Below, piece after piece: positions 1 through 64,000 of a stretch of 64,000 nt of DNA (position 1 is its first letter; the number at the start of each line of letters is the position of its first letter). The notes under the pieces are model-generated. The model was not told where the DNA came from. It was given only the letters and a program-made list of their open reading frames with translations, and ran no database searches. Position numbers and translations under genes: made by a program. Location: contig NZ_CP040765.1 in NCBI RefSeq assembly GCF_004683865.2, positions 186,001 through 250,000 on the forward strand, read 5' to 3'. Source of the stretch: Paracoccus liaowanqingii. GTDB lineage: Bacteria; Pseudomonadota; Alphaproteobacteria; Rhodobacterales; Rhodobacteraceae.

Positions 1-1
1 G

Positions 2-208
2 ACATCGATCTTTAACCCGATCACCAACAATCTGGCACATGGCAAGAGGGTCGAGTCCAGGGGGTTCGGTAGCTTTACCAGCAAGATTCGAAATCCGAGA
101 ATTGGCCGGGACCCGAGAAATGGCGGCGCAGTGCAGGTCGAGACCAAGCAGGTCCCGACCTTCAGGGCCTGGAAACAGCTTCTGACGCGGCTGAACCCCG
201 AAAGCTGA
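2..208 (+). CDS. HU/IHF-type DNA-binding protein, C-terminal part (partial)
   Basis: The frame is open from the window edge to a TGA, giving 68 residues without a start, so the gene begins upstream. The translation has the core of the HU/IHF fold (GKRVESRGFGSF, then RNPRIGRDPRNG, then VPTFRAWKQL). This is the beta-arm with its Arg-Asn-Pro loop that inserts into the DNA minor groove, followed by the last helix. It aligns closely with the complete IHF-beta-like protein at 20690-21004, so the two are paralogues. Members bend DNA as dimers. The partner subunit is not visible here. The family call is secure; IHF versus HU is inferred from that paralogue. Confidence 0.8.
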   Translation, partial: TSIFNPITNNLAHGKRVESRGFGSFTSKIRNPRIGRDPRNGGAVQVETKQVPTFRAWKQLLTRLNPES

Positions 209-437
209 CCGCCCCTACTCTATCATATCCTTTCCATGCTTGTTCTCCCCCAATCTGTTCGGGCTGGAGTGACAGGCCGTTGCTTTGTGCGCATGCGCAT
301 GCTTCCTACGCCCCCGAGGCTGACCGGAGGTCTGATCTCAAATCGGCGTCGGCAAATATCGGGTAGCCCCGACCGCCGCGGGTCAGATGCGTCTCGCCAG
401 TCTTCAGGCGGGCAGGGTGTAGGGAGAAATAGACGTA

Positions 438-1196
438 ATGAATTTCGGTGATGTGCTACTGCTGTCCAGCTCTGGTCTCGTGGCGGGGGCGATCAACGCA
501 CTGGCCGGTGGCGGAACGATTTTCACTTTCTCAGCGCTGGTTGCCGTCGGTCTTCCCGCGGTGACCGCCAACGCAACGAGTGCAGTCTCGGTTCTGCCAG
601 GCCAGATTGCATCGACCTTTGCGTATCGCCGCGAGATTGCGCGCGCGTTCCGTCGGCTTCTGCCATTTTCCATTGTTTCCGCGATCGGCGGTATTCTGGG
701 TGGCTTGCTGCTGCTCAACACCGAGGAGGGGGCGTTCCGCGCACTCGTCCCTTTTCTGATCCTGTTTGCCACCGTCCTGTTCATGATCGCACCCCATATC
801 GCGACCTTGGGAGAGCGCCTGGCGTCTCGCCGAAAAAAGGATACGCCGGGACCGCTCGCGACGGGTCTGCAGGGGTTGGTGGCGATCTATGGGGGCTATT
901 TCGGTGCGGGGATGGGGATCATGATGCTTGCCTCTCTTTCCCTTACCGAAGGACGTGACTTCCACGCCCTTAACGCTGCCAAGAATTGGCTCGCCTGTAT
1001 TATGCAAGGCTTGGCCGTGGTTGTGTTCATTGTTTCCGGGGCCATCGACTACGGAGCGGTTGCGATCGTCGCTGTGGCAAGCATCCTTGGAGGATGGGGT
1101 AGTGTGACGGTCGGCCGGCTTGTGCCGCAACACATCATCCGACGGTTCGTCATCGTGACCGGACTGGCACTCAGCACATGGTATTTTTTTGTTTAG
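438..1196 (+). CDS. TauE/SafE-family membrane permease
   Basis: The 252-residue product has about eight hydrophobic segments and the Gly-rich N-terminal signature of TauE/SafE permeases (AGAINALAGGGTIFTFSAL), echoed in the second half by GGYFGAGMGIMMLA. Family members export sulfite, sulfoacetate or other small organosulfur anions across the inner membrane; the substrate here is unknown. The ATG follows a purine-rich stretch (GGGAGAAATAG). The gene stands alone: the 5' side is a 229-bp gap without a gene and the convergent patatin gene lies downstream. No EcfG-type promoter was seen in front of it, unlike many neighbours. Confidence 0.85.
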   Translation: MNFGDVLLLSSSGLVAGAINALAGGGTIFTFSALVAVGLPAVTANATSAVSVLPGQIASTFAYRREIARAFRRLLPFSIVSAIGGILGGLLLLNTEEGAFRALVPFLILFATVLFMIAPHIATLGERLASRRKKDTPGPLATGLQGLVAIYGGYFGAGMGIMMLASLSLTEGRDFHALNAAKNWLACIMQGLAVVVFIVSGAIDYGAVAIVAVASILGGWGSVTVGRLVPQHIIRRFVIVTGLALSTWYFFV

Positions 1197-1436
1197 GCCA
1201 GAAGTAGAGCCTCATGCAGAAGGGCGCTTGACCGGCGCCTATGTTCTTTGCGTCGATGTGGTCTTACAGCGTTAAGGCTGCTTCTCTCAAAGTTGCCGTG
1301 ATCCTAGAATCCGCAACGGCCGAACACAAAGACAGCCGACAAATGTTAAAATAAAGCATCATCACAGATCGTTCGCCTGACCAATAATCTACAGGCCCTG
1401 GTGCGGGAGCCGATCTCTGAAGGGTCGTGTGCTATG

Positions 1437-2510
1437 CTACCTCAATGAAAATCCGGGCCTGGACGGGGTTTCGGCAAGGCGTTCCAGGAGATCTTCCATA
1501 TCCGCTCTACCTTGGGCGCTTCGCTCTTCCAGTGAGGAGCGGGAAAAATCGAGTGCCTTCAGAGTTCGCTGATGCTCCGGCGCCTGATACGCAAGGAGTG
1601 CCAGCGTCGATGCCGGGTCTTTTTGGCCCTCTTGTGCCCGCGAGCTTTGCTCGATCCGCGCGATCGTCCGGCGCGACTGCGTAGAGAAAATCAGATCCTG
1701 CGCGCGCGCAGCCGACTCGTCCAGGGTCTGGGGCCGTCCCTTCCCCAAAGCAAACAAGTCGACGGCGATACACAGGTGCTCGCCTTGGGGCGGCTCCCGG
1801 AACACCCGGTCCACCGGGAGATTGTTGGCCAGCCCCGCATCACAGAGCAGGCGGCCGCTGATCTCGATGGGAGAGAACATGGGGAGGATAGCGGTCGCTG
1901 CGAGGAGGTGCTCGGGTTTAATCTGGTCATCGCGATTGTCGAACCAGACCTCCTCGCCGCTCTCCACATCGAGGGCAAGGAAGGAAAACCGCTGCTCAGC
2001 CGTGTTGAGGCGCTCGAAATCAATGAGGCGCGATAGCGTTGCTGCCATCGCGTCATGCGAGGCGATCGCCCGGTCCGGTGGCATCATTGGCAGCGTGGAC
2101 AAAATACCGGGAAGCCGAAGCGAGAAGAGACCAGGTCGGCCAAACAAGAGTGCGGCGGCGGCTGCCCGGTTGTTGATGTCTGCCCGGATGGTGTCAGGTA
2201 GCGCGAACGGCGCCGACCAAGGCAGAGGCTGGGCCGCCTGTTGCCAAAATTGACCAAGCTTCTCCAGACGTGTCTCTGGCGGATTGCCCAGGAGGATCGC
2301 GCCGGTCACGGCGCCGATCGATGCCCCGACGATCCAGTCCGGCATCAAGCCTTCCGCATCAAGAGCGCGGTATGCACCTAAGTGATAGGCGCCGAGCGCA
2401 TTTCCTCCCCCTAGTACCAAAGAAAAGTACCTTCGGGACGTTGCGCCGCTGCCCGCCAGGGCTAGCGAAACCGGGACTTGACGGGCCTGACTTTCGTTCG
2501 AGGTCGACAT
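1437..2510 (-). CDS. Patatin-like phospholipase
   Basis: Patatin-fold lipid acyl hydrolase of about 357 residues. Visible motifs are the oxyanion-hole glycine loop (LVLGGGNALGAYHLG, near residue 30), the nucleophile elbow GASIG with the catalytic Ser, and the DAG motif (CDAGLANNLPVD) carrying the catalytic Asp. I chose the start at MSTSNES; an in-frame ATG 13 codons upstream is less likely because it lies almost on the promoter. The gene diverges from phaC, and the palindromic EcfG promoter at 2543-2569 ends about 33 bp upstream. Intracellular patatins near PHA genes can act on granule lipids or polymer; that role is inference. Confidence 0.85.
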   Translation of the reverse strand: MSTSNESQARQVPVSLALAGSGATSRRYFSLVLGGGNALGAYHLGAYRALDAEGLMPDWIVGASIGAVTGAILLGNPPETRLEKLGQFWQQAAQPLPWSAPFALPDTIRADINNRAAAAALLFGRPGLFSLRLPGILSTLPMMPPDRAIASHDAMAATLSRLIDFERLNTAEQRFSFLALDVESGEEVWFDNRDDQIKPEHLLAATAILPMFSPIEISGRLLCDAGLANNLPVDRVFREPPQGEHLCIAVDLFALGKGRPQTLDESAARAQDLIFSTQSRRTIARIEQSSRAQEGQKDPASTLALLAYQAPEHQRTLKALDFSRSSLEERSAQGRADMEDLLERLAETPSRPGFSLR

Positions 2511-2542
2511 GACGAATACAGCCCTTTTCCCATTCGTGAGGG

Positions 2543-2569
2543 GGAACAAATGACAGCACGCCCGGTTCC
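2543..2569. promoter_or_regulatory. Palindromic EcfG-type promoter, patatin/phaC
   Basis: On the + strand GGAAC (2543-2547) is followed by 17 bp and GTT (2565-2567). Because the next two bases are CC, the - strand also reads GGAAC-N17-GTT. The same 27 bp can therefore serve as an EcfG (general-stress sigma) promoter in both directions: leftward to the patatin gene (start 2510) and rightward to phaC (start 2739). Confidence 0.75.
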
Positions 2570-2738
2570 TCGGGCTTGACGCTGAAGAGTGCCGACCCCT
2601 GTGATTGCCTTAGTTCCAGCCAAGCAGAGCGAAGCAAGGTTTCTAGATCAAGCTATCCGGCCCTTATGGTTGCGGTGTGCGCTGAGCCAGCCGGCGGCAT
2701 GGGTGTCGATTTAAGGCCAAAGGTTAGGGGATCTGAGA

Positions 2739-4646
2739 ATGCCTGACGAAGAGGAGAAGGCTCGTCGCCAAGGGACCGGCCCGGCATTGACACAAGCCAT
2801 GTGGTCCGCCTGGATAGAGCAAACGTCCGCCGCGGGAGAGGCCTTGAAAGAAGCATGGCAAGTGCCGCCGGCCTTTTCTTCGGGGATGGCGGCTGACAGA
2901 ACCCGACCGAATGACGACATTCTGTCCAGAGACCCCATTCTGGGCGCCATTGCTCAGATGTGGAACGCCAACCCCCTACACAAGGTCGTGCCTCTGGACT
3001 GGGCAGAGATCACATGGGCTCTCCGGACAGTGGGGCAGCGTGCTCTCGCGAGGCCCGGGACGACGAAGTCTGTCATGGAGTTCAATCAGGACCTCTGGCG
3101 TATGACATTTGAGACCTGGCAAGAGACAGGGAGGCGCTGGATGGGGGTGGTCGAGCCGCCGTCAGAGGGTCCGGCGCCGGCCTTTGGTGACAAACGATTT
3201 GTGGCCCCCGAGTGGCAATCCAACCCGGCCTACCGCCTGCTGAAGGAGGTGTATCTGCTCGCCTCAAGCTGGCTTCTGGAACAGGGCGACACGGCGGACA
3301 TGGACGAGGCCGAGCGGCAACGCGTGAACTTTCATCTACGCCAGTTCGTCGATGCGATGAGTCCCACACTGATGTTGATGTCCAACCCGGCAGCACTCAA
3401 GAGGGCGATGGAAACCGGCGGTGCCAGCGTCGCCGCCGGTGCTCGCAACCTGATGGCGGACCTCAACGCCGGGCGGCTCAGCATGGTGGACGCGGATGCG
3501 TACGCGCCAGGGCGAAACCTGGCACTGACGCCGGGGAAGGTCGTCCATCGCAATCGCCTGATTGAGTTGATCCAGTACGAACCGACCACAGACAAGGTCC
3601 ACGCCGTGCCGCTGCTGATCGTGCCGCCTTGGATCAACAAGTACTACATCCTCGACATGCAGCCCAAGAACAGCATGGTCGCCTATCTGGTGGCCCAGGG
3701 TTTCACGGTCTTCGTCATCTCCTGGAAGAACCCCGACGCGTCGATGGATTCGGTCGGCATTGAGGACTACATGGACCTCGGCCCCTTGGAGGCGAGCGAC
3801 GTCGCCCGAAAAATCACCAACAGCGAGACCGTCAACGTGATGGGGTACTGCATCGGTGGAACCCTCATGACGATGACGCTAGCGGTCCTCGCGGCGCAGG
3901 GCGACAAGCGGTTCCGCTCAGCTAGCTTCATGGTGTCGCTGCAGGACTTTGAGCGGGTTGGGGATACGGCAGTGTTTATGGACGAACATGGCCTGGACGT
4001 CATCGAGCGGCAGATGATGGAGCGCGGCTATCTCGACAGTGCCGAGATGTCTAACATGTTTAACCTCCTGCGGTCGAACGACCTGATATGGGCCAATGTT
4101 GTCAATAACTACCTGCTGGGGAACAAGCCGCCGGCATTCGACCTGCTTTACTGGAACAGCGATGGCACTCGCATGGCCCGCGCTGCCCACAGCTGGTATC
4201 TGCGCAACACCTATCGAGAGAACAACCTCGTCAAGCCGGGCAAGGTCAAGCTCAAGGACAAGCCTATCGACCTTGGGCGCATCACCCTGGACTGCTATTC
4301 CGTAGGCGCCGAAAAGGACCACATCGTGCCTTGGGATGCGGCCTGGCGCATCACCCAGCTCTTCGGCGGTGACGTGCGGTTCGTTCTCGCCTCCAGCGGC
4401 CATGTTGCCGGCATTATCAACCCTCCGGGTGGCAAGGGCGCGCACTGGGCATCGGAGGACGGCACAGCAGCAAACACCCCGAAGCAGTGGTTGCAGGAGG
4501 CGAGCCGCCGCGAAGGTAGCTGGTGGCCCGATTGGGCAGCCTGGATGGCGACCCGCTCAGGCAGAAAGGGCAAGCCTCCCTCGTTGGGCAGTGACGACCA
4601 CCCGCCACTGCAGGACGCACCCGGCAGCTATGTGATGGAAAAATAG
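2739..4646 (+). CDS. phaC: Class I poly(3-hydroxyalkanoate) synthase
   Basis: The 635-residue protein polymerises (R)-3-hydroxyacyl-CoA into PHA at the granule surface. It has the PhaC N-terminal domain and an alpha/beta-hydrolase core. The lipase-like box reads GYCIGG with the catalytic Cys near residue 371; the catalytic Asp is near 527 (GAEKDHIVPW) and His near 555 (SSGHVAGIINPP). WINKYYILD and the WASEDG-type tail are typical of the family. Length is near the class I norm of about 560-620, slightly long. The usual partners phaA, phaB, phaP and phaR are absent from the window, so this may be a secondary synthase. An EcfG-type promoter 172 bp upstream suggests stress-induced expression. Confidence 0.95.
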   Translation: MPDEEEKARRQGTGPALTQAMWSAWIEQTSAAGEALKEAWQVPPAFSSGMAADRTRPNDDILSRDPILGAIAQMWNANPLHKVVPLDWAEITWALRTVGQRALARPGTTKSVMEFNQDLWRMTFETWQETGRRWMGVVEPPSEGPAPAFGDKRFVAPEWQSNPAYRLLKEVYLLASSWLLEQGDTADMDEAERQRVNFHLRQFVDAMSPTLMLMSNPAALKRAMETGGASVAAGARNLMADLNAGRLSMVDADAYAPGRNLALTPGKVVHRNRLIELIQYEPTTDKVHAVPLLIVPPWINKYYILDMQPKNSMVAYLVAQGFTVFVISWKNPDASMDSVGIEDYMDLGPLEASDVARKITNSETVNVMGYCIGGTLMTMTLAVLAAQGDKRFRSASFMVSLQDFERVGDTAVFMDEHGLDVIERQMMERGYLDSAEMSNMFNLLRSNDLIWANVVNNYLLGNKPPAFDLLYWNSDGTRMARAAHSWYLRNTYRENNLVKPGKVKLKDKPIDLGRITLDCYSVGAEKDHIVPWDAAWRITQLFGGDVRFVLASSGHVAGIINPPGGKGAHWASEDGTAANTPKQWLQEASRREGSWWPDWAAWMATRSGRKGKPPSLGSDDHPPLQDAPGSYVMEK

Positions 4647-5134
4647 GACTCAGAGCCGCAATAGTTGGTCAGATTGAGCTATGGCCAGAGGATGCGCTCA
4701 AGGCGCCGTTTCTCCCGGAGGGTCATCATCAACGCCCTTGGAGCCCCAGAGGCGCGGACGGGGATCGTGTCCGGATTGAGATGTTTTGCCTGTGCAGAGC
4801 GATCCGCTCCTTGGGCTTGGAGCCCGTCTGATCTCCGGCTACCTGTTCGACACGGAAAATGACCTCGCCGGCTCCGCAAACTCTGCATCGACCCTGCTTG
4901 TAGCAGGATCTACTTTTCAGGCGCGGACTGGGTGGACTTTGACCCTACCAATCGAAGCCCCGGGCCAAGTAACCTTATCCTTATCGCTGTTGAGCGCGAT
5001 ATTCGCCCTGCCGACCCGGTAGTAGGAAGCTCTCTCGGACGATCGCCAGCAATGCTTGCATCCTCGGGCCTCCCTCCTTCAACGATGATTTCGCATGCCC
5101 GCTTAGGGCTTTCTTCTTGGTCAAGCCTCGGGCG
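4647..5134. other. Intergenic stretch, nothing recognised
   Basis: About 490 bp between phaC and the EcfG promoter of the next gene. Open frames here are short and lack recognisable motifs or ribosome sites. The upstream in-frame extension of the next gene (from 4932) has no coding character. Confidence 0.5.
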
Positions 5135-5159
5135 GGAACAAACGATAGTATGCGAGGTT
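5135..5159 (+). promoter_or_regulatory. EcfG-type promoter
   Basis: GGAAC (5135-5139), 17 bp, GTT (5157-5159), about 43 bp before the ATG of the secreted Ala/Ser/Thr-rich protein. The motif and spacing match the other stress promoters in the window. Confidence 0.75.
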
Positions 5160-5201
5160 GCCGGAATATGCCCGAGAGGTGGGCAAATCTGGGAGGATCA
5201 C

Positions 5202-6131
5202 ATGAAACTGCGTGCTACTTTGATGGCCAGCTGTGCGATGGCACTGATTGGAACAACTGCCATTGCAGACTGCGCTGCGGACTTGGCCCAACTTCACTCA
5301 GAAGATCTGCAGATCGGTCAAGGCCAAGGTATCGCCAAGGACGGATCGTTGCCACCACTGGCAACCGCGGATGCCGCGCCTGAAAGCGATAGCGCCGCAA
5401 CACCCGTTCCCGGTGCCGCGGCCCACGGCAGGGAAGACAACGCTGCAGGTAATATTGAAACTGCCGGCAGTACGGTTGCAGACAGTGACATGGCGGCTGC
5501 CGATACCGCAGCCTCTGCCGAGACGGTACCCCCCGGCGAGGTCGAAGGGGAAGGCTCCGCAAACGATGGAGCGCAGGAAGCTCATGACGCGGCAGAAGGA
5601 AGCAACAGCCCAATGACGCCCGAGAATGATGACGCGGCTGCCACCGGCGAAGACAGTGCAGCAAGCGATACGGATGCTGCTGGCGGCACAGCCGCGACAA
5701 GCGATATGGCAGCCGCTAATTCGGCCACCTCGGCCGAAGGCACGCCCTCAGGTGACGGCATTGCGAAAGACGGATCACTTGCTCCGCAGGAGGGAACGGA
5801 AGCAGAAGCCGGCACTCCCCGCGCCATGTCGGGACAGGACGTCCAGGCTCAGCAGGAAGGCAACCCAACTGCTGCTGAAAGCGCTGAAAGCAGCGCTATG
5901 GCTGAGACCACCTCAGGCACGACCACCAACAGCAGCGCAGATACGCCAGCCGGTGGGACTGACAGGTCAAGCTCTGAGACGAGTCCCGCCATAGACAGCG
6001 ATACGGCTGAGGGCGAAGCAACCATGGCGTCCCCTGACCGCAGTGAATTGGTCGCCGAAGCACAGGCAGCTCTCAATGCCGGCGATGAAGAAGCATGCCG
6101 TGAAGCTATCGAGAAGATCGAAGCTCTCTGA
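5202..6131 (+). CDS. Exported low-complexity Ala/Ser/Thr/acidic protein
   Basis: I place the start at the ATG preceded by GGGAGGATCAC, giving 309 residues. Residues 1-22 form a Sec signal peptide (AMALIGTTAIA, then cleavage before DCAADL). The middle is a disordered Ala/Ser/Thr/Glu/Asp-rich region with internal duplications: GIAKDGSL occurs near residues 43 and 186, and the AADTAASAETVPPGE and AAANSATSAEGTPSGD segments are related copies. The last 30 residues return to a predicted helix (LVAEAQAALNAGDEEACREA). I do not recognise a named family. An envelope stress role is suggested only by the EcfG promoter upstream. A hairpin at 6146-6175 probably ends the transcript. Confidence 0.75.
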   Translation: MKLRATLMASCAMALIGTTAIADCAADLAQLHSEDLQIGQGQGIAKDGSLPPLATADAAPESDSAATPVPGAAAHGREDNAAGNIETAGSTVADSDMAAADTAASAETVPPGEVEGEGSANDGAQEAHDAAEGSNSPMTPENDDAAATGEDSAASDTDAAGGTAATSDMAAANSATSAEGTPSGDGIAKDGSLAPQEGTEAEAGTPRAMSGQDVQAQQEGNPTAAESAESSAMAETTSGTTTNSSADTPAGGTDRSSSETSPAIDSDTAEGEATMASPDRSELVAEAQAALNAGDEEACREAIEKIEAL

Positions 6132-6145
6132 TCACTATCGAGATG

Positions 6146-6175
6146 CCGTCTCCCAGACCTTTGCGCGGGAGACGG
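6146..6175 (+). terminator. Hairpin after exported-protein gene
   Basis: CCGTCTCCC (6146-6154) pairs perfectly with GGGAGACGG (6167-6175) across a 12-nt loop, 15 bp after the stop. It lacks a strong T run, so intrinsic termination is only probable. Confidence 0.45.
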
Positions 6176-6531
6176 TAAGACCGTCACCCTCACTATATAG
6201 CTTGCTGATTTGAGAAGCGCTAAAGCATCAAATGATCCACAGTTTTGGGGGGTAAATTCGCGGACAAGATCGGAATAGAAGCACAGAACAGTGGCATAGT
6301 TGGCCTATCTGGAGTGACTAGACCACAGGCGGTTTAGTTTTCGGCGAGCAAACACAGTATCGCCGTCGGCTATCGGGTTGCCCAATTTTACTGTCTGACC
6401 ATCTCAGCTTGGGTCCGGAAACCGAACCCGTAGGGTCTCCTTTTTGAGAGAACTCAACGCCCAATAACCATCATTCGCACATTAGCACAGAACAGCATCC
6501 ACATTAACGGCGCCTACGCCTGGTCTGAACG
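6176..6531. other. Intergenic stretch, nothing recognised
   Basis: About 355 bp with lower GC than the flanking genes and no convincing reading frame. It ends at the EcfG promoter of the DUF892 gene. Confidence 0.4.
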
Positions 6532-6556
6532 GGAACAAGTTTTCCGCTTGTCAGTT
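6532..6556 (+). promoter_or_regulatory. EcfG-type promoter
   Basis: GGAAC (6532-6536), 17 bp, GTT (6554-6556), 30 bp upstream of the DUF892 start codon, an ideal distance for a short leader. Confidence 0.78.
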
Positions 6557-6586
6557 TTATCGAGGTAAATCGCCAAGGAGATCACA

Positions 6587-7087
6587 ATGGCTGATCAAAC
6601 ACTTGATACGTTGTTCCACGAGACGCTCAAGGACATCTATTATGCCGAACGCAAGATCGCGACGGCTCTACGGAAAATGTCCCGTGCTGCTCAGAACCCT
6701 GATCTGAAAGCTGCTTTCGAGACGCATGAGCAGGAAACACAAGCCCAATACGAGCGCCTATCCGATGTCTTCGAAACGATTGGCAAAAAGCCCCGTGGTA
6801 AAACTTGCGATGCCATCGAGGGTATCATTGCCGAGGGTCAGGAGATCATGGATGAGTTCAAGGGAAGCCCCGCTCTCGATGCTGGACTTTTAGCCGCCGC
6901 ACAGGCCGTCGAGCATTATGAAATTGCCCGCTATGGTACGTTGAAAGCATGGGCGCGGCAACTTGGACTGGAAGAGGCCGAACGCTTGCTGGACGAAACT
7001 CTGCAGGAAGAGATGGCGACCGATCAAATACTGACCGGCCTTGCAGAAACTGTCATTAATGCTGCTGCCGAGAGCACGAAAGCCTAA
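6587..7087 (+). CDS. DUF892 (YciE/YciF) ferritin-like protein
   Basis: The 166-residue product matches the YciE/YciF family: the N-terminal TLFHETLKDIYYAERKIATAL, a central QEIMDEF and the VEHYEIARYGTL helix carry the Glu/His ligands of a four-helix ferritin-like bundle that can hold a di-iron site. Relatives are induced by osmotic, oxidative or stationary-phase stress; the reaction is unknown. The start ATG follows AAGGAGATCACA, a strong ribosome site. A second family member is at 9299-9814 but is clearly divergent, so this is not a recent duplication. The EcfG promoter immediately upstream fits a stress role. Confidence 0.9.
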   Translation: MADQTLDTLFHETLKDIYYAERKIATALRKMSRAAQNPDLKAAFETHEQETQAQYERLSDVFETIGKKPRGKTCDAIEGIIAEGQEIMDEFKGSPALDAGLLAAAQAVEHYEIARYGTLKAWARQLGLEEAERLLDETLQEEMATDQILTGLAETVINAAAESTKA

Positions 7088-7275
7088 ATTAACCGGTCTT
7101 TTAATATAACCTTCAGGAACCAATGAACAAAGTCCGACCCGCGGTTATCGTCACTTAACTCATGGGTCGGGCTGACTTTAATCTCTGACGAAAGGCTTCA
7201 TCCGGCGAGCATAATTCCCGGGAGTTATATTTACAGCACACGAACCTAAACAAAGTAAAATCCACAGGAACTTAA

Positions 7276-7461
7276 ATGTCGCAAACTCCAAAGCCTAAGC
7301 GTGGCCTGCCTCGCGCTCTACTCTATGGCCTTATCCCGGGTGGATTCATAGTCATGGTTCTCTTTTTTCTGTTATCCGGGTGGGCTGCCGAGGAAGAACC
7401 TGCGGAAATGACTGAGGCACGCGAGCGAGCGGAAGAAATTTCCGAGGCAGAAGCAGAGTAG
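7276..7461 (+). CDS. Small single-span membrane protein
   Basis: The 61-residue product has a basic N-terminus (KPKRGLPR), one transmembrane helix (LIPGGFIVMVLFFLLSGW, about residues 17-34) and an acidic helical tail rich in Glu and Ala. The topology rule places the tail in the periplasm. AGGAA stands 5 bp before the ATG. I do not recognise the family. It lies 188 bp after the DUF892 gene and could be co-transcribed, although a hairpin-forming GTCCGACCC/GGGTCGG pair lies between them (about 7132-7167). Confidence 0.6.
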   Translation: MSQTPKPKRGLPRALLYGLIPGGFIVMVLFFLLSGWAAEEEPAEMTEARERAEEISEAEAE

Positions 7462-8093
7462 AAAAATTGCAGGCCACCGATGGTGATCTGCATGATGATA
7501 ACCCTACCGTCTCGGGCGCACTCAATAACTGGCCTTCTGTCATGCATAGCATCCATGGGTTGAGCAATGGACGCTATTGGCCCCGCTTATATGGCACCAA
7601 AATCGTCGAGTTTAATAACGATATACATCGCGTTCAAATATTCAATGACGCTATTCGAACGTTGTTCAACTCCGATGTGGCGTACATTCGTCTTGGGTGA
7701 TGGCTTTCTCGACATGCGGCTGAGCTTGCATTTTTCTAATGCCAGATTTGGCAGTGCCATCGCTTTCGATAACTTGGATGCGCCGCCTTAACTTAAAATC
7801 AGGGTCGCGTCTTCCGATGGATCATGGACCTACATTGAAGGTACTTCCACTATGCTCGGTTGCAGTATCCCACCGCCCAGCAGCAAACCACACATGGATG
7901 CGGTAAGCTCTCGCCAAGCCGAGGGCTATCATCATCAGAAAACTGCTCGTAAAATATATTTCGAATATTTATCACGCGCCCTAGGCGGGCAGGCAAATAT
8001 GCCACCGGAAATATTATATGAATTTTTATTTACCGCAGTGGTGAACTGATGCTCTGCGAGCGAACAGACTTGGCCGGAAAATTTAAAGAATCT
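7462..8093. other. Intergenic stretch, nothing recognised
   Basis: About 630 bp of lower-GC sequence. Several 60-75-codon frames exist (for example one ending at 8049), but none has a good ribosome site, a domain motif or the codon bias of the neighbours. It could be decayed coding sequence. Confidence 0.4.
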
Positions 8094-8936
8094 TTAGCTT
8101 CTAGCCGATAAAAATAAAAGCTTTTTTTTCGGGCCTGTATTTTTGCACTCACTATTGGCGAGCGTGGGAGATAGGACATACGGGCCGCGCCGGCTGCGGA
8201 AAAGAACTTTGTCAGCAATGCGGCGACGGAGCGAGGGGTTATTTTGCAATTCCCGGTCCTGCAGGAATATCAATCCATGAAGCTCCGGCCTGAAATCTAG
8301 CGCCAGCTCAGCCCCCCAGGACGCTACCAAAGAAGGAGACAGACCTCGGTCGTCGCCGATTTGCGTGGCCATGATGCCGGGAATCCATTCGGTTACCACG
8401 ATTGATGGCAAGTGGCACTCAAGTTCAGTTGCAAGCGCCATGGAGAACGATCTGAAGCCAGCTTTCGAAACGGAGTAGCCCAGCTTTCCTACGGCGGGGC
8501 CCTCACCCGCAAAACTTCCGACATTGATGATGCGGCCCCGCCTGCGCTGTAGCATTCCTGGTATGAAAACCTTGGATGCAATGATTGGGCCGCAGCAATT
8601 TATGCGGATGTGGTCATTAATTTCGTCGGAAGTAGAATTCAGAAAATCTTGCTGCAAGCAAATGGCGGCATTATTGACCAAGATCGAAACAGGACCCATA
8701 TTATTTTCTATGTCAGAAGCAACTCTTACCATTTCCTGGTCACACGATACATCTGCAGCTATTGCTGTAAAAAATCCGGCGCGGCAATTACGTGCCGTCT
8801 CCTCAAGTCGACCGATATTTCGCGCTATTCCTATGACATGGAGGCCTTTTTCCGTGAGCGATTGTGAAAGTGCACGTCCCAATCCTGAACTGGCGCCTGT
8901 AACAACTGCTATCAAAGATTGCGGCAAACCGGACAT
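8094..8936 (-). CDS. Short-chain dehydrogenase/reductase
   Basis: I choose the ATG at MSGLPQ, giving 280 residues; 28 upstream codons look non-coding and overlap the promoter. Classical SDR marks are present: TGASSGLGRAL (nucleotide-binding Gly motif), ADVS, NNAA, a catalytic Ser in GSFAG and the YSVSK catalytic Tyr/Lys pair near residue 157. It therefore has a Rossmann fold and NAD(P)-dependent oxidoreductase activity on an unknown alcohol or ketone. The last 60 residues are longer than the usual 250-residue core, with a basic tail. An EcfG-type promoter ends 41 bp upstream. Confidence 0.85.
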   Translation of the reverse strand: MSGLPQSLIAVVTGASSGLGRALSQSLTEKGLHVIGIARNIGRLEETARNCRAGFFTAIAADVSCDQEMVRVASDIENNMGPVSILVNNAAICLQQDFLNSTSDEINDHIRINCCGPIIASKVFIPGMLQRRRGRIINVGSFAGEGPAVGKLGYSVSKAGFRSFSMALATELECHLPSIVVTEWIPGIMATQIGDDRGLSPSLVASWGAELALDFRPELHGLIFLQDRELQNNPSLRRRIADKVLFRSRRGPYVLSPTLANSECKNTGPKKKLLFLSARS

Positions 8937-8976
8937 TAACACCTCACGATAACAGCGTATATTTTTCTTGTCTTTT

Positions 8977-9001
8977 AACCCGCAAGTCGTTTCGATGTTC
9001 C
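8977..9001 (-). promoter_or_regulatory. EcfG-type promoter for the SDR gene
   Basis: Read on the - strand: GGAAC (complement of 8997-9001), 17 bp, GTT (complement of 8977-8979), 41 bp upstream of the SDR start at 8936. Confidence 0.75.
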
Positions 9002-9244
9002 TCAGCGAGAGTGCACGCATAGACCACTAACGTTGATTTACCGGACCCAGCCAGAGCATAATTCGCCATTCCTATGATCGAGATCGATCTCCCCGCCGAA
9101 AACGGGATTGAATACGAAATGTGGCAAATCCTTGTGCGCAGAGGCGAAAGACTTTCAGATGGGTCGCCGTCGGCGAGGATCACGCCGACACCATGCGGCG
9201 GTTCCGCGAACTTCCGAACTGCGCAGTTGCGATTGCCGACGCCG

Positions 9245-9269
9245 GGAACATCCCGAGCACTCGCCGGTT
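9245..9269 (+). promoter_or_regulatory. EcfG-type promoter for DUF892/NDH-2 pair
   Basis: GGAAC (9245-9249), 17 bp, GTT (9267-9269), 29 bp upstream of the start of the second DUF892 gene. It points away from the SDR promoter at 8977. Confidence 0.78.
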
Positions 9270-9298
9270 CAGGTCGTCCATTACTTCTGGAGGGCCAT

Positions 9299-9814
9299 AT
9301 GGCTAAAACGATGAGTGCACAGGACATCTTCCTGGACGGACTTCGCAACGCGCACGCGATGGAGAAGCAGGCCTTGTCCATCATGCAGCCTCAGCTGAAC
9401 CGGCTGCAGCACTATCCGGAAATGTCGGCCCTTCTGGACCAGCATATCCGCGAGACCGAGACCCAGATCGGCCGCCTGGAGCAGATCCTGACCAGCCTTG
9501 ACGCCTCGTCATCGGGGCTGAAGGATCTAGGCCTTTCGATGACCGGCAGCATGGCGGCTCTCAGCCATACGCTGGCAGGTGACGAGATCCTCAAGAACAC
9601 CTTCGCCAACCACGCCTTTGAGAACTTCGAGATCGCGGCCTATGTTTCACTGATCACTACCGCCGACTTGTGCGGCGCGGGCGAGGCGACGGTACTTCTT
9701 CAGCAAAGTCTGGACGAAGAGCGGCACATGGCCAGCGCCCTCCACGACAGCATCGACGCCGTAACCCGCCGCTATGTCACGCTTGCGGCATCAGATGACC
9801 GCGCCGATATCTGA
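9299..9814 (+). CDS. DUF892 (YciE/YciF) ferritin-like protein, second copy
   Basis: 171 residues from the ATG preceded by CTGGAGGGCCAT. In-frame sequence further upstream overlaps the EcfG promoter and is not counted. The DUF892 pattern is visible: the NAHAMEKQALSIM helix, HIRETETQIGRLEQIL, FENFEIAAYVSL and LDEERHMASAL, with Glu and His residues spaced as in a four-helix bundle. Sequence identity to the copy at 6587 is low. The 3' end overlaps the NADH-dehydrogenase-like gene by 20 bp, so the two are translationally coupled and presumably share a stress function. Confidence 0.88.
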   Translation: MAKTMSAQDIFLDGLRNAHAMEKQALSIMQPQLNRLQHYPEMSALLDQHIRETETQIGRLEQILTSLDASSSGLKDLGLSMTGSMAALSHTLAGDEILKNTFANHAFENFEIAAYVSLITTADLCGAGEATVLLQQSLDEERHMASALHDSIDAVTRRYVTLAASDDRADI

Positions 9815-11177
9815 GCTCGCACCGGTCGACCTGCCCGTCGCGGTGGTGGACCTGTCCGAGGTGGTCGTCATCGGGGCGGGCTTCGGCGGGTTGGAGGTCG
9901 CCAAGGCCCTGGGCCGAAGCGGCGTCAACGTCACGGTGATCGACCGGCGCAACCATCATTTGTTCCAACCGTTGCTTTACCAAGTGGCGACGGCGGCGTT
10001 GTCGTCGACCGATGTGGCAGAGCCGATCCGCAAAATCCTGTGCCGCTACCCGTCGGTGCGGGTGATCTTCGGCGAGGTTGTGGAGGTCAACGCCACGGCA
10101 CGACGGGTGCGGTTGAGCTGCGGGCAGGTCTTCGGCTATCGGCACCTTGTGCTGGCCAGCGGCGCCAGCCATGGCTATTTCGGCCATGATGACTGGGCGC
10201 AATGGGCACCCGGGCTCAAAACGATCGAGGATGCCCGACACATCCGCTCGCAGTTGCTTCTAACCTTCGAGCGGGCCGAACGTGCGACCGATCCGATCGA
10301 GCGCCAAAGGCTGTTGGAGATCGCCATCATTGGCGGCGGCCCGACCGGGGTCGAGCTGGCAGGGGCCATCGCCGAGCTGAGCCGTCACACCCTTTTACGG
10401 GACTTTCGCAGCATTGATCCGGGCAGTACGCGCATCACCCTTATCGAGGCGGGGCCGCGACTGTTGTCCAGTTTCACAGAAGAAATGTCAGCCTATGCCC
10501 GGACCCGGCTGGAGCGGCACGGAGTCATCGTCCGGACTGGCGAGGCGGTGGAGGAGATCGGCCCCGCCACGATCACCATTGGCGGGACTAGCCAGCCCGT
10601 CGGCGTGGTCATCTGGGCCGCAGGTGTCGCTGCGTCACCGCTGGCACGGCAGCTGGGAGGGACCGACCGCGCGGGCCGTATCCCGGTCGACGAGACACTG
10701 GCCGTTAGAAGCCAGTCGCAGGTTTATGCGCTCGGCGACGTTGCCCTGCTCAGTGATCCCGAGGGCCGGCCGCTTCCCGGTTTGGCGCAGGTCGCCAAGC
10801 AGCAAGGTATCCATTTGGGCCAGGCCCTGGCCCGGCATCTGAAGACCGGCGCTCCGCTGACCCCCTTCCGCTATCGCAGTCGGGGCAACACGGCGATTGT
10901 CGGCCGCCATGCGGCCGTGTTCGAACAAGGACGCTTCAAGGTTAAGGGCTGGCTGGCCTGGATGTCTTGGGCGGTGATTCATGTTTATCTGCTGGTCGGC
11001 TTCCAGAACCGTTTTCTTGTCTCGATGCAGTGGCTTTGGCGTTATCTCACCTACGAACACGGTGCCCGGGTGATCGCAGGCGATTTCGTCGAGACAGATG
11101 ATCCCAAGGCAGTGCCCCTCCCGCGCGACAGGGGGGCCGCACTGCCGGAGGGCGCAAAGACCTCCGTGGGGCTCTAA
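9795..11177 (+). CDS. ndh: Type II NADH dehydrogenase-like FAD oxidoreductase
   Basis: About 460 residues. The first Rossmann motif VVVIGAGFGGLEVAKAL binds FAD and the second, IAIIGGGPTGVELAGAIAEL, binds NAD(P)H. HHLFQPLLYQVATAALS, ALGDVA and GLAQVAKQQG are typical of NDH-2, and a C-terminal hydrophobic/aromatic segment (WAVIHVYLLVGFQNRF) anchors the family to the membrane. NDH-2 oxidises NADH and reduces quinone without pumping protons. I take the ATG at 9795; an ATG at 9774 is also in frame. Overlap with the DUF892 gene places it in a stress-induced operon. Confidence 0.88.
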   Translation: MTAPISELAPVDLPVAVVDLSEVVVIGAGFGGLEVAKALGRSGVNVTVIDRRNHHLFQPLLYQVATAALSSTDVAEPIRKILCRYPSVRVIFGEVVEVNATARRVRLSCGQVFGYRHLVLASGASHGYFGHDDWAQWAPGLKTIEDARHIRSQLLLTFERAERATDPIERQRLLEIAIIGGGPTGVELAGAIAELSRHTLLRDFRSIDPGSTRITLIEAGPRLLSSFTEEMSAYARTRLERHGVIVRTGEAVEEIGPATITIGGTSQPVGVVIWAAGVAASPLARQLGGTDRAGRIPVDETLAVRSQSQVYALGDVALLSDPEGRPLPGLAQVAKQQGIHLGQALARHLKTGAPLTPFRYRSRGNTAIVGRHAAVFEQGRFKVKGWLAWMSWAVIHVYLLVGFQNRFLVSMQWLWRYLTYEHGARVIAGDFVETDDPKAVPLPRDRGAALPEGAKTSVGL

Positions 11178-11296
11178 GACTACCTGGCGCTAGTGTTTCA
11201 CGCCGGTCAATTTTATACGGCGGGACCGCAGGTTGGAATTCTAGCCATCTCGGCAGCTGAAGTCGGGTCCTTTCCGCAGCCTCTTTCTGCCTAACA

Positions 11297-12652
11297 TCAC
11301 ACCCGCTCCCCGGGAGCGCACTCCCCCAAGGCGTCCCGTGCCGTCCGGCCATGCTGTTCGATATCCTTAAGATCCTCCGAGTTCGGGATCGTGCGCCGCG
11401 CGTCTTCCAAGACGGCGTCCACCTGCTCGCGCAGGGCGGTGCGCTGCTCGGATGTGCGGACGCAGAACGAGATCGCGTGCATCGACTTCAGCAGCTGGAT
11501 GATGACCAACGGCACGCCCGTGCTGTTCTGGCGGATCTGGCTGAAGGAGGCGTTCAGCAGCAGGGCATAGGTCGGGCGCGGGCAGATGACGCGCGGCTGG
11601 CCGTCCTCGTCCCGAAAGACCCCGGGCGGCACGGCCTTTCCCAGCAGCTGCGACCATGATGCGGACAGGCGGTGAATGACCGCAACGGCCGTATAGGGAT
11701 CGTTGATCCCCGGAGAGAGGGCCCGGACCGCGATCTCCACCAGATGGCGGATCGAGAACTCCAGGTCCTGCGCGGGTGTCCGATGCACGCCCAGCCTGAT
11801 CGTGCCGGCAATCCGGCGCGCCAGATCCTCGGTGGCCCTGTCTTCGGGATAGATCCCGAAGCAGCGTCCGTCCTGGACCGCGAAATTGCCCGCGCGCAGA
11901 TGCAGTCCCACGATCACGTCATGCGACTTGGCCAGATCGGTCAGGCGCTCGAAATCGATGGCCTGCACGTATCCGGACCTTTTGGTGCCGTGGAAGGCCG
12001 CGCGATCCGCGAAATCCTCGGGCAGCGCCGCTTCGGGATCGTCCGCCTGGCCGAGCGGCGGCAGCTGCGCGATCCCCTGGTCCAGTTCCTGGCCCACGGC
12101 CTCGATGAGGCTTTCCGAGATGATCGAGTTCGCCAGCACGTGGATATACAGCACCAGCAGCGCGACGCTGATGACGGTCAGCACCGTTGCGATCGTCACC
12201 GACAGATAGGCGGATGACGCGGCCTCGTCCTGCGACGCAAGGGACGCCAGCAGCAGCAGGCAGTAGATGATCGTCAGCACGAAGGCACCCAAGACGAACT
12301 GCGTCTGAAGGCGCCCCATGAAGCTGCGGATCAGCCGCGGTCCGAACTGGCTGGCCGCCAGCGTCAGCACCACCATCGTGATCGAGAAGACTAGGCTGGC
12401 CATGGTGATCATCGAGGTGAGGATCGTGGCGAGGAAGTCGCGCGCCTCGTCCGGCTGGCTGACATAGACCAGGCGGGGAAAGCTGTCGCCCCCGCCCTGA
12501 CCAAGCGAGGTATCCGCCGCGATCGCCGCGATCACCAGGATCGGCGCCACCCCTCCCATCAGCGAGGGCAGGAACCACAGGCTGGTGCGGACAGAGTCCC
12601 AGACCGCGCGGACGGCGTCTCCACCTGGGAAAGACAGGGTCGTGCGAGTCAT
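11297..12652 (-). CDS. DUF2254 membrane protein
   Basis: 451 residues. Four hydrophobic segments in the first 170 residues (SLWFLPSLMGG, ILTSMITMASLVFSITMVVLTLAASQFGPRL, the LGAFVLTIIYCLLLLAS region and the VTIATVLTVISVALLVLYIHV region) precede a large soluble part containing the conserved ALSPGINDPYTA motif of the DUF2254 family. The function of the family is unknown; proximity to stress genes is suggestive only. The gene is monocistronic and convergent with ndh. No EcfG motif was found in the 180 bp before its start. Confidence 0.85.
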   Translation of the reverse strand: MTRTTLSFPGGDAVRAVWDSVRTSLWFLPSLMGGVAPILVIAAIAADTSLGQGGGDSFPRLVYVSQPDEARDFLATILTSMITMASLVFSITMVVLTLAASQFGPRLIRSFMGRLQTQFVLGAFVLTIIYCLLLLASLASQDEAASSAYLSVTIATVLTVISVALLVLYIHVLANSIISESLIEAVGQELDQGIAQLPPLGQADDPEAALPEDFADRAAFHGTKRSGYVQAIDFERLTDLAKSHDVIVGLHLRAGNFAVQDGRCFGIYPEDRATEDLARRIAGTIRLGVHRTPAQDLEFSIRHLVEIAVRALSPGINDPYTAVAVIHRLSASWSQLLGKAVPPGVFRDEDGQPRVICPRPTYALLLNASFSQIRQNSTGVPLVIIQLLKSMHAISFCVRTSEQRTALREQVDAVLEDARRTIPNSEDLKDIEQHGRTARDALGECAPGERV

Positions 12653-12829
12653 ACAATAATTATTCGCTTGATCATTTGCTGGGACGGTACGGATGCGGCC
12701 GGAGTTCGATAACGCGATAAGCCGTTCAACATTTACTTTGTGTTCAGCTTTACATGATTGCTCCGCGTTCCTGAAAATCCCGCATTAAAGGTATCCGCGA
12801 ACTTGGGATTGAAATGGAAATTGTCGATC

Positions 12830-13078
12830 TCACAGATCCCACCCGTTCTCGGGAGACCGGTGCTTCAGATTGGCGCCTCCGGTATTCGACGCTTCCCAGG
12901 CTGCAGGATGCAAAGTTTCCTCCCGGCTTTCGGGGGCGGATGCAGCCTCGCTGAATGTCCCACCTCCCTGTACTTCTCGCTTGGCTTGCGCCCAATGCTC
13001 GCCGTCCTTGCCTTCGGGACATCCTTCGGCCTCCCAGTTCTGATGCGCACGTGCGCGGATCTCGTCATTCTCTTCCAT
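12830..13078 (-). CDS. DUF2934 small protein
   Basis: 82 residues beginning MEENDEIRARAHQNWEAEG, followed by CPEGKDGEHWAQAKREV. This is the DUF2934 pattern (IRxRAyxlWexeGxPeGxdxeHWxxAe) seen in many alphaproteobacterial stress-associated small proteins, with unknown biochemical role. The rest is hydrophilic and probably disordered. The ATG is preceded by a GGAGGTCGATAT ribosome site on the - strand. An EcfG-type promoter ends 27 bp upstream, which supports both the start and the strand. Confidence 0.8.
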   Translation of the reverse strand: MEENDEIRARAHQNWEAEGCPEGKDGEHWAQAKREVQGGGTFSEAASAPESREETLHPAAWEASNTGGANLKHRSPENGWDL

Positions 13079-13105
13079 ATCGACCTCCTGCGATGGTGCG
13101 GCTCG

Positions 13106-13130
13106 AACAGCTCATAACTGGAAATGTTCC
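13106..13130 (-). promoter_or_regulatory. EcfG-type promoter for DUF2934 gene
   Basis: On the - strand GGAAC (complement of 13126-13130), 17 bp, GTT (complement of 13106-13108), 27 bp upstream of the DUF2934 start at 13078. Confidence 0.78.
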
Positions 13131-13228
13131 CGGTTGGCCGCGGGAGGAAAGTCTTCAGATGTCTGCAAGAAGTTTAGTTGGAACTCCGGTGTGCATACGG
13201 TCCTGGTCCGGAGCAAAATCCAAACTCG

Positions 13229-14215
13229 TTAGGGGACCTGCTCTGTTGATTGGAACTTGTTGAAGGCCGGCAATACATGCTCTCCGAAGGTTTCTATAAA
13301 CTCGCGCTGCTCCGTTCCGACGTGGTGAAGGTAGATCCCGTCAAAACCCAGCTCCGCAAAATCAGACAGCCAGTCGATGAACCGTGACGGCTCGGACGAG
13401 ATGAGGACCGTATCATGCATATCCTGCGGGCAGACGTCACGCGCCGCTTCGTCGAAATGCTCCGGTAATTCCAGATCCCAGCAAAGTGGCGGGTCGAATA
13501 CGTTCGAGCGCCATTGATCATAGGCAATCCGCAAGGCCGTGTCGTCGTCACCCGCGTAAGACAGGTGAACCTGCAGATAGACAGGCTTGCTGGCGCCCCC
13601 TCCATCACGAAATGCATCTACCATTCGGCGCAGTCGGTCTCGGGGTTGATTGACCGTGATCAGCCCGTCGGCCCAACCGCCGACCCACCTCGCTGTCGTT
13701 TCACTGATGGCCGGGCCTACCAAGCGAGGGGAAGACTGTGGGCGTGTCCACAGCTTGGCGCGATCGACATGTACCAAGCCATGGTGGGTGACAGTTTCCC
13801 CCACAAAAAGCGCCCGCATGATATCGACGCATTCCTTCAAGCGAGCGTTGCGAACAGACTTTTCAGGCCATTCATCGCCTGTGATATGCTCGTTTGCGGC
13901 TTCGCCGCTGCCGAGCGCCATCCAGAACCGGTCAGGATACATCTGGCACAAGGTTGCAGCGGCTTGAGCGACAATGGCAGGATGATAGCGTTGTCCGGGT
14001 GCGTTCACGACGCCGAACGGCAAGGACGTCGATTGGAGAGCCGCACCCAGCCAAGCCCAGGCAAAGCCCGATTGCCCCTGCCGAACACTCCAAGGCGAGA
14101 AATGATCCGAGCACATGGCAGCGGCAAAGCCTGCCGTCTCTGCCAGTTGCACAGCATCCAGTAAAGATCTGGGATCGATCTGCTCATGCGATGCGTGAAA
14201 ACCCAAATAGGCCAT
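13229..14215 (-). CDS. LLM-class flavin-dependent oxidoreductase (TIGR03885-like)
   Basis: 328 residues from MAYLGFHASHEQI; ten upstream codons are discounted. It has a luciferase-like TIM barrel: AETAGFAAAMCSDHFSPW near the N-terminus, RYHPAIVAQAAATL, and RFWMALGSGEAANEHITG match the non-F420 branch often annotated as TIGR03885. Such enzymes use FMN or F420 to oxidise or reduce organic substrates; the substrate here is unknown. The gene is monocistronic, between the DUF2934 and alpha/beta-hydrolase genes. No EcfG motif precedes it. Confidence 0.82.
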   Translation of the reverse strand: MAYLGFHASHEQIDPRSLLDAVQLAETAGFAAAMCSDHFSPWSVRQGQSGFAWAWLGAALQSTSLPFGVVNAPGQRYHPAIVAQAAATLCQMYPDRFWMALGSGEAANEHITGDEWPEKSVRNARLKECVDIMRALFVGETVTHHGLVHVDRAKLWTRPQSSPRLVGPAISETTARWVGGWADGLITVNQPRDRLRRMVDAFRDGGGASKPVYLQVHLSYAGDDDTALRIAYDQWRSNVFDPPLCWDLELPEHFDEAARDVCPQDMHDTVLISSEPSRFIDWLSDFAELGFDGIYLHHVGTEQREFIETFGEHVLPAFNKFQSTEQVP

Positions 14216-14349
14216 AGGTGTTTTTCCCCTCGCTACAAAAATCAACGCTTGGACTTTGCGAAGGGTTCAGGCGCGATCAGGGTCCAGAACGAAATGTCAG
14301 GGGACCAATCTGGAGGTCTTTTTTTGTGCTCTTGTCGGCAGGGACATGC

Positions 14350-14374
14350 GGAACAAAGCCTTTGCATGTCGGTT
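14350..14374 (+). promoter_or_regulatory. EcfG-type promoter upstream of alpha/beta hydrolase
   Basis: GGAAC (14350-14354), 17 bp, GTT (14372-14374). It lies 150 bp before the hydrolase start, implying a leader of about 140 nt with no open frame of note. The rest of 14216-14523 holds nothing else recognised. Confidence 0.65.
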
Positions 14375-14523
14375 CTGAACGCCCATAAACACGCTCCTGT
14401 CACGCCTAGTCACCCGGCGGGAACAATCACCTGTATCGGTGTCTTCGTCCTTATGACGCTTGATCCCATCTGCGCTGCCCGGCCAACGGGGCGGCGGTCC
14501 CTTCCTGCTGACGGAGACAGAGC

Positions 14524-15522
14524 ATGACCAGACATTTGCCGCCGACCGCCGTACCTGACCTGCATTCCCCGCCCAGGCCGCGATGGGGGACGAGGCGCGT
14601 GGCTGCGATCGCCGGCGTCCTGACCGTGTCTGCCCTGGTCAATCATTGCCTGGCCCGACGGGCAGAGGCGCAGAACCCACCGACCGGGCGCTTTCTGGAC
14701 GTGGACGGTGTGCGTCTGCACTATGTCGAGGTCGGCGACGGTCCAACCCTTGTGCTGCTGCATGGCAACGGCAGCATGATCGCGGACTTCGTCTCCAGCG
14801 GGCTTGTGGGTCTGGCGGCCCGGACGCACCGCGTCATCGTCTTCGACCGCCCCGGCTATGGGCACAGCACCCGGCCGCGGGGGCGGGTCTGGAGCGCGGA
14901 TGCACAGGCGGATCTTGTCAGCGCGGCTCTGGGACAGATCGGGGTCACCGGGGCCGTCGTGCTGGGCCATTCCTGGGGGGCGTCCGTGGCGATCGCGCTG
15001 GCGCTGAGGCATCCCAGCATCGTGCGCGGCCTCGTGCTGGCATCGGGCTATTACTACCCGACGCCGCGGCTGGACATGCTGCTGATGGCGGGTCCGGCCG
15101 TGCCCGTCCTGGGCGACATCCTGCGCCATGCCGTGGCCCCGCTGACCAGCCGACTGGCCTGGCCCCTTCTGATGCGCAAGATCTTCGGCCCGGCGCCAGT
15201 GCCCGCGAAGTTCGGCGGCTTTCCCATGGAGATGGCCGTGCGTCCGTCGCAGCTGCAGGCATCGGCGGCAGAATCCGCCCTGCTGATCCCCATGGCCGCC
15301 GCCGCGGCGGCCCGCTATCCAACCCTGACCATGCCGGTCGTCATCGTCGCGGGGTCCGAGGATCGCCTGATCGATCCGGACGCGCAGTCCGGGCGGCTGC
15401 ACGATGCCATTCCCGACAGCAGCTATCACCCGGTCCCGGGCAGCGGTCACATGGTCCACCAGACCAATGCGCCCGCCGTCATGCGGGCCATCACCGAGGC
15501 CTTTGCGCGCGCGGAGGCCTGA
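14524..15522 (+). CDS. Alpha/beta-fold hydrolase
   Basis: 332 residues. There is an N-terminal hydrophobic stretch (VAAIAGVLTVSALVNHCLA, about residues 22-40) that may anchor or export the protein. The hydrolase core follows: LVLLHGNGSMIADF (oxyanion His-Gly), DRPGYGHS, nucleophile elbow GHSWGAS, acid residue in VAGSEDRLIDP and catalytic His in GSGHMVHQ. The substrate is not predictable. The ATG follows GGAGACAGAGC. A distant EcfG promoter suggests stress expression. It converges on the flavoprotein gene at 15562. Confidence 0.85.
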   Translation: MTRHLPPTAVPDLHSPPRPRWGTRRVAAIAGVLTVSALVNHCLARRAEAQNPPTGRFLDVDGVRLHYVEVGDGPTLVLLHGNGSMIADFVSSGLVGLAARTHRVIVFDRPGYGHSTRPRGRVWSADAQADLVSAALGQIGVTGAVVLGHSWGASVAIALALRHPSIVRGLVLASGYYYPTPRLDMLLMAGPAVPVLGDILRHAVAPLTSRLAWPLLMRKIFGPAPVPAKFGGFPMEMAVRPSQLQASAAESALLIPMAAAAAARYPTLTMPVVIVAGSEDRLIDPDAQSGRLHDAIPDSSYHPVPGSGHMVHQTNAPAVMRAITEAFARAEA

Positions 15523-15561
15523 CCGGGTCGCTTGGCCCCCAAGCATTCGGCGCGGCGGCGG

Positions 15562-16452
15562 TCAGGATCTGGATGCGGACAGGTCGTTGTGGATCGCGGT
15601 CGCGGCCACGGCGCCCTGTCCCATCGCGACGGCGATCTGGTCGATCCCGTTCGTGACGTCGCCGATCGCGTAGACACCGTCCAGGTTGGTCTTCTGCTTG
15701 GCATCGATGGCGATATGACCGTCGTCATCCAGCTCGACGCCAAGACGACCCGCCGGATCGGTGCGCGGGGTCGTGCCCAGGGCGACATACATCGTGTCGA
15801 AAGGCCGGGTTTCCCCGTCCTGCAGGGTCATCAGGATCTCCGTCTCGGACAGGGCGATGCCCGTCAGCGCGGCCTGGAGCACGAGGATGCCGTTCCGCGC
15901 GGTGCTGGGGGCGCCGTCGGGCGAGACCAGAGTGACCGAGGGAGAGTAATGGCGCAGAAAGCTTGCCTCCTTCAGGCCATGCGTGCCGCTGCCCAGAACC
16001 GCGATGCGCTTGTCGCGGATTTCATAGGCATCGCAGACCGGGCAATAGCGCAGCAAGCCCCGGGCCAGCCCCAGAGCGTGATCCCTGGCGGACAAGGGCG
16101 GCCGGTGATTGAAGACCCCTGTGGCGAAGATCACGTTGTGCGCCAGCACGGCCTGCTGGTCGGTCCTGACTTGGAATGCATTGCCCTGTCGCTCTGCCGC
16201 CTCGACCGTTCCGGTCTGGATCACCGCGCCATAGCGCCGGGCATGGGATTGCATCCGGTCCAGCAGCTCCTGCCCCGGGATGCCGTCCGGGAACGGGGTC
16301 AGGTTATGCGTCCGGGGGATCATGCGCGCCCGTCCGTCCTGTCCGTCAAAGACGGTCACGCTGCGCAGGAACCGCGCCAGATACAGCGCGGCGGTCAGGC
16401 CCGCGGGGCCGCCGCCGATGATGACGCAATCCTTGATGTCCGATGTGTCCAA
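15562..16452 (-). CDS. Thioredoxin-reductase-like NAD(P)/FAD oxidoreductase
   Basis: 296 residues. The FAD motif CVIIGGGPAGLTAALYLARF starts near residue 9, the redox-active pair is CPVCDAYE near residue 136, the NAD(P) motif is IAVLGSGTHGLKEASFL, and the C-terminal FAD motif is GVYAIGDVTNGIDQIAVAMGQG. The architecture matches thioredoxin-reductase-like proteins without a fused thioredoxin. A CPVC centre rather than CATC suggests a bacterial TrxR-like branch with an uncharacterised acceptor. It is monocistronic, and no thioredoxin gene is nearby. Confidence 0.85.
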   Translation of the reverse strand: MDTSDIKDCVIIGGGPAGLTAALYLARFLRSVTVFDGQDGRARMIPRTHNLTPFPDGIPGQELLDRMQSHARRYGAVIQTGTVEAAERQGNAFQVRTDQQAVLAHNVIFATGVFNHRPPLSARDHALGLARGLLRYCPVCDAYEIRDKRIAVLGSGTHGLKEASFLRHYSPSVTLVSPDGAPSTARNGILVLQAALTGIALSETEILMTLQDGETRPFDTMYVALGTTPRTDPAGRLGVELDDDGHIAIDAKQKTNLDGVYAIGDVTNGIDQIAVAMGQGAVAATAIHNDLSASRS

Positions 16453-16628
16453 TGGGCAGGTTCCTTGTCCAAGGCGTGGGGGGCGATGTTGGGAACGCGC
16501 GGCGAGGCGGTCCGGTGCCGGATCCGCAGGGCGGCGGTACCATTACCATTGAGTGACAGGGGCGCTAATAATCTCCATCTCAAGGCAAGCCGCGCCGGGA
16601 GTTCCGAGGAAAGCCGAGCGCCAATAGA

Positions 16629-16654
16629 AAAGGCCCCGCAGGTGCGGGGCCTTT
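16629..16654 (-). terminator. Rho-independent terminator of the stress-envelope operon
   Basis: AAAGGCCCCGCA pairs with TGCGGGGCCTTT. On the - strand the stem is followed by TTTCTATT, 23 bp after the stop of the DUF3618 gene. Confidence 0.85.
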
Positions 16655-16676
16655 CAGGATTGCGGGGGCTGTCGGT

Positions 16677-17711
16677 TCAGACCTTCGGTGTGCCGGTCGC
16701 GGTCGGCGTTCCCGTCGTGCCCGAGGCGCCGGTCGACCCGGTCGCGGCGGAGGTTCCCGAGGGTGCCGTACCGGAGGTCGGCTTGTCTGCCTTGTCATCG
16801 GTCAGCTCGTCCTTGGCGGCGGCGACCACGTTGGAGGCGGCAGATTTCGCCTCATCCAGACCGGCCGAGACGGCATTGCCGACGCGGCTCTTCTCTTCCT
16901 GATAGACGGCCTCGGCCTCGTCGAAGAGCTGGTCGCGATAATCGCCCATCAACTCGTCCTCGCGCCGGGTGCCGGGCAGCATGGCGCCCAGGGCCGCGCC
17001 GCCGATCAGGGCCAGCGCACCGAACAGTAGAGGCTCGCTGTCATAGCTGCGCGCGACCTTGCGGTTGGCCTGCGCCATCTGGCGGTGGGCGGCGTCGCTG
17101 GCGTCCAGCGCCTTGCGGCGCGCGGTCTCGATCCGCTGGCGGGCCTCGTCGCCCAGGCCCTCGGTGCCTTCGCTCAGGCGGTCGCGCAGGTGGCGCGCCT
17201 TGTCTTTTGCCCTGTCTGTCATGCCATGCTCCTTGCTGGATCCGGTGGTCAGGCCGGAAAAAATGCCCGAGGTGCGGCCCGTCGTCCGGTCCGTCGCCTG
17301 CCCCCGGTCCGAGGCCCAACCCGGGGGCTGCGCCATCGGCCGGGGCGCGCGGGCGGGGGTCGGTGCCGGTGTGGGGGCCGGCGCGGGAACCGGGGTCGCA
17401 GGGCGGTCGTGGCGCACGGGCCGGTCGTCCGAGGACGTGCCGAAGCCGTGGACCGGGTCATGGCCGCGCCCGAAGATCATCCAGACCAGCCCGATGCCGG
17501 TCAGGCCCAGGGCTACGGGATTGGCGCGGGCCGCGGCGCCGGCCGATTCGGCCCATTCCGCGCCGTTCCTGCGGACCGAGCCGGTCAGGCGGCGCGACAG
17601 GCCGTCCAGCGACAGCTCGCTCTGCAGGTCGTCGAGGGTGCGGCGCAGGGCCTCGCGGTCCTTCTCGATCTCGCGTTCGATATGGTCGGGATTGTCGGCG
17701 TCATGCGTCAT
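16677..17711 (-). CDS. DUF3618 domain membrane-associated protein
   Basis: 344 residues. The N-terminal DUF3618 motif (HIEREIEKDREALRRTLDDL) is followed by a short hydrophobic segment (NPVALGLTGIGLVWMIFG), a Pro/Ala/Thr-rich linker, a helical region (KARHLRDRLSEGTEGLGDEARQ), a second hydrophobic segment (LLFGALALIGGAALGAMLPG) and a low-complexity Gly/Thr/Ala tail. Its start overlaps the preceding holin-like gene by 11 bp. Function is unknown; DUF3618 proteins regularly sit with holin-X-like and nutrient-deprivation-induced proteins in alphaproteobacteria, as here. Expression is presumably from the EcfG promoter at 18801. Confidence 0.85.
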   Translation of the reverse strand: MTHDADNPDHIEREIEKDREALRRTLDDLQSELSLDGLSRRLTGSVRRNGAEWAESAGAAARANPVALGLTGIGLVWMIFGRGHDPVHGFGTSSDDRPVRHDRPATPVPAPAPTPAPTPARAPRPMAQPPGWASDRGQATDRTTGRTSGIFSGLTTGSSKEHGMTDRAKDKARHLRDRLSEGTEGLGDEARQRIETARRKALDASDAAHRQMAQANRKVARSYDSEPLLFGALALIGGAALGAMLPGTRREDELMGDYRDQLFDEAEAVYQEEKSRVGNAVSAGLDEAKSAASNVVAAAKDELTDDKADKPTSGTAPSGTSAATGSTGASGTTGTPTATGTPKV

Positions 17712-18102
17712 GATAGGCTTCCTTCACCGCGCTTGCGTCGCGCTGGACATTCTCGGCCGTGCGCGTCGGCATGAGGTTTTCAGGCTTCAGATCGGCCATG
17801 CCCTTGCGCAGCAGCACATAGGCCAGGATCGCCAGGATCACGCCGACGATCACAGCGCTCCAGATCGGGCCGAGGTCGGTCTCGGCCAAGGCGGCGACCA
17901 GGGCGGCGGTCAGCACGTTCAGCGTGACGATGCCCAGGACGGCGGCGGCCGCAACCATGCCCAAGCCCGCGCCGGCGCGGGTCAGGTTCTGGCGCATCTC
18001 GGCCTTGGCGAGGGTGATCTCCTTGCGGACCAGATCGCCCGAGAGGCGCAGGGCGTCGGAGGCCAGCGAGGCGGGGTTCTGCGAGCGGACGGGATCAGGC
18101 AT
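17701..18102 (-). CDS. Phage holin family (holin-X-like) membrane protein
   Basis: 133 residues from the ATG preceded by GGAGGCTCGC; another ATG eight codons upstream is in frame but less well placed. A short cytoplasmic N-terminus with a helical segment (LVRKEITLAKAEMRQNL) precedes two transmembrane helices (LGMVAAAAVLGIVTLNVLTAALVAAL and WSAVIVGVILAILAYVLL). This is the putative actinobacterial holin-X (PF07332) pattern, which in non-phage contexts is a membrane protein of unknown function. It overlaps the upstream gene by 8 bp and the downstream gene by 11 bp, so all three are translationally coupled. Confidence 0.82.
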   Translation of the reverse strand: MPDPVRSQNPASLASDALRLSGDLVRKEITLAKAEMRQNLTRAGAGLGMVAAAAVLGIVTLNVLTAALVAALAETDLGPIWSAVIVGVILAILAYVLLRKGMADLKPENLMPTRTAENVQRDASAVKEAYHDA

Positions 18103-18724
18103 GCGAGCCTCCGTCGTTGCGGCCACCGGCGCCGGGGACGGGGCCAGCCGGGGCGGTGCCGGTCGGAACGGTGCCGGTCGGGACCGCGCGGGAGGCGCTG
18201 GCGGCCGAGGGGGTGACGGTGGCGGTGCCGGCCGGGCCGACCGTCGCAGGGGCGTCAGAGGACGGGCGGCGGGTCATGCCGGCGTCACCGAAGCCGCTGG
18301 TGTTCATGGGCGTCGAGGACGGGACGGAGCCTGCGCGCAGGAAACGGATCGCGGCGAAGCCCGCCAGGGCCGAGAGGCCCAGGAAGGCGCCCGGCTGGCG
18401 GCGCGCGAAGCTGCGCACATCCTCGACCATCTGGGCCGGATCGGTCGCGTTCAGGCTGCCCGCCAGACCGCTGACGCTGTCGGCGGCGCGGTCGAACATG
18501 GTGGCGATGGACGAGTCCGGGTCGATCTCGGACCCGGCCTTGCGCAGGCCCGCGGCCACGCTTTCGGCGCGCTCGGCGATGCCCGAGCGCAGGTCCTTCT
18601 CGCGGCGCGTGACCTCGTCCTTGACGCTGCCTGCGAGGCGCGAGGCCTGATCGGTGGCCTCGGACATGATGCTGTCCTTGGCGGAGGTGCCGGTCGCCTT
18701 GGTGTGCGGATCGTCAACGGTCAT
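18095..18724 (-). CDS. Nutrient-deprivation-induced-type protein
   Basis: 209 residues from MTVDDPHTKATG, preceded by GGAGATCCCAG. Upstream in-frame codons run through the promoter and are discounted. The N-terminal half is helical (SEATDQASRLAGSVKDEVTRREKDLRSGIAERAES), then comes a weak hydrophobic segment (PGAFLGLSALAGFAAIRFLRAG), then a Pro/Thr/Ala tail with VPTGT repeats. It resembles proteins annotated as nutrient-deprivation-induced in rhizobia and Rhodobacteraceae. It is the first gene of the three-gene operon under the EcfG promoter, so a role in the starved-cell envelope is plausible but not shown. Confidence 0.75.
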   Translation of the reverse strand: MTVDDPHTKATGTSAKDSIMSEATDQASRLAGSVKDEVTRREKDLRSGIAERAESVAAGLRKAGSEIDPDSSIATMFDRAADSVSGLAGSLNATDPAQMVEDVRSFARRQPGAFLGLSALAGFAAIRFLRAGSVPSSTPMNTSGFGDAGMTRRPSSDAPATVGPAGTATVTPSAASASRAVPTGTVPTGTAPAGPVPGAGGRNDGGSHA

Positions 18725-18800
18725 CTGGGATCTCCTTCGGTTTGGATCGTTCGGGGCCGGGCGCGATGAATGGCGCATCGACACAAACTGTTGGGCTCCC

Positions 18801-18825
18801 AACCAATAAAACGACGCCCTGTTCC
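18801..18825 (-). promoter_or_regulatory. EcfG-type promoter of the stress-envelope operon
   Basis: On the - strand GGAAC (complement of 18821-18825), 17 bp, GTT (complement of 18801-18803), 76 bp before the start at 18724. Confidence 0.8.
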
Positions 18826-19309
18826 GAAAAAGCCTTCCAAATCCAGTTCGGGAGATGCGTGCGACAAACTCCAACACACAGATTTCATCACCTTTCGGCT
18901 CTCGCCATAAATGCGTTCAAGGAGGAGAAAGATGAGCGGGCAGCGAAACTTCGTTGAATAGCGTCATGTATTTAGCGTGCATGATGACGACAAAGGACAG
19001 TACTTTTGTGATTTTGATAATGTAGCTGCCCACGCCACGGCGCTGCGTGCTTTTTTATGTCCCACATCGTTTCGCAACGAAGCAAAGATGCCCCGAGGGA
19101 GATTCATGCTCAGCGAAATCGTGCGGAGATTGCATCTCCTCCGCACCAGAGTAAGTAACCTACATATTTTTTCGGCGCATACCAAAAGAACGAAACTTAG
19201 TCATGGCAGCTCTTGTTAATATAGGACCGGTTTGGCGAAACCGATCACAGAGGCTTCTTTAGTTTTACTTGGTGGGAAATACGCAACGCCGCAAACGGGA
19301 GAAACGCCA
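18826..19309. other. Intergenic stretch, nothing recognised
   Basis: About 480 bp with lower GC. Short frames on both strands have no ribosome sites or motifs. It separates the leftward stress operon from the rightward lipoprotein gene. Confidence 0.4.
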
Positions 19310-19726
19310 ATGAATGGTTTGAAATTCGCTATCGTAGGCGTCGCCCTGTCAGGGTTAGTCTCCTGTGGCACTCCGGCAGAACGTTGCGATACCCGCATTT
19401 TGGAAGAGCGGAGAAATGTCTTACAGCTTCTTGATGAAGTCGAGGCTAATATCGCGCGCGGTTATGCTTGGGAAAACACGACGCGAAACAATTCCGGCTT
19501 CAGTTTTTGCGCAGGAGGCACCCGGCGCGGTCACGGTCAATTGGGTTTAGGTTATTCTACTTGCTATGGGGGGCCTACAACAGTGCGCGAGAGGGTACCC
19601 ATCGATCCTGTAGCCGAAGAGCGAAAGCGCGATGCATTACAAACGCGTCTTTCGGGGCTTGCTTTGAGCAGAACGCCCCAGTGTGTGGCAAGCTTCAATA
19701 CATTAATCGACGCGACCAGTCATTGA
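19310..19726 (+). CDS. Predicted lipoprotein of unknown function
   Basis: 138 residues from the ATG after GGAGAAACGCCA. The N-terminus is a lipoprotein signal peptide: hydrophobic FAIVGVALSGLVS, with the lipobox Cys at residue 18 in LVSCG. The mature part has a helical stretch (RILEERRNVLQLLDEVEANIARGYAWE), a Gly-rich GHGQLGLGYSTCYGG segment and several Cys residues that could pair in the periplasm. I do not recognise a named family. The GC content is lower than the stress genes around it. A strong 19-bp terminator hairpin follows. Confidence 0.7.
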   Translation: MNGLKFAIVGVALSGLVSCGTPAERCDTRILEERRNVLQLLDEVEANIARGYAWENTTRNNSGFSFCAGGTRRGHGQLGLGYSTCYGGPTTVRERVPIDPVAEERKRDALQTRLSGLALSRTPQCVASFNTLIDATSH

Positions 19727-19746
19727 TAACTAATTGACCGGCTTTG

Positions 19747-19786
19747 AAGAGCAGAAGGCCCGCACTCGTGCGGGCCTTCTGCTCTT
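19747..19786. terminator. Bidirectional terminator between convergent genes
   Basis: A 19-bp stem (core AGCAGAAGGCCCGCAC paired with its complement) has a two-base TC loop. It lies between the rightward lipoprotein gene (stop 19726) and the leftward DUF2382 gene (stop 19830). Confidence 0.8.
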
Positions 19787-19829
19787 GCCTGAGAGTGCGA
19801 GTGGTTATGGGGATCATCCCAGATCGGCG

Positions 19830-20675
19830 TTAGTCGCGGGTGCGGTCCAGATCGTCACGACGAGGAGCAGAACGCTCGTCCTCTACCTCCACCTCTGTGT
19901 GACGGACCGTGTCGGAGACTGTCTCCTGATGACTGTCGCTGGTCTTGCGCAGGGCGATCTCTTCCACAATGCGCGCCTCCTTGGTCACCACAGCCTCCTC
20001 ATGGTGCTCTTCCGCTTCCAGCGTCCGCTCCCTGTAGTCGCCATCCATGTTGGCGGGGCGGTCAACCGGGGTCTGCACCAGTTCGACCCGCTCGTCGCGC
20101 AACTCGACTGTCTCGCTGACGGGAGTCTCCACCGTGTAAGCGCGGACACGCACGCGTCCGTGGCTGGTCTGGCGCTTACCGACGCGCAATCTTTCGTCGA
20201 TGACCGGGATCGACTCTCCCGAGGGCGCGACGGCTTGCTCGCTTACAACTGGGCGCTCGGACACATAGGAGCTCGCCTCATAGCCGCCCCAGCCCTTACC
20301 TCGCCAGCTCGCCTCGCGCTCGTCAAGGTCAACAGTTTGTTCGGCGTCGAGAATGTCGAGAGCGGTATCATACTCGACCGTGTTCAGGTCGCTGGCAGTC
20401 ACAAGATAGCCGCCACGTGACAGGCCCTCGGCATAGGTATAACGATCTTCGTCCGGCATGAAGAAATCGCTCAAACTGTCCCAGAAGCTCTTCCCCTGGC
20501 CAGTGTCAGCGCTAGGAGCGGTGCCTGCACCGGCCCCTGCCGTGAGGTGGATGCGTGCAATGGGGAGGCCAGCCTGCACAAGCCGATCAACGGCGGCTTG
20601 TGCATCGGTTTGGCTGTCGAAGAGAGCGGAGACGGACGTCTGGCCCGTTGCGCCGGCATTGTTGTCGTAGGTCAT
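19830..20675 (-). CDS. YsnF/AvaK (DUF2382) stress protein
   Basis: 281 residues. The N-terminal part (VSALFDSQTDAQAAVDRLVQAGLP) matches a general-stress ferredoxin-like module. After a linker comes the DUF2382 domain: IPVIDERLRVGKRQTSHGRVRVRAYTVE-type segment, ELRDERVELVQTPVDRP, EEIALRKTSDSHQETVSDTVRHTEVEVED. Proteins of this type are stress-induced, with unknown mechanism. It lies 14 bp after the IHF-like gene and could be co-transcribed, but it also has its own EcfG promoter inside that gene's 3' end (20706-20730). Confidence 0.88.
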   Translation of the reverse strand: MTYDNNAGATGQTSVSALFDSQTDAQAAVDRLVQAGLPIARIHLTAGAGAGTAPSADTGQGKSFWDSLSDFFMPDEDRYTYAEGLSRGGYLVTASDLNTVEYDTALDILDAEQTVDLDEREASWRGKGWGGYEASSYVSERPVVSEQAVAPSGESIPVIDERLRVGKRQTSHGRVRVRAYTVETPVSETVELRDERVELVQTPVDRPANMDGDYRERTLEAEEHHEEAVVTKEARIVEEIALRKTSDSHQETVSDTVRHTEVEVEDERSAPRRDDLDRTRD

Positions 20676-20689
20676 CGTGAAGATCCTTG

Positions 20690-21004
20690 CTATCCAGGAC
20701 CTTCAAACCGTTCATGGATCGGTATGTTCCCCGTCAGCCGCGACAGAAGCTGTTTCGACGCTCTGAACGCCGGCACTTGTTTAGCCTCGACTTGCACTGG
20801 GTCGCCGTTTCTGGGATTCCGGCCCAACCGCGGGTCCCGGACCTTGCTGGAAAAGGCTCCAAAGCCCCGAAACTCAACTCTCTTGCCCTGAGCCAGACTG
20901 TCGGTGATCTCGTTCAGGATCGCCTCAACGGCGGCCTCTACCACCTGCTGCGATAGATGTGGGTGGGCATGCGCAAGTTTCCGGACCAACTCCGAACGGA
21001 CCAT
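20690..21004 (-). CDS. IHF-beta-like DNA-binding protein
   Basis: 104 residues from MVRSELVRKLA, the usual IHF-beta start; an ATG two codons upstream is also possible. The complete HU/IHF fold is present: helices (LSQQVVEAAVEAILNEI), GKRVEFRGFGAFSSK, the RDPRLGRNPRNG arm tip and VPAFRASKQLLSRL. It bends DNA as a heterodimer with IHF-alpha, whose gene is not in the window. It differs enough from standard chromosomal IhfB, and has a C-terminal extension (IPIHERFEGPG), to suggest a plasmid-borne paralogue. The fragment at 2-208 is another copy. Confidence 0.88.
   Translation of the reverse strand: MVRSELVRKLAHAHPHLSQQVVEAAVEAILNEITDSLAQGKRVEFRGFGAFSSKVRDPRLGRNPRNGDPVQVEAKQVPAFRASKQLLSRLTGNIPIHERFEGPG
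20706..20730 (-). promoter_or_regulatory. EcfG-type promoter inside IHF-like gene
   Basis: On the - strand GGAAC (complement of 20726-20730), 17 bp, GTT (complement of 20706-20708), 31 bp before the DUF2382 start. It would let the stress protein be made separately from the IHF-like protein. Confidence 0.65.
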
Positions 21005-21209
21005 GTGCATCTCCTTTGTTTCGTGCCGAGATGATTATGCATTAAATCGCGCTTGCCAGCCGGGCCGACGTTTTCTCAGACCTTTTGGTGGCCGGATCGG
21101 CGGATGTGCACCTGCCCGTCAGGTCACCAGCTGGTCTGGCTTCAATGAGGACATAATAAACATGTGTTCGCAAACGCCGACACGAAAAGTCGCATGAGGG
21201 TTTGCCAAG

Positions 21210-21488
21210 TCAGGCCAAACTGAACCGTCTGCGAATGTCGTCCGAACTTTCTTTGAACTTGTAGGTCGGCGCGGTGCGTTCGTTCGTGAGCTGCACTTCA
21301 ATGGCCTTCAACCAATTCCGGATCTTCACCACCCGCCACGGGGGGCACGCAAAATTATGTGGTTTTCCATAAATGTCGATCAGGAGAAGTTTTCTGGCCA
21401 TGAGCTGAAACTGTGCATCCTGCTCTTGCCCCGTTTCACTCTCAATGAGAGAAACGCCTTGCCATTCAGGGCAAATTATAACCCCCAC
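21210..21488 (-). CDS. Hypothetical protein
   Basis: Up to 92 residues, or 63 from an internal Met (MARKLLLIDIYGKPH). There is no signal peptide or membrane segment; the middle part (PPWRVVKIRNWLKAIEVQL) looks like a folded helix. I do not recognise a family. It lies just downstream of the response regulator gene on the same strand (31-bp gap), so the two may form a unit. No good ribosome site for either start, so this is tentative. Confidence 0.4.
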   Translation of the reverse strand: MGVIICPEWQGVSLIESETGQEQDAQFQLMARKLLLIDIYGKPHNFACPPWRVVKIRNWLKAIEVQLTNERTAPTYKFKESSDDIRRRFSLA

Positions 21489-21519
21489 CCCTTATTTTTC
21501 TCGGCTACCCTTCCCGGCT

Positions 21520-22119
21520 TCAATGTAAGTATAGATACGCGCGATGCAGACGTTCTTCTTTCAAGATACTATTAAGATGTTCTCTAACGTCTCCCGTGAA
21601 TATGTCTTCCTCCGCCTTAGTTATTGCCCGATTCAACGCTGCATCGACAAGCCGATCGGCAGAGGCCTGATCTGGCATCATCGCACGTGCGGCCATAACA
21701 AGTTCTTTTAAAATTTCCTCAATACTTGTCTCCGGCGATATTTCTGGTCTGAAATATTGATACTGCAAGTCGCATAGGATGGGGGCGATTTTGCTTGGCT
21801 TCAGGTAGATGAGTTTGCGATCGAAGCGCTCAGGGATATGCTTTTTGCCGTACCCTGTCAGAAATACAAAAGGGATTGACTTGCAAGACAGTTTGTCTGC
21901 AATAACAAATGACGTGTCGGCTTGCACTCTTACGTCAAGAATTGCCGCTTGGACGGTATCAAGGTAGTAAAGTGCTTCGTTGGTATTAAAAAATGGTCCT
22001 ACGACATGATTGCCACTTGTCCTGATTTCATGGGCTAAGTGATCCGCTTGAAGATAATCGTCCTCAACAACAAGGATGTTGAGAGGGGGCATCGAAATAT
22101 AGTCCTCTATGTTTTTCAT
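21520..22119 (-). CDS. Response regulator with C-terminal sigma-like segment
   Basis: About 199 residues. The receiver domain starts with LNILVVEDDYLQADHLA; the phosphoacceptor Asp is in AAILDVRVQ, the conserved Thr in FVFLTGYGKKHIPERF and the Lys in YLKPSK. Behind it, about 70 residues (ELVMAARAMMPDQASADRLVDAALNRAI then REHLNSIL) resemble sigma-factor region 2 helices as in ECF proteins, but truncated. This is an unusual order, since PhyR has the sigma-like domain first. A role in stress signalling is inference. Start chosen at MKNIEDY; MPPLNIL is an alternative. Confidence 0.7.
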   Translation of the reverse strand: MKNIEDYISMPPLNILVVEDDYLQADHLAHEIRTSGNHVVGPFFNTNEALYYLDTVQAAILDVRVQADTSFVIADKLSCKSIPFVFLTGYGKKHIPERFDRKLIYLKPSKIAPILCDLQYQYFRPEISPETSIEEILKELVMAARAMMPDQASADRLVDAALNRAITKAEEDIFTGDVREHLNSILKEERLHRAYLYLH

Positions 22120-22149
22120 TTTTTGCTCATCTACACACAAGAAAACCAA

Positions 22150-22771
22150 GTGCGGATTATAAATTTCATGAAACTGCGAAGATATTATACCTCCAAGTTT
22201 CTCCTGTTCGATGCACGAGGACCTCTTGACGTCAGTTCCCCTGCCTATCCAGACTAGCTAAAGGGCTACGAGCATAGAACAGTACCATAAGCTGGGAAAT
22301 TCACCCAATATAATCTACGAAATGTACGTTTGAGTACCTTGAACATGCGAAGTTTCATTTCGGGCATTCAATGCGATGCAAATATCTGCTGAGCGTCGGC
22401 AAACAGGGGGCAGCACGGAATGTGTTGCTGCGGCCATCATTCTGCAGTTCGGAAGGTGAAAGTGGCAGTCCCCAACGCGATCGTCCATCTCATGATAAGC
22501 TCTATCGGAGCCTTCGCAAAAGTAGCAATCTCAGCGAGACTTGCCATTCGCGCAGTTTGCGCCAGCGGCACCGGCTTCATTTTAACTTACCAAGTTCATC
22601 ACCTCTCTCCGCGTCTCCTGGGTACTACTCGCGGCAATGAAGGATACGGCGATGGCACCTAAGATGGTTTCGTTCGAACCAAGGCTGAGCCGATCACGCT
22701 CAAAAGGCCTTACTTCGTCAAAAACACTGTCATAATGTGACGCTTGAAATCTACTGAACGCAGGAATTGAA
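22150..22771. other. Intergenic stretch, nothing recognised
   Basis: About 620 bp between divergent signalling genes. Frames of 80-90 codons occur but lack ribosome sites and motifs. No EcfG motif was found here. Confidence 0.4.
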
Positions 22772-25035
22772 ATGCACGGCAACCACAACGAGGTTCTTGT
22801 TTTTTTGGCACTTCTGATCGCCACGGCGACGTCCTATACGGCGTTAGACCTTGCCGGCCGGTTCAATGCCGCCATTAGCAAGAAGGTACGTGCGTGCTGG
22901 CTTTCGGGAGCCGCATTTTCGCTCGGCGGCGGCATCTGGTCGATGCATTTCGTGGCTATGTTAGCGCACTCCCTGCCGGACATGCGTCCGTCTTACGAGC
23001 CCGCGCTGACGGTCCTGTCATTCTTGATCGCGGTCTGTGCCACGGGATTGGGCTTTGCGATCGTCGGCAATTTTCGCCAGCGGGTGCCGGCACTACTCTT
23101 GAGTGGTCCCCTCATGGGATGCGGGATCGCGGCAATGCATTTCACCGGTATGGCGGCCCAACAGATTTCGATGGTGGTAAGCTACGATACAGCCTGGGTA
23201 GCGGTTTCACTTCTTGTGGCGATAGGTGCCGCCACTGCCGCGCTTTGGCTCTCGTTTATGAACACAGGTCAGGTAGAGAAGCTTATTGCTGCCGGCGTCA
23301 TGGGAGCAGCAATCTCAGGGATGCATTTTTCTGGCATGCGGGCCGCCACATATTCTTTATTGCCGAATGGCGGGCATTTTGACACCCACAGCGTGAACTC
23401 TGATGTGCTCGCTATTGGAGTTTCGACCGTCACGTTTTTGATTCTGTCGTTCGGACTACTGGCGGCTACGGTCGACCGCCGCCTTGCACAGCAAAGCCAA
23501 AGGGAAGCCGAATGGCTGAGAGCGAGCGAGGAGCGGTTTCGGACGTTATACCGTCGCACTCCGCTGCCACTGCATGCGGTGGATCGGGACGACCGTATAG
23601 TTGATGTCAGCGACGCATGGCTCGCCCTACTTGGATTCGAGCGAAGTGAGATTATTGGCCGTGGTCTTGGCACGTTTATGACGCCTGAGTCCGCGCAAGG
23701 CCGAACCAGTGCTCCATGGCCGTCGCCATTAGAAGCGAGCGCTGTTCGGAAAATCGACGCGAACCTTGTTACCAAATCGGGAAACATTATAGATGTCGAA
23801 ATCACCGGCCGGATAGAATTGGATGCTGAGGGAAATTTCCTTTCTCGCATCGAAGGTCTGGTCGACGTCACCGCGCGCAAGGACGCCGAAAATGCCCTCA
23901 GGCAGGCGCAGAAAATGGAAATGCTGGGAAATTTAACCGGCGGCGTGGCCCACGACTTCAACAACCTCCTCGCCATTATTCTGAGTAATCTAGAGTTGTT
24001 GCGGAAACGAATTCCGGAGAGCGAAGGCACCCACCAACTGATCGATACCGCTATTCAAGGGGTCCAAAGAGGCTCGACCCTTACGCAACGTATGCTGCAT
24101 TCGCGCGCCACCAGAGCCTCACTCCGAAGCCTGTCGACGTTGCTGCCCTTGTTCGCGGCATGGCCGACCTCCTGCAGCGGTCACTGGGACCGCAGTTTGA
24201 GTTGCTGCTTCCGAAGGCCAATCTGGTCGCCGTGGCGAATGTGGACGAGAACCAGCTCGAGATGGCGCTCCTGAACCTGGTCGTCAATGCGCGGGACGCG
24301 ATGCAAGAGGGAGGTTTGATCGAAGTCGTCGTAGACACTGTGAACGCCTCTCCGTCCGGGCAGCAAATCGCAATAAAGGTGGTTGACCGAGGAGCTGGCA
24401 TGGACTTGGCCACGCTTAGTCGTGCAACTGAGCCCTTTTTTACGACTAAAGGTCCCACGAAAGGAACCGGTCTTGGCCTTTCCATGGTCCATGGTTTTGC
24501 CGCGCAGTCAGGGGGGAGGCTCGAACTGATCAGCAAGCGAGGGGAGGGAACCCAAGCGACGATACTGCTTCCTGCCACCGAAGCACCGAACATTGTCGAT
24601 ACGGGCATGACGCCATCCGAGGCGGCACCGCCATCGGGTTTGCTCGCCACCATTCTGGTTGTGGATGATGACTTTCTAGTCTTGTTAAATATGCAAGCCA
24701 TGCTGGAGGATATGGGGCACCGTGTGTTTCCCGCCCATAACGGTGAGGATGCCTTGAAAATTCTGGATCGGGTCGATGAGGTGGATCTGGTGATTACCGA
24801 TCAGGCGATGCCGCGGATGACGGGTTTGCAGCTTGCAGAAGCCATCCATCATCGACATCCAGATCTGCCCATCATTCTTGCGACAGGGTATTCAGAACTT
24901 CCGACAAATCATCCCAATGTCACCTCCAAACTTAACAAACCTTACTTTCAGGCTGAGTTGGACAAAGCCGTGAGCGAGGCTTTAAGTTCACGGCCGCGTC
25001 CGAACGTCATCCCATTCAAGCTTCCTGCAATCTGA
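22772..25035 (+). pseudogene. MHYT-PAS hybrid histidine kinase, single-base frameshift
   Basis: The frame starting at 22772 encodes a membrane MHYT domain with three His/Met motifs (SMHFVAM, AMHFTGM, GMHFSGM), a PAS domain (residues about 255-365) and the HisKA segment (GGVAHDFNNLLAII). At about 24097 a G is missing. Inserting one base restores an uninterrupted reading (RMLAFARHQSL, then PKPVDVAALVRGMADLLQ) into the second frame. That frame holds the ATPase domain (NLVVNARDAM, DRGAGM, GTGLGLSMVHGF) and a receiver domain (VVDDDF, Asp in LVITDQAMP, Lys in LNKPY). Intact, it would be a 754-residue hybrid kinase; relatives feed general-stress phosphorelays. It could be a real lesion or an assembly error. 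Confidence 0.85.
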
Positions 25036-25583
25036 AGTGTCTTTTCTGGAAATCTTCTTGACAATGGTTAATATATTTAGAGCTAATATTTCACTTGCAG
25101 GTTAAGCTGAACGTCAGTCGGCAAGAGTGCCGGTTGATCGGTCGACCCTTGGCAGGATCGCGGCATGTAGGGCGGCTAGGATGAATGTCCTTAGTTTTAA
25201 AATGGGCGAGTTCACGAGGATCTTGCAAGTGTTGTGGCCGGACCTCCAGAATACTGCAAAGATGATGCCTCCGGTTAAACGATGACCTTTGGGGCATCGA
25301 AGGCCATATAGTCGACACCTTGGCCACGGCCAAGTACTAAGGGTTTTGTAGCTTCAGGCTATTAATCCAAATGGTCAGGGTGTGGGATAGCTTACAGCGA
25401 TGCCGATGAATTGATGTCCAACTTCCTTCAATAGGCGCCCCGCGCAAAAACACGTCGCTAAAGACGTCCTCATGCACGCCCTAAAAAAGATCTGGATGAA
25501 ACCAGACAGGCCGTGGCATTGGCAGTTGCCCTCCTTCCAGTTATTTATTGGCGTCTTCAGGTGATTGAATTGGGCGCTTGACG
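25036..25583. other. Intergenic stretch, nothing recognised
   Basis: About 550 bp after the broken kinase gene. Short frames only, none with a motif. It ends at the EcfG promoter at 25584. Confidence 0.4.
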
Positions 25584-25608
25584 GGAACAATGGCAGCCGA
25601 AGCTGGTT
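25584..25608 (+). promoter_or_regulatory. EcfG-type promoter for the Cys-rich mini-protein
   Basis: GGAAC (25584-25588), 17 bp, GTT (25606-25608), 33 bp upstream of the ATG at 25642. Confidence 0.75.
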
Positions 25609-25641
25609 ACAACGCCCGTAGCATCAAGAGGAGCGGCCCAT

Positions 25642-25800
25642 ATGAGCAATGATCCTAATCCTGACAAGGTACCGCCAGACACACAGGGAGCAGGAGAGAA
25701 CCTTTGCCGGGGGTGTGAGGGATCAGGGCAAATGGACGGCAAGGAATGTCCCGAATGCGACGGGAGTGGGAAGGTCACAACGGGAATTGGCGGCGCTTAG
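25642..25800 (+). CDS. DnaJ-type CxxCxGxG mini-protein
   Basis: A 52-residue gene with a GAGGAG ribosome site. The product carries two CxxCxGxG repeats (CRGCEGSGQ and CPECDGSGK), the zinc-binding unit of the DnaJ cysteine-rich domain, with no J domain. Four Cys can bind one zinc ion. Stand-alone proteins of this kind occur in alphaproteobacteria and may bind unfolded protein or act as redox or zinc modules; the role here is unknown. The EcfG promoter upstream supports it as a real gene. Its TAG stop lies in the TTAG target site of the adjoining mobile-element relic. Confidence 0.75.
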   Translation: MSNDPNPDKVPPDTQGAGENLCRGCEGSGQMDGKECPECDGSGKVTTGIGGA

Positions 25801-25959
25801 CAGGCCGCTGAAAAAGTGCTGACCCGCCTCGACCTGGTGCTGAAAACCAGAAAACTTGTCCAGAAATCGCCTAAAAAGCACGGATTTTTGGTCCGTTTGC
25901 GTCAGTTTCGGAATGATTTCCGCCGCAGCGCGGTCCCAAAGCACTTTATCAGCGGCCTG
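25801..25959. repeat. 159-bp MITE-like relic with IS5-type ends
   Basis: 20-bp terminal inverted repeats, beginning CAGGCCGCTGA, match at 19 of 20 positions (25801-25820 and 25940-25959). The first bases are those of the IS5-type element at 52169. The direct repeat TTAG is at 25797-25800 and, once the adjoining IS630 copy is removed, at the right end as well. It has no coding capacity, so it is a non-autonomous derivative. Confidence 0.75.
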
Positions 25960-25962
25960 TTA

Positions 25963-27121
25963 TACCAACGGCCCTAAGCACTGACCCCTTTTGCGTATTC
26001 ACGCGTGGCAATCGATCGGACGCGCTCGGGGTCGTTTGCGAAGGCGTTCCATGCGCTGCAGCATCGGTCGACAATGTCTGCGTAGGTGTCAAAGACGGTG
26101 ATGGCGAGGCAGTTTGCGCGCAGATAGGCCCAGATGTTCTCAACCGGATTCAGCTCTGGCGCATAGGGCGGAAGCGTCACGATGGTGATGTTGTCGGGGA
26201 TGCGTAGAGCACTGGAGTTATGCCAGCCGGCGCCGTCCATGACGAGCACGGCATGGGCGCCCGACGCGACGGTTTTTGCGATTTCAGCGAGATGAGCGTT
26301 CATGGCCGAGGTATCGGCACGTGGCATGACAAGTGCCGCGGTCGTGGCGCGCGATGGACAGACGGCGCCGAAGATATAGGCCCATTTGTAGCGGGTGTCG
26401 CGCGGCGCACGAGGTCGGGTTCCGCACTCGGCCCAGGTCCGGGTGAGCGTCCCCTGCTGGCCCACTCTGGCTTCATCCTGAAACCACACCTCCAATGGCT
26501 TCCCGTGCGCCGTCTCCGGTAGGGCGGCCTTTACCGTCGCGGCAAAGTTTTTTTAAATGCCTCCTGTGCCAACGGGTCGGATTTGGGGTGCTGTGGGCGC
26601 ACCGACAGGCGGCGAAAGCCAAGGGCTGCCAGCTGCTTGCCGACCGTCCGCTCGTGCATGACCACGCCGAAGCGATCTTCGATCTTGCGCTTGAGATCGA
26701 CGCAGCGCCAGCGGACCACCCCATCGGCCTCAAGGTCAGGCCCTTCACGGACCATCCGGGCAAGTTCCGCTTTCTGCTCAGAGTTCAGGAGCGGCGTCGG
26801 GCCTGCCCAATACCGGTTCGACAGACCGGTGATCCCCTCGGCGTTGTAGCGATGAACCCAATCGCGCAGGGTCTGCCGGTCCATGCCGCAGGCCTCCGCC
26901 GCCGTCTTGCGATCCGCGCCCTCCAGAACAAGAGCGATCGCCAAAATCCGCCGCACCGCTTTTGCATCCTTTGTGCGCGCCGCCGCCGCCCGAAGCTCAC
27001 TTGTCGACATATCCGTTCGAGTGATCTCAATCGCCATCAGAACCTCCATCTCTTGATGGCAATGATTCAGATTTTCAGGTCGAAGGGAATCCCGTGAGTC
27101 AGAGCTTAGGGCTGTTGGTAT
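25963..27121 (-). mobile_element. IS630-family insertion sequence, complete
   Basis: 1159 bp. The terminal inverted repeats TACCAACRGCCCTAAGC agree at 16 of 17 positions (25963-25979 and 27104-27120). TA, the IS630/Tc1 target duplication, occurs at 25961-25962 and 27122-27123. It carries a two-frame transposase. It sits inside the right TTAG duplication of the MITE-like relic. A second, internally deleted copy is at 30798. Confidence 0.85.
25974..27049 (-). CDS. IS630 transposase (two frames, programmed frameshift)
   Basis: The 5' frame (27049-26531) encodes the helix-turn-helix part (AAEACGMDRQTLRDWVHRYN, a winged-helix IS630 N-terminus). The 3' frame (up to 26495 and down to 25974) encodes the DDE catalytic part (WFQDEARVGQQG, VLVMDGAGWH, LPPYAPELNPVENIW). 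They join at a run of seven A on the coding strand (complement of 26548-26554), where a -1 slip yields one fusion protein of about 357 residues. Such slippage is usual for IS630. The protein cuts and pastes the element into TA sites. Both frames look intact, so the element may be active. Confidence 0.88.
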
Positions 27122-27124
27122 TAG

Positions 27125-27589
27125 TCTGGGTCCATTCAAATATGCAGCCCTACCACTTCCATATCAGCGCCAGGTCTCGCGAACAACTTGTAAAACTTTC
27201 TGCGGTTACTGCAGTTTTATTAATGTCATCATAATTTGGAATATATGCAAAACTTCAGAAGATTCTCACCAATTCACACAGACTTCTTAATGCAATGTTT
27301 CGATATAGCCTCTGAATATCTGTATTAGCAAAAAGGAAACTCCAAACCTGTAACTCATAAGCTGTGCAGATCTCGATCGCTATCATCAATTTTTTTATCT
27401 CCGAGACTGGCTCCATATTGTGTTCGTTTTTTTACTAACTTCTCCATAAGAGTTTTCTAGCTGTTCTCTTTATGGGCAGAACTCGTCAAATGAATACGCC
27501 TTACTATTGTACGTTTCCTCACTGATGCGACAGAAGTGGTGGAATGCCGTGCTGACGATAAGTTATTTGCCACGAACCATGGAGATGAC
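27125..27589. other. Intergenic stretch, nothing recognised
   Basis: About 465 bp of distinctly AT-rich sequence to the right of the IS630 copy. Nothing coding was identified. The base composition differs from the genes on either side. Confidence 0.4.
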
Positions 27590-27784
27590 ATGCCCATCTT
27601 GAAATCCGCCAGTGAGAAAGCTGCCCGCGCTTTTGAGATGGAAAGGCTTCGCGTAGCCATCACGCAGCAGAGGCTGATGCTCGATCAGAAGAATAATGAG
27701 CAAATTCAAAGGATGATCGAAGCTAAGGTCGCCGAAGCCGATCGGCGCCTTCGGCGGCAGCGTACTCCGGTCACGCAATCATAG
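27590..27784 (+). CDS. Small coiled-coil protein
   Basis: 64 residues from MPILKSASEKAAR, whose ATG follows GGAG by 5 bp. A longer in-frame start at 27536 has no ribosome site. The product is entirely helical and highly charged (ARAFEMERLRVAITQQRLMLDQ and MIEAKVAEADRRLRRQ), so it is probably a coiled coil. No domain is recognised. It stands between the IS630 element and an IS66 relic and may be a cargo or orphan gene. Confidence 0.5.
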   Translation: MPILKSASEKAARAFEMERLRVAITQQRLMLDQKNNEQIQRMIEAKVAEADRRLRRQRTPVTQS

Positions 27785-27927
27785 AAGAGAGCCTGTTCTT
27801 CGTCGCGAGAACTGGCCAAGTTGCCTGATTCACCGTTCCGGGGGCTTCGGCGACAGATGTCGTGCGGCGGCCCGGAACGACGCGCTGGCGGGCCTAAGCC
27901 TGGCGGAGAAGCTGCGGACGGGGCAGC

Positions 27928-28440
27928 TTGTCGCCCGAGAGCGTGGCGGCCCTGCCGATGTTAGCAGAATTTATCGTGACGGGTCCTGCAGCGGCGATGC
28001 CGGTAGAGACGGAGGTCGCCACCGGCGTGGCGATCGTTGTCGGCGATTTCGTAATTCGCGTCGTCGCCGACGCCGATGAGGTCCTGCTGACGCGGTCGAT
28101 CCGGGCGGTGCGGGCGGCAGCATCGTGATGTTCGGCGCAGTCAAGGAGGGGCAGTGACGGTCTATGTGGCGATGTGCCCGGTGGACTTTCGCGTGGGGAG
28201 TGAAAGAAGTCAGAAAACGGTCCGGGGGACTGTTTTCCCGACGAACGGTCTGGCGCTGGCTGTGCAGGAGATGTTCGGACTCGACCCGTGTCTCGCGGGG
28301 GCGGTCTTCGCGTTCCGTGCGAAGCGGGCGGCCCATATCAAGCTTTTGGTATAGGATCAGACCGGAATGGTGCTCATTTACAAGCGCCTTGAGGAGGCGA
28401 TTTCGTCTGGCCCGACGTGCGGGACGGGATGACGCCCTCT
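27928..28440 (+). pseudogene. IS66 relic (tnpA tail and tnpB)
   Basis: The frame at 27928-28128 ends VIRVVADADEVLLTRSIRAV, the C-terminus of an IS66 OrfA. The frame from 28154 has the IS66 OrfB pattern in decayed form: VAMCPVDFRVG, then an insertion, then GLALAVQEMFGLDP, AGAVFAFRAKRAAHIKLL. After an early stop the next bases continue in another frame with DQTGMVLIYKRLEEA. No tnpC and no clear ends remain. It is dead and shows IS66 transit of the region. Confidence 0.75.
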
Positions 28441-28494
28441 ACTCCTGCACGCTACAACAGCTCCATCTGGCCAGTCCCAAACCCGGTGTAGTTT

Positions 28495-28525
28495 AGGCTA
28501 CCCGTTCCGCATGAGCGGGTAGCCT
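28495..28525 (-). terminator. Hairpin downstream of WGxxGxxG gene
   Basis: AGGCTACCCG (28495-28504) and CGGGTAGCCT (28516-28525) form a perfect 10-bp stem with an 11-nt loop, 21 bp beyond the stop of the leftward gene. It lacks a good T run. Confidence 0.55.
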
Positions 28526-28545
28526 GTCAGTGTAGGTGCTTCAGA

Positions 28546-28773
28546 TCAAGAGCGCCTGCTTGTCGTAGTATGGACGTCGTCCCGCTGACGCCCTTTCAGG
28601 CCGGCAAGCCCGAGCAGTCCCAAAAGGCCGAGCAGGCCCCAGTCGAAACCGTCATCTTGCTCAACTCCGACCGGCGGCGCGTTTGCAGGCTCGGTGGTCG
28701 CCACCTGGGCCAAAACGGGGCTGCTAGTAATGAGAACGAGAGCCACGGTGCAGATGCGAAGTCCTTTGGACAT
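28546..28773 (-). CDS. WGxxGxxG-type small exported protein
   Basis: 75 residues. Residues 1-22 form a Sec signal peptide (ICTVALVLITSSPVLA). The C-terminal half holds the sorting-like motif WGLLGLLGLLGLAGL followed by a charged Lys/Arg-rich tail, the layout of WGxxGxxG proteins (Trp, Gly-rich transmembrane helix, basic end). Such proteins are thought to be membrane-anchored and stress- or envelope-linked; no function is established. An EcfG promoter lies 47 bp upstream of the ATG. Confidence 0.75.
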   Translation of the reverse strand: MSKGLRICTVALVLITSSPVLAQVATTEPANAPPVGVEQDDGFDWGLLGLLGLLGLAGLKGRQRDDVHTTTSRRS

Positions 28774-28819
28774 GATAAATTACTCCTGTTCTGCCATCCT
28801 ACTGGTCTGGCGAAGTCGT

Positions 28820-28844
28820 AACAGGACGCAAGGGGAGATGTTCC
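28820..28844 (-). promoter_or_regulatory. EcfG-type promoter for WGxxGxxG gene
   Basis: On the - strand GGAAC (complement of 28840-28844), 17 bp, GTT (complement of 28820-28822), 47 bp before the start at 28773. Confidence 0.75.
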
Positions 28845-29314
28845 GGAGATCGGAGAGCGCCTTCACCTTTCAACCGCCGGGCTGTAAGGGCGGCCTTCTG
28901 GCGTCATCACACGGACAACCCCAATGCAGGTGACCGCCCCAGGGAAGAACCAAGTCTTATATGTCGTATGAACAGCGGGTGGGGATCTAGACCTGTCAGT
29001 CCAGTCCACGCTAGACGTGGCTGCGCTGGTGCCGTTTGCCGTCGCCCTTCGTGGCGTTCTTCCGTCCAAAACTTGGCGCAGTCATATGCTGGGCGTCTGC
29101 GCTTTGGCCGGGCTGGCGTTGCGGCAAACGGTATGGTCTGAACCACCCCTCCACTTTTGGGAGAAAGGAGGGGGCCCGATTATTGACGCCCACACCAGGA
29201 GGGGCATGCTCGAAAACACTGCTGACGACGCAGAAATTCGAAATCTATAACCTTGGCGGCATGAGCAACGCAGTAATTTTATGCCGTCCCTTACATGAGC
29301 TTTTGAGACAGTCG
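28845..29314. other. Intergenic stretch, nothing recognised
   Basis: About 470 bp. The frame of the downstream receiver protein is open from 29036, but the sequence before 29315 has no receiver-domain homology and no ribosome site. Confidence 0.4.
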
Positions 29315-29698
29315 ATGAACAAGACCAACCTGGCTGGACGGCGCATTCTTGTGGTAGAAGATGAGCTTATCTTGAGCCTTGATCTCTGCGCACAGATAGA
29401 GGAATTCGGCGGAGTGGTGGTCGGACCGGCGCCCACCTTGGAGAAGGGCCGCTTCCTCTTTTCTTCAAGCCCTCTGCCAGACGGCGGCATCCTCAATATG
29501 CGGATTGTCAAAAATATGATCTACCCTCTGGCCGATGATCTGCTGGCAGCGGGCGTGCCCTTTATTTTTGCAACCTGCGCGAATAAAAGGTCTATTCCGC
29601 AAAGGTATGCAGGCATCCCGCTTGTCGGCAAACCGATCGATATCCTGCATGTCGCTGAGGAACTGTTTCCTGTATGTTCAGAATTAGGGCGGGCATGA
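29315..29698 (+). CDS. Stand-alone receiver-domain protein lacking the Asp
   Basis: 127 residues from MNKTNLAGRRILVVEDELILSL. It is a CheY-like fold with acidic residues at the start (VEDE), a conserved Ala/Thr site in FIFATCANKRSIP and the Lys in LVGKPID. The position that should be the phosphoacceptor Asp (usually LDVxL) reads ILNMRI, so Asn replaces Asp. It therefore cannot be phosphorylated in the usual way and may be a pseudo-receiver or decoy. It belongs to the single-domain regulators frequent in alphaproteobacterial stress networks. No output domain is present. Confidence 0.75.
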   Translation: MNKTNLAGRRILVVEDELILSLDLCAQIEEFGGVVVGPAPTLEKGRFLFSSSPLPDGGILNMRIVKNMIYPLADDLLAAGVPFIFATCANKRSIPQRYAGIPLVGKPIDILHVAEELFPVCSELGRA

Positions 29699-30062
29699 CC
29701 AATTGATACGCGACACTTCTGGCTGATCAGATAGCGCATGCAGCTGGTCTTCCCGCCGCTATACCAGACACTCAAGCTGTTGCGTTTGACCTCTTTCGAC
29801 AAGGCAATGCGCCTCCGGCCCTATCAGCAGGCAATAGACATGAAAGCCGGCTGGCATGAGGTTGGATCAGATATCACTTTGTCCTTGAACCCAGCTGCTG
29901 CAGGAAAAGAGGCAACGCGTACTGGCCCGCAAGAGCGGTATCCGTCTCACCTCTTTGCTGGCTATACGCCGCGCTCAGCACCCTGTCATTCCCGAATTCC
30001 CGACGCGCTTCCAATCGGGAACATGTCCTCGCCGTAATAGTGCAGCTTGACGTGATGGGTCC
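29699..30062. other. Intergenic stretch, probable decayed sequence
   Basis: About 365 bp. Overlapping frames on both strands have no convincing domain or ribosome site. Confidence 0.35.
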
Positions 30063-30353
30063 TCAAACAACTTGATGGCTATGAATTACCTGAGGCGGTT
30101 CGTTGAGCAACGGTCCTGCCAGGGCGCACCATTCTTGGAAGGCGGGGGCCTTACGGAAGACATTCATATGTGCATCGACAGAGTTCCCGTCCACGCGCAG
30201 CAGGTAGTGTCCCGGCACCTCAATGACCCATTCGAGGCGCATATCGAAGCAGCCATCGGCCGCCAGAAACAGTGGTTTCGCCGGCTGCACCGCAGCCTCA
30301 AAGGTATCAGCCGATGCCGGGTCTACCGTCAGCGCAGCAACTTCATGAATTAC
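30063..30353 (-). CDS. ABM-family monooxygenase-like protein, start codon altered
   Basis: The frame reads IHEVAALTVDPASADTFEAA, FLAADGCFDMRLEWVIEVPG, LLRVDGNSVDAHMNVF and FQEWCALAGPLLNEPP, which is the antibiotic-biosynthesis-monooxygenase (ABM) dimeric alpha+beta barrel of about 97 residues. Where the start is expected, the codon is GTA, followed by ATT. If that base were G, the sequence would be a GTG start overlapping the cupin stop as GTGA. A single G-to-A change turns the cupin stop from TGA to TAA and removes this start. Translation from ATT, or from GTG at 30290 (losing the first strand), is possible but weak. The gene may be silent. Confidence 0.65.
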   Translation of the reverse strand, partial: VIHEVAALTVDPASADTFEAAVQPAKPLFLAADGCFDMRLEWVIEVPGHYLLRVDGNSVDAHMNVFRKAPAFQEWCALAGPLLNEPPQVIHSHQVV

Positions 30354-30760
30354 GCGCGTTTTGCCTTCTCATGCTCGTCATCGATAGACTGCTCGATCCC
30401 GGTCGCGACCATGGTGCGCGTCGCGTCTACTGTCGCGTACGTCCAGAAAATCCTCATCAGCTCTTGGCTCTCGTTCAGGAAGCGGTGCGGGACATTGGCA
30501 GGGATCCAAGTCGTGTCGCCGGCCCTCAGTTGGTGGCGCTGGCCGTCGATCTCGGCCACGGCGTCGCCTTCCAGGATCAACACACTTTCTTCGCAGTTGT
30601 GGAAATGTATGCCGATCTTGGCGCCAGGATCGAAAGCCGTGATGCCATTGATAAGGCTCGTGGAGCCGCAGCTGCGGGTCACCAGGGGGATGGTGCGGGC
30701 GCCGTTGGCGCGGTCGTTTACCGGCAGCTGGTCAGGGCGCAGGATAGCGGGATCTGTCAT
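30350..30760 (-). CDS. Cupin-domain protein
   Basis: 136 residues with a single cupin barrel. Motif 1 is GAKIGIHFHNCEESVLILEGD (His, His, Glu metal ligands) and motif 2 is AGDTTWIPANVPHRFLNES (His ligand). A small-molecule dioxygenase, isomerase or binding role is typical, with the substrate unknown. The ATG is preceded by AAGGAGACAACATC. It forms a two-gene unit with the ABM-like gene. A truncated IS630 copy ends about 40 bp upstream and probably separates it from its former promoter. Confidence 0.82.
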   Translation of the reverse strand: MTDPAILRPDQLPVNDRANGARTIPLVTRSCGSTSLINGITAFDPGAKIGIHFHNCEESVLILEGDAVAEIDGQRHQLRAGDTTWIPANVPHRFLNESQELMRIFWTYATVDATRTMVATGIEQSIDDEHEKAKRA

Positions 30761-30797
30761 GATGTTGTCTCCTTACTCGGGCGCTTTGGTGGACTGA

Positions 30798-31536
30798 TAC
30801 CAACCGCCCTAAGCATTAGACTAACCGCTTTTGCGTATTCACGAGTGGCAATCGATCGGCCGCGCTCGGAGTCGCTGGCGAAGGCGTTCCATGCCTTGCA
30901 GCATTGGTCGACGATGTCTGCATAGGTATCAAAGACGGTGATGGCGAGGCAGTTTGCGCGCAGATAGGCCCGGGTGTTCTCAATCGGGTTAAGCTCTGGC
31001 GTATAGGTCGGAAGCGTCACGATGGTGATGTTGTCGAGGATGCGCAGAGCGCTGGAGTTATGCTAGCCGGCGCCGTCCATCACGAGCACGGCATGGGCGC
31101 CCGGCGCGACGGTTTTCGCGATTTCAGTCAGATGGGCGTTCATGGCCGAGGTGTCGGCACGAGGACAAGGTGGTTGACGCGCTACACTGCTCCGAGTTCA
31201 GGAATGGTGTCAGACCTGCCGAATACCGGTTCGACAGACCGGCGATCCCCTCGGCGTTGCAGCGATGAACCCCAAGGCGCAGGGTCTGCCGATCCATGCC
31301 TCAGGCCTCCGCCGCCGTCTTTCGATCCACGCCCTCCAGAACACGAGCGATCTCCAGAAACCGCCGCACCGCTTCGCATCCTTTGTGCGCGCCGCCGCCG
31401 CCCGAAGTTCGCTTGCCAACATATCCGTTCGAGGGATCTCAACCGCCATCAAAACCTCCATCTCCTGATGGCAACAATTCAGATCTTCAGGTCGAGGGGA
31501 ATCCCGCGCGAGTCAGAGATCAGGGCTTTTGATATC
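30798..31536 (-). mobile_element. IS630 copy, internally deleted and decayed
   Basis: The left end TACCAACCGCCCTAAGC matches the complete copy at 25963. The right end near 31517-31536 is the degenerate equivalent. Sequence follows the complete copy on both sides, but about 450 bp are missing around 31165-31190, removing the frameshift site and the central DDE part. The surviving pieces (ending in the LPTYTPELNPIENTRAYL segment, and the start of the helix-turn-helix frame) contain stops. It is non-functional, with about 85-90 percent apparent identity by eye. Confidence 0.75.
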
Positions 31537-31573
31537 AGGCGAGAGTTGCGCAACCGCGCCCTATAACATCTTG

Positions 31574-31602
31574 CCTTATTGTATCCAACGGTATACATTA
31601 GG
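31574..31602. promoter_or_regulatory. Palindromic operator upstream of tcuA
   Basis: The core TGTATCCAA-CGGTATACA (31580-31597) has half-sites TGTATCC and TGTATAC facing each other. The 29 bp match the site at 40942-40970 at most positions. It lies 37 bp before the tcuA start and is probably bound by a GntR-family (FCD) regulator from this island. Confidence 0.65.
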
Positions 31603-31639
31603 CCGATGTGAACTTATGCGCCGCCAAAAAGGAATCTCC

Positions 31640-33139
31640 ATGGACAAGATATGGGACGTGATCGTCGTAGGCTCGGGTAACGCGGCATTGTGTGCTGCGC
31701 TTGCCGCACGTGCCGAGGGCAGCAGTGTGCTGGTTGTAGAAAAGGCCCCGCGCGCCATGGCCGGCGGAAATACGCAATATACCGCAGGAGCAATGCGATT
31801 TGCGTATAACGGTATCGATGACCTTATGCCGCTTTTGGCCGATCTGACGGATCCTCGTCTCGAAGTGACCGACTTTGGCAGCTACACTACTCAAAGGTTT
31901 AGCGATGATCTGCTAGGTTTCAACGATGGCCGCCCTCTGTCTCCTGAGCAGCAAATCTTGATCGATCAGAGCTTGGAAACCATGCAGTGGCTGGGTCACC
32001 AAGGCGTAAAATTCGAGCCGATTTACAGCCGTCAATCATTCTTGAAAGATGGTCGTCATGTTTTTTGGGGCGGCTTGACACTCGCCGCTGCGGAGGAAGG
32101 CGTTGGCCTATTCGAGGCGGAACTTGCCGCTCTCGAGGAAAAGGGCGGTGAAATCCGTTTCGAACAGGCCGTTACTGGCCTGCTGGTCAAAGATGGATGC
32201 GTGACTGGTGTCACCGTCCGAAACTCCACTGGTGAGCAGGTTCTTCATGCTCGGGCGGTAATATTGGCTTGCGGCGGCTTCGAGGCGTCTGAGGAGCTGC
32301 GTGCGAAGTATATTGGACCCGATTGGGCAAAGGCCAAGGTTCGTGGAACACCTCACAATACCGGAGATGGGCTGCGCATGGCGTTCGAGCTAGGGGCAGA
32401 AATGTATGGATTCTACGAAGGTTGTCACGCGACGCCGATGGACTTGCACATGAAGGATTATGGCAATCTCGACATCCCTCACGGCGAACGCAAAAATTAC
32501 CGGAAAATATCCTACTTCCTTGGGATAATGATCAATGCGGATGCCGTACGTTTCGTAGACGAGGGCCGCGATTTTCGCAATTACACCTATGCGCAGTTCG
32601 GCCGCGCCGTACTGGAACAACCCGGTCATTTCGCTTGGCAGATATTTGACGCCAAAGTGGATGACCTGCTTTATGCGGAATACCGCTTCCATGACGCACA
32701 CTACGTGCAGGCAGATACACTAGAGGACCTAATACCGAAGCTTGAGGGGGTGAACCCAGCTGGGGCTCGCAGTACGATCGAGGCCTATAACCAAGCCGTC
32801 ATGGACGATGTGGCGTTTGACCCGACGATCAAGGACGGCAAGGGCACACGTGGCCTGGAACTGCCAAAGTCGAACTGGGCGCAGAAGCTCGATACAGGGC
32901 CGTTCAAGGCCTATCCGGTCACGGGCGGCATCACGTTCACCTATGGAGGCGTCAAGCTGGGACAGGAAGGGCAGATCCTGCGCCCCGATGGCAGCGCGAT
33001 CGATGGACTATTCGCATGTGGTGAAATGGTCGGCGGGGTGTTCTACAATGGCTACCCGGGTGGTTCGGGATTGACCTCCGGTGCGGTCTTCGGCCGGATT
33101 GCAGGACGCGGCGCCGCTGCTCAGGCCAAGGGGGCCTGA
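31640..33139 (+). CDS. tcuA: FAD-dependent tricarballylate dehydrogenase (TcuA-like)
   Basis: 499 residues from the ATG after AAGGAATCTCC; the 37 upstream codons are discounted. The FAD motif DVIVVGSGNAALCAALAARA and the C-terminal segment GVKLGQEGQILRPDGSAIDGLFACGEMVGG, ending YNGYPGGSGLTSGAVFGRIAG, fit the fumarate-reductase-like flavoprotein family. Close relatives of this form are TcuA, which oxidises tricarballylate to cis-aconitate. It is the first gene of the acid-catabolism island and is preceded by the palindromic operator. It converges with the leaderless binding-protein gene, overlapping by 19 bp. TcuB (electron transfer) and TcuC (transporter) are absent; a TctABC system may replace the transporter. 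Confidence 0.82.
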   Translation: MDKIWDVIVVGSGNAALCAALAARAEGSSVLVVEKAPRAMAGGNTQYTAGAMRFAYNGIDDLMPLLADLTDPRLEVTDFGSYTTQRFSDDLLGFNDGRPLSPEQQILIDQSLETMQWLGHQGVKFEPIYSRQSFLKDGRHVFWGGLTLAAAEEGVGLFEAELAALEEKGGEIRFEQAVTGLLVKDGCVTGVTVRNSTGEQVLHARAVILACGGFEASEELRAKYIGPDWAKAKVRGTPHNTGDGLRMAFELGAEMYGFYEGCHATPMDLHMKDYGNLDIPHGERKNYRKISYFLGIMINADAVRFVDEGRDFRNYTYAQFGRAVLEQPGHFAWQIFDAKVDDLLYAEYRFHDAHYVQADTLEDLIPKLEGVNPAGARSTIEAYNQAVMDDVAFDPTIKDGKGTRGLELPKSNWAQKLDTGPFKAYPVTGGITFTYGGVKLGQEGQILRPDGSAIDGLFACGEMVGGVFYNGYPGGSGLTSGAVFGRIAGRGAAAQAKGA

Positions 33140-33855
33140 GCAATCACAGCGCCTTCGGTCTTGTTGAGCTCTAGTAACTGCTTGATCAGCCCGGTGCTGC
33201 GCGCCGTCGCTAGAAAGGCGTTCACTGCCGCCGTCAGCCGAGGATCACGACCTGCTGGCAGGCCCAAAGCCTGCTGGATGACCATGAACCGTTCTGGCAG
33301 TAGCCGAAGGCCAGGCAGGCGGCGCTGGTCGGCTTCCAGTTGCTGCCGGATCCCGGCGGCAACCTCGTACCCTTCGCGCAAGAAGAAATCGACGACCTCC
33401 TGCGAAGTCTTCACCCGCTCAAGCGACGCCGACGCAATCGTGCGGCTGAGGAAGAGGTCATAGGCGCTGCCACGACCGACGGCAATGCGGACGCCCGGAC
33501 AATCTACCTGCGTCAGTGTCCGGATCGCAGAGGCGTCGCGGACCAGATACCACCCCTCGATCAGAATCCAGGGGTCGGTGAACGATACGGAAGTGGCACG
33601 GGCGGGATCCACCGCAAAGAAACCCAGATCCGCCTGGCCTTCCGAAATCAACGCAACCGAGGCCGCGGCATTCGGAACAGTTAGAAGCTCCAATGGCAGA
33701 CTACGGTCGGCGGCAAATTCACGGGCCATATCGACCGAGATCCCGGCGGGTCGCCCATCCTCGGCCGATCGTGTGAGGATCGCATTTCCCGTGTTGATCA
33801 CAACACGCAGGGTTCCTGTCGGAGCGAAGAGTGCGTTCAGCCCGTCACCGGTCAT
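33121..33855 (-). CDS. Leaderless periplasmic-binding-fold (SBP_bac_3) protein
   Basis: 244 residues starting MTGDGLNALFAPTGTLRVVI; the ATG overlaps the previous stop as ATGA. It has the bilobal type 2 solute-binding fold (INTGNAILT, FTDPWILIEGWYLV, AVGRGSAYDLFL, RLTAAVNAFLATAR), but there is no signal peptide and no hydrophobic N-terminus, so the product should stay in the cytoplasm. No ABC permease genes accompany it. Proteins of this form may be enzymes (some dehydratases share this fold) or cytoplasmic sensors. The last gene of a six-gene operon. Confidence 0.75.
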   Translation of the reverse strand: MTGDGLNALFAPTGTLRVVINTGNAILTRSAEDGRPAGISVDMAREFAADRSLPLELLTVPNAAASVALISEGQADLGFFAVDPARATSVSFTDPWILIEGWYLVRDASAIRTLTQVDCPGVRIAVGRGSAYDLFLSRTIASASLERVKTSQEVVDFFLREGYEVAAGIRQQLEADQRRLPGLRLLPERFMVIQQALGLPAGRDPRLTAAVNAFLATARSTGLIKQLLELNKTEGAVIAQAPLA

Positions 33856-34955
33856 GGCCCTACTCCAGCATGGGCGCTCTGGATCGAATCCACAATGCGA
33901 GCGGCAAAGGCCGCGGTTCCGAGGGGCCCTCCCATATCGCCTGTACGCCATTCCGGTACGGCGATGACGCGCGCCACGGAGGTCTCGATCAGGGTAGCGG
34001 CTGCGTCTAGTTGAGGATCGGCCTGACGCTGGCCCAGCCAGCGCAGCAACATGGCAGTCGAATTAATCAGCGAAGCCGGGTTCGCCCGATCCTGCCCTGC
34101 AATCGAAGGTGCCGATCCATGTTGCGCCTGTGCCATGGCATGTCCTGCCCCCGCGTTCAAAGAGGCTGCAAGGCCGATACTGCCTGCGATCTCGGTCGCT
34201 TGGTCAGAGAGAATGTCGCCGAACATATTGGTGGTCACAATGGTGTCGAACGCCGAGGCATCGCGCACCAGCAGCGCGGCCATGGCATCGACCAGCACCT
34301 CCTCGACCGTGATATCGGGATAAGCCTTGGCGACTGCCCGGGTACACGACAGAAACAGCCCGTCGCTGACGCGCAGGACATTGGCCTTGTGGACGACGGT
34401 CAGCCTGCCGCTGCGCTCCCGGGCGATCTGAAAGCCCGCCTCGGCGATGCGCGTCGACCCCTGGCGGGTGACCTTGCGCATGGCAATGGCCACGTCCTCG
34501 GTGGGCATGAACTCTCCCGTGCCGGCGAACATCGTGCGGTCGGCGTAAAAGCCTTCGGTGTTTTCGCGCACGATGACCAGATCGACCGGAACGCCGCAGC
34601 GGGCCGGAAAGTCGGGATGCGACTTGGCGGGACGGATGTTGGCGAACAGGTCCAGGTGCTTGCGTAGATGCCCCGATGGGTTGATGCCGCCCTCGGTCGA
34701 AGGGGGATAGTCATTGTGCGAAACCGGGCCCAAGATCACACCGTCCGCGGCACGCGCACGGTCTAGCAGGTCGTCCGGAAAGGTCGTGCCCTGGGCTGCG
34801 AGGGGCCGCAACCCGACCTGCGCTTGGTCCAGCCGAAACTGCAGGCCCGTGCGGCCCTGAACCGCGTGCAGCACGTCCAGCGTGGCGGCGGTGATTTCGG
34901 AACTAATGCCGTCGCCATCTAGGACCAGCAGGGTGACAGGAGCGGATGGGCTCAT
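33852..34955 (-). CDS. Isopropylmalate/isocitrate dehydrogenase-family enzyme
   Basis: 367 residues. LLVLDGDGISSEIT at the N-terminus, VIVRENTEGFYAD, VVHKANVLRVSDGLFL, DAMAALLV and TTNMFGDILSDQATEIAGSIGLAAS form the beta-decarboxylating dehydrogenase signature (Asp residues for the divalent metal, and Arg/Lys/Tyr at the substrate). Family members oxidise a 2-hydroxy acid and release CO2. The context suggests a tartrate-, homoisocitrate- or isopropylmalate-like acid rather than leucine synthesis, because leuC, leuD and leuA are absent. The stop overlaps the next ATG by 4 bp and the start overlaps the MBL gene by 4 bp. Confidence 0.85.
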   Translation of the reverse strand: MSPSAPVTLLVLDGDGISSEITAATLDVLHAVQGRTGLQFRLDQAQVGLRPLAAQGTTFPDDLLDRARAADGVILGPVSHNDYPPSTEGGINPSGHLRKHLDLFANIRPAKSHPDFPARCGVPVDLVIVRENTEGFYADRTMFAGTGEFMPTEDVAIAMRKVTRQGSTRIAEAGFQIARERSGRLTVVHKANVLRVSDGLFLSCTRAVAKAYPDITVEEVLVDAMAALLVRDASAFDTIVTTNMFGDILSDQATEIAGSIGLAASLNAGAGHAMAQAQHGSAPSIAGQDRANPASLINSTAMLLRWLGQRQADPQLDAAATLIETSVARVIAVPEWRTGDMGGPLGTAAFAARIVDSIQSAHAGVGP

Positions 34956-35734
34956 GGGGAATCTCCATTCGTGGAAAGGGCAATGCGGCGGCTGTCATCA
35001 AGTGACGCCCCGAACCAGCACAGGATGCCGGCCCGGCGCGTGCCCAGATAGGTCCCACCATCGCCGTCGTTCAGCAGCGGCAGGTCATGGCCGCAGACAA
35101 TGATCGCGCCGGACCGCGCCCGCCACAGATCGGCAATGTTGGCAATGGTCGCGCTGCTGGCCGCCCCGTCCTGAGTCGAGTCGCCTGCGGCCGCCAGCAG
35201 TTCGGCCCGGTTCTTGACCGCATCCGCGGCCAGGATGACACGCCCTGCCCCGTCGTCCAGAACAAACGACAGGTGGTGTGGGGTGTGGCCGGGCGCGGCG
35301 ATGGCGGCAATTCCGGGCAGCGCCTCGGCTCCCGGCGTCAGGCGCCGCAACTGCGGCGATTCCGCCAGCGCGCGGACATACAGTTCCGCGCAAAGCGACG
35401 TCTCGATAGGTTCAGCCAAGGCGTGGTCCAACTCGGCCCCGCAGATAGCGACCGAGGCCGCGGGGAACAGGGTCCAGTTCATCATGTGGTCGTAATGGGC
35501 ATGGGTCAGCAGGATGTCGGTCACGTCATGGCGCGCGATGCCGCGTTCGGCTAGGCGCGCCAGTAGAGTCTTGCGTACGGAAAACGATCCAGTATCGACC
35601 AGGATCACCCTGCCCCGCCCGCGCAGCAGGACGACCGCGCTCCACCCCAGGCCGCCATTCTCCAGCGACTTGCCAGGAAAGCCTTGGACCAGTAGGTCGA
35701 CCTGATAGCCGCAGATATCGGCAAGAACGGTCAT
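34952..35734 (-). CDS. MBL-fold metallohydrolase
   Basis: 260 residues. The metal motif LTHAHYDHMMNW (HxHxDH) is near residue 75, ILVDTGSF precedes it, and AAPGHTPHHLSFVL plus AADAVKNRAEL and CGHDLPLL supply further ligands. A di-zinc lactonase or thioesterase activity is typical; close relatives include quorum-lactone hydrolases. Here it could open a lactone or thioester intermediate in the acid pathway. Coupled by 4-bp overlaps to both neighbours. Confidence 0.82.
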   Translation of the reverse strand: MTVLADICGYQVDLLVQGFPGKSLENGGLGWSAVVLLRGRGRVILVDTGSFSVRKTLLARLAERGIARHDVTDILLTHAHYDHMMNWTLFPAASVAICGAELDHALAEPIETSLCAELYVRALAESPQLRRLTPGAEALPGIAAIAAPGHTPHHLSFVLDDGAGRVILAADAVKNRAELLAAAGDSTQDGAASSATIANIADLWRARSGAIIVCGHDLPLLNDGDGGTYLGTRRAGILCWFGASLDDSRRIALSTNGDSP

Positions 35735-36561
35735 GGGAGGACCTGCCCGCTGCGATCAGCGATCGTCGTGATAGCTTGGGCGATGGCGGCCGGGCGTTCG
35801 ATGGGCGTGAAATGCCGCGCGCCCTCCAGGACCTGCAGTGTGGCACCAGGAATCGCGGCAACCAGATCACGGGCCATGTCGGGGGTCGTAGCACGGTCGT
35901 CGGACCCGACCAGCACCGCCGCGGGAACGCAAAGCCCGGCAAGGACGCAACGCAGATCCGCGCGGCCTAGCATGGTACAGCTGCGCACATAGGCCGAAAG
36001 ATCGTTACGCAGGAACACGGCTTCGGTTTCCGCCACGCGGTCCGGCTGTCCCGCGCGGAACGCGTCTGAGAACCAGCGTTCGCGCTGAAAGGGCAGCAGG
36101 CTTTCCAGACCCGACGCCCCCGCCTTGTCGGCTCGCGCGGCCCAGTTTGCGCTGGCATCCGGGCCGTACGATGCAGTCGTGTCTATCAGCACAAGCCCTG
36201 CGGTGCGGTAGGGGTGATGGGCCGCGACGGCCTGGGCCACGCAGCCGCCCATCGAACAACCCGCGATCACCGCCCGCTCCCAACCGGCTGCGTCAAGGAC
36301 CGCCACGATGTCATCGGCGAACTGCGTCAACGTAAAGTCGTCCGTCCCAGTATCGGATATGCCATGGCCGCGACAGTCGACGGTGATGGCGGAGACCTCC
36401 TCAGGCAGGGCATCGATCACCCCGGCCCATGTGCTCCCGTCCATCGCCAGGGCGTGGATCAGGACGACGCGTGCGCGCGGTCGTTCCGCAGGATAGTGGC
36501 GCCAGTGCAGGCCAATGCCATCGGCCGCATGGGCAAATCCGGTCTGGACGGTTCGGGACAT
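35731..36561 (-). CDS. Alpha/beta hydrolase (enol-lactonase-like)
   Basis: 276 residues from MSRTVQTGFAHAADG; upstream codons to 36663 overlap the receptor gene and are discounted. Motifs are VVLIHALAMDGSTWAG, DCRGHGISDTG, the nucleophile elbow GCSMGG with Ser, an acid in LVGSDDRATTPDMA and His in GARHFTPIE. This resembles 3-oxoadipate enol-lactonases. It could hydrolyse a lactone or thioester from the same pathway as the MBL protein next to it, to which it is coupled by a 4-bp overlap. Substrate unknown. Confidence 0.8.
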   Translation of the reverse strand: MSRTVQTGFAHAADGIGLHWRHYPAERPRARVVLIHALAMDGSTWAGVIDALPEEVSAITVDCRGHGISDTGTDDFTLTQFADDIVAVLDAAGWERAVIAGCSMGGCVAQAVAAHHPYRTAGLVLIDTTASYGPDASANWAARADKAGASGLESLLPFQRERWFSDAFRAGQPDRVAETEAVFLRNDLSAYVRSCTMLGRADLRCVLAGLCVPAAVLVGSDDRATTPDMARDLVAAIPGATLQVLEGARHFTPIERPAAIAQAITTIADRSGQVLP

Positions 36562-36617
36562 GGAAGGACCTTTGTTCAGAATAGGGAGCGGGCACCTTGG
36601 CGCCCGCCCGTTGGGCA

Positions 36618-37706
36618 TCAGAACTCGATCTGGTAGCGGTCGCGCAGATAGGTCTGCGCCCATTCCCGGGCTTCGGGAGAGATAGTCGTGGCAACGCGGA
36701 ACATGCCCGCTAAGTTGTCGCCGATGCCTTGTTCATATTCGCCAAGGATCTCGGCCGAGCGGGCGATCAACTCGGGGTCCTGCAGAGCCTGTGCAAAGGC
36801 CTCGCGATAGGCCTCGACGATCGGTTCGGGGGTGTCGATATGCAGCATCGCAGGCTTGCTGGCGCTCATCCCGGCGCCGAACAGCGCCAGAAATGCTTCA
36901 AATGCCAAGCCTTCGGGGGGTGCGCCGTGGACAGCCTCATAGGCCTCTGCAAAACTGGGAAGGTCCGGGAAGGTCGGATCGCGGACGATCTGTCCGTCTG
37001 CATTCAGTACGCCCCAGGAAAAGATCGGCACTGCGGTCCCCTCCTCGACCATCGGTACAACATTGGCCAGATAGGCTGAAGTTGTCTGATAATCGATCGT
37101 CGCCTCCCCGCGCAGGAAGGCCAGCCGCCCGTCGCCGCGCCCGGTCATTCCGAAGACATGGCGCACGTCCAAGCCCAGCAACTCGAACCCCAGCATTGGG
37201 ATGATGTCCAGACCAGTGGGCCCCTGGCTGCCATAGACCAGTTCGGTGTCACTCAGCCCTGCCAGTTCGTCGATCGAGGTCACCCCCAAGTTAGGCGGCA
37301 GATATGCGACCCCGCCCGAGGGGGAGACCAGCAGTGGCGTGAAATCGCGGTTAAAATCGTATTCGACCCGCGTATCCCCTAGTAGCATCGGAAGGGCTGT
37401 CGATCCGGTGGTGCCGATCAGCGCGGTCCCGTCAGTGCGCGGGCGCGCCGCGAACAAGTTCGTGCCGGTGATCGAGCCGCCGCCGGGCACGTTGCGGATA
37501 AAGACCGCCGGTTGCCCCGGAAGATAGCGCGACAGATAGGGCGCCAGGAACCGCGCCCAGACATCGGTCCCCCCACCTTCGCTGAGCGGTATGACCCATT
37601 CGATCTGCTTACCGGTGAAGTCGACCTCCTGCGCACGGGCGGTGGCGGGGATGGTCAGCGCGGCCAATAGGGCAGCCGATAGGATCTGTCGTCTGGTTGG
37701 TTTCAT
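36618..37706 (-). CDS. tctC: TctC-family extracytoplasmic receptor (1)
   Basis: 362 residues from MKPTRRQILSAALLAALTIP. The Tat/Sec-like signal has two Arg and a hydrophobic core ending ATARA, with cleavage before QEVDF. The mature receptor begins VDFTGKQIEWVIPLSEGGGTDVWARFLA, with NVPGGGSITGTN and FGMTGRGDGRLAF typical of the tripartite tricarboxylate transporter (TTT) receptors. It binds a carboxylic acid in the periplasm and delivers it to TctA/TctB. The only membrane components in the window are in the fused gene at 43564, so this receptor must share them or another system. It follows the Ldh-family gene by 52 bp. Confidence 0.85.
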   Translation of the reverse strand: MKPTRRQILSAALLAALTIPATARAQEVDFTGKQIEWVIPLSEGGGTDVWARFLAPYLSRYLPGQPAVFIRNVPGGGSITGTNLFAARPRTDGTALIGTTGSTALPMLLGDTRVEYDFNRDFTPLLVSPSGGVAYLPPNLGVTSIDELAGLSDTELVYGSQGPTGLDIIPMLGFELLGLDVRHVFGMTGRGDGRLAFLRGEATIDYQTTSAYLANVVPMVEEGTAVPIFSWGVLNADGQIVRDPTFPDLPSFAEAYEAVHGAPPEGLAFEAFLALFGAGMSASKPAMLHIDTPEPIVEAYREAFAQALQDPELIARSAEILGEYEQGIGDNLAGMFRVATTISPEAREWAQTYLRDRYQIEF

Positions 37707-37758
37707 GTCGTGGTTCCTCCCTTGGAAAAACGCCCGCCGCCTCCTCGCGGCGAGTCGG

Positions 37759-38811
37759 TCACTGCGGCAGCGGAACACCCGCGCGAGCAGCCTCCTGCGC
37801 CAGCAAGCGCAGATCCTCGCCATCAAGGCGGATGCCGTCGCGCCTGCGGGCCAGGGTGGCGCGGGCCTCGATCTCTCCTGGCATCATGATTTCCTCCACG
37901 CCGGCGGCGCGGGGCTGGTCCTTGGCGCGGCGGATCAGCTCCTTTATTCGGGTCTCGTAATGGCCGGGTTCCAGGAACAGGTCCGGACGGAAGGCCAGGA
38001 AGACATGACCCGCATCCTGGGGGGCATCGAAATCGCTGTACTGGTTGCCCACCGCGCCGCCAAAGGCGGAGCCGGACATCACCCCTGCCATGATCTCCAT
38101 CATCAGGGACAGCCCGGAGCCTTTGGGCCCGGCCAGCGGTAGGACGACCCCCTCGTATCCCTTCTGGGCGTCGGTGGTGGGGTTTCCGTCGGCGTCCAGC
38201 GCCCAGCCAAGCGGGATCGGCTCCCCGCGCGCAGCGGCGCGGCGCACCTTGCCCCGGGCCACGACCGACAGGGCCATGTCCAGGACTACAGGGCGCTCGC
38301 CCGCGGGCGCTGCAAAGGCAAATGGGCTAGTTCCCAGAAACGGTGCCCGCCCGCCCCAGATCGGCATTGCGCGGGACGCGTTGGTAAAGACAAACGCCGC
38401 CATCCCCGCATCGGTCGCCTGCAGCAGATAGTTCGCGGCCATCCCAAAATGCGTCGACCGGCGCACTGCGCACATGCCCATGCCGTGAACGCGGGCCATG
38501 TCCACGGCCTCGGCCATAGCGCGGGTGGCGGCGACGAAGCCAAGCGCATTATCCGCATCCAGCCGGGCCGCGACCGACATCGGGCGGTCCAGCACCATGT
38601 TGGGCGCTGCCTTGACCAAGCCACGGCGCAGGCGATCGAGATAGATCGGCACGCGCGACACTCCGTGTGACGACACCCCGCGCAAATCGGCCAGAACAAG
38701 GCATTTGGCCACGCGCCGGGCATCTGCCTGAGGCACGCCGTGGGTTGCAAATATCCCGGTGACGGCGTCAGTCAGCACGGCCTCGGTGAACACTTGGTTT
38801 TGCTGCGGCAT
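37759..38811 (-). CDS. Ldh-family (malate/lactate dehydrogenase-like) oxidoreductase
   Basis: 350 residues beginning MPQQNQVFTEAVLTDAVTGI. It matches the malate/L-lactate/ureidoglycolate dehydrogenase family (the YlbC/AllD fold, not the classical LDH fold): DLRGVSSHGVSRVPIYLDRL, HGMGMCAVRRSTHFGMAANY and the NAD-binding SPFAFAAPAGERPVVLDMALSV region. It oxidises a 2-hydroxy acid to the 2-oxo acid with NAD(P)+. First gene of the six-gene operon and divergent from the GntR-1 gene, with a 112-bp intergenic region holding a CATTT-N10-AAATG inverted repeat (38843-38862). Confidence 0.85.
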   Translation of the reverse strand: MPQQNQVFTEAVLTDAVTGIFATHGVPQADARRVAKCLVLADLRGVSSHGVSRVPIYLDRLRRGLVKAAPNMVLDRPMSVAARLDADNALGFVAATRAMAEAVDMARVHGMGMCAVRRSTHFGMAANYLLQATDAGMAAFVFTNASRAMPIWGGRAPFLGTSPFAFAAPAGERPVVLDMALSVVARGKVRRAAARGEPIPLGWALDADGNPTTDAQKGYEGVVLPLAGPKGSGLSLMMEIMAGVMSGSAFGGAVGNQYSDFDAPQDAGHVFLAFRPDLFLEPGHYETRIKELIRRAKDQPRAAGVEEIMMPGEIEARATLARRRDGIRLDGEDLRLLAQEAARAGVPLPQ

Positions 38812-38923
38812 CTGGACCTCCCTCGCTGTCAGCGCATATATCCATTTATCAGTTTACAAATGCAATAGTGAATAGGGTGTTGCGGCGTGATAGACGGGGC
38901 CGACCCTAGCGAAAGCAAAGCGA

Positions 38924-39844
38924 TTGCCCCCCTCGCCTACCTCACGCAGCCGCATTGGCCCGCATCTTGCCGCCGATATCGCCGCCCATATCGCCGCCGA
39001 TTCCCTGCCCGAGGGGGCGCATCTGCGCACCGCCGATCTGGCCCGGCGATTCGCAGTGTCACGCTGGCCGGTGGAACAGGCGCTGAAAGAACTGGCCGAA
39101 ACTGGGCATGTCCGCCATGAGCCGAACCGCGGCTTCTTCGTCCGCCAGAACGGACCCGCAGCGCCCGCGATGCCGCCCGACCCGGTGCACTCGGCCTATT
39201 TGCGGTTGGCCGTCCTGCTGACCGAACAGGCCATCGGCCCGCAGGTCACCGAGCAGGAGATCCGCGACCGGTTCGCCCTGACCAAGCGGCAGACATCAGA
39301 CCTGATGGGCCGCCTGATCCGCGAGGGGATCGCCGAAAAGCGCGCCGGTTACGGCTGGAACATCAACATCGAACTGACTGCACCCGACGCGCTGGCCCAT
39401 ACGACGCAGATGCGGCTGATCCTGGAACCCGCCGCCTTGCGCCTGCCCTGCTATCACCTTCCCGCCGAGGATATCGCCCGTCTGCGCCGCGTAGAACACG
39501 AGCTGCTGGACGGCACCATCGACCGCGCGCCCCCCGACGCGCTGTACTTGCGCGGCGCGCAGTTTCATGAGGCAGTCATGGCGGGCGCGGGCAATCCCTT
39601 CATGCTACAGGCGCTAATGCGGGTGAACCGGGTGCGGCGGCTGCTGACCTATCGCGCGATGGAAGACCGTGAACGCTACTACCGCCAGTCGCGCGAACAT
39701 CTGGCCATCCTGGATTTGATTGCCGCGGGCGATCACATAGGCGCCGCTTTTCAGATGGAGGCGCATCTGCGCAAGGTTCGCCACAGCCTGTCGGCGCTCG
39801 GATTTATCGCAGCGCAGGACGTGGCCGCGTCGCATCCCGACTAG
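38924..39844 (+). CDS. GntR-family regulator (1)
   Basis: About 306 residues from a TTG codon. An N-terminal winged helix reads LPEGAHLRTADLARRFAVSRWPVEQALKELAETGHV, and a second HTH-like segment (IRDRFALTKRQTSDLMGRLIREGI) follows before the C-terminal FCD-type effector domain (MRLILEPAALRLP, RGAQFHEAVMAGAGNPFM). The start is uncertain: a GTG frame at 38887 carries a plausible N-terminus in another frame, so a short indel near 38960 is possible. It diverges from the six-gene operon, which it probably represses until its inducer binds. Confidence 0.78.
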   Translation: MPPSPTSRSRIGPHLAADIAAHIAADSLPEGAHLRTADLARRFAVSRWPVEQALKELAETGHVRHEPNRGFFVRQNGPAAPAMPPDPVHSAYLRLAVLLTEQAIGPQVTEQEIRDRFALTKRQTSDLMGRLIREGIAEKRAGYGWNINIELTAPDALAHTTQMRLILEPAALRLPCYHLPAEDIARLRRVEHELLDGTIDRAPPDALYLRGAQFHEAVMAGAGNPFMLQALMRVNRVRRLLTYRAMEDRERYYRQSREHLAILDLIAAGDHIGAAFQMEAHLRKVRHSLSALGFIAAQDVAASHPD

Positions 39845-40923
39845 GGGCGGCGCTTTCGAGCAGCGGGGCGCGGCACGCCCATGTAGCGCGCCATCAGCGG
39901 CGCACCCATGATGACGACCACGATCCGTGTCAGGTGGTGCAGCACGACAAAGCCCAGATCGGCCCCCACGACGATGGCCAGTACCGTCAATTCGGCCTGC
40001 CCGCCGGGGGCAAAGGCCAGGAACCCCTCCAATGGGCGGGCGAGGCCGGTCAGCACAACGAATTCAGTGAAGGCTGCCGCCAGCACCGCCAGCACCATCA
40101 CGAAGGCCAGACCTGACAGGACGAACACTCGTAGTTCGCGCAAGGTGACCCCGACATACTGCACGCCGATGCCAATACCGATGAACAGTTGGGCCAGCAT
40201 GATAGCCTCGGCCGGTGGGCGCTGTGTGATGATGCCGGCCATCGACAGAGCCGCGGTCGTGATCATCGGCCCCAGGATTGATGCCCCGAACAGGCCGAGA
40301 TATTCGCCGCCCTTCCAGCCGACGATCGCCGAAAGCGCCATCCAGGCTAGCTGGCCCGTGCCGAAATCGCGCAACGGCGCACCCATCGCCCCCGTTAGTG
40401 GCGCGTCGTACAACCAGACCAGTATCACCGGCGCGATGGTGACGAGCACCGCAACGCGCGTGGCGTGAATCAGCGACAGCGCTCGGACGTCGGCCCCGGC
40501 CTCCTGCCCAAAAATAACCATGTCCTGCAGCCCGCCTGGCATGGCCGCGTAGTAGGATGTCGCCGCGTCGAAACCCAACCTGCGAAAAAACGGCACCCCA
40601 ATGAGGCCAATCAACAGCACGTAGAGTGGCACCAGTGCGACGCTCAGCGCCATCTGCGGGATATGGCTAACGACTTCGGGCGTGATCGACGCCCCGACGG
40701 CGACCCCCAAGATCGTGCGTGCCCCCACCGAAACCTGCCCCAATCCTTGTAGCCGTGCACCGATAAGTGCTGCGACAAGACAAAACGACATCGGCCCGAA
40801 AAGAAAAGGCAGTGGAAGGCCGAGCATGTGAAAGGTCACAGCTCCCACAAGCGCCAGCGCAAGTGTTCCGGCACGATAGAGCAGGGACGACCACAACAGC
40901 TTGTAACGGACGGGCTGCTTCAT
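39841..40923 (-). CDS. AbrB-type membrane protein (PF05145)
   Basis: 360 residues with about ten transmembrane segments arranged as two repeats; GLPLPFLFGPMSFCLVAAL and LGLFGASILGPMITTAALS occupy equivalent places. The AMPGGLQDM and FAPGGQAELTVLAIVVGADL motifs are typical of the AbrB/YdjE membrane family (once mislabelled ammonia monooxygenase). It may be a transporter or regulator. It diverges from the GntR-2 gene across the shared operator and converges with GntR-1, overlapping by 4 bp. No transport substrate can be assigned; co-occurrence with TTT genes suggests a carboxylic acid. Confidence 0.82.
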   Translation of the reverse strand: MKQPVRYKLLWSSLLYRAGTLALALVGAVTFHMLGLPLPFLFGPMSFCLVAALIGARLQGLGQVSVGARTILGVAVGASITPEVVSHIPQMALSVALVPLYVLLIGLIGVPFFRRLGFDAATSYYAAMPGGLQDMVIFGQEAGADVRALSLIHATRVAVLVTIAPVILVWLYDAPLTGAMGAPLRDFGTGQLAWMALSAIVGWKGGEYLGLFGASILGPMITTAALSMAGIITQRPPAEAIMLAQLFIGIGIGVQYVGVTLRELRVFVLSGLAFVMVLAVLAAAFTEFVVLTGLARPLEGFLAFAPGGQAELTVLAIVVGADLGFVVLHHLTRIVVVIMGAPLMARYMGVPRPAARKRRP

Positions 40924-40941
40924 GGCACTCTCCTTATTGAC

Positions 40942-40970
40942 CCTTAATGTATCCGGTCGTATTCATTGGG
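40942..40970. promoter_or_regulatory. Palindromic operator between abrB-type and GntR-2 genes
   Basis: The core is TGTATCCGG-TCGTATTCA (40948-40965), half-sites TGTATCC and TGAATAC, with the flanks CCTTA and CATTGGG shared with the site upstream of tcuA. It lies 19 bp from the AbrB start and 18 bp from the GntR-2 start, so a bound regulator could control both. Confidence 0.68.
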
Positions 40971-40987
40971 ATGCAACGGGGAACTGC

Positions 40988-41659
40988 ATGCTTATGATCG
41001 ACGAGTCCAAGGGCCCCCAGGGTCAATCCGCCTATCGGCGCCTACTTGGCGATATCAAATCGGGTCAGCTTGTGCCGGGCGCACGCTTGCGGGAGGCCGA
41101 ACTGGCATCGCGATTTGGGATCTCGCGCACCCCCGTGCGCGAGGCGATCCGGCAGCTGGAGGCAGATGGACTGGTGACCCACCAGGCCCGGCAAGGCGCA
41201 ACGATCCGCAACCTGGACTATGCTGAAGTCATTGAGCTTTACGAAATGCGATCCGTGCTGGAGGGTACGGCAGCAAGATTGGCAGCACGCATGGCGCAGC
41301 GCGTCGAGGTAAAAGAGTTGACCGAACTCAACGACGCGTTAGCCGCCAGCGCGCCCGGTGGCGCAGCGCAGGAACTTAACCGCCAGTTTCACCGCACCCT
41401 GCTGGACGCTGCACGCAACCGCTTCCTCGTCAAAACCATGAGCGCTTTACAGAAAACCTTGCTGATCCTGGGCCCTACCACGCTGGCGGACCCGACCCGG
41501 CCAGAAGCTGCTGCCACTGAGCATGCCGCCGTAATTCGTGCAATTGCGGACCATGATGCCGATTCAGCCGAGACGGCGATGCGCACCCATGTCGAAGCCG
41601 CCCTGAACGCCCGAATCCGAGCCATGCGCGGCCGCGAAATTCCAATGGAAGACGAATGA
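40988..41659 (+). CDS. GntR/FCD-family regulator (2)
   Basis: 223 residues from the ATG at 40988; 22 upstream codons lie in the operator and are discounted. The winged HTH is KSGQLVPGARLREAELASRF, followed by GISRTPVREAIRQLEADGLV, and the FCD effector domain (YEMRSVLEGTAARLA, ELNRQFHRTLLDAARNRFL, ATEHAAVIRAIADHD) binds a small acid, usually with a metal held by Asp/His. It is the likely owner of the two TGTATCC-type operators at 31574 and 40942, since one of them lies in its own promoter. Confidence 0.85.
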   Translation: MLMIDESKGPQGQSAYRRLLGDIKSGQLVPGARLREAELASRFGISRTPVREAIRQLEADGLVTHQARQGATIRNLDYAEVIELYEMRSVLEGTAARLAARMAQRVEVKELTELNDALAASAPGGAAQELNRQFHRTLLDAARNRFLVKTMSALQKTLLILGPTTLADPTRPEAAATEHAAVIRAIADHDADSAETAMRTHVEAALNARIRAMRGREIPMEDE

Positions 41660-42362
41660 CCAAGGTAGCAAAGCATCCGAACTGAGGATTGCCGCTAGCG
41701 CCTGTCTTTGTTGCAGCAGCAGCTTCGTCACGTTTAGGCGCCGCCCTTGTTCGTTGCATCTGCATGTCTCAGCCACCGTGCCACAAGGGTACAATATTTC
41801 GGTGGCGTGATGCTGTTCGGAAAACGACCGGCTTGTATGACTATCTGTACGGCGGGAAGATGACTGCCCCGCAACTGGTTCGAGATTCCTTCGCTCGTCT
41901 ACGAAACTTGATCATTACCGGAGACATGGAAGGAGGAAGCGGAACCTAAACGGCAGACATGGCGACGGCTACATATTCGAGAATGGCCATCGCGTGACCC
42001 TGAAACGCCGCATTGCCGGAGTTTTTAAGTGTGCCAAGCGGCACCGCGATGGCCAAAGGCACGATCGAGCTGGCGGTACTGAGGTTGCGAGCCGCCCCGA
42101 CCTGGGGGCGCTGGCTCGGGGTCGGAGAGATGGCGTTCATCCTGCTGCTGAGCGCGCTCGCGAAGACAGGTCCAGCGCTGCTAGCCGCAAGCACCGGCAC
42201 CGTTACTGTCAGGCCACGGCTGGTGAGTCATTTGGCGGCAATGATATCGCTGTTCTTGCTGAGGCCGTCTTCCAGGATGATCCACAGCTTCTTCCGCTTC
42301 AGAGTGCTGGTGGCCGAGATGGGAAGGCTGGAAAGGACCCGCTGATCCGAACCCTGCACGCA
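41660..42362. other. Intergenic stretch, probable decayed sequence
   Basis: About 700 bp. Several frames of 70-110 codons occur on both strands (for example 41946-42200 and 42013-42345), but none has a recognisable domain or clear ribosome site. It looks like remnants of genes between two functional blocks. Confidence 0.4.
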
Positions 42363-42392
42363 AAAGGCCCCAGCAACGAGGCCGGGGCCTTT
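42363..42392 (-). terminator. Terminator of the tctC-tctAB-prpF operon
   Basis: AAAGGCCCC and GGGGCCTTT flank a 12-nt loop. On the - strand the stem is followed by TTGCG, 16 bp after the PrpF stop. Confidence 0.75.
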
Positions 42393-42407
42393 CCCATTTC
42401 GGTGGCC

Positions 42408-43502
42408 CTATCCCCCGGTCAGTGCGGCGGCGGGGACGAAGACCTCTCCGGTGACCAGCTTGCGCGCAGTGCGGATCGCACCCGCGCTGACGACCTGCAG
42501 GTCGTGGGCTTGGCCTTTGGTGCGCAGTGCCACGTCGATCATGCCGCTTGGATGTTCGATCAGGATCTCCCGGTCCTCGCCCGCCGGGCGTTGTGCTAAA
42601 CCATCTGAAACCGATCCCTCCAGTACCGACACCGTCGCCACGCACAGCGCGCCCGTCACCGCGAATGCAGCATGCGCTTTATGCGGCACAAAATAGCGCG
42701 CGGCGATATGGCCGCCATTTTGCGGCGCGGCTAGGATGGCAACCTTAGGGATCACCTTGCCCGTCACGTCGCCCAAGCCCATGCGGCGCCCGGCCTCTAG
42801 CCGCATCATCTCTAGCCTGGCAAAGAAATCACGGTCCGCGTCCAGTTCGGCCGCCGTTTCATAGCCTGACTTGTTCAGATCGGCGGCGCGCAGGATCATC
42901 ATCGGCACGGCCACGTCGATCAGCGTCACCGCAATGCCGTCAATTTGTTCTTGCAGATGGCCCGAGGGCAGCAGCCCGCTAGTCTTGGAGCCGACGATGT
43001 CCATGAAGTTCAGCCTCACCGCAGCTGCCGTTCCCGGCACCCCCGCAATGGCTTGATCTCCGTCGTAGTCGACCGCGCCGCCATCGGTGCTGACGACTGC
43101 CTCAATTCGGCTGGCGGTGTTCTCGTTATAGATCACCACCCGCGTCTGGTTTTCAGTCGCGGCGACCATGCCGCGTTCGATGGCAAAGGGGCCAACACCG
43201 GCCAAGATGTTGCCGCAGGATGGGCCTGTGTCGACCACGGCCTCGGTCACCGACACCTGCGCAAACAGGTAGTCTACGTCCACGCCCTCGCGCACGGATG
43301 GCCGCACCATCGCGACCTTGGAGGTCAGCGTATCCGCACCCCCGATGCCGTCGATTTGGCGCACATCTGGCGAACCCATTGCGGCCAACAGGACGCGGTC
43401 GCGGGTGGCCTCATCGGCGGGAAGGTCATCAGTGTGGAAATACGGCCCCTTCGAAGTACCGCCGCGCATAATGATGACGGGAATGCAGTGCTGTTTCGCC
43501 AT
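42408..43502 (-). CDS. prpF: PrpF-family aconitate isomerase/oxalomesaconate tautomerase
   Basis: 364 residues from MAKQHCIPVIIMRGGTSKG. The start is a well-known PrpF signature with the catalytic Cys nearby in VDTGPSCGNILAGVGPFAIE, plus DGIGGADTLTSKVA and PKVAILAAPQNG. The fold is two diaminopimelate-epimerase-like halves. Members isomerise 2-methylaconitate or tautomerise 4-oxalomesaconate; the exact acid cannot be told from sequence. Last gene of an operon with the TTT genes, so it probably handles the incoming acid or a pathway intermediate with an aconitate-like carbon frame. Confidence 0.85.
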   Translation of the reverse strand: MAKQHCIPVIIMRGGTSKGPYFHTDDLPADEATRDRVLLAAMGSPDVRQIDGIGGADTLTSKVAMVRPSVREGVDVDYLFAQVSVTEAVVDTGPSCGNILAGVGPFAIERGMVAATENQTRVVIYNENTASRIEAVVSTDGGAVDYDGDQAIAGVPGTAAAVRLNFMDIVGSKTSGLLPSGHLQEQIDGIAVTLIDVAVPMMILRAADLNKSGYETAAELDADRDFFARLEMMRLEAGRRMGLGDVTGKVIPKVAILAAPQNGGHIAARYFVPHKAHAAFAVTGALCVATVSVLEGSVSDGLAQRPAGEDREILIEHPSGMIDVALRTKGQAHDLQVVSAGAIRTARKLVTGEVFVPAAALTGG

Positions 43503-43563
43503 AATGTTTCTCCGTTCGTTCAACAGGAATGGACCGCGCCTTTCGGTGCGGTCCATGCTTTTG

Positions 43564-45564
43564 TCAGGACACTAACGGCCAGGGCAGCCGGTCATAGAAA
43601 TGGTTCTGCAGCAGGCCTTCGGGCAGGATCAGGTTTAGTGCCGATGTCAGGATCAGCAGGATGATCGCCCCCATCAGCGTCAGCAGCAGGGTCTGCACCC
43701 AGCCTGACTTGGCAACGATGCGCAGAAAGGCCAGGAAAAACAAGATGACGGCCAGGAAATAGCCAACCAGCGCGATGGTGGCGACAAAGCCCACTAACCA
43801 GCCGATATATTTCAGCGGTGTCATTGGACCCAACTGGTCCGAGACCTCCTTTGACTCCGCGTCGAACACTGCGCCGCTGGTCCGGTTGCCGCGGATCTGC
43901 GGCCACAGCACCATGGCAGCGGCACCCATGCCCACGACTGCGATGCTGACCGGGAAGATGCGGCCCAACTGCGATAGATTAATCGTCTCGACGAATGTGA
44001 AGACGAACAGCGCCATGATGCCTATCGTGAACGCGACCTGCGGCCACATGGACTGGGTCAGGGTCACGGCCGACTTGCCCTCGACCTCAATCTTGCTGCC
44101 GCTTTTTTTCTGCGAATACATGCTGAAGCCAACAGATAGCACGATAATCGCTCCAATGATCAGCACGATAGGACGCTGGAAGGCGTTCCACCCTGAGAAC
44201 TGCAGCGCCTGGTACAGATAGCGTTCGGCCTGCGTGGCCAGCACGAACCCGATCAGGAAGGCCGGGCGCGGCCAGCCGAACCGGCGCAGCATCATGCCCA
44301 CAATCCCCAGGACCACCAGCGCCACCAGATCGTACAACGAGCGGTTGGGCTGGAAGGCCGCAAAGGTGATCACCAAAATCATGAACGGCGCGACCAAAGG
44401 ATAGCGGACGACCGTGACTTTGGCGATGGCAGGCGCGAGCAGGATGCATAGTGCTGTGCCCAAGACGTTGGCGATCGCCAGCGACCAGACGATCGTATAG
44501 GTCACGTCCAGGTTGGTGGTGACCATCGACGGCCCCGGCTGCAGGCCGATCAGGATCATGCCGGCCAAAAAGATCGCCATCGATCCCGAACCGGGAATGC
44601 CGAACAGCAGAGTCGGCACCAGACCGCCGCCGTCCTTGGACGCGGTGGTCGCCTCCACCGCGATGACGCCGCGGATGTCGCCCTTGCCAAACTGGCTTTT
44701 GTCACGCGACGTCTGCACGACATGGCCATAGGCAATCCAGTCGACGACCGATCCGCCCAGACCCGGGATCATTCCCAGCAACGCGCCAAGTGCCGCGAGG
44801 CGCAGCGTCAGCCAGCGGTACATCCAAGTGTCCTTCAACCCTTGGGACCACCCGGCGCCAAGGGCTGAACCTTCCTGGGCGATGGAGCTGTTGCGGCGCA
44901 GCAGGTCGCCGATTTCCGGGATGGCAAACAGCGCCAGGCCCACAATGACCAGCGGCACGCCATTCATCAGGTAAAGCGACCCGAACTCCATCCGGTATTC
45001 GCCCGTGGCGGGTGCCGCACCGACAGCGCCAAGTGCAAGCCCCGCGGCGCAGGCGGCGACGCCCTTGGCCAGGCTGGAGCCAGACAGCGCGCCGACCATC
45101 GACAGGCCGAACATGGTCAGCATGAACAGTTCTGCCGCGCCAAAGGACAGGATCAGCGGACGTGCAATTAGCACGCAGACCGTCAGGACCAGGGCCCCGA
45201 ACAGGCCGCCGATGAACGAAGCCGAGAACGCCGCGCTGAGCGCGCGAGCGGCTTGGCCCTTCTTGGCCAGCGGAAATCCGTCCAAGATCGTCGCTTGAGA
45301 GGCCGACGACCCCGGGATCCCCATTAGGATCGAGGCAAAGGTGTCCGAGGTGGACAGGACCGGCAGGATGCCGATCAGCATCGCCAGCGCCAGCGTCGGT
45401 TCCATGCCATAAACAAAGGGTAGCAGCAGCGACATCCCGACGATGCCGCCCAGGCCGGGCAGCACCCCCACAACCAGGCCGGTCAGGACGCCGATCATCA
45501 AGTACTGGATGTGTTGGAACGTCAGCACAGTACCGAGTGCAGAGAGAATTGCGTCAGTAACCAT
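43564..45564 (-). CDS. tctA: TctA-TctB fusion, tripartite tricarboxylate transporter
   Basis: 666 residues. The first about 490 residues are TctA, with about 12 transmembrane helices and the Gly-rich motif VGVLPGLGGIVGMSLLLPFVYGM (repeated later as LGMIPGLGGSVVDWIAYGH) and FGIPGSGSMAIFLAGM. The last about 170 residues add the small four-helix TctB subunit (TIGIMALFVFTFVETINLS, IALVGYFLAVILFFLAFL, LILTSALNLILP). In most bacteria TctA and TctB are separate genes. The fused transporter uses the proton or sodium gradient, with the receptors (TctC) supplying substrate. It lies between receptor 2 and prpF. Confidence 0.9.
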   Translation of the reverse strand: MVTDAILSALGTVLTFQHIQYLMIGVLTGLVVGVLPGLGGIVGMSLLLPFVYGMEPTLALAMLIGILPVLSTSDTFASILMGIPGSSASQATILDGFPLAKKGQAARALSAAFSASFIGGLFGALVLTVCVLIARPLILSFGAAELFMLTMFGLSMVGALSGSSLAKGVAACAAGLALGAVGAAPATGEYRMEFGSLYLMNGVPLVIVGLALFAIPEIGDLLRRNSSIAQEGSALGAGWSQGLKDTWMYRWLTLRLAALGALLGMIPGLGGSVVDWIAYGHVVQTSRDKSQFGKGDIRGVIAVEATTASKDGGGLVPTLLFGIPGSGSMAIFLAGMILIGLQPGPSMVTTNLDVTYTIVWSLAIANVLGTALCILLAPAIAKVTVVRYPLVAPFMILVITFAAFQPNRSLYDLVALVVLGIVGMMLRRFGWPRPAFLIGFVLATQAERYLYQALQFSGWNAFQRPIVLIIGAIIVLSVGFSMYSQKKSGSKIEVEGKSAVTLTQSMWPQVAFTIGIMALFVFTFVETINLSQLGRIFPVSIAVVGMGAAAMVLWPQIRGNRTSGAVFDAESKEVSDQLGPMTPLKYIGWLVGFVATIALVGYFLAVILFFLAFLRIVAKSGWVQTLLLTLMGAIILLILTSALNLILPEGLLQNHFYDRLPWPLVS

Positions 45565-45766
45565 GGTAAGACCTTGGACCTTCTGAAGGGGTGATGGCGC
45601 CGTGCAGCACGCGCGTTACGAAACTGGGGGTATGCCGCCGGGGGCAATCACCTGGATTGCGGGGGTCCGGCCGCGTCCGGGCCTCAACTGCGCATTGCAG
45701 AGACATCGTGGCGCGGTCGGAACAGGGCCGGGCGGCGCGCCTGTCGCGTGCCGCCCGCGGGTTAGG

Positions 45767-46867
45767 TCAGTCCAACATCACGCTGTGGTTCTCGCTCAGA
45801 TAGGTGCGAACCCATTCGCGGGCTTCGGGGTCGATGGTGGTTGCGACCTTGTATAGGTCGACGACTTGGTCACCCACCGCTTGGTCGTAATCGCCGAGGA
45901 CTTCCCCTGAACTGGCAATCAATTCGGGATCTTCGGCTGCGGCGCTGAACGCATCGCGATAGGCCTGCACGATGTTTTCGGGTGTGTTGCCAGGCAGCAT
46001 CGCAGGCTTTTGTGCGGCGAAACCCGATCCGAAGAACGCCTTGTACGCCTCGAAGGCCACGCCCGAGGGAGGCTCACCATGCATCATCTCGTAGGCTTCG
46101 ACGAAATGCGGGATCTCGGGGAAGGACGGGTCGCGCTGCACGTTGCCTTCCGCATCCAGCACTCCGTACGAGAACAGCGGCACGGCAGAGCCTTCCTCGA
46201 CCAACGGGGCGACGTTTGTCAGGTAGGCGGACGAAGTCTGATAGTCGATCGTCGCCTCTCCACGTTCGAAGGCCAGGCGGCCGTCACCGCGGCCGGTCAT
46301 GCCGAAGACGTGGCGCACGTTCAGGCCCATCACTTCGAAGGCCAGCATTGGCACCAGGTCCAACGAGGTCGCGCCTTGGCTGGCATAGACTAGTTCGGTG
46401 TCAACCAGCTCGCCCAGTTCGGACGCGTCGGCAACGCCGGCGCTGGCGGGAACATAGACCACGCCGCCCGTGGGCGAGACCAGCACCGGTTCGAAATCGG
46501 CATAGTCATAACGCACGCGCGTGTCGCCGAGCAGGAAAGGGAACTGCGTCGATCCCGACGTACCCAGCAGCTGCAGCCCGTTCGGGCGAGCGCGAGCGGC
46601 GAATTCGTTGGTCCCAGTGATCGAGCCGCCGCCGGGGACGTTGCGGATGATCACGTTTGGATTGCCCGGTAGGTGCCGTGACAGATAGGGGGCGAAGAAC
46701 CGTGCCCAGACATCCGAACCGCCGCCTTCCGAGAAGGGCACCCACCATTCAACGGTCTGCCCCGAGAAATCGACCTCTTGTGCGGCGACGGGGGCTGCGG
46801 CGGTGATGCTGGCGACCACGAATGCGACGGCGACGGCGCCTTTCAGGCGACCCAGTGTTGCTTGCAT
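45767..46867 (-). CDS. tctC: TctC-family extracytoplasmic receptor (2)
   Basis: 366 residues from MQATLGRLKGAVAVAFVVAS, with a Sec signal ending APVAAQ. The mature receptor begins EVDFSGQTVEWWVPFSEGGGS and contains NVPGGGSITGTN and FGMTGRGDGRLAFERGEATI. Sequence and layout are closely related to receptor 1 at 36618, so they probably arose by duplication and may bind related acids. It is the first gene of the operon with the TctA-TctB fusion (203 bp upstream of it) and prpF, and is the most probable partner of that transporter. Confidence 0.88.
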   Translation of the reverse strand: MQATLGRLKGAVAVAFVVASITAAAPVAAQEVDFSGQTVEWWVPFSEGGGSDVWARFFAPYLSRHLPGNPNVIIRNVPGGGSITGTNEFAARARPNGLQLLGTSGSTQFPFLLGDTRVRYDYADFEPVLVSPTGGVVYVPASAGVADASELGELVDTELVYASQGATSLDLVPMLAFEVMGLNVRHVFGMTGRGDGRLAFERGEATIDYQTSSAYLTNVAPLVEEGSAVPLFSYGVLDAEGNVQRDPSFPEIPHFVEAYEMMHGEPPSGVAFEAYKAFFGSGFAAQKPAMLPGNTPENIVQAYRDAFSAAAEDPELIASSGEVLGDYDQAVGDQVVDLYKVATTIDPEAREWVRTYLSENHSVMLD

Positions 46868-46965
46868 GTTTGTATTCCTCCCATTGGTCCGGCACCTGGG
46901 GCACCGGGCGAACGAGACAGTCATCGCACATGAAGCTGTCCAAAGGCTGTCAGGATGCAGCTGCG

Positions 46966-48378
46966 TTAATTTTTTTTGCCTGTTTCTGCATCAACCTCTG
47001 CCAAAGGAAGCGCCAGCAGGACGACGCAGCCCTGATCCGACGGCTCAACCCGCGCATCGCCGCCCGCACGCCGGGCGATGACACGCACGATGGGCAGGCC
47101 GAGCCCCGACCCACCGTCATCGGCCGTGCTGACGCGAAAGAACCGCTCGAACACCGCGTCGTGCAATTGGCCGGGGATGCCGTCGCCCTGATCGCGCACG
47201 CGGAGTTCAGCCATTTTGCCGTCGCGCGACAGTTCCAGCCTCAGGTCGCTGCCCCGGGGCGTGCCGTATTTCAGCGCGTTGTCGATCAGGTTGTCGACCG
47301 CCTCCTCTAGCAGGACGGGGTTCGCGGCGACGGGCAGCGGGCCCTCGACCCCGTCCAGGGACAGGTCCACCTCGCGGCGCAGGGCCGTGGGCACGTGGCG
47401 GCGCGCGACCTCGGCCACGATCTGCGCCAGGTCGGCAGGGGCGCCTCCCTGGGCGTCCAGCGCGTCGCTGGCCGCGTCCAGCCGCAGCATCTGCTGGGTC
47501 AGGCGCGACAGGCGGCGGGACAGTTCGTGCAGGTCAGTCAACCGCTGCTGGCGGTCGGCATCCGATTGTGCGTTCAGCGCCGATTCTGCCTGCGCCTGAA
47601 TCGCGGCCACCGGGTTGCGCAGCTGGTGCGCGGCATTCGAGATGAAGGCCCGTCGTCGGTCCAGTTCCGCCGCAAGTCGCTGGAACAGTCCGTTGATAGT
47701 GGCGACCAATGGCACCACCTCGCGCGGGACGCGGCGGCGGATCGGGTGCAGCTCCTGTGAGTTGCGCAGGGCGACCGCGTCGCGTAGGTCGGTCAGCGGC
47801 GACAGGCCGCGGTTGATGCCGAACCAGACCAGCGCCGCCCCCGATGCCACCATCAGTGCCACCACCGCCGCCGCCTGTCCCAGCATCTGCAGGGTCAGCG
47901 CCTCGCGCCGGGTCACGGTCTGCCAGACGCGCACGGTCGTCCAACCGTCCAAATCGGGGTCAGTAATATACTCGCGCAGCACCACCGCACGGACCGGCTG
48001 ATCGTTGAAGACGGCGTTGTAGAAGACGGGCACGGCCTCGGGGTATTCACGGCCCGCGGGCATGGGCGGCGCGTCAGTGCGGCCAACGATGAAACGTCCC
48101 CCCGCTGCGTGGACCTGATAGAACAGCGGATCGCCGATCGCATTTTCCAATGAGGTCAGCAAAGATTCCGCGATCAGGTCGCCCTTGGTCATCATCACCT
48201 CGCGCGCGACGGCATGGGCCACCACCTTCAACGTGTCGTCGTACAGGTTGCGCGACATGTCCCGCGCCATCCAGTGCAGCACCACGCTGGCCAGCACCGC
48301 CAAGACGAACTGTGGCACCACGATCAGCACGAACAGCCGCGTTCTAAGACTGACCGCGCGACCGTCCGGCGCGCTCAT
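46966..48378 (-). CDS. tctE: TctE-type sensor histidine kinase
   Basis: 470 residues. A first transmembrane helix (LFVLIVVPQFVLAVLASVVL) and a second (AAAVVALMVASGAALVWFGI) flank a periplasmic sensor of about 125 residues with a TctE-like pattern. A HAMP-like linker leads to the HisKA site (FISNAAHQLRNPVAAIQAQA, phospho-His) and the ATPase domain (NLIDNALKYG, DQGDGIP, GGSGLGLPIVRVIARRAGG). It is the partner of TctD, whose stop overlaps this start by 4 bp. It probably senses the external acid and induces the TTT genes on either side. Confidence 0.9.
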   Translation of the reverse strand: MSAPDGRAVSLRTRLFVLIVVPQFVLAVLASVVLHWMARDMSRNLYDDTLKVVAHAVAREVMMTKGDLIAESLLTSLENAIGDPLFYQVHAAGGRFIVGRTDAPPMPAGREYPEAVPVFYNAVFNDQPVRAVVLREYITDPDLDGWTTVRVWQTVTRREALTLQMLGQAAAVVALMVASGAALVWFGINRGLSPLTDLRDAVALRNSQELHPIRRRVPREVVPLVATINGLFQRLAAELDRRRAFISNAAHQLRNPVAAIQAQAESALNAQSDADRQQRLTDLHELSRRLSRLTQQMLRLDAASDALDAQGGAPADLAQIVAEVARRHVPTALRREVDLSLDGVEGPLPVAANPVLLEEAVDNLIDNALKYGTPRGSDLRLELSRDGKMAELRVRDQGDGIPGQLHDAVFERFFRVSTADDGGSGLGLPIVRVIARRAGGDARVEPSDQGCVVLLALPLAEVDAETGKKN

Positions 48379-49049
48379 ATGGAACTGTCTTGTTGCAGGA
48401 TGTAGCCGAGACCACGGATAGACCGGATCTGCACCCCGCCGCCATCGATCTTCCGACGCAGACGCGAGACCAATAGCTCGACCGCGTTCACGTCAACATC
48501 GGCGCCGGTACCATATATGCTGTCGCACAGGGCCGATTTGCCCACCACGCGTTCAGCATTGTCGAACAGTGCCTCCCACAGGGCCAGCTCGCGACGCGAT
48601 AGTTCGATCACTCCGTCCGGACCGCTGACGCGGCGCCCTGCGCGGTCGAAGAATAGCCCACCTACCGTCTCTACCAAATGGCCGCGTTTGCCCCGCCGCC
48701 GACCAAGCGCACGCACCCGCGCGCACAATTCGGCCATCTCGAACGGTTTCGTCATGTAGTCATCGGCCCCGGCATCCAGCCCCGCTACGCGGTCTTCCAG
48801 TCCGTCGCGCGCGGTCAGAACCAGCACCGGGATGTCCATCTCCATTGCGATGGTCCGGCGGATCACGTCCAGTCCGCTAAGCCGGGGCAGGTTCATGTCG
48901 ACGATGGCTAGATCTGCACCGTCATGGGTTAGGAAATCCAGCCCGTCCTGCCCGTCGGCTAGCCAGTCGACGGAATGGCCCTGCTCGCGCAGTGCTTGCT
49001 CGACCGCGCGGGCCAACATCTGGTTGTCTTCGATCAGGACGATCCGCAT
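48375..49049 (-). CDS. tctD: TctD-type response regulator
   Basis: 224 residues. An OmpR-class regulator: receiver MRIVLIEDNQMLARAVEQAL with the phospho-Asp in LAIVDMNLPRLSG, Thr in VLVLTARDG and Lys in YMTKPFEMAEL, then a winged-helix DNA-binding domain (LSRRELALWEALFDNAERVV, VNAVELLVSRLRRKI, IRSIRGLGYIL). It is first in a two-gene operon with TctE and divergent from TctC-3, with 122 bp between them; it probably activates TctC genes from that region. Confidence 0.9.
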   Translation of the reverse strand: MRIVLIEDNQMLARAVEQALREQGHSVDWLADGQDGLDFLTHDGADLAIVDMNLPRLSGLDVIRRTIAMEMDIPVLVLTARDGLEDRVAGLDAGADDYMTKPFEMAELCARVRALGRRRGKRGHLVETVGGLFFDRAGRRVSGPDGVIELSRRELALWEALFDNAERVVGKSALCDSIYGTGADVDVNAVELLVSRLRRKIDGGGVQIRSIRGLGYILQQDSSI

Positions 49050-49171
49050 GGCCTTCGCCTCGGGTCGGGGGACTTTTTCCTCTTAGGGGGTGGATCGGCG
49101 AAGATACAGCCCCTAAACATGAGCCTGCAGGGACAGGAGACCGCAAGGTCGCCACGCCAGGGAGGCACGCC

Positions 49172-50284
49172 ATGCAATATCCCTCGACCGCCCCCGGTAT
49201 CGCCGCGGCGCTAATTACATTCTGCATTGTAGCGACGGCGATCCTGACGCCGCGCGCGGCCCATGCACAGGACGTGGATTTCAGCGGGCGGTCTGTTGAT
49301 TTGATCATCCCCTTCTCCCAGGGTGGAGGATCGGATGTCTGGGCGCGGTTTCACGCACCACTGCTCGCTCGTCACATGCCGGGCCAGCCATTGATTGTCG
49401 TACGGAACGAACCGGGCGGTGGCGGCACACGCGGATCGAACGCTTTCGCCGACAAGGCGCCGCGCGACGGCCTGAGCCTGCTAGGCATTTCAGGATCGTC
49501 GTTGTTCGCCTATCTGCTAGGCGATTTTCGCGTTCGCTACGATTTCAATGACTGGACGGTACTAATGGCTTCTCCCACCGGCGGGGTGGTCTATGTCGCA
49601 GGTGACCTAGGGCTTAATTCCTGGCAGGATATTGCGACGCTGCGCGATCGGCAACTGGTCTTCGCCAGCCAAGGGATTACCTCTCTGGACTTGGTACCAA
49701 TGCTGGCCTTCCGCGTTCTGGGTTTGGATGCGCACTACGTCTTCGGATATACCGGCCGGCATGACGGGTGGGAAGCAATGCGCCTTCATGAAGTCAACAT
49801 CGACTATCAGACCACCTCGGCCTATCTGCAGAACGTTGTGCCCATGGTCGCCGCGGGCGATGCGGTGCCGCTGTTCAGCTGGGGGATCGTCGCTGCCGAC
49901 GGAAGCGTGCAGCGCGATCCGACCTTCCCGGACCTACCCACGCTGGAGGAGCTGTACGAACACCTGCACGGCGCGCACCCCTCGGGACAGGAATACGACG
50001 CCTACCGTGTCTTCGCCTCTGCCGGGTTCGCGGCGCAGAAGATGCTGGTTCTACCCCGAGATACTCCGCCCGCGATCCGGGACACTTGGCTGCAGGCGAT
50101 CCGCGCGGCGCGCAGCGATCCGGACTATGTCGACCGCGCTCCCGCGATCCTGGGCGCCTATCAGTCGCTGGTCGGCGAGGATGCGCAGAACCTAGCCGCC
50201 AGCGTGACCCGGATCGACCCCGATACCCGCCGCTTCGTGCTGGAATGGCTGGCCGACGAATATTCGATCAGGTTGACGGAGTAG
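49172..50284 (+). CDS. tctC: TctC-family extracytoplasmic receptor (3)
   Basis: 370 residues from MQYPSTAPGIAAALITF, after the ribosome site GGGAGGCACGCC. The Sec signal ends AAHA, with cleavage before QDVDFSGRS. The receptor core includes SQGGGSDVWARFHAPLLARHMP, NEPGGGGTRGSN and FGYTGRHDGWEAMRLHE. It is more divergent from receptors 1 and 2 (for example GGGGTRGSN for GGGSITGTN), so its ligand may differ. It diverges from tctDE and converges with the dehydrogenase gene, overlapping by 17 bp. Confidence 0.88.
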   Translation: MQYPSTAPGIAAALITFCIVATAILTPRAAHAQDVDFSGRSVDLIIPFSQGGGSDVWARFHAPLLARHMPGQPLIVVRNEPGGGGTRGSNAFADKAPRDGLSLLGISGSSLFAYLLGDFRVRYDFNDWTVLMASPTGGVVYVAGDLGLNSWQDIATLRDRQLVFASQGITSLDLVPMLAFRVLGLDAHYVFGYTGRHDGWEAMRLHEVNIDYQTTSAYLQNVVPMVAAGDAVPLFSWGIVAADGSVQRDPTFPDLPTLEELYEHLHGAHPSGQEYDAYRVFASAGFAAQKMLVLPRDTPPAIRDTWLQAIRAARSDPDYVDRAPAILGAYQSLVGEDAQNLAASVTRIDPDTRRFVLEWLADEYSIRLTE

Positions 50285-51257
50285 CCTGCCGCCCCCCGCC
50301 GATGACCCGGATCGGCCGACCGGCCTTCCACGCCTCGATGGCCTCAACGGTCTGGCGGTGGAACATGCGGAACGTCTGTTCGCTGACATAGCCCAGATGC
50401 GGCGTGACCAGCAGCCGCCCGCTGTCGATCAGGTCGCGGTCCAGGATCGGGTCGCCGTCCGGCAGTGGTTCGATATCGTGCACGTCCAGCGCCGCCCCGC
50501 CCAAGCGCTCGTCGCGCAGGGCATTCAGCAGCGGTCCCACCTGCACGATCGGTCCGCGAGAGGTGTTCAGCAGCAACGCGTCGGAACGCATCAGCCCGAT
50601 TTCTCGCGCGCCAAATAGGCCGCGCGTCGCCTCGGACAGGACCAGGTTGATCGACACGATGTCAGATCCGCGCAGCAACACATCCAAATCGGCCGCGTGG
50701 CGCACCCCTTCGGCCGAGGCCTGTTCGGGCGTCAGGCTACGCGACCAAGCCAGGACCTCTACTCCGAAGGGTCGGGCAAGCGCCGCGACTTTGCGACCGA
50801 TGCGGCCATAACCCGCGATGCCAAGTGTCAGCCCAGCCAAATCGCGGCCCATGCCCATTTGCCAGCACCCGGCGGCGGCGGAATTTGCCTCGGGGACGAT
50901 GCGCCGGGTCAGGGCCAACATCAGGGCCATCACGAATTCGGCCGTGGTGGTCCCGCGAGATTCCGTTCCGCAGACGACGATTCCGCGCTCCTGCGCTGCG
51001 GCCACGTCGATGGATAGGTTGCGCGCCCCGGTGGTCACGATCAGCTTCAGGTGGGGCAGCGCTTTGATCAACTCGGCGCCAAGCGGTGTCCGTTCGCGCA
51101 TCACGCACAGCACGTCAAATGGAGCCAAGGTGGCGGCCAACTCCCCCTGATCGGTCATCGTCCGGTGGAAAACGGTGACATCGTCATCCTGCGGCCATTC
51201 GGCATACAAGCGCGCCACGTCGGCGTAATCGTCGAGAATAGCAATTTTCAGTGCCAT
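50268..51257 (-). CDS. D-2-hydroxyacid dehydrogenase
   Basis: 329 residues. The NAD-binding motif LGIAGYGRIGRKVAALARP is near residue 145. The catalytic residues appear as Arg in LLNTSRGPIVQ, Glu in DVHDIEPLPDGDPI and His in TPHLGYVSE. This is the SerA/LdhA-type D-2-hydroxyacid dehydrogenase fold. It reduces a 2-oxo acid to the D-hydroxy acid, or the reverse. Third hydroxy-acid dehydrogenase of the island, after the Ldh-type and isopropylmalate-dehydrogenase-like enzymes, so it probably acts on the same carbon frame. Confidence 0.88.
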   Translation of the reverse strand: MALKIAILDDYADVARLYAEWPQDDDVTVFHRTMTDQGELAATLAPFDVLCVMRERTPLGAELIKALPHLKLIVTTGARNLSIDVAAAQERGIVVCGTESRGTTTAEFVMALMLALTRRIVPEANSAAAGCWQMGMGRDLAGLTLGIAGYGRIGRKVAALARPFGVEVLAWSRSLTPEQASAEGVRHAADLDVLLRGSDIVSINLVLSEATRGLFGAREIGLMRSDALLLNTSRGPIVQVGPLLNALRDERLGGAALDVHDIEPLPDGDPILDRDLIDSGRLLVTPHLGYVSEQTFRMFHRQTVEAIEAWKAGRPIRVIGGGRQATPST

Positions 51258-51857
51258 GAGTTGCCTTTGCTAGTATACGCCGCTTTCACCCGTCTATAGC
51301 CCTTGGCGAGACGGTATGCAGATCCGAACATTCGACAACCAGGCCAGTACCGTCAAGTCATGCATCCCCAAGCCTCCCGTTTCCATCGCTGACGTCCAGA
51401 ATGAGTATTGGCCATCCGGTAACCTCCCCCTTCCGAGGATGGCGGTCGCTGCCAAAAACGCGGCACGCGTGATTGCCCCCGTCCATCAAACGCGGAAACC
51501 GTCTGGACCGACTTTCTTCGCAGCCTCGCGACCCCGGGTTGAGCATCGTAAAGCGGGCCATCGCGGACAGTCACAAGAGTCTGTGCGCGGCCGCCTGCTG
51601 GGTCTTCAACGCGTCTTAGCAAACATGTCGCGTGCACTGGATGCGGAACGCGCTGGCCCAGGGCACGATGCGCACTTCCGAATGCGTCAGCCTCCTTTGT
51701 AAACACCATCAAGCGTCGTGTGCTGATCTTGGTCGGGGTGCACCAACAGCATCCTCGAAGTTTCTGGCGCCTTTGCGGTGCACGTCACACACCGGGCAGA
51801 GACGAGTGCGTGGTCGCGGATCGATTTGCCGCGGCGATGCACATAGACGTCTCGGGA
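51258..51857. other. Intergenic stretch, nothing recognised
   Basis: About 600 bp between the dehydrogenase and the truncated secreted-protein remnant. Frames on the - strand (51353-51712) overlap and do not show a domain. Confidence 0.35.
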
Positions 51858-52151
51858 TGAAGACCACCATCGCCTACTCCGCGCTTCTGGGATCTGTCAC
51901 GGCACAGGCACAGCAAGCCTTTCTCGCCCGGCTCGCTGCATGCCGAACTGCCGGGCGCGTCATTCGTGCCCGCACCCGACGGCGCCGCGCCGCATTATAA
52001 CCTGTCGGGTCGCTTCACCGGCCCGGATTGCCACGCAACGGACCTCTATTCGGAGGTGCAGGCGGCCAACGGTCTGGCCTTGCCCTTCCCGGGTCAGCGG
52101 CCTGAACGCAGAGTAACAAGCCCCGGGAACTTCGAAGGACCGAGGCGGTGA
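51858..52151 (+). pseudogene. Truncated, frameshifted exported protein
   Basis: ATG at 51858 begins a signal-peptide-like sequence (MKTTIAYSALLGSVTAQAQQ). About 20 codons later the frame is lost. A second frame continues with FVPAPDGAAPHYNLSGRFTGPD, HATDLYSEV, NGLALPFPGQ, resembling the start of esterase-like/phytase-like periplasmic proteins of several hundred residues. The rest is missing, ending just before the IS5-type element at 52169. It was probably truncated by insertion or deletion and then decayed. Family assignment is weak. Confidence 0.4.
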
Positions 52152-52168
52152 CAGTCGCCCTGGTCTAG

Positions 52169-53535
52169 CAGGCTGCTGAAATAGTCGCCGAGGTGGAACT
52201 GTTTTCTCAGGACGGGCGTGTCTGCCTGAAGTTTCCGGCCCGTCGGGATGGACCGTATGCATGGCTGATGCCGCTTGTTTGCCTCAGGCCGCGAGCAACC
52301 AGGGCAGCCGCGCGAGATTGTTGGCCGCCATTGTCAGAACGAAGCGGGAGCGCACTCGTTCGATGCCACGATAAACGGTCTGGGCCATTCTGCCGACGGT
52401 CTTCGCCCACCCGAACGCCTCCTCAATCCGCTTCCGGTGCTTCAGGGACAGACCATAGCCGTCGTGCCAGGTGGTCCGCCCGTCGATCGCTGAATAACGC
52501 GATCTTTGCGCGACATGCGGTGTCATGCAGGCCTGACGCAGGTCAGCAACGAACCCGGCGGCGTCATATCCTCTGTCTGCCCCAAGGGTCAGCCTGCGGG
52601 TCGATCCGGGGGAGTGACGGTGAATCATGCCAAGCGCGGCGCGCCGTTCGGCACGGCCGTCGGCTTCAGTCAGATCTCCTTGAACGATCAGGCCGCTGCG
52701 GTTCTCCATCAGCGCATGGCCAATGAAGCACAGCATTGCGCCGGTGCCGGGCGACTTTTTGTAGAGCCGAGCGTCCGGGTCGGTGGTCGAGGCATGAGTG
52801 GCGTTCGAACGCCGCTCGCCGCGGAAATCGACTTCGACATTGCGGTGTTGGCGGGTGGGGCGGAGCATCGGGTCTGTCTCTGTTTGGGTCGGTTCGGGCT
52901 GGTCCGCGGTGGTCATGTCTGGTGAAGGCGGGTCGCCCGGGCCCTCGTCATCAGGGGGTGTGATGTCAGGCTTCGGCTGAAAGCTCTTCATGGAGGCCCA
53001 AGCCTTGACCAGCGTTCCGTCGCCCGAGAAATGCTCGTCAGACAAAAGCGGGGCGACTTCGCGATGCGCCAGGATTGCCCCCATCACCTTGCGCGACATG
53101 TCCGTGGTCAGCAGTCTGTCGCGGTTCTTAGTAAACACCGTCGGGACCCAGACCTGGTCATCGATGCCCAGCCCCACGAACCAACGGAACATCAGGTTAT
53201 ATTGCATCTGCTCCATCAGTTGCCGCTCTGAGCGGACCGAGAACAGGATCTGCAGCAGGCTGGCCCGGATCAGCCGTTCCGGCGCAATCGAGGGGCGACC
53301 GAAATCGGTGTAGAGCGCTTCGAACTCGGCATCCAAGCTAGCAAGCGCGTCGTTCACCACCTGCCGGATCTTGCGCAGCGGATGCCGCGCAGGGACACGA
53401 GCTTCCAGATCAACATAACTGAACAGCGACCCGCTCGCTTTGTCCGTGCCGCGCATCATCACTCCCGCCGCTGTCCTGCAGAGAATGAATCATGTTCTAC
53501 AAATCGCGTCGAGGACCGACTATTTCAGCGGCCTG
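52169..53535 (-). mobile_element. IS5-family insertion sequence with CTAG duplication
   Basis: 1367 bp with ends CAGGCTGCTGAAATAGTCG and CAGGCCGCTGAAATAGTCG in inverted orientation (18 of 19 match), flanked by CTAG at 52165-52168 and 53536-53539, the YTAR target of IS5. A full transposase gene fills it. Its ends resemble those of the 159-bp relic at 25801. Confidence 0.88.
52284..53462 (-). CDS. IS5-family DDE transposase
   Basis: 392 residues beginning MMMRGTDKASGSLFSYVDLE. The N-terminal region LEARVPARHPLRKIRQVVND is followed by RPSIAPERLIRASLLQILFSVRSER and FRWFVGLGIDD. The catalytic domain follows, with FSGDGTLVKAWASMKSF (first Asp), LTLGADRGYDAAGFVADLRQ (second Asp) and RIEEAFGWAKTVGRMA (Glu). 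The frame is intact between the ends, so the element is potentially active. Closest family form is IS5 of alphaproteobacteria. Confidence 0.9.
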   Translation of the reverse strand: MMMRGTDKASGSLFSYVDLEARVPARHPLRKIRQVVNDALASLDAEFEALYTDFGRPSIAPERLIRASLLQILFSVRSERQLMEQMQYNLMFRWFVGLGIDDQVWVPTVFTKNRDRLLTTDMSRKVMGAILAHREVAPLLSDEHFSGDGTLVKAWASMKSFQPKPDITPPDDEGPGDPPSPDMTTADQPEPTQTETDPMLRPTRQHRNVEVDFRGERRSNATHASTTDPDARLYKKSPGTGAMLCFIGHALMENRSGLIVQGDLTEADGRAERRAALGMIHRHSPGSTRRLTLGADRGYDAAGFVADLRQACMTPHVAQRSRYSAIDGRTTWHDGYGLSLKHRKRIEEAFGWAKTVGRMAQTVYRGIERVRSRFVLTMAANNLARLPWLLAA

Positions 53536-53660
53536 CTAGGCTCCAGACCTTCTGCGTTCTTGCCAAAACAGCATGGTCGCGAGGACTTTACCCGCGACCA
53601 TGACCACCTCTCACTGCCCTTTAGTCATAGCAGCTTTCCAAAGACGCCTAACTGCCTTTT

Positions 53661-54119
53661 CTAGAGTTTTAGCTTGTATCCGATATGGCTCGGCTCAAAG
53701 CCGAGACGGTCATAAAAGCGATGAGCATCAGATCGGACCTTGTCGGTGGTAAGTTGAACCAGCGAGCACCCCCGCGATCGGCATTCACTGATTGCCCAAG
53801 CAAACATCGCTTCACCCAGACTTTCGCCCCGGCGGTCGCTCACAATCCGTACTGCCTCGATCTGTCCGCGCTTGGTGCCATTGCGAGAAAGCCCCGGAAT
53901 AAAGGTTAATTGAAGGGTTCCGACAATCCGCTGTTCGTCCTCGGCCACACAAAGGAACTGATTTGTATCGCCCTCAATCTCATTGAAAGCATCCAGATAG
54001 CATTTCGCTACAACTGGCGAAACGCCTTCCCGCAACGAACCTAACTCGTCATCGGCAAGCATTGTGACAATCGCTTCAACGTCTGCCCTTGTTGCTCGAC
54101 GTAACCGAATTTTAATCAT
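53661..54119 (-). CDS. GNAT-family acetyltransferase
   Basis: 152 residues. It has the GNAT core: RLRRATRADVEAIVTMLADDE, then LCVAEDEQRIVGTLQLTFIPG, the acetyl-CoA pyrophosphate loop in IVSDRRGESLGEAMFAWAI (the R/Q-x-x-G-x-G/A signature reads RRGESLG) and AHRFYDRLGFEPSHIGYKL. It transfers an acetyl group from acetyl-CoA to an amine; the substrate is unknown. It lies between two insertion sequences. Confidence 0.85.
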   Translation of the reverse strand: MIKIRLRRATRADVEAIVTMLADDELGSLREGVSPVVAKCYLDAFNEIEGDTNQFLCVAEDEQRIVGTLQLTFIPGLSRNGTKRGQIEAVRIVSDRRGESLGEAMFAWAISECRSRGCSLVQLTTDKVRSDAHRFYDRLGFEPSHIGYKLKL

Positions 54120-54141
54120 AAGATAACTTTTCCTTTCTCAT

Positions 54142-54573
54142 TTATAGGTTATTACGCTTCCGGTTGAAGTTGTAGGGCTTTGGCGACCCATGCGGCCATT
54201 TCCTGTCGGCGATGGTGAGGGACACTCGCCAGCGATCGCTACGAGGCAGGATGTAGACATGTTCCCACTCTGCAACGAGTTCGTCGCCTTCGCCAAACAT
54301 TCGATATGCCATGCAGGCTTGCGCGACGTTCGGAAAGAGTTCTGTTGCAGAAATCAGCTTTCCCTCGGGCCGGACGATATTCTCGCGGCGGTAAAAATCC
54401 ATGGGTGTCACACAGTGATCGCGAACCGCCTGACGCTCTATGGAAAAGTTGCCGATCGGCGTCTGGAGCAGGCTAACTTGATCGCAAAGTCTGCTAAAAA
54501 CTTCGGCGTCGTCGCAAGTCGACGCCTCATCGTACTCATCGAAAAGCCCTGAAATATCCTCACGAAAAGCCAT
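54142..54573 (-). CDS. Hypothetical protein
   Basis: 143 residues from MAFREDISGLFDEY, with an AGGATAAGT ribosome site. In-frame sequence upstream comes from the IS element and is discounted. An acidic N-terminus (DEYDEASTCDDAEVFSRLCDQV) and a central FYRRENIVRPEGKLISATELFP suggest a SnoaL/NTF2-like fold (about 140 residues), but I am not sure. An insertion sequence lies 15 bp upstream of its start, so its original promoter has been removed. Confidence 0.55.
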   Translation of the reverse strand: MAFREDISGLFDEYDEASTCDDAEVFSRLCDQVSLLQTPIGNFSIERQAVRDHCVTPMDFYRRENIVRPEGKLISATELFPNVAQACMAYRMFGEGDELVAEWEHVYILPRSDRWRVSLTIADRKWPHGSPKPYNFNRKRNNL

Positions 54574-54588
54574 ACTTATCCTGATTAG

Positions 54589-56061
54589 TTCGGCCTGAAC
54601 AACTCTGAACCATCTGAATTTTATTGATGAAAGTGCCAAAGCGGTAGCGGGGAATTGCAAGGTTTCGTATGCTGATACTCGAAACCTTGCGAATTTTCGG
54701 AGCTGTGATGAAGCCTCGTCCGCGCACTGAAGAGCAGGATGATCTCCTGCGTCCCCGTCTGACCGAGATGATCGATCTGCGCCATGAACTGGCGAAACTC
54801 GCCGCGCTGATTGACTGGGAGTTCTTCGAGACCGAATGGGCGGGTTTCTTTCCCTCCCCGACAGGGCGGCCGGCAACCTCGCCGCGGCTGGTGGCGGGCC
54901 TGCTGTATCTTCAGCATGCCTATCGGCTGTCTGACGAAGCTGTTGTCGCCCGTTGGGTCGAAAACCCCTACTATCAGCACTTCACCGGCGAGGTGTTCTT
55001 CCAGCACCGCCCACCGATCGATCCGTCCTCTCTGACCCGCTGGCGCAAGCGGATCGGAGAGGAAGGGGCCGAGTGGCTGCTGACCAAGACGATAGAGGCA
55101 GGGCGCAGGTCAGGGGCGGTGAAGGATCGCAGCCTGTCGCGCGTCGCCGTGGATACGACGGTGATGGAAAAGAACATCGCCCACCCGACCGATGCGCGCT
55201 TGTATGAGACCGCACGCGGCAAGCTTGTCGCCCTTGCCGACGAAGGCGGGATCACGCTGCGGCAGAACTACAATCGTCTCGCACCGCGCCTGGCCGTGCA
55301 GATCGGGCGTTACGCCCATGCCCGGCAGTTCAAACGCATGGGCAAGGCTCTGAAACAGCTGAAGGGATACGCCGGTCGTGTCCTGAGGGATATCCGCCGG
55401 CAGTTGGATGGTGTCGCGGAGGGGTCCTTCCGCGAACGGGTTCTGGACACTCTCGTGCTCGTCGGTCGTCTGCTCCATCAGACCCCAAAAAGCCGCGGCA
55501 AGATCTACGCCCTGCATGAGCCCGAGGTCGATTGCATCTCCAAGGGCAAGGCCCGCAAACGCTACGAGTTCGGCACCAAGGTCAGCCTGGCCACCACCAT
55601 CGACGAGGGCTTCGTCTTGGGCATGCGCGCCTTGCCGGGAAATCCCTACGATGGCCACACACTGCCCGAAGCCCTGGAGCAGGTCGCGACCCTGACCGGT
55701 CAGATCCCGGATCTGGCGGTCGTGGACCGCGGGTATCGCGGCCATGGGGTGTTGGAAACGAAGGTGCTGATCAGCGGCACCCGCCGCGGCCTGACGCAAA
55801 AGCTGAAAGCGCTGCTGAGGCGACGCAGCGCCATCGAGCCCGAGATCGGACACATGAAGACAGACGGACGCTTATCCCGCTGCCCGCTGAAGGGCACGTC
55901 CGGGGACGCCATCTTCGCCGTGCTCTGCGGCTGCGGCCATAACATCCGCAAGATCCTGGCCCACCTCAGGGCTTTGCTGGCCTTCATTCTCGCCGCGATC
56001 TTGCAAGTGATCAGGACAGAAAACGGCTATCTCGCTCATGGGCAGCGTTGTTCAGCCTGAA
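54589..56061 (+). mobile_element. IS element with IS5/IS1182-like transposase
   Basis: About 1473 bp. The ends TTCGGCCTGAACAAC and TTCAGGCTGAACAAC (inverted) match at 13 of 15 positions. The flanks CTGATTAG (54581-54588) and CTGATTAA (56062-56069) agree at 7 of 8 positions and are the probable target duplication. The left end lies directly upstream of the hypothetical gene at 54142. Confidence 0.72.
54708..56060 (+). CDS. IS5/IS1182-like transposase
   Basis: 450 residues from MKPRPRTEEQDDLLRP; an ATG 13 codons upstream is also in frame. It has the N-terminal YLQHAYRLSDEAVVARWVENPYYQ region, the DDE core (VAVDTTVMEKN with Asp, LAVVDRGYRGHGV with Asp, EPEIGHMKTDGRLSRCPL with Glu) and PIDPSSLTRWRKRIGEEG. 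The stop codon sits inside the right terminal repeat, as is usual for compact elements. The frame is intact, so transposition could be possible. Confidence 0.88.
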   Translation: MKPRPRTEEQDDLLRPRLTEMIDLRHELAKLAALIDWEFFETEWAGFFPSPTGRPATSPRLVAGLLYLQHAYRLSDEAVVARWVENPYYQHFTGEVFFQHRPPIDPSSLTRWRKRIGEEGAEWLLTKTIEAGRRSGAVKDRSLSRVAVDTTVMEKNIAHPTDARLYETARGKLVALADEGGITLRQNYNRLAPRLAVQIGRYAHARQFKRMGKALKQLKGYAGRVLRDIRRQLDGVAEGSFRERVLDTLVLVGRLLHQTPKSRGKIYALHEPEVDCISKGKARKRYEFGTKVSLATTIDEGFVLGMRALPGNPYDGHTLPEALEQVATLTGQIPDLAVVDRGYRGHGVLETKVLISGTRRGLTQKLKALLRRRSAIEPEIGHMKTDGRLSRCPLKGTSGDAIFAVLCGCGHNIRKILAHLRALLAFILAAILQVIRTENGYLAHGQRCSA

Positions 56062-56135
56062 CTGATTAATAACTGACTCATTTTCGCTGCTTATATCCCG
56101 CCTTGGATAGGCTGTAGCCCGAGAATATAATACAA

Positions 56136-57099
56136 TCATATTTCGGTGGTCCACAGCCTGAACCTGCGATTTCCGGTCACTTCGCGGGTCAGACCGAGAT
56201 CGTTCAGGCGCTTCAGCATGCGCTCGGCCGTAGGGCGGCTGATGCCAGCGCGCGTCTCCATCTCCATGGCCGAGATAAAGGGGCGTGCTGCCAGCACGGC
56301 GATGACCCAGGCGGCGTTGTCGCCCTTGATGCCGGCAGTGGCGGGTCGGGCCTGCTCGGACCAGGCACCGATGCGCAGGATCAGGGCCCGCGCCTCCTGC
56401 ACACCAGCGCGCAGAGCGGCGAGATGCGTGGCGCGTCGATCCTTGGGCGGACCATAGCCGGTCCAGACTCGTTGCCCATGCCGGCCAAAGGGGACGAAGC
56501 GCAGCCCCTCGGCCCCTGCCGCCAGGTGGCTCGCTGACCAGACAGCCGGCTCGGCCACCTGCCCTGGTGGAGACAACTCGGCCATGCGCCACAGGGCCAG
56601 AACCTCAGGGCCGCGCGCCAGCGGGTGCAACGCTGTTAAGGCATCGACTGCCACCAGAAAACTCAACCGCCGCGCCATCGAACTCCCTGCCCTGCAGGCG
56701 CAGGTCCATGCTGGTGGAAGATGGCTCATCGGATGCGGCGCGGCGATGCAGTCCCAGAAAGGCCGGCAGGTCCGCCAGGGCCCCCTGCCCTTCCAGCCGG
56801 CGGACAGCCCACCGCGCCAGACGCAACGGCTCCGGGTCGGATGCCGCGCGTGCCTCCATTAGTTCGCGGCCGATCTCGTCTCGACCCAGCATCAGCCCCT
56901 GCGCCCGCAGCATCGCCTCGACCTCAATATGGACCAAGCGTTCGCGGGCCCCTGCGGCATCCGCCGCGGGCAGCGTCAGCAACGTGGCCTCCAGCCGCCC
57001 GAGATCGCGGGCCGCATCTGCCAGTGCAGAGGCTTGAGCCGCCTGTGCGACAAGCCAGGGCTGGGGATCAGATAAAGACGGCATCTGATCGATGGGCAA
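56136..57099 (-). pseudogene. RHE_PE00001/DUF1612-like plasmid protein, frameshifted
   Basis: Two frames together encode one protein of about 320 residues. The first part reads from MPIDQMPSLSDPQPWLVAQA to FLGLHRRAASDEPSSTSMDL. The second continues FLVAVDALTALHPLARGPEV and ends with a helix-turn-helix (ISRPTAERMLKRLNDLGL). They meet at a run of four T on the coding strand (complement of 56658-56661); removing one T restores EF-LVAVDALTAL. Homologues occur on rhizobial and Rhodobacteraceae plasmids near repABC. Function is unknown. Either a real loss or a homopolymer sequencing error. Confidence 0.75.
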
Positions 57100-58688
57100 A
57101 GCCCTTTTTTTCAGTTTAATCGCAGTGTCTAGATACTCTTTGACGTCAACTTAGCACCTTTATGAAGTGCACTGATGTACTTTCTGAGGGTCGGTTGCAG
57201 GATCTTCCTGCTTTGCTACGCGCCCCTCGACCCCCGCAAGCGGCGCTTCATTCGCTAGAGAAACACGGCATAAGAACAACGCGGATCTACTTGCGCACGT
57301 TTACAAATGGTCGTTGACGCAACATCCTCAAATGTGTTGCACAAACCGTGCCAGAGCCGACATCTGCAATATGTTGCAAGACGAGATGGGTTTTGCAATG
57401 CTCGGCACCACGCAGCAACTGTCAACCACGCCCGAACAACGAGGCGCTCGGATCGCTTGCATATTCTGCCTTTCATATTTGGGTTTCGGACTTCGGTAGT
57501 CTGCCCTGCGGCCTAGCCAAAAGAACAAGCTGCCCTTCGGGTCAACCCAAGGTAGAGAGCACTTGCAACCATGGGCAAAGTGATTGTTTTACGAGTTCCG
57601 CCCTCGGTTGCCATTTTCCTGCGAGAGATTGAGCCAGCGACGGTGGACCCGCTCCGTATGCCGATATTCGGCAAAAGCCACATCCAGCAGGAACATCGCC
57701 ATGGACCTCAGCCGCGACGAGCGGGCTGCGTGAATGCGGGCGCACAGCGGAGTATGGGCTGATCCACACAGCAGGCGGTTCAGCCCCACACTCGTGCGCC
57801 AAGGCATACCTAGCGGGACCTGTTCTTTCATGATGCCCTCAATGCTCGTCGTCGTGCGGGTCTGGAAAAACTCAAGTTCATGCAGAACAAGCTAGACGAG
57901 TCGCAAAATAAACCCTAGGTTGAATTATAAGCCAGAAAGACTTTGCGGTCATCGAGTGTAAAACTCGCAAATCCGACAAAGCGAGGCGAGCAGTGACGAC
58001 AGGTTCGATACGACGTTCCGGGCATTCGCCCTGCACACCGCGTGTGTTCCCCCTCCCGCGGATCGACCTCTGGTGGCCCCCGACATTCCCTCCGGGGGCC
58101 ACCAGAAACTGACCAGACCCCAACCTATCGATATTTGCCTTTCTTCCCGGAGGGGAAAGCCCCGTACGAAGGCGGAGTCGCGTATCAAACTGCAAGGTTG
58201 TTGAGTAAATCAGCGCCCCGAGGTCGCGCATCTGCATCTGGACATCTGCCAAGTCGTCCCGCAGTAACCCCCTGCACCGGCATCATGCTTTTGCGGCCCG
58301 GCGCAGGGGCCAGGATTTTTGCTTGTTCCTCCTGGCCCCGTTACCTCTCCGCCATGGCGCTTCTTGCTGGGCGAAATGCAGCGACGGGTGACTAGCGGCT
58401 AATCGCGCCATGGAGCCCTGGTACGAACGCGCCGGAATACCGCCTCCAGAACCCCCGAACGGCGACGCCCTGGTCGCTTCCGTCTGAATTTGCGGGAGCC
58501 TTTCCGCAAGTTCAGATGATGTTGGTGGCTTGTGAAACGGAGGGTCGGGTGTGGACCTTCAGGGGCACTTCAGATGCCGTAGCGCTGCTGCTTTCCTTTA
58601 TCCCCCTGCCCCGGTCACGGTCCGTGTTTGAATGCGAGGCAAAAAAGGTGCAGCGTGGGTCAAGTGAACCAGGTGCGAGAGCACCCTC
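57100..58688. other. Long stretch without a supported gene
   Basis: About 1.6 kb. Frames of 60-120 codons on both strands (for example 57589-57831 and 58042-58395) do not carry domains, ribosome sites or consistent codon bias. The only structured feature is the perfect hairpin at 58069-58106. It is either decayed or regulatory. Confidence 0.45.
58069..58106. repeat. Perfect 14-bp stem hairpin
   Basis: TCTGGTGGCCCCCG (58069-58082) and CGGGGGCCACCAGA (58093-58106) form a perfect 14-bp stem with a 10-nt loop, with no T run on either strand. It is very stable and stands alone in non-coding sequence. It could be a small RNA element, a protein-binding site or a transfer-related structure. Confidence 0.6.
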
Positions 58689-58925
58689 CTAGCCAGGAGA
58701 TTTAGATTTGACGCCCGCGGCATTGTCCCGCACGGCTTTTTTGTTGGCAACCGCCCGATTTGAGAAGCTCCACGCCCCCTCAGGACTCATCCCGAGGTCG
58801 AGGCATGCCTGAACAATGGACTTGCGGCGGACGTCATCCGTCATGCTTTCTGACATCTGCCGGTCACGACTCGCCAGGAGAGCGACCCTCCCGTCGGGTT
58901 TCCCCTTGTTCACATTCTTGGCCAT
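58689..58925 (-). CDS. Hypothetical small basic protein
   Basis: 78 residues from MAKNVNKGKPDGRVALLASR. It is hydrophilic, with a basic N-terminus and a helical centre (DDVRRKSIVQACLDLGMSPEGAWSF), and there is no signal or membrane segment. I do not recognise the family. It lies alone upstream of the SRAP gene. Confidence 0.5.
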   Translation of the reverse strand: MAKNVNKGKPDGRVALLASRDRQMSESMTDDVRRKSIVQACLDLGMSPEGAWSFSNRAVANKKAVRDNAAGVKSKSPG

Positions 58926-59041
58926 GATGTGGGTCCTCGATCACCGTAAAGACTGACGGATCTGGCACCCTACGCGTTGGCTGCTGAATAGATAGACAAA
59001 TCGCTGGCAGTGATGACGCATGGGAAGGAGGTCGGTGTTGC

Positions 59042-59659
59042 TCAGATTGGATCGTCGCTGAGTTTCAATGCCCCATCCGGGAGGGGGCGCTGCAACTCAC
59101 CGGCAGATATCCCACCAAGCCAGGCGTCCCATTCCTCCGGCTTCGTCAGGATGACCGGCATGGCTTTGGGATGGATGGCGCCCACCTCCGCGTTTGGTGG
59201 ACTGGTCAGGAAAGCGAAGAGATCGTCCGTGGTCTCTCCGTCGTTCACCTTTCGCACCGACGTCCAACCGCGGGTCTCGATCCCCGCAAAGAAGATTGGC
59301 CCGTCCTCTACAGGCACAAACCACTGGAAGCCTTTGCCCTTGCCCCTCGGCTCCGAAAAGCTGGTCAGCGGCACCAGGCAGCGATGCCCTTGGCCAAGCC
59401 ACCTGCGCCAATGCGGCGATGCCAAGTTGCGGATATTGGTGACACCCGGATCGCGTTCGGTCTTCAGAACACTTCGCGGCGACGGCATGCCCCATCGCGC
59501 TTTCACCAGTTCGGGGCCACCCTCGCCATTGCGGATGATTGGCGCCCACTGGTCAGGATAGACCCTGCCTGGTTCGAGATTGCCTGCATTGTCCGTCAGG
59601 CCCTTGAACAGGCGGCGCATGGCCTCTTGAGGCATGGTGGCACTGTAAAGATTACACAC
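59042..59659 (-). CDS. SOS response-associated peptidase family (SRAP/YedK)
   Basis: 205 residues starting MCNLYSATMPQ. Cys2, exposed after removal of Met1, is the residue that crosslinks to abasic sites in single-stranded DNA. Other family residues are visible: NIRNLASPHWRRWL (Arg-Asn), CLVPLTSFSEP (Glu in SEP) and PKAMPVILTKPEEWDAWL (the place of the catalytic His reads Ala in KAMP, so the His is not evident). It protects abasic sites during replication. Divergent from imuA, with a LexA-like box between, so both are probably SOS-controlled. Confidence 0.85.
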   Translation of the reverse strand: MCNLYSATMPQEAMRRLFKGLTDNAGNLEPGRVYPDQWAPIIRNGEGGPELVKARWGMPSPRSVLKTERDPGVTNIRNLASPHWRRWLGQGHRCLVPLTSFSEPRGKGKGFQWFVPVEDGPIFFAGIETRGWTSVRKVNDGETTDDLFAFLTSPPNAEVGAIHPKAMPVILTKPEEWDAWLGGISAGELQRPLPDGALKLSDDPI

Positions 59660-59762
59660 GGCCTGATCTCCTTCTCCGTCAGCCTAGCATAGCCGAACTC
59701 GCCTCGACCACACTCCCCGGATGACGATGAACTCCCCCCCGGTTGACACATTGCCGCAATAA

Positions 59763-59777
59763 GAACAAAACAGGAAC
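59763..59777. promoter_or_regulatory. LexA-type box between SRAP and imuA
   Basis: GAAC (59763-59766), 7 bp, GAAC (59774-59777), the direct-repeat GAAC-N7-GAAC operator of alphaproteobacterial LexA. It lies 43 bp before the imuA ATG and 104 bp before the SRAP start. Confidence 0.8.
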
Positions 59778-59819
59778 TATGATTCCGCAACTTTGAGATG
59801 AAAGGCCCCCTGCCCTACC

Positions 59820-60578
59820 ATGCCCGATGCCGTTCCCCGCCCCACCGTCGCCGCCCTGCGCGCGCGCATCGCCCATCTCGAGGGCGCGGAGATGCATGCG
59901 CGCGAGGTGCTGCCCTTCGGCGTCGACAGGCTCGACCGGCGGATGCCGCAGGGCGGGCTGGCGAGGGGGTGTCTGCACGAGGTGGCGGGCGGTGGCGGCG
60001 GGGCGGTAGATGGGGCCGCAGCGGCATGCTTCGCCGCCGGTATTGCCGCCCGGCTGCCCGGGCCGGTGCTGTGGTGCGTGACCCAAGCCGATCTCTTCGC
60101 CCCGGGGCTGGAGCAGGCGGGCCTTTCGCCCGACCGAGTGATCTATGTCGAGGCGGGTAACGACACCGCGGTGCTGGCCTGCATGGAGGAAGGGCTGCGG
60201 CATGGCGGCCTGGGCGCGGTGGTGGCGGATGTAGCACGGCTGTCGATGACCGCCTCGCGCCGGCTGCATCTGGCGGCCAAGGCCTCGGGCACCACCGGCA
60301 TCGCGCTCCGGCGCTGGCGGCGGCAGGCGGATGCCAGCGATTTCGGGCAGCCCACGGCGGCGATGACCCGCTGGCGGGTCTCGGTGCTGCCCTCGGCCCC
60401 CCTGCCCGTCCCGGGCGTCGGCCGGCCGCGCTGGCTGATCGAGCTGATCCGGGCGCGGGCCGGCGAGTCCTTCGATCTCGAACTGGAGGGTTGTGATGGC
60501 ACGGGTCATCTCGGTCTGCCTGCCGATGTGGCCGATCGACCGGCGGCAGCGGCAGGCAGACAGCACGCCCTCGGCTGA
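59820..60578 (+). CDS. imuA: ImuA-family damage-inducible mutagenesis protein
   Basis: 252 residues. It has a RecA/SulA-like core without a strict Walker motif: ALRARIAHLEGAEMHAREVLPFGVDRLDRRMPQGGLARGCLHEVAG, followed by VLWCVTQADLFAPGLEQAGLSPDRVIYVEAG and LGAVVADVARLSMTASRRLHLAAKASGTTGIALR. ImuA works with ImuB and DnaE2 in error-prone translesion synthesis. Here imuB is broken and dnaE2 is missing, so this ImuA may be non-functional or work with partners elsewhere. A LexA-type box lies upstream. Its 3' end overlaps the start of the imuB remnant by 86 bp. Confidence 0.85.
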   Translation: MPDAVPRPTVAALRARIAHLEGAEMHAREVLPFGVDRLDRRMPQGGLARGCLHEVAGGGGGAVDGAAAACFAAGIAARLPGPVLWCVTQADLFAPGLEQAGLSPDRVIYVEAGNDTAVLACMEEGLRHGGLGAVVADVARLSMTASRRLHLAAKASGTTGIALRRWRRQADASDFGQPTAAMTRWRVSVLPSAPLPVPGVGRPRWLIELIRARAGESFDLELEGCDGTGHLGLPADVADRPAAAAGRQHALG

Positions 60579-60797
60579 GGCCCCGCTGATCCTGGTGGGC
60601 CGGCTCAGTAACCGCCGGGTGGTCACCGCCGCTTGCGAGGCGGCCATGGGTCTCGGCCTGCGCATCGGCATGCCGGTGAGCAAGGCGCAGGCGCTGGCGC
60701 TGGCGCTGGAGCGGCTTGGCCTGTGGCTTTTGCAGCGCATCGCGCCCATCGTGGCGGTCGATCCACCCGACAATGGCTATGCCGCATCCATTGCAGA
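60493..60797 (+). pseudogene. imuB: ImuB N-terminal remnant (Y-family polymerase-like)
   Basis: The first 100 residues match ImuB (MARVISVCLPMWPIDRRQRQ, PLILVGRLSNRRVVTAACEAA, LGLRIGMPVSKAQALALALE, LGLWLLQRIAPIVAVDPPDN), with about 16 residues missing between KAQAL and ALERL compared with normal ImuB. Similarity stops after PPDN at about 60795, and the frame then runs without a stop into unrelated membrane-protein sequence. ImuB is normally about 500 residues, so the polymerase-like domain is lost. Confidence 0.8.
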
Positions 60798-61170
60798 GCT
60801 TCTTATACCGGAGCAAAGCCTGCTGTTGCTTGCTGGTTTCGCGGGCATTGCTCTTGGCGGCCTGCTGCTTTCGGCAGGCTATTTATATATGATTCTAGTG
60901 CTGAACGAGTGCACAAGGTTGCTTGGCGCTCTGGTTGAAGTAGGACAGAACTCACTGGTGGTCTATGTTTTGCAGGGCTTTGTTGCAAGCTTTGTATTCG
61001 GAGGCCGTAGGTGAGGGCTGTTTAAACGGTTCGGGTTTGTCAAGCTTTTGGCAATCGGTCTTCTGATAGCCGGGCTGCCTGTTTGTGCGATTGAAGTTGT
61101 GGCGGTACGCGCCGGCCGCGGTCCGGTGGAGGAGTTGCTGCGGTCGATGACCTTTGGTCGGTGCTGCAAA
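60798..61170 (+). pseudogene. DUF418-like membrane protein remnant, fused after imuB
   Basis: After the imuB breakpoint the frame reads LLLLAGFAGIALGGLLLSAG and LVEVGQNSLVVYVLQGFVAS, hydrophobic helices like those of DUF418/acyltransferase-type membrane proteins. It stops at 61014, but another frame continues (FGFVKLLAIGLLIAGLPVCA, AGRGPVEELLRSMTFG), the usual C-terminal motif of DUF418 proteins. It is a frameshifted tail with no start of its own; family assignment is moderate. Confidence 0.5.
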
Positions 61171-61264
61171 ATGGTCGGTGCTGCAAAAGGAGCAGTTAGA
61201 TTTGAGTTATTCCGCCTTCGACCATAGCCTGCTATTCCAATCGGTCAGTAGCACTTGATCGACC

Positions 61265-61328
61265 TTAACAGGTGTTAATTCGGCAGCCACTCTCCGGGCA
61301 TCCGTATCCTCGCTTAACACCTGTTAAG
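61265..61328. repeat. Paired inverted 14-mers at the end of repC
   Basis: TTAACAGGTGTTAA (61265-61278) and its exact reverse complement TTAACACCTGTTAA (61314-61327), 35 bp apart. Each is itself nearly palindromic (7-bp arms with a GG or CC centre). The second overlaps the repC stop codon. It could be a partition or replication-control site, or a weak terminator. It does not fit the GTT-N4-GC-N4-AAC parS of repABC plasmids. Confidence 0.6.
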
Positions 61329-62547
61329 CCACATTTCGCTTTCCAATCAGCGCCATCACCATCGGCCCGCAAGAAAACTCGCCTGACGCGGCCTTCGCTG
61401 TGAGTGCACGCAGATACCCACCCGGCGACCTGATCTCTGCAAAACGCTCTAGCATTGCCACCATGACAATCGATGCCTGTTCCGGTCCCATGCAACGCTG
61501 AGCCTCTTCCCAAGCTGACAGGCTGATGCCCATCGCAGGTCGCATATGACAGGCAGCATTGAAAAGCTGATGCCAGTGCCTGACCTCGCCTTGGTAAAAC
61601 ACACCAAGCGAGGGGCAGGCGGCAGTGACCAGATGAAGCGGGATATTCGGCATCTGCTGCATCTCTCGCTGGTCAATTCTGTCATCAAGCACGATAACCT
61701 GCTCATTTCGTGCATCGTTGCATTGCGCGGGATCTTCTAAGCTATGTTCAGAATCAATAGATTCTTTATTTGAACTATGATGGTGCTGCTCAATTTGGGC
61801 AGCATTGCTGTTCAGATCCTCTGTTCCAGGGCCGTCAATGATGCTCCTTGCGTGGTCGAGCAATGCCTCAAGCTTAGTGCGGAACTCGCCCAAAACCTCA
61901 GCTGAGAGTTTGCGGCGGAGGGCTTTGGCCACCACCACGGCCGTGTCATGCAGTTGCCGCCACAGATCAAGATCAGGCCTCACCTCTTGGCCGAACTCTG
62001 CCAGGGCCGCCAGATCGCGGCGCATGAGGCTTACAATCACCCGCAAGCGTTTGACGCCGCTTTCAGCATTGCGTACCGCGTCAGCCGCGCGCGCAATTTC
62101 TTCAGCGCGACGAAAGAGCGGGGAGAGGTCGAAGCCGAAGGCACAGCGCTCGTCACCATGCTTACGGGCGTAACGTTTCCCGTTCGGGCTGTCGCGCCTT
62201 GCCACCATGCCAGATTCGATCAGCCGGGAAAGATGGCGGCGCATCGTCGAGCAGGGCATGCCGTTCAGCCGTTCACAGATGGTCTTATTGGCCGGAAAAA
62301 CGATCATCTCCGCGTTTCCGCCAAGCGCATCATGCGGAAAGAAGCTGAGAAGCCCCTGCAGAACTGTCAAATCGCGTTCCGTGAGGCCAAAGGCGGTCTG
62401 AGCTTTGGACAGCTCGCGCAGAAGCTCCCATTTGTTTATCGGCCTGTCCGGGACGGTGGCTTCCGTCCTTTCGACCACGCGCAGGTTGGCATGCGAAATT
62501 GGCCGCATAAACGGTGAAAGTGGCGTGTAATCCATAAGTTCATTCAC
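61324..62547 (-). CDS. repC: RepC replication initiator
   Basis: 407 residues from MNELMDYTPLSPFMRPISHANL. RepC-type: the N-terminal DNA-binding region contains ISHANLRVVERTE, KWELLRELSKAQTAFGLTERDLTVLQGLLSFFP and an HTH (MRRHLSRLIESGMVARRDSPNGKRYA). The C-terminal part has GVFYQGEVRHWHQLFNAA and PMVMALIG. RepC starts replication of repABC replicons; the origin usually lies within its own coding sequence. Its expression is controlled by the antisense RNA in the repB-repC gap. The stop overlaps the paired inverted repeats. Confidence 0.92.
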   Translation of the reverse strand: MNELMDYTPLSPFMRPISHANLRVVERTEATVPDRPINKWELLRELSKAQTAFGLTERDLTVLQGLLSFFPHDALGGNAEMIVFPANKTICERLNGMPCSTMRRHLSRLIESGMVARRDSPNGKRYARKHGDERCAFGFDLSPLFRRAEEIARAADAVRNAESGVKRLRVIVSLMRRDLAALAEFGQEVRPDLDLWRQLHDTAVVVAKALRRKLSAEVLGEFRTKLEALLDHARSIIDGPGTEDLNSNAAQIEQHHHSSNKESIDSEHSLEDPAQCNDARNEQVIVLDDRIDQREMQQMPNIPLHLVTAACPSLGVFYQGEVRHWHQLFNAACHMRPAMGISLSAWEEAQRCMGPEQASIVMVAMLERFAEIRSPGGYLRALTAKAASGEFSCGPMVMALIGKRNVA

Positions 62548-62585
62548 GAAGGCAAAGATTCCACGTACCGCGAATCGCTTTGCGC

Positions 62586-62614
62586 TTGCGGGGTAGGGGC
62601 CAAATCGCTACATT
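62586..62614 (+). promoter_or_regulatory. Predicted promoter of repABC antisense RNA
   Basis: -35 TTGCGG (62586-62591), a 17-bp spacer, -10 TACATT (62609-62614) on the strand opposite to the rep genes, placing the start near 62621. Confidence 0.55.
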
Positions 62615-62620
62615 CAGAGG

Positions 62621-62712
62621 TGCGAAAACTGAGTTTGTAGCGGGCTTCGCCCGGTGCAGAATCCAAAAAGGGTCTCGTGGGGCTTGCTTCACGGGGCCTT
62701 TTTCTCTTTTGC
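62621..62712 (+). ncRNA. Antisense control RNA (ctRNA) in repB-repC region
   Basis: In repABC plasmids a small countertranscribed RNA between repB and repC, on the opposite strand, limits RepC synthesis and sets incompatibility. Here the + strand has the predicted promoter, a small hairpin CGGGC-TTC-GCCCG (62641-62653), and a terminator hairpin (62665-62703, AAAAAGG paired with CCTTTTT) followed by CTCTTTT. The predicted RNA is about 90 nt. Position, orientation and terminator support the call; the exact ends are inferred. Confidence 0.75.
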
Positions 62713-62748
62713 CTGTATCGTGCCTCCTTTTTTGTTGGTTGCTCGTCC

Positions 62749-63669
62749 TCAGTCTTCTGAACGTTTCCAACGCTCATGAAGCTCGGCGATCAACTGCGGG
62801 GCATTGCCCTCCAACCAGCTGACGAAATTTGAATCCTCGGCCCTAAGGTCGAGTGTGAACTGCTTGCCACGGCGCCCGGTGGCGACCATTGCTGCGCCAA
62901 TACCGGGGATCAGTACGGCGGGCGGGCGATTGTGGAGCGGTGGGCCAGATCGTTGTGCTGACGACAGAACGGCAAGGAACGCTTTGTCGGATTTCTCATC
63001 AGCATCACCTGAATGCGTTGTCTTGATATTATTGGCCAATGATACCAGCGGGTCGCGGTCTGCATCGGCAGCCGCCAGCAATTTCTTGAGCTCTTCCCAT
63101 CGAGGCCTGCCGATACCGGGCGCCGCACCGATGGCGAGGACAAGATCCTCTCCGACTGCTCTGACGACACTCAACAACTGAGAAACACCGGCCTCGGTTA
63201 GGTTCAGCACCTCTGCGACGCCTTTGTTCGTCCGTTCGGCCTCATTCAGATGATCGCCATCCAGCAGGGCGGCGGCGACAAGCGCCCGCTCGATAAAGCT
63301 GAGGTCGCGGCGTTCCTGATTTTCCAGAAGCTGATCGCGAAGCGCCTGATCGCCTTCAATCTCTGTGACGATGGCGCGAACCTTTATGCCAAGTTCGCGG
63401 CAGGCCTCAAGACGCCTCCGGCCATAGATCAGGCTGTAGCGATCACCGTCCAGGGGCCGCACGAGGATGGGGACGCGCTGGCCGTTTCTGGCAATCGACG
63501 CCTTCAAGCCCTCGACCCCGATTTGCAGTCGATCATCAAGCCGGCCCGTGGTCTCGATTTGGTCTGAGTCGATCTCGAACACGCCGCCGCGAAGACGGCG
63601 GCCCTCCATGGCGTCGGGGGCGTTGCGGAGGGTCTGCAGCGGCAGACCGAGTTTAGGCTTTCTTGCCAT
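62749..63669 (-). CDS. repB: RepB, ParB-type partition protein
   Basis: 306 residues from MARKPKLGLPLQTLRNAPDA. The ParB/Sulfiredoxin-like N-domain has IARNGQRVPILVRPLDGDRYSLIYGRRRLEA, with a GRRR box, and LRDQLLENQERRDLSFIERALVAAAL. The HTH follows (NKGVAEVLNLTEAGVSQLLSV), then a helical C-terminus. It binds parS and cooperates with RepA in segregation. The ATG overlaps the 3' end of repA by 17 bp, the common repA-repB arrangement. Confidence 0.92.
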   Translation of the reverse strand: MARKPKLGLPLQTLRNAPDAMEGRRLRGGVFEIDSDQIETTGRLDDRLQIGVEGLKASIARNGQRVPILVRPLDGDRYSLIYGRRRLEACRELGIKVRAIVTEIEGDQALRDQLLENQERRDLSFIERALVAAALLDGDHLNEAERTNKGVAEVLNLTEAGVSQLLSVVRAVGEDLVLAIGAAPGIGRPRWEELKKLLAAADADRDPLVSLANNIKTTHSGDADEKSDKAFLAVLSSAQRSGPPLHNRPPAVLIPGIGAAMVATGRRGKQFTLDLRAEDSNFVSWLEGNAPQLIAELHERWKRSED

Positions 63670-64000
63670 TGCGTCCCCATGTGCTTTGGACAAGTGCTGC
63701 GATCTCGTCATTGACGGCATTCATGGAATCGATGGCGCGATCAAAGGTTTGTCTTGTGAAATCTCTTCGGTCCGCTTCGTACAGCGTCTGCTTTGTAAGC
63801 CCGGCGTCAGAGATGGCGGTGGATTCCACCATATGGTTTGTGAGGACGGAACGACCGAAAAGACCGCGGATAAAAGCGATGACCTCGGTCTGGGGGGCGT
63901 CGCCGACCTTGTAGCGTGTCGGCAGGAAGCGCAGCCAATCAAAGCGCAGATTTGCGCCTGCGTCCCGGATAACCCCAAGCAGATCGGCCGTCATCCGCAG
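63653..64000 (-). CDS. repA: RepA, ParA-type partition ATPase (3' part)
   Basis: The last 115 codons of the gene; the start lies beyond the window. The visible portion contains the RepA C-terminal motifs LRFLPTRYKVGDAPQTEVIAFIRGLFG, SVLTNHMVESTAISDAGLTKQTLYE and FDRAIDSMNAVNDEIAALV. The P-loop and switch regions are upstream of the edge. RepA is the ATPase of the repABC partition system and represses the operon from upstream. The protein has no visible lesion in this part. Confidence 0.92.
   Translation of the reverse strand: MRMTADLLGVIRDAGANLRFDWLRFLPTRYKVGDAPQTEVIAFIRGLFGRSVLTNHMVESTAISDAGLTKQTLYEADRRDFTRQTFDRAIDSMNAVNDEIAALVQSTWGRNGKKA

Follow-up and report, generated by a model that had tools for sequence, protein, structure and literature searches.

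General stress responses of Alphaproteobacteria are run by the PhyR-NepR-EcfG system, the closest described counterpart of the DNA considered here. The left arm of the window (the whole stretch of 64,000 nt that was analyzed) resembles that system in its promoter boxes, their spacing and its target families, and a chromosomal locus with a conserved promoter is also present. Unlike the described system, the excess of sites lies mainly off the chromosome, in blocks that are partly duplicated between contigs, segments of the arm included.

A second counterpart comes from R. etli. In the relevant report, the EcfG1 motif is given as GGAAC-N16-CGTT, a spacing equal to that of the arm, and EcfG2 is described as non-canonical and plasmid-borne, with no response regulator or anti-sigma gene reported nearby; just 1 of 19 EcfG2-dependent units carries the motif, which counts against the explanation favored below (PMC3892343). 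Paracoccus EcfG2 groups with rhizobial plasmid EcfG (99/99) in a tree that leaves R. etli outside and whose non-Paracoccus rows came from a plasmid-only collection, so that chromosomal members could not appear. Unlike the R. etli protein, Paracoccus EcfG2 is often found near genes for NepR-like and REC-sigma2 proteins, amid GGAAC-N17-GTT sites, and at least one Paracoccus (G070) has EcfG2 off a plasmid.

The left arm is very probably a plasmid-borne general-stress block, in which most transcription units start with an exact EcfG-type promoter read by EcfG and REC-sigma2 is PhyR-like. Stress would act through general-stress kinases to lift the NepR-type block on an EcfG sigma factor, and the freed EcfG would direct RNA polymerase to the boxes GGAAC (-35) and GTT (-10). 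There are two possible readers, the canonical EcfG1 on the chromosome, together with PhyR and NepR, and EcfG2 on contig C10, together with a NepR-like gene. If this is true, these bacteria owe some of their general stress response to accessory and not to core genes, plasmid gain or loss could therefore alter stress tolerance wholesale, and candidate regulators would be supplied for non-canonical EcfG proteins.

Promoter boxes of the left arm

A search of both strands of the window found 12 copies of GGAAC-N17-GTT, all within the first 29 kb. Shuffled windows hold 1.33 matches on average and none of 100 shuffles reaches 12, while each other spacing from N10 to N24 gives 0-3 matches. Along contig C11 (310,000 of 310,431 bases scanned), GGAACA sites number 15 at N17 and 0-5 at each other spacing from 8 to 28; GGAACA-N16-GTT is GGAAC-N17-GTT carrying A at position 6. 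Allowing one mismatch among the eight box positions gives copies that show no concentration in the arm, 17 lying before 29 kb and 20 after. Eleven other arm genes were scanned for such one-mismatch promoters, and only one was found, before the luciferase-like gene at 13229-14245; none precedes the REC-sigma2 gene or the receiver gene at 29315.

The eleven sites listed in the original prediction all stand at the positions given for them, with 17 bases between GGAAC and GTT, and the start codons that they face (Table 1) lie 27 to 171 nt beyond GTT, within the 27-172 bp that had been claimed. Absence of the motif from the catabolic half was likewise confirmed by the window scan. The target list kept its typical stress families, but two assignments changed: the 5135 site faces an acidic protein missing from that list, and the patatin gene is faced by none of the listed sites. 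It is faced instead by the twelfth match, which exists because the 2543 site reads GGAAC-N17-GTTCC and automatically matches on both strands. The "DnaJ-type" target at 25642 gives a weak match (PF00684, E 0.004, under its cut-off).

Table 1. Promoter-like sites, genes and replication cassette of the window (distances run from GTT to the start codon)
Feature	Position	Strand	Evidence
Patatin-like phospholipase, possible target	1437-2510	-	Pfam PF01734
EcfG-type promoter, faces phaC (ATG 2739, 171 nt)	2543-2567	+	motif search
EcfG-type site overlapping 2543 site, faces patatin (ATG 2510, 34 nt)	2545-2569	-	motif search
PhaC polyhydroxyalkanoate synthase, target	2739-4646	+	Pfam PF07167
EcfG-type promoter, 42 nt to 5202 gene	5135-5159	+	motif search
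Acidic low-complexity protein, 309 aa, apparently secreted, target	5202-6131	+	no Pfam family
EcfG-type promoter, 30 nt to DUF892	6532-6556	+	motif search; DUF892 footprint
DUF892 ferritin-like protein, target	6587-7087	+	Pfam PF05974
Short-chain dehydrogenase, target	8094-8936	-	Pfam search
EcfG-type promoter, 40 nt to short-chain dehydrogenase	8977-9001	-	motif search
EcfG-type promoter, 29 nt to second DUF892	9245-9269	+	motif search
Second DUF892 protein, target	9299-9814	+	Pfam search
NDH-2-like oxidoreductase, after second DUF892 gene	9774-11177	+	
DUF2934 protein, target	12830-13078	-	Pfam search
EcfG-type promoter, 27 nt to DUF2934	13106-13130	-	motif search
EcfG-type promoter, 149 nt to alpha/beta hydrolase	14350-14374	+	similar copy on C7
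Alpha/beta hydrolase, target	14524-15522	+	Pfam search
Putative DUF3618 operon, four genes	15562-18724	-	
Pyridine nucleotide-disulphide oxidoreductase, DUF3618 operon	15562-16452	-	
DUF3618 protein	16677-17711	-	
Holin-X-like, DUF3618 operon	17701-18102	-	
Conserved unknown protein, DUF3618 operon	18095-18724	-	
EcfG-type promoter of DUF3618 operon, 76 nt	18801-18825	-	motif search; homologue footprint
DUF2382 (YsnF-like) protein, target	19830-20675	-	operon-head N17 sites in homologues
EcfG-type promoter, 30 nt to DUF2382	20706-20730	-	motif search
REC-sigma2 protein, candidate anti-sigma antagonist	21520-22119	-	receiver then sigma2-like domain
EcfG-type promoter, 33 nt to CxxCxGxG protein	25584-25608	+	motif search
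CxxCxGxG-type small protein, 52 aa, target	25642-25800	+	weak DnaJ_CXXCXGXG match
WGxxGxxG family protein, target	28546-28773	-	NCBIfam NF041742
EcfG-type promoter, 46 nt to WGxxGxxG	28820-28844	-	paralogous copies on C8, elsewhere on C11
Single-domain receiver	29315-29698	+	homologues on C7 and C8
repC and repB of repABC cassette	61324-63669	-	PF03428, PF11800; ParB_N

The arm sits on a repABC plasmid, in keeping with the plasmid location originally proposed: RepC is accompanied by a ParB/RepB protein that matches ParB_N, the RepB model scoring 26.8 bits, under its cut-off of 30. An AK26-type replication protein was also considered for C11 and gave no match, repABC being found instead. A search of plasmid records for a long relative of the entire arm returned none, the best place covering 6%.

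Conservation before homologous genes

The boxes are kept while the spacers diverge in three target families, DUF3618, DUF892 and, at operon heads only, DUF2382. Among homologues of the DUF3618 operon, taken from 18 genomes and including two identical pairs, the exact N17 arrangement stands upstream of 20 of 21 loci, with other spacings occurring five times altogether. Among the best 80 DUF892 loci, N17 stands upstream in 61, N18 in 4 and N16 in none; its absence from the remaining 19 counts against the favored explanation. DUF892 genes with N17 sites are also found in many rhizobia. Only 1 of 30 fetched DUF2382 loci has a site directly upstream, which also counts against that explanation, and the signal is visible only farther upstream, where operon heads show N17 13 times and other spacings 0-4 times.

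The promoter of nepR-ecfG1 follows a different pattern. Of 25 sampled Paracoccus genomes, 24 have a NepR that scores over its cut-off, with EcfG adjoining; the 25th genome, with no NepR over cut-off, was left out of the promoter count. The boxes are present in 24 of 24 loci, spaced N18 in 19 and N17 in 5, and unlike the arm sites they carry C or T at position 6, never A. This difference tells against taking EcfG1 as an established reader of the arm. Judged by their sequence, the arm sites are EcfG-type (general stress response) promoters, an identity that had been predicted and that the homologue footprints bear out; transcription would start from these predicted sites.

Two candidate sigma factors

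Chromosomal general-stress control had been presumed in the original prediction, and a phyR-nepR-ecfG locus was indeed found on the chromosome. The description of the arm as a side extension of that chromosomal regulon fared less well, in that the whole-genome motif scan shows the excess mainly off the chromosome and a second EcfG is encoded on C10. Non-chromosomal contigs hold 58 copies of GGAACA-N16-GTT against 8.7 expected, and the chromosome holds 24, where the reversed pattern predicts 17.3 (P 0.07). Of these 24, 14 lie inside called genes, as labeled approximately by a crude, home-made caller that missed the true start of phaC and the first gene of the DUF3618 operon.

Chromosomal EcfG1 passes its NCBIfam cut-off (338.9 bits vs 270), and EcfG2 falls below that of its closest models (best 145.8 vs 307). 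EcfG2 nonetheless has ECF-type sigma2 and sigma4 regions and groups with EcfG (99/96; 30 EcfG rows vs 3 other ECFs). Thirteen Paracoccus plasmid records carry it, and the EcfG2 stretches of six named plasmids have 5-12 N17 sites each. Relatives of EcfG2 frequently sit on plasmids, but a strict association is ruled out by G070, where EcfG2 lies at 2.65 Mb of contig C1, which must be a chromosome. A further sigma factor, at C11:108360, was rejected as the arm's own, having a putative anti-sigma gene downstream and clustering with two other non-EcfG rows.

The arm sites are probably read by both EcfG1 and EcfG2. Were the arm instead a plasmid extension of the chromosomal regulon with EcfG1 as its only reader, which is a real possibility although not the one that we favor, one could account for the presence of NepR with its adjoining EcfG in nearly all sampled Paracoccus, the N17 sites before rhizobial DUF892 genes, and the N17-bearing DUF3618 modules of genomes that lack EcfG2 (9 of the 18 with the module). 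Such a reading sits poorly with the small chromosomal excess and with the placement of a second EcfG amid such sites on C10 and other Paracoccus plasmids. Motif excess was also tried as a marker of EcfG2 and does not correlate with it across 7 genomes that have EcfG2 and 18 that lack it (P 0.38); together with the EcfG2-free DUF3618 genomes, this indicates that EcfG2 is not required.

It is unlikely that the arm answers to EcfG2 alone, as an accessory-replicon circuit insulated from the chromosomal switch: EcfG2-free genomes show both the motif excess and the DUF3618 module, even though each of 7 EcfG2 loci has at least one GGAACA-N16-GTT no more than 1.5 kb away, named plasmids have several, and the nepR-ecfG1 promoter departs from the arm sites in position 6 and spacing. 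Chance matches, or the binding site of another regulator, can be dismissed as highly improbable, for although N17 without A at position 6 is no commoner genome-wide than its reversed control (83 vs 113), which with the intragenic chromosomal matches makes many single matches chance, neither the shuffles nor the exact spacing with free spacers before DUF3618 and DUF892 loci fit that account.

A broader suggestion is offered tentatively and at somewhat less than even confidence: Paracoccus and its relatives may possess a second, often plasmid-borne stress switch, made up of EcfG2, a PhyR analogue in reversed order and a NepR that has diverged, which with target blocks copied between replicons would form a transferable regulon under its own control.

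The REC-sigma2 protein and its neighbors

REC-sigma2 has its receiver first and its sigma2-like domain last, the reverse of PhyR's order. Like PhyR, it combines an invariant receiver active site with a sigma2-like domain and a link to EcfG and NepR-like genes; unlike PhyR, it has no sigma4-like part that we could find and measures about 192-199 aa against about 265. For PhyR it scores 26.8 bits vs 240, with no sigma4 match. D20, D21, D62, T88 and K107, which we take to be the receiver residues needed for phosphorylation, are invariant in 30 of 30 members. REC-sigma2 is linked with EcfG2 and NepR-like genes: 19 of the 25 genomes with REC-sigma2 also have EcfG2 (P = 2.4e-6), and in ten genomes the two share a contig, at most 7 kb apart.

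If REC-sigma2 were an ordinary receiver whose helical tail is unrelated, that would explain why the window protein scores under the PhyR_sigma2 cut-off (20.7 vs 27 bits), why 18 of 30 members have no PhyR_sigma2 match at E<=0.01, and why a profile comparison of the tail with Paracoccus PhyR gives a probability of 0.4%. This seems improbable, given that the other 12 members do match PhyR_sigma2, that the tail profile alone finds EcfG sigma2 (E 2.3e-6 and 1.1e-5), as well as the canonical EcfG of D. shibae (3.6e-5), with 88% by hhalign, and that REC-sigma2 is genetically linked to EcfG2. REC-sigma2 is better regarded as a putative PhyR-like antagonist for the EcfG2 branch. On phosphorylation it would, most likely in the manner of PhyR, use its sigma2 mimic to capture an anti-sigma factor of the NepR type, thereby releasing the sigma factor; PhyR's trick would then work with swapped domains. 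No description of the receiver-first, sigma2-last architecture was found in the open-licence literature that was searched, and one may be published elsewhere.

Only the chromosomal NepR passes the Pfam model PF18557; the small proteins of C10 and C7 do not. Both may share an E-x-[IV]-P-x-R-[LF] core and a position near EcfG or REC-sigma2. A profile whose seeds, NepR and NepR-like, were chosen by hand and include the protein of C10 finds the annotated NepR of D. shibae (4e-14) and RsiA1 (2.6e-10), both outside the seed set, and matches the C7 protein at 1.9e-9. These divergent proteins may have a NepR function.

The arm receivers are presumably of the FATGUY look. They are similar to the single-domain receivers SdrG and MrrA, as those are portrayed in two reports (PMC6599016, PMC5964349). 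The window receiver at 29315 departs from this comparison in having no N17 site, whereas its homologues on C7 and C8 each carry one 21 nt upstream of the start.

Promoter sites in the window and across the genome

The window contains 12 matches to GGAAC-N17-GTT, the boxes of an EcfG-type promoter (N17 sites), against 1.33 expected; none of 100 shuffles gave as many, and the other spacings from 10 to 24 yield only 0-3 matches each. All eleven sites of the original prediction are among them, the twelfth match being the reverse-strand partner of the site at 2543, which matches on both strands because GGAAC-N17-GTTCC is a site read either way. The prediction had also found the catabolic half empty and placed gene starts 27-172 bp from the sites; indeed, all 12 matches fall before 29 kb, in the arm, with start codons 27-171 nt downstream. 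Copies with one mismatch show no such clustering: 17 lie on the arm side of 29 kb and 20 beyond it. Position six, after GGAAC, is A in all eleven predicted sites, and the next base is A or T in 10 of them. The window sites almost certainly belong to the EcfG-type promoter class, and the arm is very probably a block under EcfG-type control.

The source genome spans 4.93 Mb in 11 contigs, of which C1 (3.27 Mb) is taken as the chromosome; the window corresponds to C11:186001-250000. Genome-wide, GGAACA-N16-GTT (the same spacing with A at position six) occurs 82 times vs 26 for the reversed pattern, whose rate supplies the per-contig expectation. The excess lies outside the chromosome: C1 has 24 sites vs 17.3 expected (P 0.07), and the other contigs together have 58 vs 8.7 (P 3e-28), including 15 on C11, the contig of the window, 13 on C10, 10 on C7 and 8 on C9. 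According to a crude gene caller, a gene begins no more than 300 nt away at 6 of the 24 chromosomal sites, and 14 are inside genes; the corresponding counts for 53 non-chromosomal sites, with five window sites handled separately, are 30 and 10. N17 matches lacking A at position six show no genome-wide excess (83 vs 113 in the reversed control). Among 24 genomes of the same genus, the GGAACA-N16-GTT excess ranges from none to 40.

Footprinting covered three of the target genes or operons, along with nepR-ecfG1. The DUF3618 operon was compared at 21 homologue loci in 18 Paracoccus genomes; 20 have an exact N17 site in the 420 nt upstream, with differing spacers, though two pairs of rows are identical and the loci are thus not all independent. 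For DUF892, 61 of the best 80 of 577 loci (from Paracoccus, Rhizobium, Devosia, Phyllobacterium, Sinorhizobium and others) show an N17 site no farther than 300 nt away; N16 is found in none of these 80, N18 four times and the remaining spacings 0-3 times. DUF2382 has N17 directly upstream in only 1 of 30 loci, and the upstream 750 nt hold it 13 times, mostly at operon heads, vs 0-4 for other spacings. The phaC/patatin intergenic region has a two-way site, GGAAC-N17-GTTCC, that can serve both directions with equal spacing.

Candidate sigma factors for the arm

Two sigma factors, EcfG1 and EcfG2, are candidates for reading the arm. EcfG1, the canonical factor, lies with PhyR and NepR at one chromosomal locus. 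Its nepR-ecfG1 promoter was found at 24 of 24 loci, as N18 in 19 and N17 in 5, position six being C or T throughout. The R. etli EcfG1 motif, as described in an excerpt of PMC3892343, is GGAAC-N16-CGTT, a spacing equal to that of the arm's sites. EcfG2 (157 aa, on C10) is surrounded by N17 sites and has an HWE kinase and a NepR-like gene nearby, but a simple EcfG2 reading of the arm is countered by two observations: the per-genome motif excess does not track EcfG2 presence, and 9 of 18 genomes having the DUF3618 module are without EcfG2.

EcfG2 is present in 43 of 125 Paracoccus genomes and, in a plasmid-only collection, in 13 Paracoccus records at 60-80% identity. In the Paracoccus genome G070 its position, 2.65 Mb into a contig, must be chromosomal, so EcfG2 is not confined to plasmids. 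A tree of 33 sequences unites EcfG2 with plasmid EcfG of Ketogulonicigenium, Martelella, Roseivivax, Chelatococcus, Mesorhizobium and Rhizobium (99/99) and leaves canonical EcfG outside, although the tree program flagged long branches and the rows outside Paracoccus are all plasmid sequences because the collection was restricted to plasmids. On six named plasmids the stretch around EcfG2 contains 5-12 N17 sites, against 0-4 for any other spacing, together with an assortment of genes for ferritin-like proteins, catalases, Ku, SDRs and trehalose synthesis. The canonical hub is itself plasmid-borne in Dinoroseobacter shibae and Ketogulonicigenium; an excerpt of PMC4373377 assigns a sigma factor and kinase of the 153-kb D. 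shibae chromid to the stress response, and these are probably the hub genes found here.

Upstream of EcfG2 in three loci (L108, L110, L112), GGAACC followed by CATTG stands in place of GGAAC-N17-GTT. On a Rhizobium sp. N324 plasmid (L387), a holin-DUF3618 gene pair adjoins a plasmid EcfG. The C10 protein beside EcfG2 has sigma4 and partial PhyR_sigma2 matches without a receiver, and is possibly a PhyR-like half.

Features discussed, with their coordinates
Feature	Location	Strand	Content
REC-sigma2	window 21520-22119	-	199 aa; receiver, then ~70 residues matching PhyR_sigma2 weakly
Histidine kinase	window 22772-25035	+	MHYT-PAS-HisKA and HATPase-receiver parts
Transposase	window 25974-27139	-	two-part, DDE_3 + HTH
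repABC cassette	window 61324-63669		RepC + ParB/RepB; ParA-type ATPase adjoining
Segment copied on C7	window 14134-18939		96.5% identity
Segment copied on C10	window 16622-18782		96% identity
C10 protein beside EcfG2	L057:9782-10222		
EcfG2, P. aminovorans	plasmid IV, 570145-570615		

A reversed PhyR-like protein

The tail of REC-sigma2, whose receiver comes first in a reversal of the PhyR order, scores 20.7 bits against PhyR_sigma2, under the cut-off of 27. A protein search gave 32 homologues (77-100% of length covered); in an alignment of the query with 29 of them, PhyR_sigma2 matches at E<=0.01 in 12 of 30 members and the receiver active-site residues are invariant in all 30. In hhalign, the full length of the tail profile can be aligned to EcfG sigma2 of Paracoccus (88%) but not to PhyR (0.4%); the profile also picks up EcfG2 of P. 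aminovorans (E 2.3e-6) and K. vulgare (1.1e-5).

Of 125 Paracoccus genomes, 25 encode REC-sigma2, and 19 of these also have EcfG2 (Fisher P 2.4e-6). The two share a contig in 10 of these 19, 249-6741 bp apart, and occupy different contigs in 9, the source genome among them. Plasmids of P. yeei, Paracoccus sp. AK26 and K. vulgare show the order EcfG2, NepR-like, REC-sigma2. At E<=0.005, REC-sigma2 has a NepR-like ORF in its vicinity at 12 of 32 loci, one of which supplied a query; at 18 of 30 loci there are N17 sites no more than about 2 kb away. The window copy has neither a NepR-like gene beside it nor an N17 site serving it; the genome's C7 copy, at 42 kb, does have a NepR-like neighbour. 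REC-sigma2 may be a reverse-order antagonist, a tentative reading that we hold with slightly more doubt than belief; the chromosomal EcfG2 leaves that estimate unaltered because the reading is independent of EcfG2 being always plasmid-borne.

Plasmid context and copied segments

The arm is best read as a set of general-stress targets, some segments of which have passed from one replicon to another. C11 carries a repABC cassette. When the whole arm is compared with plasmid records, just 7 match, two from Paracoccus, and none covers more than 6%. In a same-genus genome, G010, EcfG2 stands at C4:570145-570615, exactly its coordinates on P. aminovorans plasmid IV, and the first DUF3618-operon gene is carried by three plasmid records, all from Paracoccus; both place the source genome in that genus. 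Within the source genome, two overlapping segments have second copies, on C7 and C10. The 96% identity of the C11 and C10 DUF3618 operons breaks off immediately ahead of the promoter (window 18782-18825). The two promoters differ, yet both are exact N17 sites.

The arm transposase is 98.5% identical to a C8 copy and, over the part seen, 97.6% to another C11 copy. The histidine kinase gene looks frameshifted, because its two parts occupy overlapping reading frames.
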